Positions 1-19,405 of a DNA stretch of 19,405 nt are shown piece by piece (position 1 is the stretch's first letter; every line of letters begins with the position of its first letter). Below the pieces are notes generated by a model that saw only the letters and a list, made by a program, of their open reading frames with translations, was not told the origin of the DNA and did not search any database. The DNA comes from Caldifarciminota bacterium (GTDB lineage: Bacteria > Hydrothermota > Hydrothermia > LBFQ01 > DSFT01), in NCBI GenBank assembly GCA_025060695.1, contig JANXBH010000020.1, positions 1 through 19,405 of the forward strand, written 5' to 3'. The translations under genes were made by a program, and so were the position numbers.

Positions 1-364
1 ATCCAATATCAAATACTTTATTTTCCTCCGAAAGCTCTTTAAATAGTTGTATCAATACCGCACTTGGACCTTTCATATCAAACGAACCCCTACCTTTTAA
101 TATATTGCCTTCAATTTTGGGCTCAAACAAGTCCTCACTTGCATCTACCACATCTAAATGACCAACAAAGAAAATCTTAGGTTTTTTAGTATCCTTAAAT
201 AGTACTACAAGTGAGTGTTTTTGATTTTTTTCATACCTTTTAATTATTAAATTTTTATTTTTGAGATAGTTTTCAACAAAATCCACTATATTTTTTAGTT
301 CGTATGGATTTTGCGCAACCGTTTTAAATTTAATAAGTTCAATTAATAGACTTTTTATATTCAT
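1..364 (-). CDS. M20-family metallopeptidase (DapE/ArgE/CPG2-like), 5' part only
   Basis: The reverse strand is open from an ATG at 362-364 to the window edge, giving about 121 N-terminal residues. M20 enzymes are dizinc amidohydrolases that remove acyl groups or cleave dipeptides (succinyl-diaminopimelate, acetylornithine, peptides). The zinc-site signatures are visible: GHLDVV, with the metal ligand His69 and the following Asp71, and GRGSFDMKG with the bridging Asp96. The dimerisation domain and the remaining ligands lie outside the window, so the substrate cannot be assigned. The gene is divergent from nuoH, with 52 bp between the start codons. A one-mismatch copy of the window's start-associated motif (CTTTAAACTTT, 372-382) lies 7 bases before the ATG, and there is no Shine-Dalgarno sequence. 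Confidence 0.85.
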   Translation of the reverse strand, partial: MNIKSLLIELIKFKTVAQNPYELKNIVDFVENYLKNKNLIIKRYEKNQKHSLVVLFKDTKKPKIFFVGHLDVVDASEDLFEPKIEGNILKGRGSFDMKGPSAVLIQLFKELSEENKVFDIG

Positions 365-371
365 TAATAGA

Positions 372-382
372 AAAGTTTAAAG
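372..382 (-). promoter_or_regulatory. Start-proximal promoter-like element of the M20 peptidase gene
   Basis: On the reverse strand this reads CTTTAAACTTT and ends 7 bases before the ATG. It matches the window-wide CYTTAAAATTT element with one mismatch. The core TAAACT would be a -10 hexamer, placing the transcription start at or near the start codon. No TTGACA-like -35 box is evident. Confidence 0.5.
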
Positions 383-399
383 CAACTTAGAAACTATAG

Positions 400-410
400 C
401 TTTAAAATTT
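400..410 (+). promoter_or_regulatory. Start-proximal promoter-like element of nuoH
   Basis: An exact CTTTAAAATTT ends 6 bases before the nuoH ATG. No Shine-Dalgarno sequence lies between. The -10-like core is TAAAAT at 403-408. It is one of ten such sites in the window, all just before start codons. Confidence 0.6.
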
Positions 411-416
411 CCACCT

Positions 417-1478
417 ATGCTACTAACTCTTGTAATCTTACCAATAATAATCTTTGTAATAGCTTTTGGAATATTCTTTGTTTTTAGCTTCATACTTTCA
501 CACTTTACTAACTTTTACATTAAGAGTTTTTTAGAACTATTGGTAATATTAATAGCTGCTCCAATATCCGCAATTTTAGTAATATATACTGAAAGAAAAT
601 TTGCAGCAAGACTACACTCAAGAATAGGTCCTTATCTTGTAGGAAGACCTCATGGATATTTACAGCTTGTAGCGGATGCTCTAAAAATGCTAATGAAAGA
701 GGATAGTATACCAAAACAAGCTGACAAGTTCATTTTTAATTTATCACCAATTATATTTACCGCATCAAGTATTTTAGCATTCTCAGTAATACCTCTATCT
801 GAAAAAGTAGTATTTATAAATTGGGATTTAGCAATATTATTTTTACTTGCCGTAGGTTCAATACCTATTATTTCAAGCACACTTGCAGGTTGGTCGTCCA
901 ATTCAAAGTATCCTATGATTTCCGCAATTAGAACAGCAGGAGTTCTTTTGGCATATGAAATTCCACTTGTTTTATCTATATTATCAATAGCAGTTTTAGC
1001 TAATAGTTTTAACTTAATTGAAATAGTTAAAGCACAAAGTAATATGCCATTTATACTTATTCCAATTATTGGACAGATTTCATTTATAGTGTTTTTACTA
1101 TGTGCTCTTGCTGAAACTAACAAAGCACCATTTGATATTTCAGAGGCTGAAAGTGAGCTTGTTTCAGGAGTAAATGTAGAATACTCGGGCATGAAATTTG
1201 GACTATTTTACCTTGGAGAATATTTATTTACTGTAGTTAACTCGCTATTAATTACACTACTATTTCTCGGAGGGTGGCATGGACCAAAGTTTTTACCTGA
1301 TTGGGCGTGGACTATATTAAAAGCATATTTTGTATACTTACTTTTGCTTTTAATTAGATGGAGTTATATGCGTCTTAGATTGGACCAACTTATAGAACTA
1401 TCTTGGAAATGGTTAATTCCAATATCTTTTGTAAATTTAATACTTGCAATTTTGTATAGGCTATATATAGGAGGATAG
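417..1478 (+). CDS. nuoH: NADH-quinone oxidoreductase subunit H (complex I membrane subunit)
   Basis: 353 residues with about eight or nine hydrophobic segments. NuoH (ND1) sits in the membrane arm at the junction with the peripheral arm and forms part of the quinone chamber. Hallmarks are ERKFAARLHSRIGP (59-72), a quinone-site loop with ADALKMLMKED, ETNKAPFD (233-240) and EAESELVSGVNVEYSG (243-258), and the late RLRLDQLIELSWKWLIP segment. Length fits the family, with a somewhat long hydrophobic N-terminus. No other nuo gene is adjacent: upstream is a divergent peptidase, and downstream, 3 bases on, is a CvpA-family gene. Related HyfD/EchB-type hydrogenase subunits share the fold, but the conserved ETNKAPFD and EAESELVSG motifs favour complex I. 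Confidence 0.93.
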   Translation: MLLTLVILPIIIFVIAFGIFFVFSFILSHFTNFYIKSFLELLVILIAAPISAILVIYTERKFAARLHSRIGPYLVGRPHGYLQLVADALKMLMKEDSIPKQADKFIFNLSPIIFTASSILAFSVIPLSEKVVFINWDLAILFLLAVGSIPIISSTLAGWSSNSKYPMISAIRTAGVLLAYEIPLVLSILSIAVLANSFNLIEIVKAQSNMPFILIPIIGQISFIVFLLCALAETNKAPFDISEAESELVSGVNVEYSGMKFGLFYLGEYLFTVVNSLLITLLFLGGWHGPKFLPDWAWTILKAYFVYLLLLLIRWSYMRLRLDQLIELSWKWLIPISFVNLILAILYRLYIGG

Positions 1479-1481
1479 GAC

Positions 1482-1943
1482 ATGAGTGGTATTGATATAA
1501 TTATTCTTATTCTTATAGCCTTTGGACTACTAAATGGTTTAAAAAGTGGTTTTGTTTCAGAACTGATTGCACTCATTTCACTTATTTTAGCAATATTTCT
1601 TTCATTAAATCTTTACGGAGTTCTTATGCCATATTTGAAAAATGAAGTTTTTTCCATTGTAGGAATGTTTATAATAGTATATTTTTCAAGCCAATTCATT
1701 TTAAATCTTGTAGCTAAACCATTTAAAATAGCAATGGGAGGTACTGTAGTTAATAAAATTCTTGGAAGTATCTTAGGCGCGATTGAAATGGCTCTATTTG
1801 TAAGTGTATTAGCTTATTTTATTCGTTGGTCAAACTTTTATGCTCAATTTTCGCAAAATAGTAAAGTTCTTAAATTAATAGAAGAAAGAACATTTCCAAT
1901 ATACGAGAAGATATTTAAGAAAGATGAAAGAAATAATACTTAG
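1482..1943 (+). CDS. CvpA-family integral membrane protein
   Basis: 153 residues with about four hydrophobic helices (roughly 5-20, 25-55, 60-80 and 95-120) and a charged C-terminal tail. The opening, a DIIILILIAFGLLNGLKSG-like stretch followed by FVSELIALISLILAIFLSL, is the standard CvpA-family pattern. Family members include E. coli CvpA, needed for colicin V production and envelope homeostasis; the molecular activity is not settled. The start has a good Shine-Dalgarno site (GGAGG, 1470-1474) and lies 3 bases after the nuoH stop, so it is likely cotranscribed and translated by internal initiation. It overlaps the next small gene by 20 bases. Confidence 0.85.
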   Translation: MSGIDIIILILIAFGLLNGLKSGFVSELIALISLILAIFLSLNLYGVLMPYLKNEVFSIVGMFIIVYFSSQFILNLVAKPFKIAMGGTVVNKILGSILGAIEMALFVSVLAYFIRWSNFYAQFSQNSKVLKLIEERTFPIYEKIFKKDERNNT

Positions 1944-2085
1944 CTTTTTTACAGGATTTATTACTGGACTTTTGTTTTCTTTATTAAAGCTACCAATTCC
2001 CGCACCACCGAATATTGCAGGTATTATGGGAATAGTAGGTATATTTGCAGGTTATTTTTTCTATACATTCGTATTTAAAAAATAG
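1924..2085 (+). CDS. XapX-domain (DUF1427) small membrane protein
   Basis: A 53-residue frame starts at an ATG inside the last codons of the CvpA gene (20-base overlap). The protein begins MKEIILSFFTGFITGLLFSL, continues LLKLPIPAPPNIAGIMGIVG, then a second hydrophobic stretch and a short basic end. A glycine-rich helix, a KLPIPAPP turn and a second GIVGIFAGY helix are the XapX pattern: two short transmembrane helices around a conserved proline loop. Family function is unknown. Its 3' end overlaps the 3' end of purA on the other strand by 11 bases (2075-2085). It is easily missed because of its size and the double overlap. Confidence 0.85.
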   Translation: MKEIILSFFTGFITGLLFSLLKLPIPAPPNIAGIMGIVGIFAGYFFYTFVFKK

Positions 2086-3277
2086 TTATTTCATCTCTAT
2101 TCAACCCATATGAGACATATTTAATCTTTCTATTTAGATAGCTTTCAATAAAACTTATAAATTCACTTGCACCTTTGAAATTATCAAATCCTTTAAATTT
2201 CTTATAAACTGGCTTTACACTTTCCAAATTATATAAAATAGGAAAGTCCAATATTCTTCCATTGTATTCGTAAGCAACGCAAACGTTTATTTCTTTGAGT
2301 CCAAATAATACATCAAGCTTCGTTAGTACGAGTTCATGAATATCATTTAAAAAAACAGCATATTTTAACAATACTAAGTCAAGCCATCCACATCTTCTCG
2401 GTCTTCCAGTAGTAGAACCATATTCATTTCCTACATTTCTTAAATAATCACCTATTTCATCGTTTAGCTCCGTAGGGAATGGACCCTTACCAACCCTTGT
2501 AGTATAAGCCTTAAATACACCAATATTTTTATTTACCATACTCATAGGAATTCCTAAATTTATTCCTATTGAAGAGACTATAGTATGAGAACTTGTAACA
2601 AACGGATATGTGCCAAAGTTTATATCTAACAGTGTTCCCTGTGCCCCTTCAAATATTATACCTTCTTTTTGGTTCATTATTTCATATTGCACATCCGCAC
2701 TATGCTCTTTTAAGAATTTTCTAAAGTTTAAGAGATATTCATATACCTCATCAAAATCTATCATTTTTTCCTTATAACCATAAACTAATACACTATTGAA
2801 CTTATAGCTTCTTTCAAGTGCCCTTCTTAGCCTTTTTTCGTCAAGAATATCAAAAACCCTAACACCTACTCTTGCATACTTATCCCTATACGCCTGAGAT
2901 ATCCCTTTCTTAGTGGAACCAATACCATCCAATTTTTCCTCATATTCATCCTCCAAAATATGATATGGCAAAATAATATTAGCTCTATAGTCAATAAGAA
3001 GTTCAAAATTAATATCACTTAGTTGTTCTATTTCTTTTTTTAGCAGTTCAAGATTTATTACCACACCACTTCCTATTATTGCCCTTTTATTTCCCCAAAG
3101 AAGACCACTTGGTAATTGGTGAAACGTATATTTTTTATTATTTACATATACCGTATGACCAGCATTTGGACCACCTTGAAATCTAACTATAGTTCTATAG
3201 TCCTTTGCAAAATAATCTACAATTTTTCCTTTTCCCTCATCACCCCATTGAAGTCCTAATATTGATATATTTTCCAC
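2075..3277 (-). CDS. purA: Adenylosuccinate synthetase
   Basis: 400 residues. It converts IMP, aspartate and GTP to adenylosuccinate, the first committed step to AMP. The signature is clear: GLQWGDEGKGK (8-18) with catalytic Asp13 and Lys16, then QGGPNAGH with His41, the IMP-loop GIGSTKKGI, EGAQGTLLDINFGTYPFVTSS, TGRPRRCGW and TKLDVL. It is shorter than the usual 425-430 residues because surface segments are compact; no active-site motif is missing. The start is a GTG 15 bases after the stop of the upstream deacetylase-like gene. That gap is almost entirely the CCTTAAAATTT element, with no Shine-Dalgarno, so purA may have its own promoter. Confidence 0.96.
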   Translation of the reverse strand: MENISILGLQWGDEGKGKIVDYFAKDYRTIVRFQGGPNAGHTVYVNNKKYTFHQLPSGLLWGNKRAIIGSGVVINLELLKKEIEQLSDINFELLIDYRANIILPYHILEDEYEEKLDGIGSTKKGISQAYRDKYARVGVRVFDILDEKRLRRALERSYKFNSVLVYGYKEKMIDFDEVYEYLLNFRKFLKEHSADVQYEIMNQKEGIIFEGAQGTLLDINFGTYPFVTSSHTIVSSIGINLGIPMSMVNKNIGVFKAYTTRVGKGPFPTELNDEIGDYLRNVGNEYGSTTGRPRRCGWLDLVLLKYAVFLNDIHELVLTKLDVLFGLKEINVCVAYEYNGRILDFPILYNLESVKPVYKKFKGFDNFKGASEFISFIESYLNRKIKYVSYGLNRDEITIF

Positions 3278-3281
3278 AAAG

Positions 3282-3292
3282 AAATTTTAAGG
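3282..3292 (-). promoter_or_regulatory. Start-proximal promoter-like element of purA
   Basis: The reverse strand reads CCTTAAAATTT, ending 4 bases before the GTG start and beginning immediately after the TAG stop of the upstream co-oriented gene. It fills 11 of the 15 intergenic bases. Confidence 0.55.
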
Positions 3293-4174
3293 CTATAAAA
3301 AAACTTCTTTTAATACCTTTGCAGTATTAGAATGTATTTTTACTAAATCCTCAAACTTCCTGCTATATCCACCCGCTAAAACTACCACTATTGGAATTTT
3401 TCTCTCATATGCACTTTTAATTACAATTTCATCTCTTTTCTTTATTCCTTCAATAGTTAAAGATAAATTTGCAAGCATATCATCATAATATACATCAGCT
3501 CCAGCAACGTATATTATAAACTCAGGTGAAAACTTTTTAAAGATATTATCTAACGCATCAATTAATATTTTTAAGTATTCTTCATCATCTATATTCTCTT
3601 CAAGACCAATATCTAAGCTACTTTTTTCTTTTGGTATTGGATATAACCACTCTTGATGCATAGAAAATGTAAATACATTACTATCACTTCTAAATATATG
3701 TGCAGTTCCATTTCCTTGATGAACGTCTAAGTCAATTACAAGTGTTTTTAAATTTATTTTCCTAATAGCATATGCTATATCATTTAAATAGCAAAAACCT
3801 TCCGCATGGTCCTCATATGCATGATGAAAACCTCCTCCACAGTGAAAAGCATAACCATTTTCAAGTGCTAATAAACTTGCTTTGTAAGTTCCATTACATG
3901 CTAAGAGAAATAGTTCTAATATTTCTTTATTTAACGGAATTTCAGAATATGCAGTTCTTTTTGTAATTCTTAGATTTCTTAGGTCTTCTATATACTCTCT
4001 TGTATGGACTATTAGAAGTTCATCAAGTGTAATCATATCAGGCTCTAAAACCTCATCCTCCCTTAAAGTCCCTTCTTTTACAAGTTTTTCATAAACACCT
4101 CTATATTTAGTTGTTCTAAAAGGATGATTTCCAAAGTCTACTACATATTTATTACTATATACAAACCACTTCAT
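3293..4174 (-). CDS. Histone-deacetylase-superfamily amidohydrolase (AcuC/APAH-like)
   Basis: 293 residues, a complete arginase/deacetylase fold. The family removes acetyl groups from acyl-lysine, acetylpolyamines or related amides with one zinc. Visible motifs are HCGGGFHHA (catalytic His117-His118), DLDVHQGNG (zinc ligands Asp150 and His152), AGADVYYDD (third ligand Asp227) and LAGGY (Tyr270, which polarises the acetyl carbonyl). All active-site residues are therefore present and an active enzyme is likely. The substrate is unknown; in bacteria candidates include acetylated acetyl-CoA synthetase (AcuC), acetylpolyamines or other acetylamides. It precedes purA on the same strand and is divergent from rpiB, with only 26 bp between the two start codons. 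Confidence 0.9.
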   Translation of the reverse strand: MKWFVYSNKYVVDFGNHPFRTTKYRGVYEKLVKEGTLREDEVLEPDMITLDELLIVHTREYIEDLRNLRITKRTAYSEIPLNKEILELFLLACNGTYKASLLALENGYAFHCGGGFHHAYEDHAEGFCYLNDIAYAIRKINLKTLVIDLDVHQGNGTAHIFRSDSNVFTFSMHQEWLYPIPKEKSSLDIGLEENIDDEEYLKILIDALDNIFKKFSPEFIIYVAGADVYYDDMLANLSLTIEGIKKRDEIVIKSAYERKIPIVVVLAGGYSRKFEDLVKIHSNTAKVLKEVFL

Positions 4175-4178
4175 TACG

Positions 4179-4189
4179 CTTTAAAATTT
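4179..4189 (+). promoter_or_regulatory. Start-proximal promoter-like element of rpiB (half of a shared palindrome)
   Basis: An exact CTTTAAAATTT ends 11 bases before the rpiB ATG, the longest spacing seen here. There is no Shine-Dalgarno sequence between. It overlaps the element for the divergent deacetylase-like gene. Confidence 0.5.
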
Positions 4190-4194
4190 TAAAT
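4184..4194 (-). promoter_or_regulatory. Start-proximal promoter-like element of the deacetylase-like gene (half of a shared palindrome)
   Basis: The reverse strand reads ATTTAAAATTT, one mismatch from the consensus, ending 9 bases before the ATG. It overlaps the rpiB element on the other strand; the two form the perfect palindrome TTTAAAATTTTAAA at 4180-4193. Confidence 0.5.
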
Positions 4195-4200
4195 CTAAGT

Positions 4201-4656
4201 ATGAAAGTTGCAATTGGTTCAGACCATAGAGGTTATAGATTAAAGGAAGAAATAAAAGAATATTTAAATGAAATTAAAGTAGAGTTTGAAGATTTTGGTA
4301 CTTTTTCAGAAGAAAGTTATGACTATCCTGATGTTTCATTTAAATTAGCAGAGAGTGTTTCAAGAGGAATATATGAATTTGGTATTTTAATTTGTTCAAC
4401 AGGACAAGGGACAAATATTAGTGCAAATAAGGTAAAAAACATTCGTTCTGCACTTTGTCCCAATCCTACATTTGCAAGATTAGCAAGAGAACACAACAAT
4501 GCCAATATTATAACCTTACCTGCGGACTTTATTAATATTGAGGACGCGAAAACTTCTATTCTTATATTTTTAAGTGCAAAGTTTTTAGGAGGAAGACATG
4601 AAAGAAGAGTAAATAAAATAAAACTATATGAAGGAGGTAAGTATGAGAACTTATAA
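4201..4656 (+). CDS. rpiB: Ribose-5-phosphate isomerase B (RpiB/LacAB family)
   Basis: 151 residues, the normal length. It interconverts ribose 5-phosphate and ribulose 5-phosphate in the pentose-phosphate pathway. Family features are the N-terminal VAIGSDHRG (Asp8-His9 for phosphate and ring contacts), the active-site CSTGQGTNISANK with Cys65 as catalytic base, IRSALC, the REHNNANI segment with His98, and GGRHERRVNKI near the C-terminus with phosphate-binding arginines. CSTGQG departs slightly from the common CGTGIG, but Cys, Thr and Gly are kept. LacA/B-type galactose-6-phosphate isomerase or another aldose isomerase is possible but less likely for a lone gene. It is the first gene of a rightward run; its stop overlaps the next gene by 14 bases. 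Confidence 0.92.
   Translation: MKVAIGSDHRGYRLKEEIKEYLNEIKVEFEDFGTFSEESYDYPDVSFKLAESVSRGIYEFGILICSTGQGTNISANKVKNIRSALCPNPTFARLAREHNNANIITLPADFINIEDAKTSILIFLSAKFLGGRHERRVNKIKLYEGGKYENL
4632..4637 (+). promoter_or_regulatory. Shine-Dalgarno site that fixes the lipoprotein start
   Basis: AGGAGG lies 5 bases before the ATG at 4643. An upstream in-frame ATG at 4628 precedes this site and has no ribosome-binding site, so 4643 is the better start; it also puts a clean lipoprotein signal at the N-terminus. Confidence 0.8.
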
Positions 4657-5563
4657 ATATATAGTGCTAATCTTGCTTATATCATGTGGGGGAGAAAATA
4701 TAGAATGGTCAAAAGCAAAGTTAGAAGATGCTTATAGACCTTATTCAATTGAAAAAGGATTGATTGAATATAAGTATTCGGGAGAAGAAGAAGGCAAGGA
4801 AACTGTTATTTTTAAGGATTGGGGACATTGGCAAGTAAGGATAAAGGAAACCCAGTCTCAAAACGTGCCAAGAAAGAGATTTGAACTTATAACACCATCA
4901 GAAATAGTAAGCTATCAATCCACATGTAAATGCTTGCAATATAAAATTGTAAAGGAAGGAGATGAAAATAAAGGAGTTTATTACTACGATACAACGAATG
5001 GGGAGTACGTTCAGGGAAATCCTTATTGTATAAAACAGAAGAAAGAAGTAAGAGAAATTGGTGGTATAAGACAGCTTACCTGCGTAGAATATGACTGGGA
5101 AGGCTCAATAAGACCAAATGCTATGTACTACGTTCTTCTTTCAGTATGGGACACTGCATCACCTAAAACAAAACAAAAACTTGGTCCTCTTATGAGACAA
5201 TTTGCAAAAGAGATGTCCATAGGATTTATATATGCATCCGCTATAGTTGAAATGCCCACTAAAAAGGATATCGCTGGCAAAAAAACAACATTTTATAAAG
5301 TTCAAAACAGAGACGTAAGGCTATTTATTTGGAATAATATAATTCTTGGAAGTGAAGTAATAAGCGAAGCCGGTAAGAAAATAATAGTAGAAGCTATAAA
5401 AGTAGACGAAAATCCTAAGATAACTGACGAAACATTCAACATACCACCAGATTTCCCCCATCCTGTAAAATACGATACAACTTCTCTTATATTTAAAAGA
5501 GAAAAGAATTTAGCACAGCAGCTTATAAACATTTATCTCTCGGAAAAGGGAGGCGGAATGTAA
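4643..5563 (+). CDS. Lipoprotein of unknown function, upstream of the polysaccharide tyrosine kinase
   Basis: 306 residues. A short type II signal peptide ends in a lipobox: MRTYKYIVLILLIS-C, with L12-I13-S14-Cys15 followed by Gly-Gly, so the protein should be lipid-anchored; there is no Asp at +2 to suggest inner-membrane retention. The mature part has four further cysteines (95, 97, 129 and 147), including a CKC pair, which could form disulfides outside the cytoplasm. I do not recognise the domain; predominantly beta-prone hydrophilic sequence follows. The start overlaps the rpiB end by 14 bases and its stop lies 3 bases before the kinase gene, so it is probably cotranscribed with both. A role in exopolysaccharide export beside the Wzz-type kinase is only inferred from position. 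Confidence 0.8.
   Translation: MRTYKYIVLILLISCGGENIEWSKAKLEDAYRPYSIEKGLIEYKYSGEEEGKETVIFKDWGHWQVRIKETQSQNVPRKRFELITPSEIVSYQSTCKCLQYKIVKEGDENKGVYYYDTTNGEYVQGNPYCIKQKKEVREIGGIRQLTCVEYDWEGSIRPNAMYYVLLSVWDTASPKTKQKLGPLMRQFAKEMSIGFIYASAIVEMPTKKDIAGKKTTFYKVQNRDVRLFIWNNIILGSEVISEAGKKIIVEAIKVDENPKITDETFNIPPDFPHPVKYDTTSLIFKREKNLAQQLINIYLSEKGGGM
5549..5553 (+). promoter_or_regulatory. Possible Shine-Dalgarno site for the TTG-started kinase gene
   Basis: GGAGG lies 13 bases before the proposed TTG start at 5567, a rather long spacing. It falls in the Gly-Gly-Gly-Met end of the lipoprotein gene. No ATG or GTG in the kinase frame is better placed near the start of homology. Confidence 0.45.
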
Positions 5564-5566
5564 ACT

Positions 5567-7717
5567 TTGCTCTTAAATTACTTAATCTTCAAAAATTACA
5601 AGGTTTTTTTAGTAAGTTTTATTGTATTTTTAGTTGTTGGTATTATTTTTTCTTTTCTTGAAAGAACGTATTCAATTTATACATCCGAGATTAAGATTTT
5701 TAAAGAGTCATTCTATACAGAAAGCAGAAATCTACTTCCATATCTATATAATCAAAATGTAGACGAGCAAAATAATTTTTCCATTATTGCGGATATTATA
5801 AGTAGAGATTTAATAGAAGGTTTTATAAAGAAATACAATTACAATTTTAAAATTATTTCAAAAGAACCAAAACAACTCAAAATATATGACATAAGAATAA
5901 ATAAACCATTAGAAGTAGGAAAAATATATAAAGTTAAAACCAATACTCCAGGAGAAATTGAAATTACTTCAGATAAAGATGGATTTGTTAATATTTTAGC
6001 AATAGAATATTATGAAGCTTATAATAATTTCTTAAGAACAATGAACATAAAGATGCTTGAAATAGGTGAAATAATAGGTGATAAAAGCCAGAACAATGTT
6101 TTAAGTGTTGCAAGCACCGAACCGAGAGTTATTTTAATCACACTATCATCGTATGAACCATTTATAAATGAATTAGGAAGAAAGTTTAAAAATTATCTTA
6201 TTGAATACAATTTGAAAAAGAAAATAGAAAAATTTGGAAAAGGAAAAGAATTTATAAGTAATCAAATAGAAAACTATCTTGCAGAATTAGACATTTTAAA
6301 CTACAAAATCAGAACTTATCAAACCAATAATAATTTTTTACTTGACGGTAAAACAAATCCAATGTTTGAAGAATTAATAGAAATAAGGAAGAAAAAAGAT
6401 CAATTAACCTTTGAAATTCAATCATTAAAAGAATGGTTAAATAATTCTATAGATGAAAACGAAATAGTAACAACCGACGCTTTTATTATAAAATCAATAG
6501 GCGAAATAATAACGCTTAAAGATACTCTCAATTTAATTCGTATAAAATATGGACTAAATAGTCCTGAATATATTTCAGTTTATAGTGCATATAATAAACA
6601 AAAGGAGCACTTAAGCGAAAAAGTTAGAGAAAGGATAAAGAATTTAGAAACTCAAGTGAAATTATTAGAAAAAATGTTAAAGAAAATAGAAAACGAAATA
6701 AATTTTTCTCTCGAAATAGAGAGAGAAGCACTAAGTTTAGTTTCAAGAAAGAAAACTATAGAAGATATTATAACATTGCTTTTTCAGAGAATGGAAGAAA
6801 TAAAAATTCAAGAAGCGGAAATAGTACCAGATATTAGAATACTTGAATTTACTGAAAAACCCTATATTTCAGTAAAAGGTAGAAATTGGATAAGAAACAT
6901 ACTATTTTCAACGTTATTTTCGGTATTTTTTTCAATAGCTTTTATAATTTTGAAAGAATATAGAACAAATGCAATAAAAAATGCGGACGACATAGCTTTA
7001 AAACTTGATATCAAAAAGATTTACCTATTACCAAAAGTATCCGATCTTGGATACTTACCATTTAATGTTTTAAAGGAGCAGAACTATAGGAAAATATTAG
7101 AAGGTCATCTATACATAGAAAGCTTCAGGATGCTAACTTTGGAAAATGAACTGCAAAATAATACACTATTCGGTATTACAAGTTCCATACAGGGTGAAGG
7201 TAAAAGCTTTGTATCAATTAATCTCGCAAGTACAATAGCCATGATGAATAAAAAAGTAATTCTTTTAGATTGCGATGTAAGAAAAGGAGATTTAACAAAA
7301 TTAGTCATAGATACTAATAACTTAGGTTTATCAGATTTACTACATAATGATTTTGAAAATCTTATACATAAGCTGTTTGACAATTTATACATTATATCAA
7401 AAGGTTTAAACTTAATTGACCCAATTGCAATATTTTCTAGTAAAAGATTTGAAGAATTATTGTTATACTTAAAGAAAGAGTTTGATGTGGTTATTTTAGA
7501 TTTACCACCAGTTTTGAGAATTGCGGAAACTAGAATAATTATGGACAAAGCAGATTTTGTTATTTTCGTTATGCGAGCTGATTATACAGAAATAGAAAAT
7601 GTAAAGAGCTCTTTAAATAGTATTCCAAAAGAGAAATTAAAGGCTTATATACTTAATTCGGTTGACTTTAGTTCAAGCTACGGTTATAGGCAAAAATACT
7701 ACTATAGAATGACATGA
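5567..7717 (+). CDS. Wzz-type chain-length regulator fused to a BY-family tyrosine kinase (Wzc/GumC-like)
   Basis: 716 residues. Such proteins control the length and export of capsule or exopolysaccharide chains at the inner membrane. Order: first transmembrane helix (13-31), extracytoplasmic Wzz region, a long lysine/glutamate-rich coiled coil (roughly 200-400), second transmembrane helix (444-462), then a cytoplasmic kinase. The kinase has Walker A (GEGKS, 543-547), Walker A' (ILLDCDVRKG, about 565-574), Walker B (FDVVILDLPP, 639-648) and a C-terminal tyrosine cluster (Tyr705, 707, 711, 712 and 713) of the type that is autophosphorylated. Membrane and kinase parts are in one chain, as in proteobacterial Wzc. 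The TTG start is the first plausible one. No glycosyltransferase, wza or wzx/wzy gene is adjacent, which is unusual. The stop overlaps the patatin remnant by ATGA. Confidence 0.9.
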   Translation: MLLNYLIFKNYKVFLVSFIVFLVVGIIFSFLERTYSIYTSEIKIFKESFYTESRNLLPYLYNQNVDEQNNFSIIADIISRDLIEGFIKKYNYNFKIISKEPKQLKIYDIRINKPLEVGKIYKVKTNTPGEIEITSDKDGFVNILAIEYYEAYNNFLRTMNIKMLEIGEIIGDKSQNNVLSVASTEPRVILITLSSYEPFINELGRKFKNYLIEYNLKKKIEKFGKGKEFISNQIENYLAELDILNYKIRTYQTNNNFLLDGKTNPMFEELIEIRKKKDQLTFEIQSLKEWLNNSIDENEIVTTDAFIIKSIGEIITLKDTLNLIRIKYGLNSPEYISVYSAYNKQKEHLSEKVRERIKNLETQVKLLEKMLKKIENEINFSLEIEREALSLVSRKKTIEDIITLLFQRMEEIKIQEAEIVPDIRILEFTEKPYISVKGRNWIRNILFSTLFSVFFSIAFIILKEYRTNAIKNADDIALKLDIKKIYLLPKVSDLGYLPFNVLKEQNYRKILEGHLYIESFRMLTLENELQNNTLFGITSSIQGEGKSFVSINLASTIAMMNKKVILLDCDVRKGDLTKLVIDTNNLGLSDLLHNDFENLIHKLFDNLYIISKGLNLIDPIAIFSSKRFEELLLYLKKEFDVVILDLPPVLRIAETRIIMDKADFVIFVMRADYTEIENVKSSLNSIPKEKLKAYILNSVDFSSSYGYRQKYYYRMT

Positions 7718-8015
7718 GAGTATTTATACCAAGCGGAGGTTCAAACAGAGGAGCATTGTAAGTAGGAACTATTGGAGTATCAATTGGGCTTTAAAATCAG
7801 TTTGGGTAAATAAGGTTTACAAATTCAGAAGTTTAAAAGTGTTATAGACTTAATATTAGCTTCTACTTAGCATGAGAAATTCAGACTTTGCATAGAGGAA
7901 AATTATTGACGTGGGCTATGAAATATTTTCAAAAATATCTAATTTAAGCTATTTAAAAGCACAATATTATGAATTATTCTTTACTTCAAGCAAAAAACTA
8001 ATTCGCCCTTCTTAA
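7714..8015 (+). pseudogene. Decayed patatin-like phospholipase gene
   Basis: An ATG overlapping the kinase stop (ATGA, 7714-7717) opens a frame reading MRVFIPSGGSNRGAL, then TAA, then VGTIGVSIGL. This is the glycine-rich oxyanion-hole start of patatin-like lipases (GGGxxGAxQVG), with the expected Gln codon replaced by TAA. After a frameshift near 7770-7782 the next frame gives NWALKSVWVNKVYKFRSLKVL, several stops, and finally an open 40-codon stretch (RKIIDVGYEIFSKISNLSYL and on) that ends with TAA at 8013-8015. The GxSxG nucleophile region is missing, so there is an internal deletion too. Only about 100 codons remain of a family usually near 250-300 residues. It accounts for the whole interval between the kinase and smpB genes and overlaps the smpB end by 18 bases. 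Confidence 0.72.
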
Positions 8016-8453
8016 ATTCTTTAGTTCTCTTTTTATTTCCCTTTCTATTATCCTTTCCTTTATCTTTTCCTTCTTTTCGTATTTCTTCATACCCTTTGCA
8101 AGTGCTATTTCCATCTTTACTAAATGATTTTTTAGGTATATTTTTAGCGGAACAATAGTAAGTCCTCTTTCTTTTGATTTTCCAATTATTCTGTCTATTT
8201 CTTTTCTATGAAGTAGTAGTTTTCTTGGTCTTTCGGGGTCTAACTTTTCATGCGTAGAAAATTCATATGGTGCAACGTACATATTTATTACAAAAAGCTC
8301 TCCTTTTTTTATAATTATAAAACTATCCTTAAAGGACACTTTTCCCATTTTAATAGATTTTACCTCTGAGCCCTTAAGTTCTATACCCGCCTCATAAGTT
8401 TCTAATATTTGATATTCTGATTTTGCTTTTTTATTTTCTAATATGGTTTTCAT
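7998..8453 (-). CDS. smpB: SsrA-binding protein SmpB (tmRNA partner in ribosome rescue)
   Basis: 151 residues, normal length. SmpB binds tmRNA and delivers it to stalled ribosomes for trans-translation. The family pattern is plain: NKKAKSEYQILETYEAGIEL, GSEVKSIKMGKVS, INMYVAPYEF, DPERPRKLLLHRKEI, GLTIVPLKIYLKN and VKMEIALAKG. The C-terminal tail, which acts in the decoding centre, reads KKYEKKEKIKER rather than the usual KxYDKRexxKeR; charge is kept, but the DKR is EKK. The start overlaps meaB by 23 bases and has no clear Shine-Dalgarno, so it is probably translationally coupled as the last gene of the long leftward run. The tmRNA gene (ssrA) was not seen in the window. Confidence 0.95.
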   Translation of the reverse strand: MKTILENKKAKSEYQILETYEAGIELKGSEVKSIKMGKVSFKDSFIIIKKGELFVINMYVAPYEFSTHEKLDPERPRKLLLHRKEIDRIIGKSKERGLTIVPLKIYLKNHLVKMEIALAKGMKKYEKKEKIKERIIEREIKRELKNLRRAN

Positions 8454-9375
8454 TATCTAAAACTTCCCTTAAAAGTTCATATGGACTTTTCTTTGAAATA
8501 AAACCATTTTCTAATATTTTGTTTACATCTACCTTTGAAACAAAGGTTTCCCATAGTTTTTCCTTGGCAAGTTCTTTAAACTCTTCATAATACCTCTCTT
8601 TTCTCATTTTTTCCAATCTTCTATTTGCTCTTATATATTCTTTATGTTTTAGTATTGCACTATATATCTCATCTATCCCAATACCTCTGACTGCACTAGA
8701 TTTAATAATTATGGGTTTCCAATTCTTATCTTTAGTACTAAAGCCCATATCAACAGCAGTTTTCAAATCCATATAGAATCTATCCGCACCTTCTCTATCT
8801 GATTTATTTATTACAAATATATCTGCAATTTCTATTAATCCTGCTTTCATAGCTTGTATTCCATCTCCTGACTCAGGCACAAGTATTACTATAACTGTAT
8901 CTGATGCTTTTATTATATCAAGCTCTATCTGACCAACTCCTACTGTTTCTATAAATATTGGGTCAAAGCCAAATGCATCGCACACATCAACTACAGAAAT
9001 AGTAGTTTTTGCAATACCTCCAAGACTTCCTCTACTTGCCATACTTCTGATATATATACCTTCATTAGTGGCTTCCATCATTCTAAATCTATCTCCAAGC
9101 AAAGCACCACCTGAAAAAGGAGAAGATGGATCAACCGCTACTACTGATGGATTATAACCCTGCTTTTTAAAATATACAGACAACTTATTTATTAGTGTAG
9201 ATTTTCCAGCACCTGGTGGTCCTGTAATTCCAATTCTATGTGCATTTCCTATATTCTTGTAAATCTCAGAGAGTATAATTTCCGTATCAATGTTATTTTC
9301 TACTCTTGTAATAATTTTAGAAAGTGCAATTCTATCTTTACTTTTAAACTTTTCAAGTATTTCTATTGTGTGCAT
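8431..9375 (-). CDS. meaB: MeaB/ArgK-family GTPase, methylmalonyl-CoA mutase chaperone
   Basis: 314 residues. G3E-family GTPases of this type protect adenosylcobalamin-dependent methylmalonyl-CoA mutase and help load its cofactor. The P-loop is GPPGAGKST (52-60); next come AVDPSSPFSGGALLGDR, the switch-region RSMASRGSLGG, ETVGVGQIE and the base-recognition NKSD. The C-terminal helices (KMRKERYYEEFKELAKEKLW) match the family dimerisation arm. No mutase gene is present here; sucC elsewhere in the window would act on the succinyl-CoA that pathway makes, but that link is inference. The gene overlaps orf203 by 23 bases. A CTTTAAAATTT element inside the orf203 end suggests an extra internal promoter. 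Confidence 0.93.
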   Translation of the reverse strand: MHTIEILEKFKSKDRIALSKIITRVENNIDTEIILSEIYKNIGNAHRIGITGPPGAGKSTLINKLSVYFKKQGYNPSVVAVDPSSPFSGGALLGDRFRMMEATNEGIYIRSMASRGSLGGIAKTTISVVDVCDAFGFDPIFIETVGVGQIELDIIKASDTVIVILVPESGDGIQAMKAGLIEIADIFVINKSDREGADRFYMDLKTAVDMGFSTKDKNWKPIIIKSSAVRGIGIDEIYSAILKHKEYIRANRRLEKMRKERYYEEFKELAKEKLWETFVSKVDVNKILENGFISKKSPYELLREVLDNENHIRK

Positions 9376-9964
9376 CTAATAAAAATTTTAAAGTTTGATG
9401 AAATATTATTCTTTCATAAATAAGCTTTACTCTCTCTTCGTTTATATTTTTCTCTCTTATTAGTGCTTTTCCGTCCTTAAAGAGTACAATTGATAGCCCA
9501 TCACATTTTAAAGTCAAAGATATTGGATTTAAAATTTTTTCACAATTTTCAATACGATCAATAATTTCATTAAAATCCATATCTATTGAATTTATCATAT
9601 AAACATGTGCTGTATCATTTCCACAAAGTACTTGAACTTTATAAGGAATTTTAATTTTTAATTGATTCTGAGAAGGCTTCATTTTTGAAACCTCTCCATT
9701 TTTTATATATGTTCCTATCTCTGAGTCTTTTATAAAAAACTCGATATCCTCCTGACTAATTTCATATCTATCAAAAAAGCTAATTTTATGATAAAACTCC
9801 TTAAGTTCATCAATAATTGAGCTTAAATTATATTCCTTTGAAAACTTTCCAAGTAAATATTGATCACCATTTAAAAACAGAAAAATACCTATCTCGTTAT
9901 TTTCAAGAATAAGCTCATTGTCCAAAAATTTACTAAAAATATCTGGTTTTAGATTAATTATCAT
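9353..9964 (-). CDS. Uncharacterised protein (orf203) between lysS and meaB
   Basis: 203 residues, not recognised as a known family overall. It starts with ATGA overlapping the lysS stop (9961-9964) and overlaps meaB by 23 bases, so it is firmly embedded in the operon and coding. There is no signal peptide or membrane helix, so it is probably cytosolic. The N-terminal half is acidic (EIGIFLFLNGDQYLLGKFSK, then DELKEFYHKISFFDRYEISQ). The C-terminal part, CDGLSIVLFKDGKALIREKN followed by INEERVKLIYERII, loosely resembles the short tail domain that follows the catalytic domain of MoeB/ThiF-type E1-like proteins (FxDGRAIIxGTxD...AxxxYxRYI). That resemblance is from memory and weak. No adenylation motif or zinc-binding cysteine pairs are present. 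Function unknown. Confidence 0.75.
   Translation of the reverse strand: MIINLKPDIFSKFLDNELILENNEIGIFLFLNGDQYLLGKFSKEYNLSSIIDELKEFYHKISFFDRYEISQEDIEFFIKDSEIGTYIKNGEVSKMKPSQNQLKIKIPYKVQVLCGNDTAHVYMINSIDMDFNEIIDRIENCEKILNPISLTLKCDGLSIVLFKDGKALIREKNINEERVKLIYERIIFHQTLKFLLDAHNRNT
9383..9393 (-). promoter_or_regulatory. Promoter-like element before meaB, inside the orf203 coding end
   Basis: The reverse strand reads an exact CTTTAAAATTT ending 7 bases before the meaB ATG. It encodes Thr-Leu-Lys-Phe of orf203, so it could be chance coding sequence; the spacing matches the other sites. Confidence 0.4.
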
Positions 9965-11439
9965 TTTGGTCTTAATTGTGGAAATGGAATAATATCTCTA
10001 ATTGATGGTTTATCTAACAGAATCATACAAATTCTGTCAATTCCAAAACCAATACCTCCCGTAGGTGGCATAGCGTACTCTAAGGCGTTTATAAAGTCTT
10101 CGTCTATTTCAGATGGGAGTTCTTTATCTTGACTATATTCTCTTAGCTTTATCTGTTCTTCAAGTCTTATTCTTTGTTCTATTGGATCATTTAACTCACT
10201 AAATGCATTAGATATTTCAAGACCTGCTAAAAATATTTCAAATCTTTCAGCTCTTTTTTTGTTTTCCCTATGTGTTTTAGCAAGTGGTGATAATTCTATT
10301 GGATGATTCATAACTATAGTAGGTTGAATAAGTTTTCTACCTACAAGCTCATCAAATAGCTTATCTATTATTTTCCATTTATGAAGTTTTTCAACATTTT
10401 GAATATACTTTTTTGACTTTTCTCTCAACGTTTCTAATTCTTCCTCAGTTGGATCAAATCCAAGGACTTTAATAAGTTCTTCTACAAAATCTACTCTTTT
10501 AAATGGTAATCTAAAGGATATTGTATTTCCTTGATATTCAATTTCCTCGCTATTGTAGAGATTTTTAATTAAAAAGTTTAAATATTCTTCAGCAAGTTTC
10601 ATCATATCGTAATAGTCCCAATATGCACTATACGCTTCCATTGCAATAAACTCAGGATAGTGAGTTCTATCTATTCCCTCATTTCTAAAATTCTTAGTAA
10701 TTTCGTATACCTTTTCAAATCCACCTACAATCAGTCTTTTTAAATATAGTTCATTCGCTATTCTTAAGTATAGTTTGGTTTCTAAAGAATGAGAGTAGGT
10801 TTCAAATGGATTCGCATTTGCCCCACCATAAATAGGTTGTAAAGTGGGCGTATCTATTTCAATAAATCCTTTATCTTCAAAAAATTTCCTTGTCAATTTA
10901 ATAATTAGAAACTTTTTTCTAAATGCATCTATTGCTCTTTTATCCATTATTAAATGCAAATATCTTTCTCTATATTGTGTTTCTAAGTCCTTTAGACCAT
11001 GCCACTTATCTCCAAGTGGCAAGAGACACTTTGATAGCATTTTAAATCTTCTTACAAAAATAGTAATCTCTCCTGTTTTCGTTTTAAACAACTCTCCCTC
11101 AACTCCTATTATATCTCCAACATCAAAGAACTTATCAAAAGATTTTGCAGTATTTTCTATATCATGAAAAGGATTTTCAGTTTCTACTGTTTTTATATAA
11201 ATTTGAATATCATCAGTCTCATCCCTAAGTGTTGCAAAGACACTTTTTCCCATCATTCTTACACTTACAATTCTTCCTGCAAACTTTATTAATTTTCCAG
11301 TTAATTCATCGAACTTTTCTTTTATTTCACTTGCCCTATATTCTTTTTCAAATTTATACTCATACGGCTCAATATTTCTACTTCTTAATTCTTGAATTTT
11401 CCTTAACCTTAAATAATATTCCTCTGGTTTATTTGACAT
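9961..11439 (-). CDS. lysS: Lysyl-tRNA synthetase, class II
   Basis: 492 residues, the usual length. It charges tRNA-Lys using ATP. The N-terminal OB-fold anticodon-binding domain spans about 50-140 (KFAGRIVSVRMMGKSVFATL and on). The class II core follows: motif 1 around 185-205, motif 2 FRNEGIDRTHYPEF (251-264) with the ATP-binding Arg, and motif 3 GGIGFGIDR (about 461-469) near the C-terminus. It is 10 bases downstream of glyS on the same strand; the CTTTAAAATTT element straddles the glyS stop codon, and there is no Shine-Dalgarno site. It ends in an ATGA overlap with orf203. Confidence 0.97.
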   Translation of the reverse strand: MSNKPEEYYLRLRKIQELRSRNIEPYEYKFEKEYRASEIKEKFDELTGKLIKFAGRIVSVRMMGKSVFATLRDETDDIQIYIKTVETENPFHDIENTAKSFDKFFDVGDIIGVEGELFKTKTGEITIFVRRFKMLSKCLLPLGDKWHGLKDLETQYRERYLHLIMDKRAIDAFRKKFLIIKLTRKFFEDKGFIEIDTPTLQPIYGGANANPFETYSHSLETKLYLRIANELYLKRLIVGGFEKVYEITKNFRNEGIDRTHYPEFIAMEAYSAYWDYYDMMKLAEEYLNFLIKNLYNSEEIEYQGNTISFRLPFKRVDFVEELIKVLGFDPTEEELETLREKSKKYIQNVEKLHKWKIIDKLFDELVGRKLIQPTIVMNHPIELSPLAKTHRENKKRAERFEIFLAGLEISNAFSELNDPIEQRIRLEEQIKLREYSQDKELPSEIDEDFINALEYAMPPTGGIGFGIDRICMILLDKPSIRDIIPFPQLRPK

Positions 11440-11444
11440 AAATT

Positions 11445-11455
11445 AAATTTTAAAG
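11445..11455 (-). promoter_or_regulatory. Start-proximal promoter-like element of lysS, overlapping the glyS stop
   Basis: The reverse strand reads an exact CTTTAAAATTT ending 5 bases before the lysS ATG. Its first six bases are the last codon and the TAA stop of glyS, so terminator, spacer and element are compressed into one sequence. Confidence 0.5.
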
Positions 11456-13453
11456 CTGTATTTTGCTAAAGTCAGCAAACTTATCAAACAAACTCTTAGT
11501 AAATTTAATAAGTGAAAGTCTATTGTTTCTTATTTGAGTATCTTCAACCATAACATATACATTGTTAAAAAAGTTGTCAATATGTTCTTTAAATAGCAGA
11601 AATAGAGTAAACAGTTTTTCATATTCACCTGAAGATATCAAACTATCCACTTTTCTCGCTATTTCTTTTGCTACATTATATAATTCTCTTTCTTTATCAT
11701 TTTGCAAAAGACTTACATCTACAGGATTATTATAAGTGTAGTCCTTTGTAATATTGTATAGTCTTTTTTGAGTAAGTGCAATATTATAAAATTCGTCATA
11801 ACTTTCTTTCTTGTATCTATTTAGAAATTCAACTCTTTTTACAATTTCATTGATATTCCAAATATTAATAGCTAAAACACTATTTACAATATCGTATTCA
11901 TAGTTAAGCTTTTCAATTAAATAGTTTTCAAGTCTTTGTTTTATAAATTCCAAAAACCTCTTGTCATCCACAATTTGACTAATATCAAATTCAAGATTCC
12001 CTTTTATAATTGCATAAAAAAGTTCATATGTAATTTTCTTTAAACCAAGAGGGTCATAGTTTCCTCTAATTGTATAACCTGTTTTTAAAATAGTATAAAT
12101 ACTATCAATCCTGTCAGCTATTGCAAGAATAAGACCTTCTATAGTCAATGGCTCTCCTTCTAATAACCAGTCGCGTATTATATTTATCACATAGGTATCT
12201 TCGCTATTTTTTCTTAAATATTCAAGGACCATATATCCTTCAAGCTCAGCAAATTCCTTGCTTTCCCTTATAATACTTGTTGCCCTATCGTTTTTATATA
12301 GTCTAATTGCTTTTTTTAGTTTTTCCATGTCCAAGTTATAGTGCCTAGAAAACTTATATACCATTTCTTCTACCCTAAATACCTTGTCGTATAAACTACC
12401 TCCACCTTCTACAAATTCTATCTCCCTTAAGTCTTCTAAATAAGATATAATTGGTTTTTTAAGGTCATTTTCAAAATAAAATTTAGCATCCTCCAATCTT
12501 GATTCTAAAACTTTAGATAAATTGGACTTTATACTTTCATTCGGCTTATTATTTATTATAGCAACAAATTTATTTACAATAACTCCATTTTCAAATACTG
12601 GAATATACCTTTGATGAGACTTCATTGAAGTAATAACTATTTTCTCAGGAAGCTCTAAATACTTAGAGTTAAATTCACATAACACAACGAATGGATATTC
12701 TACAAGTCCATTTATCTCTTTATATAAATTCTCGTCAGGTAAAACTGAAACTTTTAAATTATCGCTTATATCTTGAATAATCTTCCTATACCTTCTTTCC
12801 CAATCAGCAATTACATAATTTCTCTCTAAAATTTTCTCATATTCTATTGGACTTTTTATTTCTAACTTTTTGTTTGACAATATTCTATGCCCATAAGTAT
12901 ACCTATCACTTTTTAAATTAAATATCTCTATATCAACAACTTCATCTTCATACAAACAAACTATCCATCTCATTGGTCTTATAAATCTTACTTTTTGGTC
13001 CTTCAACCAAAACATAGTTTTCTTTACTTTTATATTTTTTATAATAGTTTCTAAGTTTTCAGATAATACTTGTTTTATGTGTTTCCCTGAAATTCTTTGT
13101 TTTCCTGCTACATATTTTTTACCTTCTTTCTCTACAATGTATAGTTCATCTATATTAACTCCTATGGACTTTGCAAAGCTTATTGCACTTAAGGTAGGTC
13201 CATTGTCATCAAATGCAATATTTGCTGGTGGTCCAATTTTTTCTAATAGTTTATCTTCTCCTTTTGAAGATAAATTATAAATTAACATAGCTATTCTTCT
13301 TGGTGTTGAAAATGTTTTGTAGCCTGAAAATTTAAAACCATGCTCAGTCAAGATATTAATTAAATTATTCTTAAATTGCTTTTCTATACTTTCAATTTCT
13401 AATGCAGGGAGTTCTTCAAAACCTAACTCTAATAGAAAATCTCTATGCTCCAT
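11450..13453 (-). CDS. glyS: Glycyl-tRNA synthetase beta subunit
   Basis: 667 residues from the ATG at 13453; the family is usually about 690. GlyS is the tRNA-binding beta chain of the bacterial alpha2beta2 enzyme; the catalytic alpha chain (GlyQ) forms glycyl-adenylate. The start pattern DFLLELGFEELPALEI is typical, followed by TPRRIAML, KIGPPANIAFDDNGPT, FIRPMRWIVCLY, YGHRIL, VEYPFVVLCEFN, TSMKSHQRYIPVF, an RLEDAKFYFENDLK segment, LADRIDSIY and DPLGLKK. An upstream in-frame TTG (13474) would add seven residues, but the ATG fits the family start better. It overlaps the apgM end by 11 bases. No glyQ is adjacent, which is uncommon, since glyQ and glyS usually sit together. Confidence 0.96.
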   Translation of the reverse strand: MEHRDFLLELGFEELPALEIESIEKQFKNNLINILTEHGFKFSGYKTFSTPRRIAMLIYNLSSKGEDKLLEKIGPPANIAFDDNGPTLSAISFAKSIGVNIDELYIVEKEGKKYVAGKQRISGKHIKQVLSENLETIIKNIKVKKTMFWLKDQKVRFIRPMRWIVCLYEDEVVDIEIFNLKSDRYTYGHRILSNKKLEIKSPIEYEKILERNYVIADWERRYRKIIQDISDNLKVSVLPDENLYKEINGLVEYPFVVLCEFNSKYLELPEKIVITSMKSHQRYIPVFENGVIVNKFVAIINNKPNESIKSNLSKVLESRLEDAKFYFENDLKKPIISYLEDLREIEFVEGGGSLYDKVFRVEEMVYKFSRHYNLDMEKLKKAIRLYKNDRATSIIRESKEFAELEGYMVLEYLRKNSEDTYVINIIRDWLLEGEPLTIEGLILAIADRIDSIYTILKTGYTIRGNYDPLGLKKITYELFYAIIKGNLEFDISQIVDDKRFLEFIKQRLENYLIEKLNYEYDIVNSVLAINIWNINEIVKRVEFLNRYKKESYDEFYNIALTQKRLYNITKDYTYNNPVDVSLLQNDKERELYNVAKEIARKVDSLISSGEYEKLFTLFLLFKEHIDNFFNNVYVMVEDTQIRNNRLSLIKFTKSLFDKFADFSKIQL

Positions 13454-14636
13454 ACTTTTCAAGTCTTTCTGCAAGCGATAGTATTATATAAAATACTTCG
13501 TAGCTCTTTCTTATACCTAAATATCCTCTAAGACAGCTCCTTTCATCGAATTTAGCATTTTCATCATTAAAAATTCCACTTTTTGCGTATATTAAAATCG
13601 GAACAGGATGCCAAGAGTGAGACTTTAAAGCACTTGGTGTAGAATGATCTCCTGTAAGGATAAACACATCTGGGTCTTTTGATAATATTTTTGGAATAAA
13701 ACTATCTATTTTCTCTATTTCTCTTACTTTTCCGAAGAAATCTCCATCCTCTCCCTTTTTGTCTGTTTCTTTATAATGAATATAAATAAAATCGTAGTTT
13801 TCATATTGCTCTAAGTAGTATTTTATAAGATTTTCAAATTCCATACCAAGCTCAGGGGTATCCATTCCAAGCATTTTACATAGTCCCTTATACATAGGAT
13901 AGTTTGCAAGAGCAAGGGCTTTCATGTGATATCTTTTATAAAATTTTGGAATATCCGGCATTTTTGAAATTCCTCTAAGTAATATATAATTTGCTTTTTC
14001 TTGACTACTTAATATTTCACTTGAAGTTTTTATTATTTTATTTAAAATATAAGCAGTTTTTTTAGAAAGTTCATCTTTTGGTATTAACTCTAATGGCTCT
14101 AAATTTTCTACTTTTGGGTCAGTATCATTTAAGTTATCACCTAATCCTTCTCCCCTTAAAACAATTACAAATCTATGTTCTATACCTTTTCCCCAAAATA
14201 TCTCAACATCGTCAATTTTTTTAATATTTTCAGATAATAAATCTACAAGCTTATAACTTTCTTCTGTTGAAATTCTTCCTGCTCTCCTGTCTATAATCTT
14301 ATTATCTTTTATTGTTGCAAAGTTTCCTCTAATTGCAATATCTTCATCCTTTAGCTCCATTCCTATACCAAGTGCTTCAAGTATACCCCTTTTAATTTCA
14401 TATTCTATTGGATTATATCCAAATAAGCTAAGATGTGCAGGACCACTTCCAGGAGTAATACCCGCAAATACAGGCTCAATTAAACCAAGCATACTTTTCT
14501 TTGCTAAATTATCTATATTTTCCTTCTTTGCATACTCTAACTCTGTTTTTCCTTCAATGTACGGAACTCCTCCAAGTCCATCTACAACCAACATTACAAT
14601 CTTTTTATTATTTTTTACTATAAGTTTTTCTATCAT
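13443..14636 (-). CDS. apgM: 2,3-bisphosphoglycerate-independent phosphoglycerate mutase, archaeal type
   Basis: 397 residues. It interconverts 3- and 2-phosphoglycerate in glycolysis and gluconeogenesis and belongs to the alkaline-phosphatase superfamily. Motifs are VMLVVDGLGG (metal-binding Asp19), TPGSGPAHLSLFGYNP with the nucleophile Ser64 and His68, KRGILEALGIGM, RGNFAT, DRRAGRIS, YIHYKETDKKGEDGD and TGDHSTPSALKSHSWHPVP with C-terminal metal ligands. The sequence is the ApgM type common in archaea and some thermophilic bacteria, distinct from the 510-residue GpmI. It starts in an ATGA overlap (14633-14636) with the ahcY stop, so it is translationally coupled, with no separate promoter visible. 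Confidence 0.95.
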   Translation of the reverse strand: MIEKLIVKNNKKIVMLVVDGLGGVPYIEGKTELEYAKKENIDNLAKKSMLGLIEPVFAGITPGSGPAHLSLFGYNPIEYEIKRGILEALGIGMELKDEDIAIRGNFATIKDNKIIDRRAGRISTEESYKLVDLLSENIKKIDDVEIFWGKGIEHRFVIVLRGEGLGDNLNDTDPKVENLEPLELIPKDELSKKTAYILNKIIKTSSEILSSQEKANYILLRGISKMPDIPKFYKRYHMKALALANYPMYKGLCKMLGMDTPELGMEFENLIKYYLEQYENYDFIYIHYKETDKKGEDGDFFGKVREIEKIDSFIPKILSKDPDVFILTGDHSTPSALKSHSWHPVPILIYAKSGIFNDENAKFDERSCLRGYLGIRKSYEVFYIILSLAERLEKYGA

Positions 14637-15871
14637 GTCCCTTCTCTCCAGCTTTTTAAGTATTCTTCCTGCTCTTTTGTTAGCTTATCAATTTGAATAC
14701 CTAATGACTTTAATTTCAACTCTGCAATTTTCATATCTACTTCATATGGTAAAGTATACACCTTATTTTCAAGCTTATTATTTAAAATATAGATAACCGA
14801 ATAGTATTGATTTGAAAAGCTCATGTCCATTACTTCAGCAGGATGACCTTCTGCACTTACAAGATTAACTAACCTTCCATCCGCAAGCAAGAAAATTCTT
14901 TTGTTATTCTTTAAATTGAACTGAATAACATTTTCTCTTATTTGTTCGTAGCTCTCAGATAATTCATATAGTGCTTTTTTGTTTATTTCTACATCAAAAT
15001 GACCACTATTTGCAAGAATTACTCCATCTTTTGCACTTAATAAATCTTCTTTATCTACTACATTCTTATTTCCCGTTGCAGTAATAACTATATCCGCTAT
15101 TTTTATAGCTTGATTAACAGGCATTACTTCATATCCATCGTAAAATGCTTCAAGTGCTCTAATTGGATCAATTTCCGTTATAATTACTCTTGCTCCCATA
15201 CCCTTCGCACGCATTGCAATACCCTTACCACAATATCCATAACCACAAATTACAACAACCTTTCCAGGAATAAGTATATTAGTTGCTCTTAGAATACCGT
15301 CTATAGTAGATTGACCCGTCCCATATCTATTATCAAATAAATATTTAGTTCTTGAGTCATTTACAGCAATAATTGGATATCTTAAAATATTTTCCTTTTG
15401 CATTGATTTTAGTCTAATTACACCCGTTGTAGTTTCTTCTGTCCCTCCAACTATACCATTTGTCATATTATTAATATGTGCATAACTTGTCAAATCTGCA
15501 CCATCGTCCAATGTAATATGTGGCTTAAATTCTAAACACTTATAAATATGTTCGTAATATGTAGTATTATCTTCTCCCCTAATTGCAAAAACTTCTACAT
15601 TGTAATATTTTACAAGTGCAGAAGCAATATCGTCTTGAGTAGAAAGTGGATTACTTGCACATAGTCTAACACTTGCCCCAGATTCCTTTAGTGCTATTAT
15701 TAAATTTGCAGTTTCAGCTGTAACGTGAAGACATGCGGAAATTCTTATACCATTTAGTTTATCTTTATATTCTTGCGATAACATTTTCAATACTTTCATA
15801 AAATTTCCAGACCACTCTATTCTCTTTATTCCAATATCAGCTAAGTTTATATCCTTTATGTGATACTCCAT
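14633..15871 (-). CDS. ahcY: Adenosylhomocysteinase (S-adenosyl/S-inosylhomocysteine hydrolase)
   Basis: 412 residues. It hydrolyses S-adenosylhomocysteine to homocysteine and adenosine, relieving product inhibition of methyltransferases. Substrate-domain residues are visible: SACLHVTAETA (His49), DDGADLT (Asp123), GGTEETTTGV (Glu145) and TKYLFDN (Lys176, Asp180, Asn181). The NAD-binding loop is CGYGYCGKG (209-217). The C-terminus ends in IDKLTKEQEEYLKSWREGT, close to the family standard. NRYGTGQSTIDG and the compact length mark the thermophile/archaeal subgroup. A methanogen member prefers S-inosylhomocysteine, so the exact substrate is open. It is the first gene of the seven-gene leftward run and is divergent from sucC. 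Confidence 0.96.
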   Translation of the reverse strand: MEYHIKDINLADIGIKRIEWSGNFMKVLKMLSQEYKDKLNGIRISACLHVTAETANLIIALKESGASVRLCASNPLSTQDDIASALVKYYNVEVFAIRGEDNTTYYEHIYKCLEFKPHITLDDGADLTSYAHINNMTNGIVGGTEETTTGVIRLKSMQKENILRYPIIAVNDSRTKYLFDNRYGTGQSTIDGILRATNILIPGKVVVICGYGYCGKGIAMRAKGMGARVIITEIDPIRALEAFYDGYEVMPVNQAIKIADIVITATGNKNVVDKEDLLSAKDGVILANSGHFDVEINKKALYELSESYEQIRENVIQFNLKNNKRIFLLADGRLVNLVSAEGHPAEVMDMSFSNQYYSVIYILNNKLENKVYTLPYEVDMKIAELKLKSLGIQIDKLTKEQEEYLKSWREGT

Positions 15872-15878
15872 AGATTGA

Positions 15879-15889
15879 AAATTTTAAGG
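15879..15889 (-). promoter_or_regulatory. Start-proximal promoter-like element of the ahcY run
   Basis: The reverse strand reads an exact CCTTAAAATTT ending 7 bases before the ahcY ATG. This is the only obvious initiation signal for a run of seven genes. No space exists for a SAH riboswitch or T-box leader between this and the start codon. Confidence 0.6.
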
Positions 15890-15902
15890 TTTTATAATTA
15901 TC

Positions 15903-15913
15903 CCTTAAAATTT
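15903..15913 (+). promoter_or_regulatory. Start-proximal promoter-like element of sucC
   Basis: An exact CCTTAAAATTT ends 5 bases before the sucC ATG; the -10-like core TAAAAT (15906-15911) is 7 bases from the A of the ATG, which would put transcription start on the start codon. No -35 consensus is evident. Confidence 0.6.
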
Positions 15914-15918
15914 CTGTT

Positions 15919-17058
15919 ATGAAACTTTTAGAATATCAAGCAAAGGAAGTTTTTAAAAAATACAACATGCCCGTTCCAGAGGGATATGTATGTAAAAACA
16001 TAGAAGAGGTAAATGAAAGTTTAAAAAATCTAAGTTTTCCTGTTGTAATAAAAGCACAAGTTCCTGTTGGTGGAAGAGGCAAAGCTGGAGGAGTAAAACT
16101 TGCAAATAATGATAGGGAAGCTATTGAAAAAGCAGGTAATATTTTAAATATGAGTATAAAATCAATACCAGTAAAGAAAGTTTTAATAGCAAAGGCGGTG
16201 GATATAAAGAAAGAGTTTTACATTTCTATTGCACTTGATAGAAGAATAAACAAAAGTGTAATAATTGCATCAAAAGAAGGTGGTGTAGACATTGAGGAAA
16301 TTGCAAGAACTAATCCTTCCGCAATAATAAAACATGAAATTGATCCATTTTTAGGTTTAAGGGAATATGAAGCAAGAGACATCGCTTATAGTCTTATTGA
16401 AGACAAGATTATTGCAAGTGAAATTTCAAAAATTATAAAAAGTTTATATGAGGTTTACATAGAATTAGAAGCACAACTTGCAGAAATAAATCCACTTGTA
16501 ATTGACAATCATAACAAAGTTTGGGTAGTGGATGCAAAAATTCTAACTGATGATAATGCATTATTTAGAAAGAAATTTCTTGAAGAATATAGAGATATGG
16601 ACTATGAAAATCCATATGAAATTGAAGCAAAAGCATATGGACTTTCTTTTATAAAATTGGATGGTAATATTGGTAATATGGTAAATGGAGCAGGTCTTGC
16701 AATGGCTACTATGGATATTATAAAATACTATGGAGGAGAACCTGCAAACTTTTTAGATGTAGGAGGCTCTTCAAATCCACAGAAAACAAAAAAAGCCTTA
16801 GAAATTATTCTTTCCGATAAGAATGTAAAAAGTATATTTATTAACATATTTGGAGGTATAACAAGGACTGATGATATTGCAAATGGTATTATATGGGCAT
16901 ATAAGGAAATAGAAATAAATGTTCCTGTTGTAGTAAGGTTAACTGGTACAAATGAAGAAATTGCAAAGGATATGCTAAGAAATAGTGGATTAAATTTAAT
17001 TATTGTAGATAGCATGTCAGAAGGTGCAAAAAAGGCGGTAGAGTTAGCAAGCAAATAG
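15919..17058 (+). CDS. sucC: Succinyl-CoA synthetase (succinate-CoA ligase) beta subunit
   Basis: 379 residues, normal length. With SucD it interconverts succinyl-CoA and succinate with ATP or GTP formation in the TCA cycle. The N-terminal ATP-grasp domain begins MKLLEYQAKEVFKKYNMPVP and has VIKAQVPVGGRGKAGGVKLA (nucleotide binding, Gly-rich 51-59) and AEINPLVI. The C-terminal flavodoxin-like ligase domain has LDVGGSSNPQKTKKAL, INIFGGITRTDDIANGI and VRLTGTNEEIAKDML. No sucD follows; the next gene is an outer-membrane barrel 2 bases on. Other acyl-CoA ligases (malate-CoA ligase MtkA) share this architecture, but succinyl-CoA is the more likely substrate. Confidence 0.94.
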   Translation: MKLLEYQAKEVFKKYNMPVPEGYVCKNIEEVNESLKNLSFPVVIKAQVPVGGRGKAGGVKLANNDREAIEKAGNILNMSIKSIPVKKVLIAKAVDIKKEFYISIALDRRINKSVIIASKEGGVDIEEIARTNPSAIIKHEIDPFLGLREYEARDIAYSLIEDKIIASEISKIIKSLYEVYIELEAQLAEINPLVIDNHNKVWVVDAKILTDDNALFRKKFLEEYRDMDYENPYEIEAKAYGLSFIKLDGNIGNMVNGAGLAMATMDIIKYYGGEPANFLDVGGSSNPQKTKKALEIILSDKNVKSIFINIFGGITRTDDIANGIIWAYKEIEINVPVVVRLTGTNEEIAKDMLRNSGLNLIIVDSMSEGAKKAVELASK

Positions 17059-17060
17059 TC

Positions 17061-18368
17061 TTGTTAATACACTTAATTTGCTATACTGTTGGAAAGATAG
17101 AAGTTATTACTCAGAATATATTTGAAAATGAAAAGGGGATATACAGGCTTGCAAACAAACTTCACATAAAAACTAAACCATTTGTAATATACAATACAAT
17201 TCCAATAAGGGAAGGCTCAAAAATAAGCGATACTTCTATAATTTCGGAAATAAAATCAAAACTATATTCAATGAGAATATTCTACTCTGTAGATATAAAA
17301 AGTGAAATTAGAGGAGATACTATTGACTTGAAAATTATTACTAAAGACTTATGGACACTTGGAATATATACAAATTTGGAGGGTTCAGAAAGAGATAGAA
17401 GAATCGATATAGGTTTTTCAGATTTAAACCTACTTGGTCTTGGGACATATTTTCTATCTTCAGGATTTATAAGTCCAGATGGCTCCGGATTTTATGGAGA
17501 GTTTAATACAAGCTCCATTATAAGACAAATATCATTTGGTATAAACACAAAGCTTACAAACTACGAAAAGGACTTTTTCTTCTATTCTTCAAGAGCTTCA
17601 TGGAGTAATATAAAAAGCTTTTCTTACTTCTTTTGGATAAGTAAAGATAGTTATAAAGAGAAGTCATCCGACATTGTAGGACTTAATGTCGGATATAACA
17701 TTAAAGAGCCAAGAAATGAGCCATTTATTGGATTTAGGATATATAACTATAAGAAAGGGACAGGAATTATCGGATATAAGTTTTCCAACGTAAAATATGC
17801 TTTCTTAAAGAATATAAATAGCTTTTCAAGGGATGAAATGTTTAAGTATGGTTTTGATAACTATGTTGCTTTTGGATATGGATTTTTTAATTTAAATACA
17901 AGCTATGGCTTTGTTTTTAAAAATCTGACTTCCGTTTTAAATTCAGAATTTGAAAACAATCCAAATTATAGTTATATTACTTTGTCAAATGCAATATACT
18001 ATAAGATAACTGATTTTATAACAATTGCAGGCTATCTATACCTTGGCAATATGAATATAAAAGATACGACTTCAGCTGTTGGTTTTAGAGTAGGTGGATT
18101 AATTGGTATTAGAGGAGTAAACTACTTTGAAGGCTTTTCTAATGAGATATATAGATTCTCATTAGAAATTAGAACTTATTCAAAAGAGATTTTTAGTCTT
18201 ATTGCACTTGGACCAATAGCTTTTTACGATTTTGCTTACTACGGAAAGAACATTTCAGTATATGGTATTGGTATGAGATTTCAAATTACAAGAGTCTCTG
18301 TACCTGTTATAAGAATTGACTATGCAAATAATGGAATAATTTCGTTTTCTTCAGGGCAAGCTTTTTAA
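17061..18368 (+). CDS. Small Omp85/BamA-superfamily outer-membrane protein with one POTRA domain
   Basis: 435 residues from a TTG. Omp85 proteins insert or transport proteins or lipids at the outer membrane. A single POTRA-like unit spans about 12-100: NKLHIKTKPFVIYNTIPIRE, then SEIKSKLYSMRIFYSVDIKS and ITKDLWTLGIY. The rest alternates aromatic and polar residues like a 16-stranded barrel and contains GLIGIRGVNYFEGFSNEIYR (Arg351), which looks like the conserved (V/I)RG(Y/F) loop-6 motif. The C-terminal residue is Phe, as usual for barrel insertion. The start is uncertain: only about ten hydrophobic residues precede the POTRA and no ATG is available upstream before a stop at 17010-17012, so the signal peptide looks short. 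BamA itself normally has several POTRAs, so this is probably an accessory family member. Confidence 0.8.
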   Translation: MLIHLICYTVGKIEVITQNIFENEKGIYRLANKLHIKTKPFVIYNTIPIREGSKISDTSIISEIKSKLYSMRIFYSVDIKSEIRGDTIDLKIITKDLWTLGIYTNLEGSERDRRIDIGFSDLNLLGLGTYFLSSGFISPDGSGFYGEFNTSSIIRQISFGINTKLTNYEKDFFFYSSRASWSNIKSFSYFFWISKDSYKEKSSDIVGLNVGYNIKEPRNEPFIGFRIYNYKKGTGIIGYKFSNVKYAFLKNINSFSRDEMFKYGFDNYVAFGYGFFNLNTSYGFVFKNLTSVLNSEFENNPNYSYITLSNAIYYKITDFITIAGYLYLGNMNIKDTTSAVGFRVGGLIGIRGVNYFEGFSNEIYRFSLEIRTYSKEIFSLIALGPIAFYDFAYYGKNISVYGIGMRFQITRVSVPVIRIDYANNGIISFSSGQAF

Positions 18369-18772
18369 TGCCTTATAATTTTCGCTTGTCAGTTTTACTC
18401 TTTTCAATTAGTATTGATACACTTCATCCATTTTACTATGTGGCAATAAAATATTTAGGGACAAAATATAAATATGGTGGAATGGATGAAAATGGAATGG
18501 ATTGCAGTGGATTTTTGTATAGAGTGCTTTCTGAATTTAATATAAAACCACCGAGAACTTCATTTGACTATTTAAACTTTGGAAAACCAGTTTCACTTGA
18601 CAGTGTAAAACCTGGTGATGTTCTAATTTTTAGTTTTAAGCAAGACTACGACCATGTAGGAATTTACATAGGAGACAATAAGATAATTCATGCATCAAGA
18701 AATCGAGGCGTGATAATTGAAGATTTAAAATATATTGGAAAGTATTTAAAATTAGCCAGAAGAATTTACTAA
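18368..18772 (+). CDS. NlpC/P60-family peptidoglycan hydrolase
   Basis: 134 residues, essentially one NlpC/P60 domain. These cysteine peptidases cut cell-wall stem peptides, usually between gamma-D-Glu and diaminopimelate. YGGMDENGMDCSGF contains the nucleophile Cys46, DHVGIYIGDNKIIHAS supplies His96 and the third polar residue His108, and KPGDVLIF is the standard connecting strand. The N-terminus (RLSVLLFSISIDTL) is weakly hydrophobic and may be a short signal or anchor. The ATG shares one base with the Omp85 TAA stop, so translation is coupled and both probably serve the envelope. Its 3' end overlaps pdxT on the other strand by 21 bases. Confidence 0.9.
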   Translation: MPYNFRLSVLLFSISIDTLHPFYYVAIKYLGTKYKYGGMDENGMDCSGFLYRVLSEFNIKPPRTSFDYLNFGKPVSLDSVKPGDVLIFSFKQDYDHVGIYIGDNKIIHASRNRGVIIEDLKYIGKYLKLARRIY

Positions 18773-19324
18773 TTTTAAAAAATATTCATGCAATTTTATA
18801 TCTCCTGTAATTTCAGGATGAAATGTTATGCCTATGAAATTTTCATCTTGAATACCTACCGGACGTCCATTTAATCTTGCAATTGCTTCTCCCTTATTTA
18901 CTTTTCTAATAATTGGTGCTCTAATAAAAGCTACTTTTGCCCTATGATTAAAATTGTACTCAACCTCAGCTATAAAACTCTCTCTCTGTCTTCCATATGC
19001 ATTTCTTTCAATTACTATATCTAAAAAACCATATCCAAACCCCTCTTCATCATTTAGTATCTGACTTGACATGATAATAATTCCAGCACAAGTTCCAAAA
19101 GTAGGCTTTTTATCATTTCTCCACTTAATTATTTCTTCTTCTAAGCTATAGTTTCTTATAATTTTTCTAAAAGTAGTAGATTCTCCACCAGGTATAATAA
19201 GCCCATGTATATCTTCAAAGTCTCTTTTTTCCTTTACAAATTTATAGTCAACACCAAGCTTTTTTAAAACCAACTTATGCTCTTCAAAATCTCCCTGAAT
19301 TGCTAAAATACCAATTTTTTTCAT
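18752..19324 (-). CDS. pdxT: Pyridoxal 5'-phosphate synthase glutaminase subunit
   Basis: 190 residues from the ATG at 19324. PdxT releases ammonia from glutamine and channels it to PdxS, which builds pyridoxal phosphate. Motifs are GILAIQGDFEEH, IIPGGESTT (47-52), FGTCAGI with nucleophile Cys79, ERNAYGRQRESF, FIRAPII and TFHPEIT with His169 and Glu171 completing the triad. An upstream in-frame TTG at 19330 would add two residues, but the ATG sits 5 bases after CCTTAAAATTT, matching the other starts. No pdxS is beside it on the left; the gene to its right is only a few codons long in this window and is not recognisable as pdxS. Confidence 0.95.
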   Translation of the reverse strand: MKKIGILAIQGDFEEHKLVLKKLGVDYKFVKEKRDFEDIHGLIIPGGESTTFRKIIRNYSLEEEIIKWRNDKKPTFGTCAGIIIMSSQILNDEEGFGYGFLDIVIERNAYGRQRESFIAEVEYNFNHRAKVAFIRAPIIRKVNKGEAIARLNGRPVGIQDENFIGITFHPEITGDIKLHEYFLKLVNSSG

Positions 19325-19329
19325 CTTCA

Positions 19330-19340
19330 AAATTTTAAGG
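19330..19340 (-). promoter_or_regulatory. Start-proximal promoter-like element of pdxT
   Basis: The reverse strand reads an exact CCTTAAAATTT ending 5 bases before the pdxT ATG. Its first bases are also the 3' arm of a GC-rich hairpin. Its position argues for the ATG at 19324 over the TTG at 19330. Confidence 0.6.
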
Positions 19341-19356
19341 GGCAGAACGCCCCTTA
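19336..19356 (-). terminator. GC-rich hairpin between the right-edge gene and pdxT, possible terminator
   Basis: TAAGGGGC (19336-19343) and GCCCCTTA (19349-19356) form a perfect 8-bp stem with a 5-base loop, by far the most GC-rich element in this AT-rich DNA. On the reverse strand it contains the TAA stop of the right-edge frame and runs into the AAAATTTT of the pdxT element; on the forward strand it is followed by GTTTTT. It could terminate transcription from either side, or act as an attenuator or protein site. It is the only clear intrinsic-terminator-like hairpin I saw. Confidence 0.5.
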
Positions 19357-19405
19357 GTTTTTGACAAATCTAATAATTTCTTTCCTGTTATCTAATATCA
19401 CTTCC
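19354..19405 (-). CDS. Possible C-terminal end of a gene entering from the right
   Basis: The reverse strand is open from the window edge to a TAA at 19354-19356, giving EVILDNRKEIIRFVKN. The other two reverse frames hit stops at once. The following hairpin suits a gene end. Sixteen codons are too few to identify a family. Confidence 0.35.
   Translation of the reverse strand, partial: EVILDNRKEIIRFVKN

Follow-up and report, generated by a model that had tools for sequence, protein, structure and literature searches.

What does the 11-mer CYTTAAAATTT do that stands directly ahead of so many genes on this piece of DNA, and is it read by the polymerase or by the ribosome? The window, meaning the whole stretch of 19,405 nucleotides analysed here, is contig C12 of a 1.50-Mb genome in 77 contigs that is 95% complete, and the proteins nearest to its LysS come from candidate division WOR-3 (56-68%). 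An earlier note had listed ten copies, eight of them exact and two with one mismatch, and the coordinates, strands and gaps to the start codon given for them all hold on recheck. Eight sites are annotated as extended -10 promoters. A one-mismatch copy (CTTTAAACTTT, 372-382, minus strand) lies 7 nt before the ATG at 364 of an M20-peptidase-like ORF, and exact copies lie 6 nt before the nuoH ATG at 417 (400-410, plus strand) and 4 nt before the purA GTG at 3277 (3282-3292, minus strand). The second one-mismatch copy (ATTTAAAATTT, 4184-4194, minus strand), 9 nt from the ATG at 4174 of a histone-deacetylase-like ORF, overlaps the exact rpiB site (4179-4189, plus strand, 11 nt to the ATG at 4201) with which it forms a near-palindrome. 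The exact ahcY (15879-15889, minus strand, 7 nt to the ATG at 15871) and sucC sites (15903-15913, plus strand, 5 nt to the ATG at 15919) stand back to back, and an exact copy at 19330-19340 (minus strand) precedes by 5 nt the pdxT start, which is the ATG at 19324 and not the TTG at 19330 of the ORF list. The two remaining exact copies are annotated as internal promoters: one within an upstream ORF, 7 nt before the meaB ATG at 9375 (9383-9393, minus strand), the other 5 nt before the lysS ATG at 11439 (11445-11455, minus strand).

The motif is not a peculiarity of this contig. With one mismatch allowed the window holds 21 copies against a mean of 9.7 in shuffled versions, and the exact 11-mer occurs 426 times in the 1.50 Mb, compared with 106 occurrences of the reversed pattern. 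A sample of 918 kb (61% of the genome), with gene calls and starts taken from a purpose-built hexamer scorer instead of a curated annotation, contains 266 exact copies where a third-order Markov model predicts 20.0. The sequence CTTTAAAATTT is found 223 times, 150 of these 3-8 nt ahead of an ORF start, counting ORFs of 100 aa or more, whereas 200 random permutations of its letters average 7.0 copies and 0.09 start-adjacent ones (maximum 2), so that the enrichment near starts that the earlier note had expected across the genome is borne out. Of the 266 exact copies, 207 lie 0-12 nt before an ORF start, with a peak at 4, 5, 6 and 7 nt (48, 55, 32 and 37 copies), 18 lie at RNA 5' ends (16 tRNA genes, the tmRNA and a TPP riboswitch) and 26 are followed by leaders of 13-250 nt. 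Only seven fall inside or antisense to genes, and eight occupy other intergenic places, including the 16S promoter and a position ahead of a short L34-like ORF. It had also been claimed that every gene that begins a run carries the motif; this is true within the window but does not extend to the genome, where our gene calls give an exact copy near a start for 113 of 234 divergently oriented genes (12 for the reversed control). Since about half of the divergent first genes are without an exact copy, degenerate or other promoters must exist, and the 11-mer is the major but not the sole signal of this genome; the remaining divergent genes are probably covered in part by degenerate versions of the motif and by genes with leaders.

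The placement ahead of RNA genes separates the two roles. A copy with at most one mismatch is located 5-15 nt before the mature 5' end of 21 of the 26 tRNA genes; of the five others, three follow another tRNA or belong to the rRNA operon and so lie downstream in a transcript. The motif is also found 26 nt upstream of the tmRNA and 63 nt upstream of the 16S rRNA, and on contig C10 it abuts the aptamer of the TPP riboswitch, whose gene lies far downstream and has its own AAGGAGG before the ATG. An AT-rich site that recruits ribosomes from within a normal leader, akin to the non-Shine-Dalgarno sites of the Bacteroidetes or to an S1 site, would account for the distance between motif and start codon and for the missing Shine-Dalgarno sequence at motif-adjacent starts (none at the 207 copies with a gap of 0-12 nt, where there is little room for one). 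Such a site would be confined to coding starts, and the tRNA, tmRNA, riboswitch and rRNA copies are not; copies at longer gaps are moreover often followed by a separate Shine-Dalgarno match (15 of 27 with a start within 80 nt), and the 16S rRNA ends in GGATCACCTCCTTTT, so the anti-Shine-Dalgarno sequence is intact and ordinary. With the motif present at RNA genes and a normal 16S 3' end, ribosome recruitment, which had been kept as the alternative, is refuted as the main role and was dropped on the RNA-gene evidence; a reading of this kind is now extremely unlikely. The motif is a promoter rather than a ribosome site.

Its anatomy can be read from an alignment of the 207 start-adjacent TTTAAAATT cores. 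The logo, RCTTTAAAATTT, shows a TAAAAT -10 box that is extended upstream in an unusual way; in detail it consists of R at -16 (A 58%, G 31%), C at -15 (82%), TTTAAAATT and T at -5 (91%), with next to no information upstream of -16. The hexamer has the A(-11) and T(-7) of sigma-70 promoters and is one base away from TATAAT. Like extended -10 promoters, in which a -35 is dispensable, the motif promoters of this genome show no -35 signal in the logo and no excess of TTGACA-like matches at spacers of 15-19 over control positions, which agrees with the earlier proposal of an extended -10 promoter with no clear -35. The extension is nevertheless not the classical TGn: in place of T(-15)G(-14) there is the C at -15, and although the T at -14 is fixed by the search core in the 207-site set, a T is also present there in the unselected tRNA promoters. 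Divergent genes are tightly spaced with a median gap of 55 bp, most opposed motif pairs begin 11-32 bp apart, and four of these form the palindrome CTTTAAAATTTTAAAG. A -35 element would often land in the promoter or coding sequence of the neighbour, and the divergent spacers are so compact that no free room is left for one.

The preferred reading, held with high confidence, is that the housekeeping sigma factor of this WOR-3 lineage, which is of the RpoD type, uses the motif as its core promoter, an extended -10 without a -35 at which transcription starts at or near the start codon. The consensus would be R(-16)C(-15)T(-14)T(-13)T(-12)A(-11)A(-10)A(-9)A(-8)T(-7)T(-6)T(-5); polymerase is predicted to melt the DNA at TAAAAT and to begin about 7 nt downstream of T(-7), the last base of this box. 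With this geometry the start codon is at +1 when the gap is 4, and gaps of 4-8 give leaders of 0-4 nt, so the predicted start point lies on the start codon or up to 4 nt ahead of it, and genes that are first in their operon would have no leader or almost none and would be translated with no Shine-Dalgarno site. Ordinary Shine-Dalgarno sites would serve many of the genes further along operons, as well as many transcripts whose leaders are longer. Most transcription units seem to be turned on by a single, nearly invariant promoter of 12 letters beside the start codon, leaving most messages without a leader. The earlier suggestion of largely leaderless mRNAs is supported in this form, from the spacing, with Shine-Dalgarno sites appearing only at longer gaps. 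Non-ATG starts are at odds with leaderless translation as known in E. coli, and for 48 of the 189 starts linked to the motif no ATG is available; some of these may be misassigned.

Two other identities for the promoter were weighed. An alternative sigma factor or a global regulator, rather than the housekeeping holoenzyme, could be what recognises it: among the only three sigma-like proteins found in the genome, RpoD being one, there is a three-domain protein of 292 aa whose gene itself starts with the motif, and a further, ECF-type gene is present. The units served by the motif, however, are tRNAs, rRNA, tRNA ligases and central metabolism, which are housekeeping functions, and TTGAC-N17..19-TATAAT pairs are not enriched (5 versus 10 in the control), which leaves no other obvious promoter type for RpoD and makes this option very unlikely. 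TTTAAA also resembles archaeal TATA boxes. An archaeal-type TATA/BRE element should be centred near -26, but TAAAAT lies about 6-15 nt from RNA 5' ends and starts, and the genome carries bacterial RpoD and alpha subunits; the archaeal reading was dropped on the spacing evidence and is almost certainly wrong.

How far the RpoD-type promoter extends beyond this genome was followed through the WOR-3 relatives, metagenome-assembled genomes that are possibly incomplete and were each sampled over 100-360 kb (G008 and G018 over 129-140 kb each). The order comprises 12 genomes, four of the own family f1 (G000 to G003, the first being the genome of the window) and eight of family f2 (G004-G011), while f3-f12 are families of the same class or phylum. 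In f1 the exact 11-mer exceeds the reversed control 4.0, 2.2, 1.9 and 2.3 times, and it persists even in G002 with 51% GC, where tRNAs and starts with the motif rise above the background; outside f1 no consistent excess is seen among the relatives compared, small counts apart. The f2 genomes have a different start-adjacent element, CnnCYTTAWAATA, whose ratio to its control is 11 to 96 in each of the eight and about 0.2 to 2 in the remaining tabulated genomes; across 35 sites in G008 a C is found at -18 in 86% and at -15 in 69%, again with no -35. In f3 and f4, represented by small samples of 36 (G012) and 40 sites (G018), TAWAAT boxes adjoin starts too, and here a T-rich/TTGA signal at -24 to -20 from the first T of the box, equivalent to a 17-bp spacer, accompanies them, with TTGACA-like matches at 0.19 and 0.15 versus 0-0.05 in the control. 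Counts of canonical TTGAC-N17..19-TATAAT pairs divide the genomes in the same way, with 43 against 0 in the control for G018, 96 against 3 for G022 and 49 against 2 for G020, but 5 against 10 for G000. A few such pairs are kept in f2 (G006, 17 versus 1 in the control) and G001-G003 may also keep some, hence the loss of the -35 is not absolute. The presence of start-adjacent -10 boxes in f1, f2, f3 and f4 makes these boxes look class-wide, whereas the near-loss of the -35 together with the C(-15) extension looks order-wide and the 11-mer itself specific to f1. At two other WOR-3 loci (L070 and L071) no start-adjacent copy of the core was found.

The order also differs in the polymerase. Its RpoD is well conserved in region 2.3-3.0, including H455 and E458 in E. 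coli numbering, which is consistent with a putative recognition of the motif by the RpoD holoenzyme; the numbering is supported by alignment of the query to E. coli RpoD over residues 383-612. The changes specific to the order are Q446 to H in region 2.4 and, in region 4.2, A or E for R596, I or L for V582 and N for H600, with the RERxRQ recognition helix kept. The C(-15) extension would be read by sigma region 2/3. T440 is replaced only in G000 (I) and G001 (M), and in E. coli the sigma change T440I suppresses a -12 change (PMC2613000). As the cause of the motif T440I was rejected, since G002 and G003 share the motif yet keep T440, and it is only a lead.

In the alpha subunit a profile search for the C-terminal domain (alpha-CTD, PF03118) gave no match in any of the eight f2 genomes and weak, partial matches in all four of f1 (E 2e-4 to 5e-7), compared with 1e-14 to 1e-24 in nearly all other genomes. 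G026, G035 and G036 are also without a match; each of them has a short or partial rpoA or lacks the gene. Within the order the alpha genes have their full length, which excludes loss of the domain by truncation and identifies the missing match as divergence. In an alignment of ten order members the G296-K297-K298-S299 turn, which we take to be made of DNA-contacting residues, reads PQRD or similar in G000 and G001, TLDD in G002 and G003 and SEDD or SEED in f2. In the same ten members R265, which contacts UP-element DNA (PMC3828302), is replaced by K or a non-polar residue. The simplest account of these sequences is that upstream DNA contacts have lost value in the order, in which case those made by alpha-CTD and sigma region 4 would now be unimportant; because the 12 genomes probably share one event, the association between alpha and promoter is a correlation and no proof of cause. 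No stand-alone CarD that might act as a helper was found: the strong PF02559 matches all lie in Mfd-like ORFs of about 400-1050 aa, and the ORFs with weak matches measure about 680-710 aa.

A broader scenario, towards which we lean without great conviction, is that the order gave up reading the upstream half of its promoters: alpha-CTD would no longer bind DNA, sigma region 4 would have no need of a -35, specificity would reside in the C(-15) extended -10 read by sigma 2.4/3.0, and the start point would have become locked onto the start codon. The f1 element RCTTTAAAATTT and the f2 element CnnCYTTAWAATA would then have diverged, and two families with different elements would imply at least two rewritings of a genome's entire promoter set.

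Several parts of this arrangement have precedents. Leaderless mRNAs with a -10 box next to the start are known in several groups, among them Deinococcus-Thermus and Actinobacteria (PMC3160421, PMC12340547), and leaderless transcription is predicted for 21.6% of bacterial species (PMC9581028). Promoters with little -35 occur in mollicutes (PMC4245973), and Actinobacteria and Betaproteobacteria have promoters that lack the TTG triad (PMC8407463). The closest likeness is with TA-led leaderless genes (Zheng et al. 2011, PMC3160421; for Deinococcus-Thermus PMC12340547), which likewise have a -10 box directly before the start codon and no Shine-Dalgarno site, and which coexist with Shine-Dalgarno genes. 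Their signal lies about 10 bp before the start, and in Deinococcus the -10 motif is about 6-7 bp ahead of the ORF (PMC12340547); here T(-12) lies 12-15 nt before the start at gaps of 4-7. TA-led genes have short TANNNT/TATAAT cores, unlike the near-invariant 12-mer with its C at -15 and no -35 signal, and the WOR-3 phylum is absent from the list of the TA-led survey (PMC3160421). In TGn sigma-70 promoters conserved bases upstream of the -10 also replace a missing -35, but these are T(-15)G(-14) instead of C(-15)T(-14)T(-13), and TGn promoters form a subset where the present motif is the dominant promoter of its genome. Mycoplasma gallisepticum shares the TAWAAT box with little -35, but leaders are usual there (mode near 15 nt, nine leaderless transcripts) and a long conserved extension is missing (PMC4245973). 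Endosymbiont and Parcubacteria polymerases lacking alpha-CTD have similarly lost the domain that reads UP elements, which is proposed to limit promoter recognition (PMC8321222); in the WOR-3 order, by contrast, alpha-CTD is full length with its DNA-contact residues replaced, the genomes measure 1.2-2.1 Mb and the change in the promoters is documented. A literature search of titles and abstracts, with subscription journals thinly covered, returned no report of the 11-mer promoter or of leaderless WOR-3 genes. Leaderless bacterial genes are thus known, and it is the promoter type and the linked polymerase change that look new.

The order offers a natural experiment in the rewriting of all promoters in a genome: canonical -35/-10 promoters persist among relatives from its class, while here the -35 is largely gone and, in parallel, the DNA contacts of alpha-CTD are no longer recognisable, which singles out sigma and alpha residues of interest. 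A bacterium so rich in leaderless genes is also a case for studying how ribosomes load onto leaderless mRNA, and the motif provides a precise rule for locating starts and operons in uncultured WOR-3 genomes. Within the window there is possibly an eleventh site, the TATAAT variant CCTTATAATTT (18371-18381, plus strand), which is tentatively placed 4 nt before the TTG at 18386 of an NlpC/P60-like ORF.

Two opposed copies of the CYTTAAAATTT motif overlap as a palindrome at window 4179-4194, where they serve two divergent genes, rpiB on the forward strand and an ORF resembling histone deacetylases and acetoin-utilisation proteins (window 3293-4174) on the reverse; this ORF has no NCBIfam match. 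The same arrangement is found on other contigs, and the exact palindrome CTTTAAAATTTTAAAG occurs four times in the 918 kb sampled from the organism's own genome. Such overlapping opposed sites and palindromes are candidates for bidirectional promoters, at which one polymerase would exclude the other. In the sister family of the same order another element, CnnCYTTAWAATA, adjoins start codons and its C at position -18 is strongly conserved (sample of genome G008, loci L195-L201). TTG or GTG are the sole start options in 48 of the 189 motif-linked starts of the own genome, which, provided that the starts are correctly assigned, is unexpected for leaderless mRNAs.

In the RpoD alignment T440 (E. 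coli numbering) is replaced by isoleucine in the own genome (L145) and by methionine in its congener G001 (L146), and is retained in all other aligned WOR-3 relatives. The C-terminal domain of RpoA is full length across the order, yet in the aligned rpoA loci (L252, L253 and L255-L262) its DNA-contact residues are substituted.

On contig C8 a tRNA-Ala with the anticodon CGC lies close behind the 16S rRNA gene (L051 10506-12181), where it replaces the common Ile-GAT/Ala-TGC pair. A CRISPR array with repeats of the CRISPR-DR2 type (L058 15409-16587) extends almost to the end of its contig.
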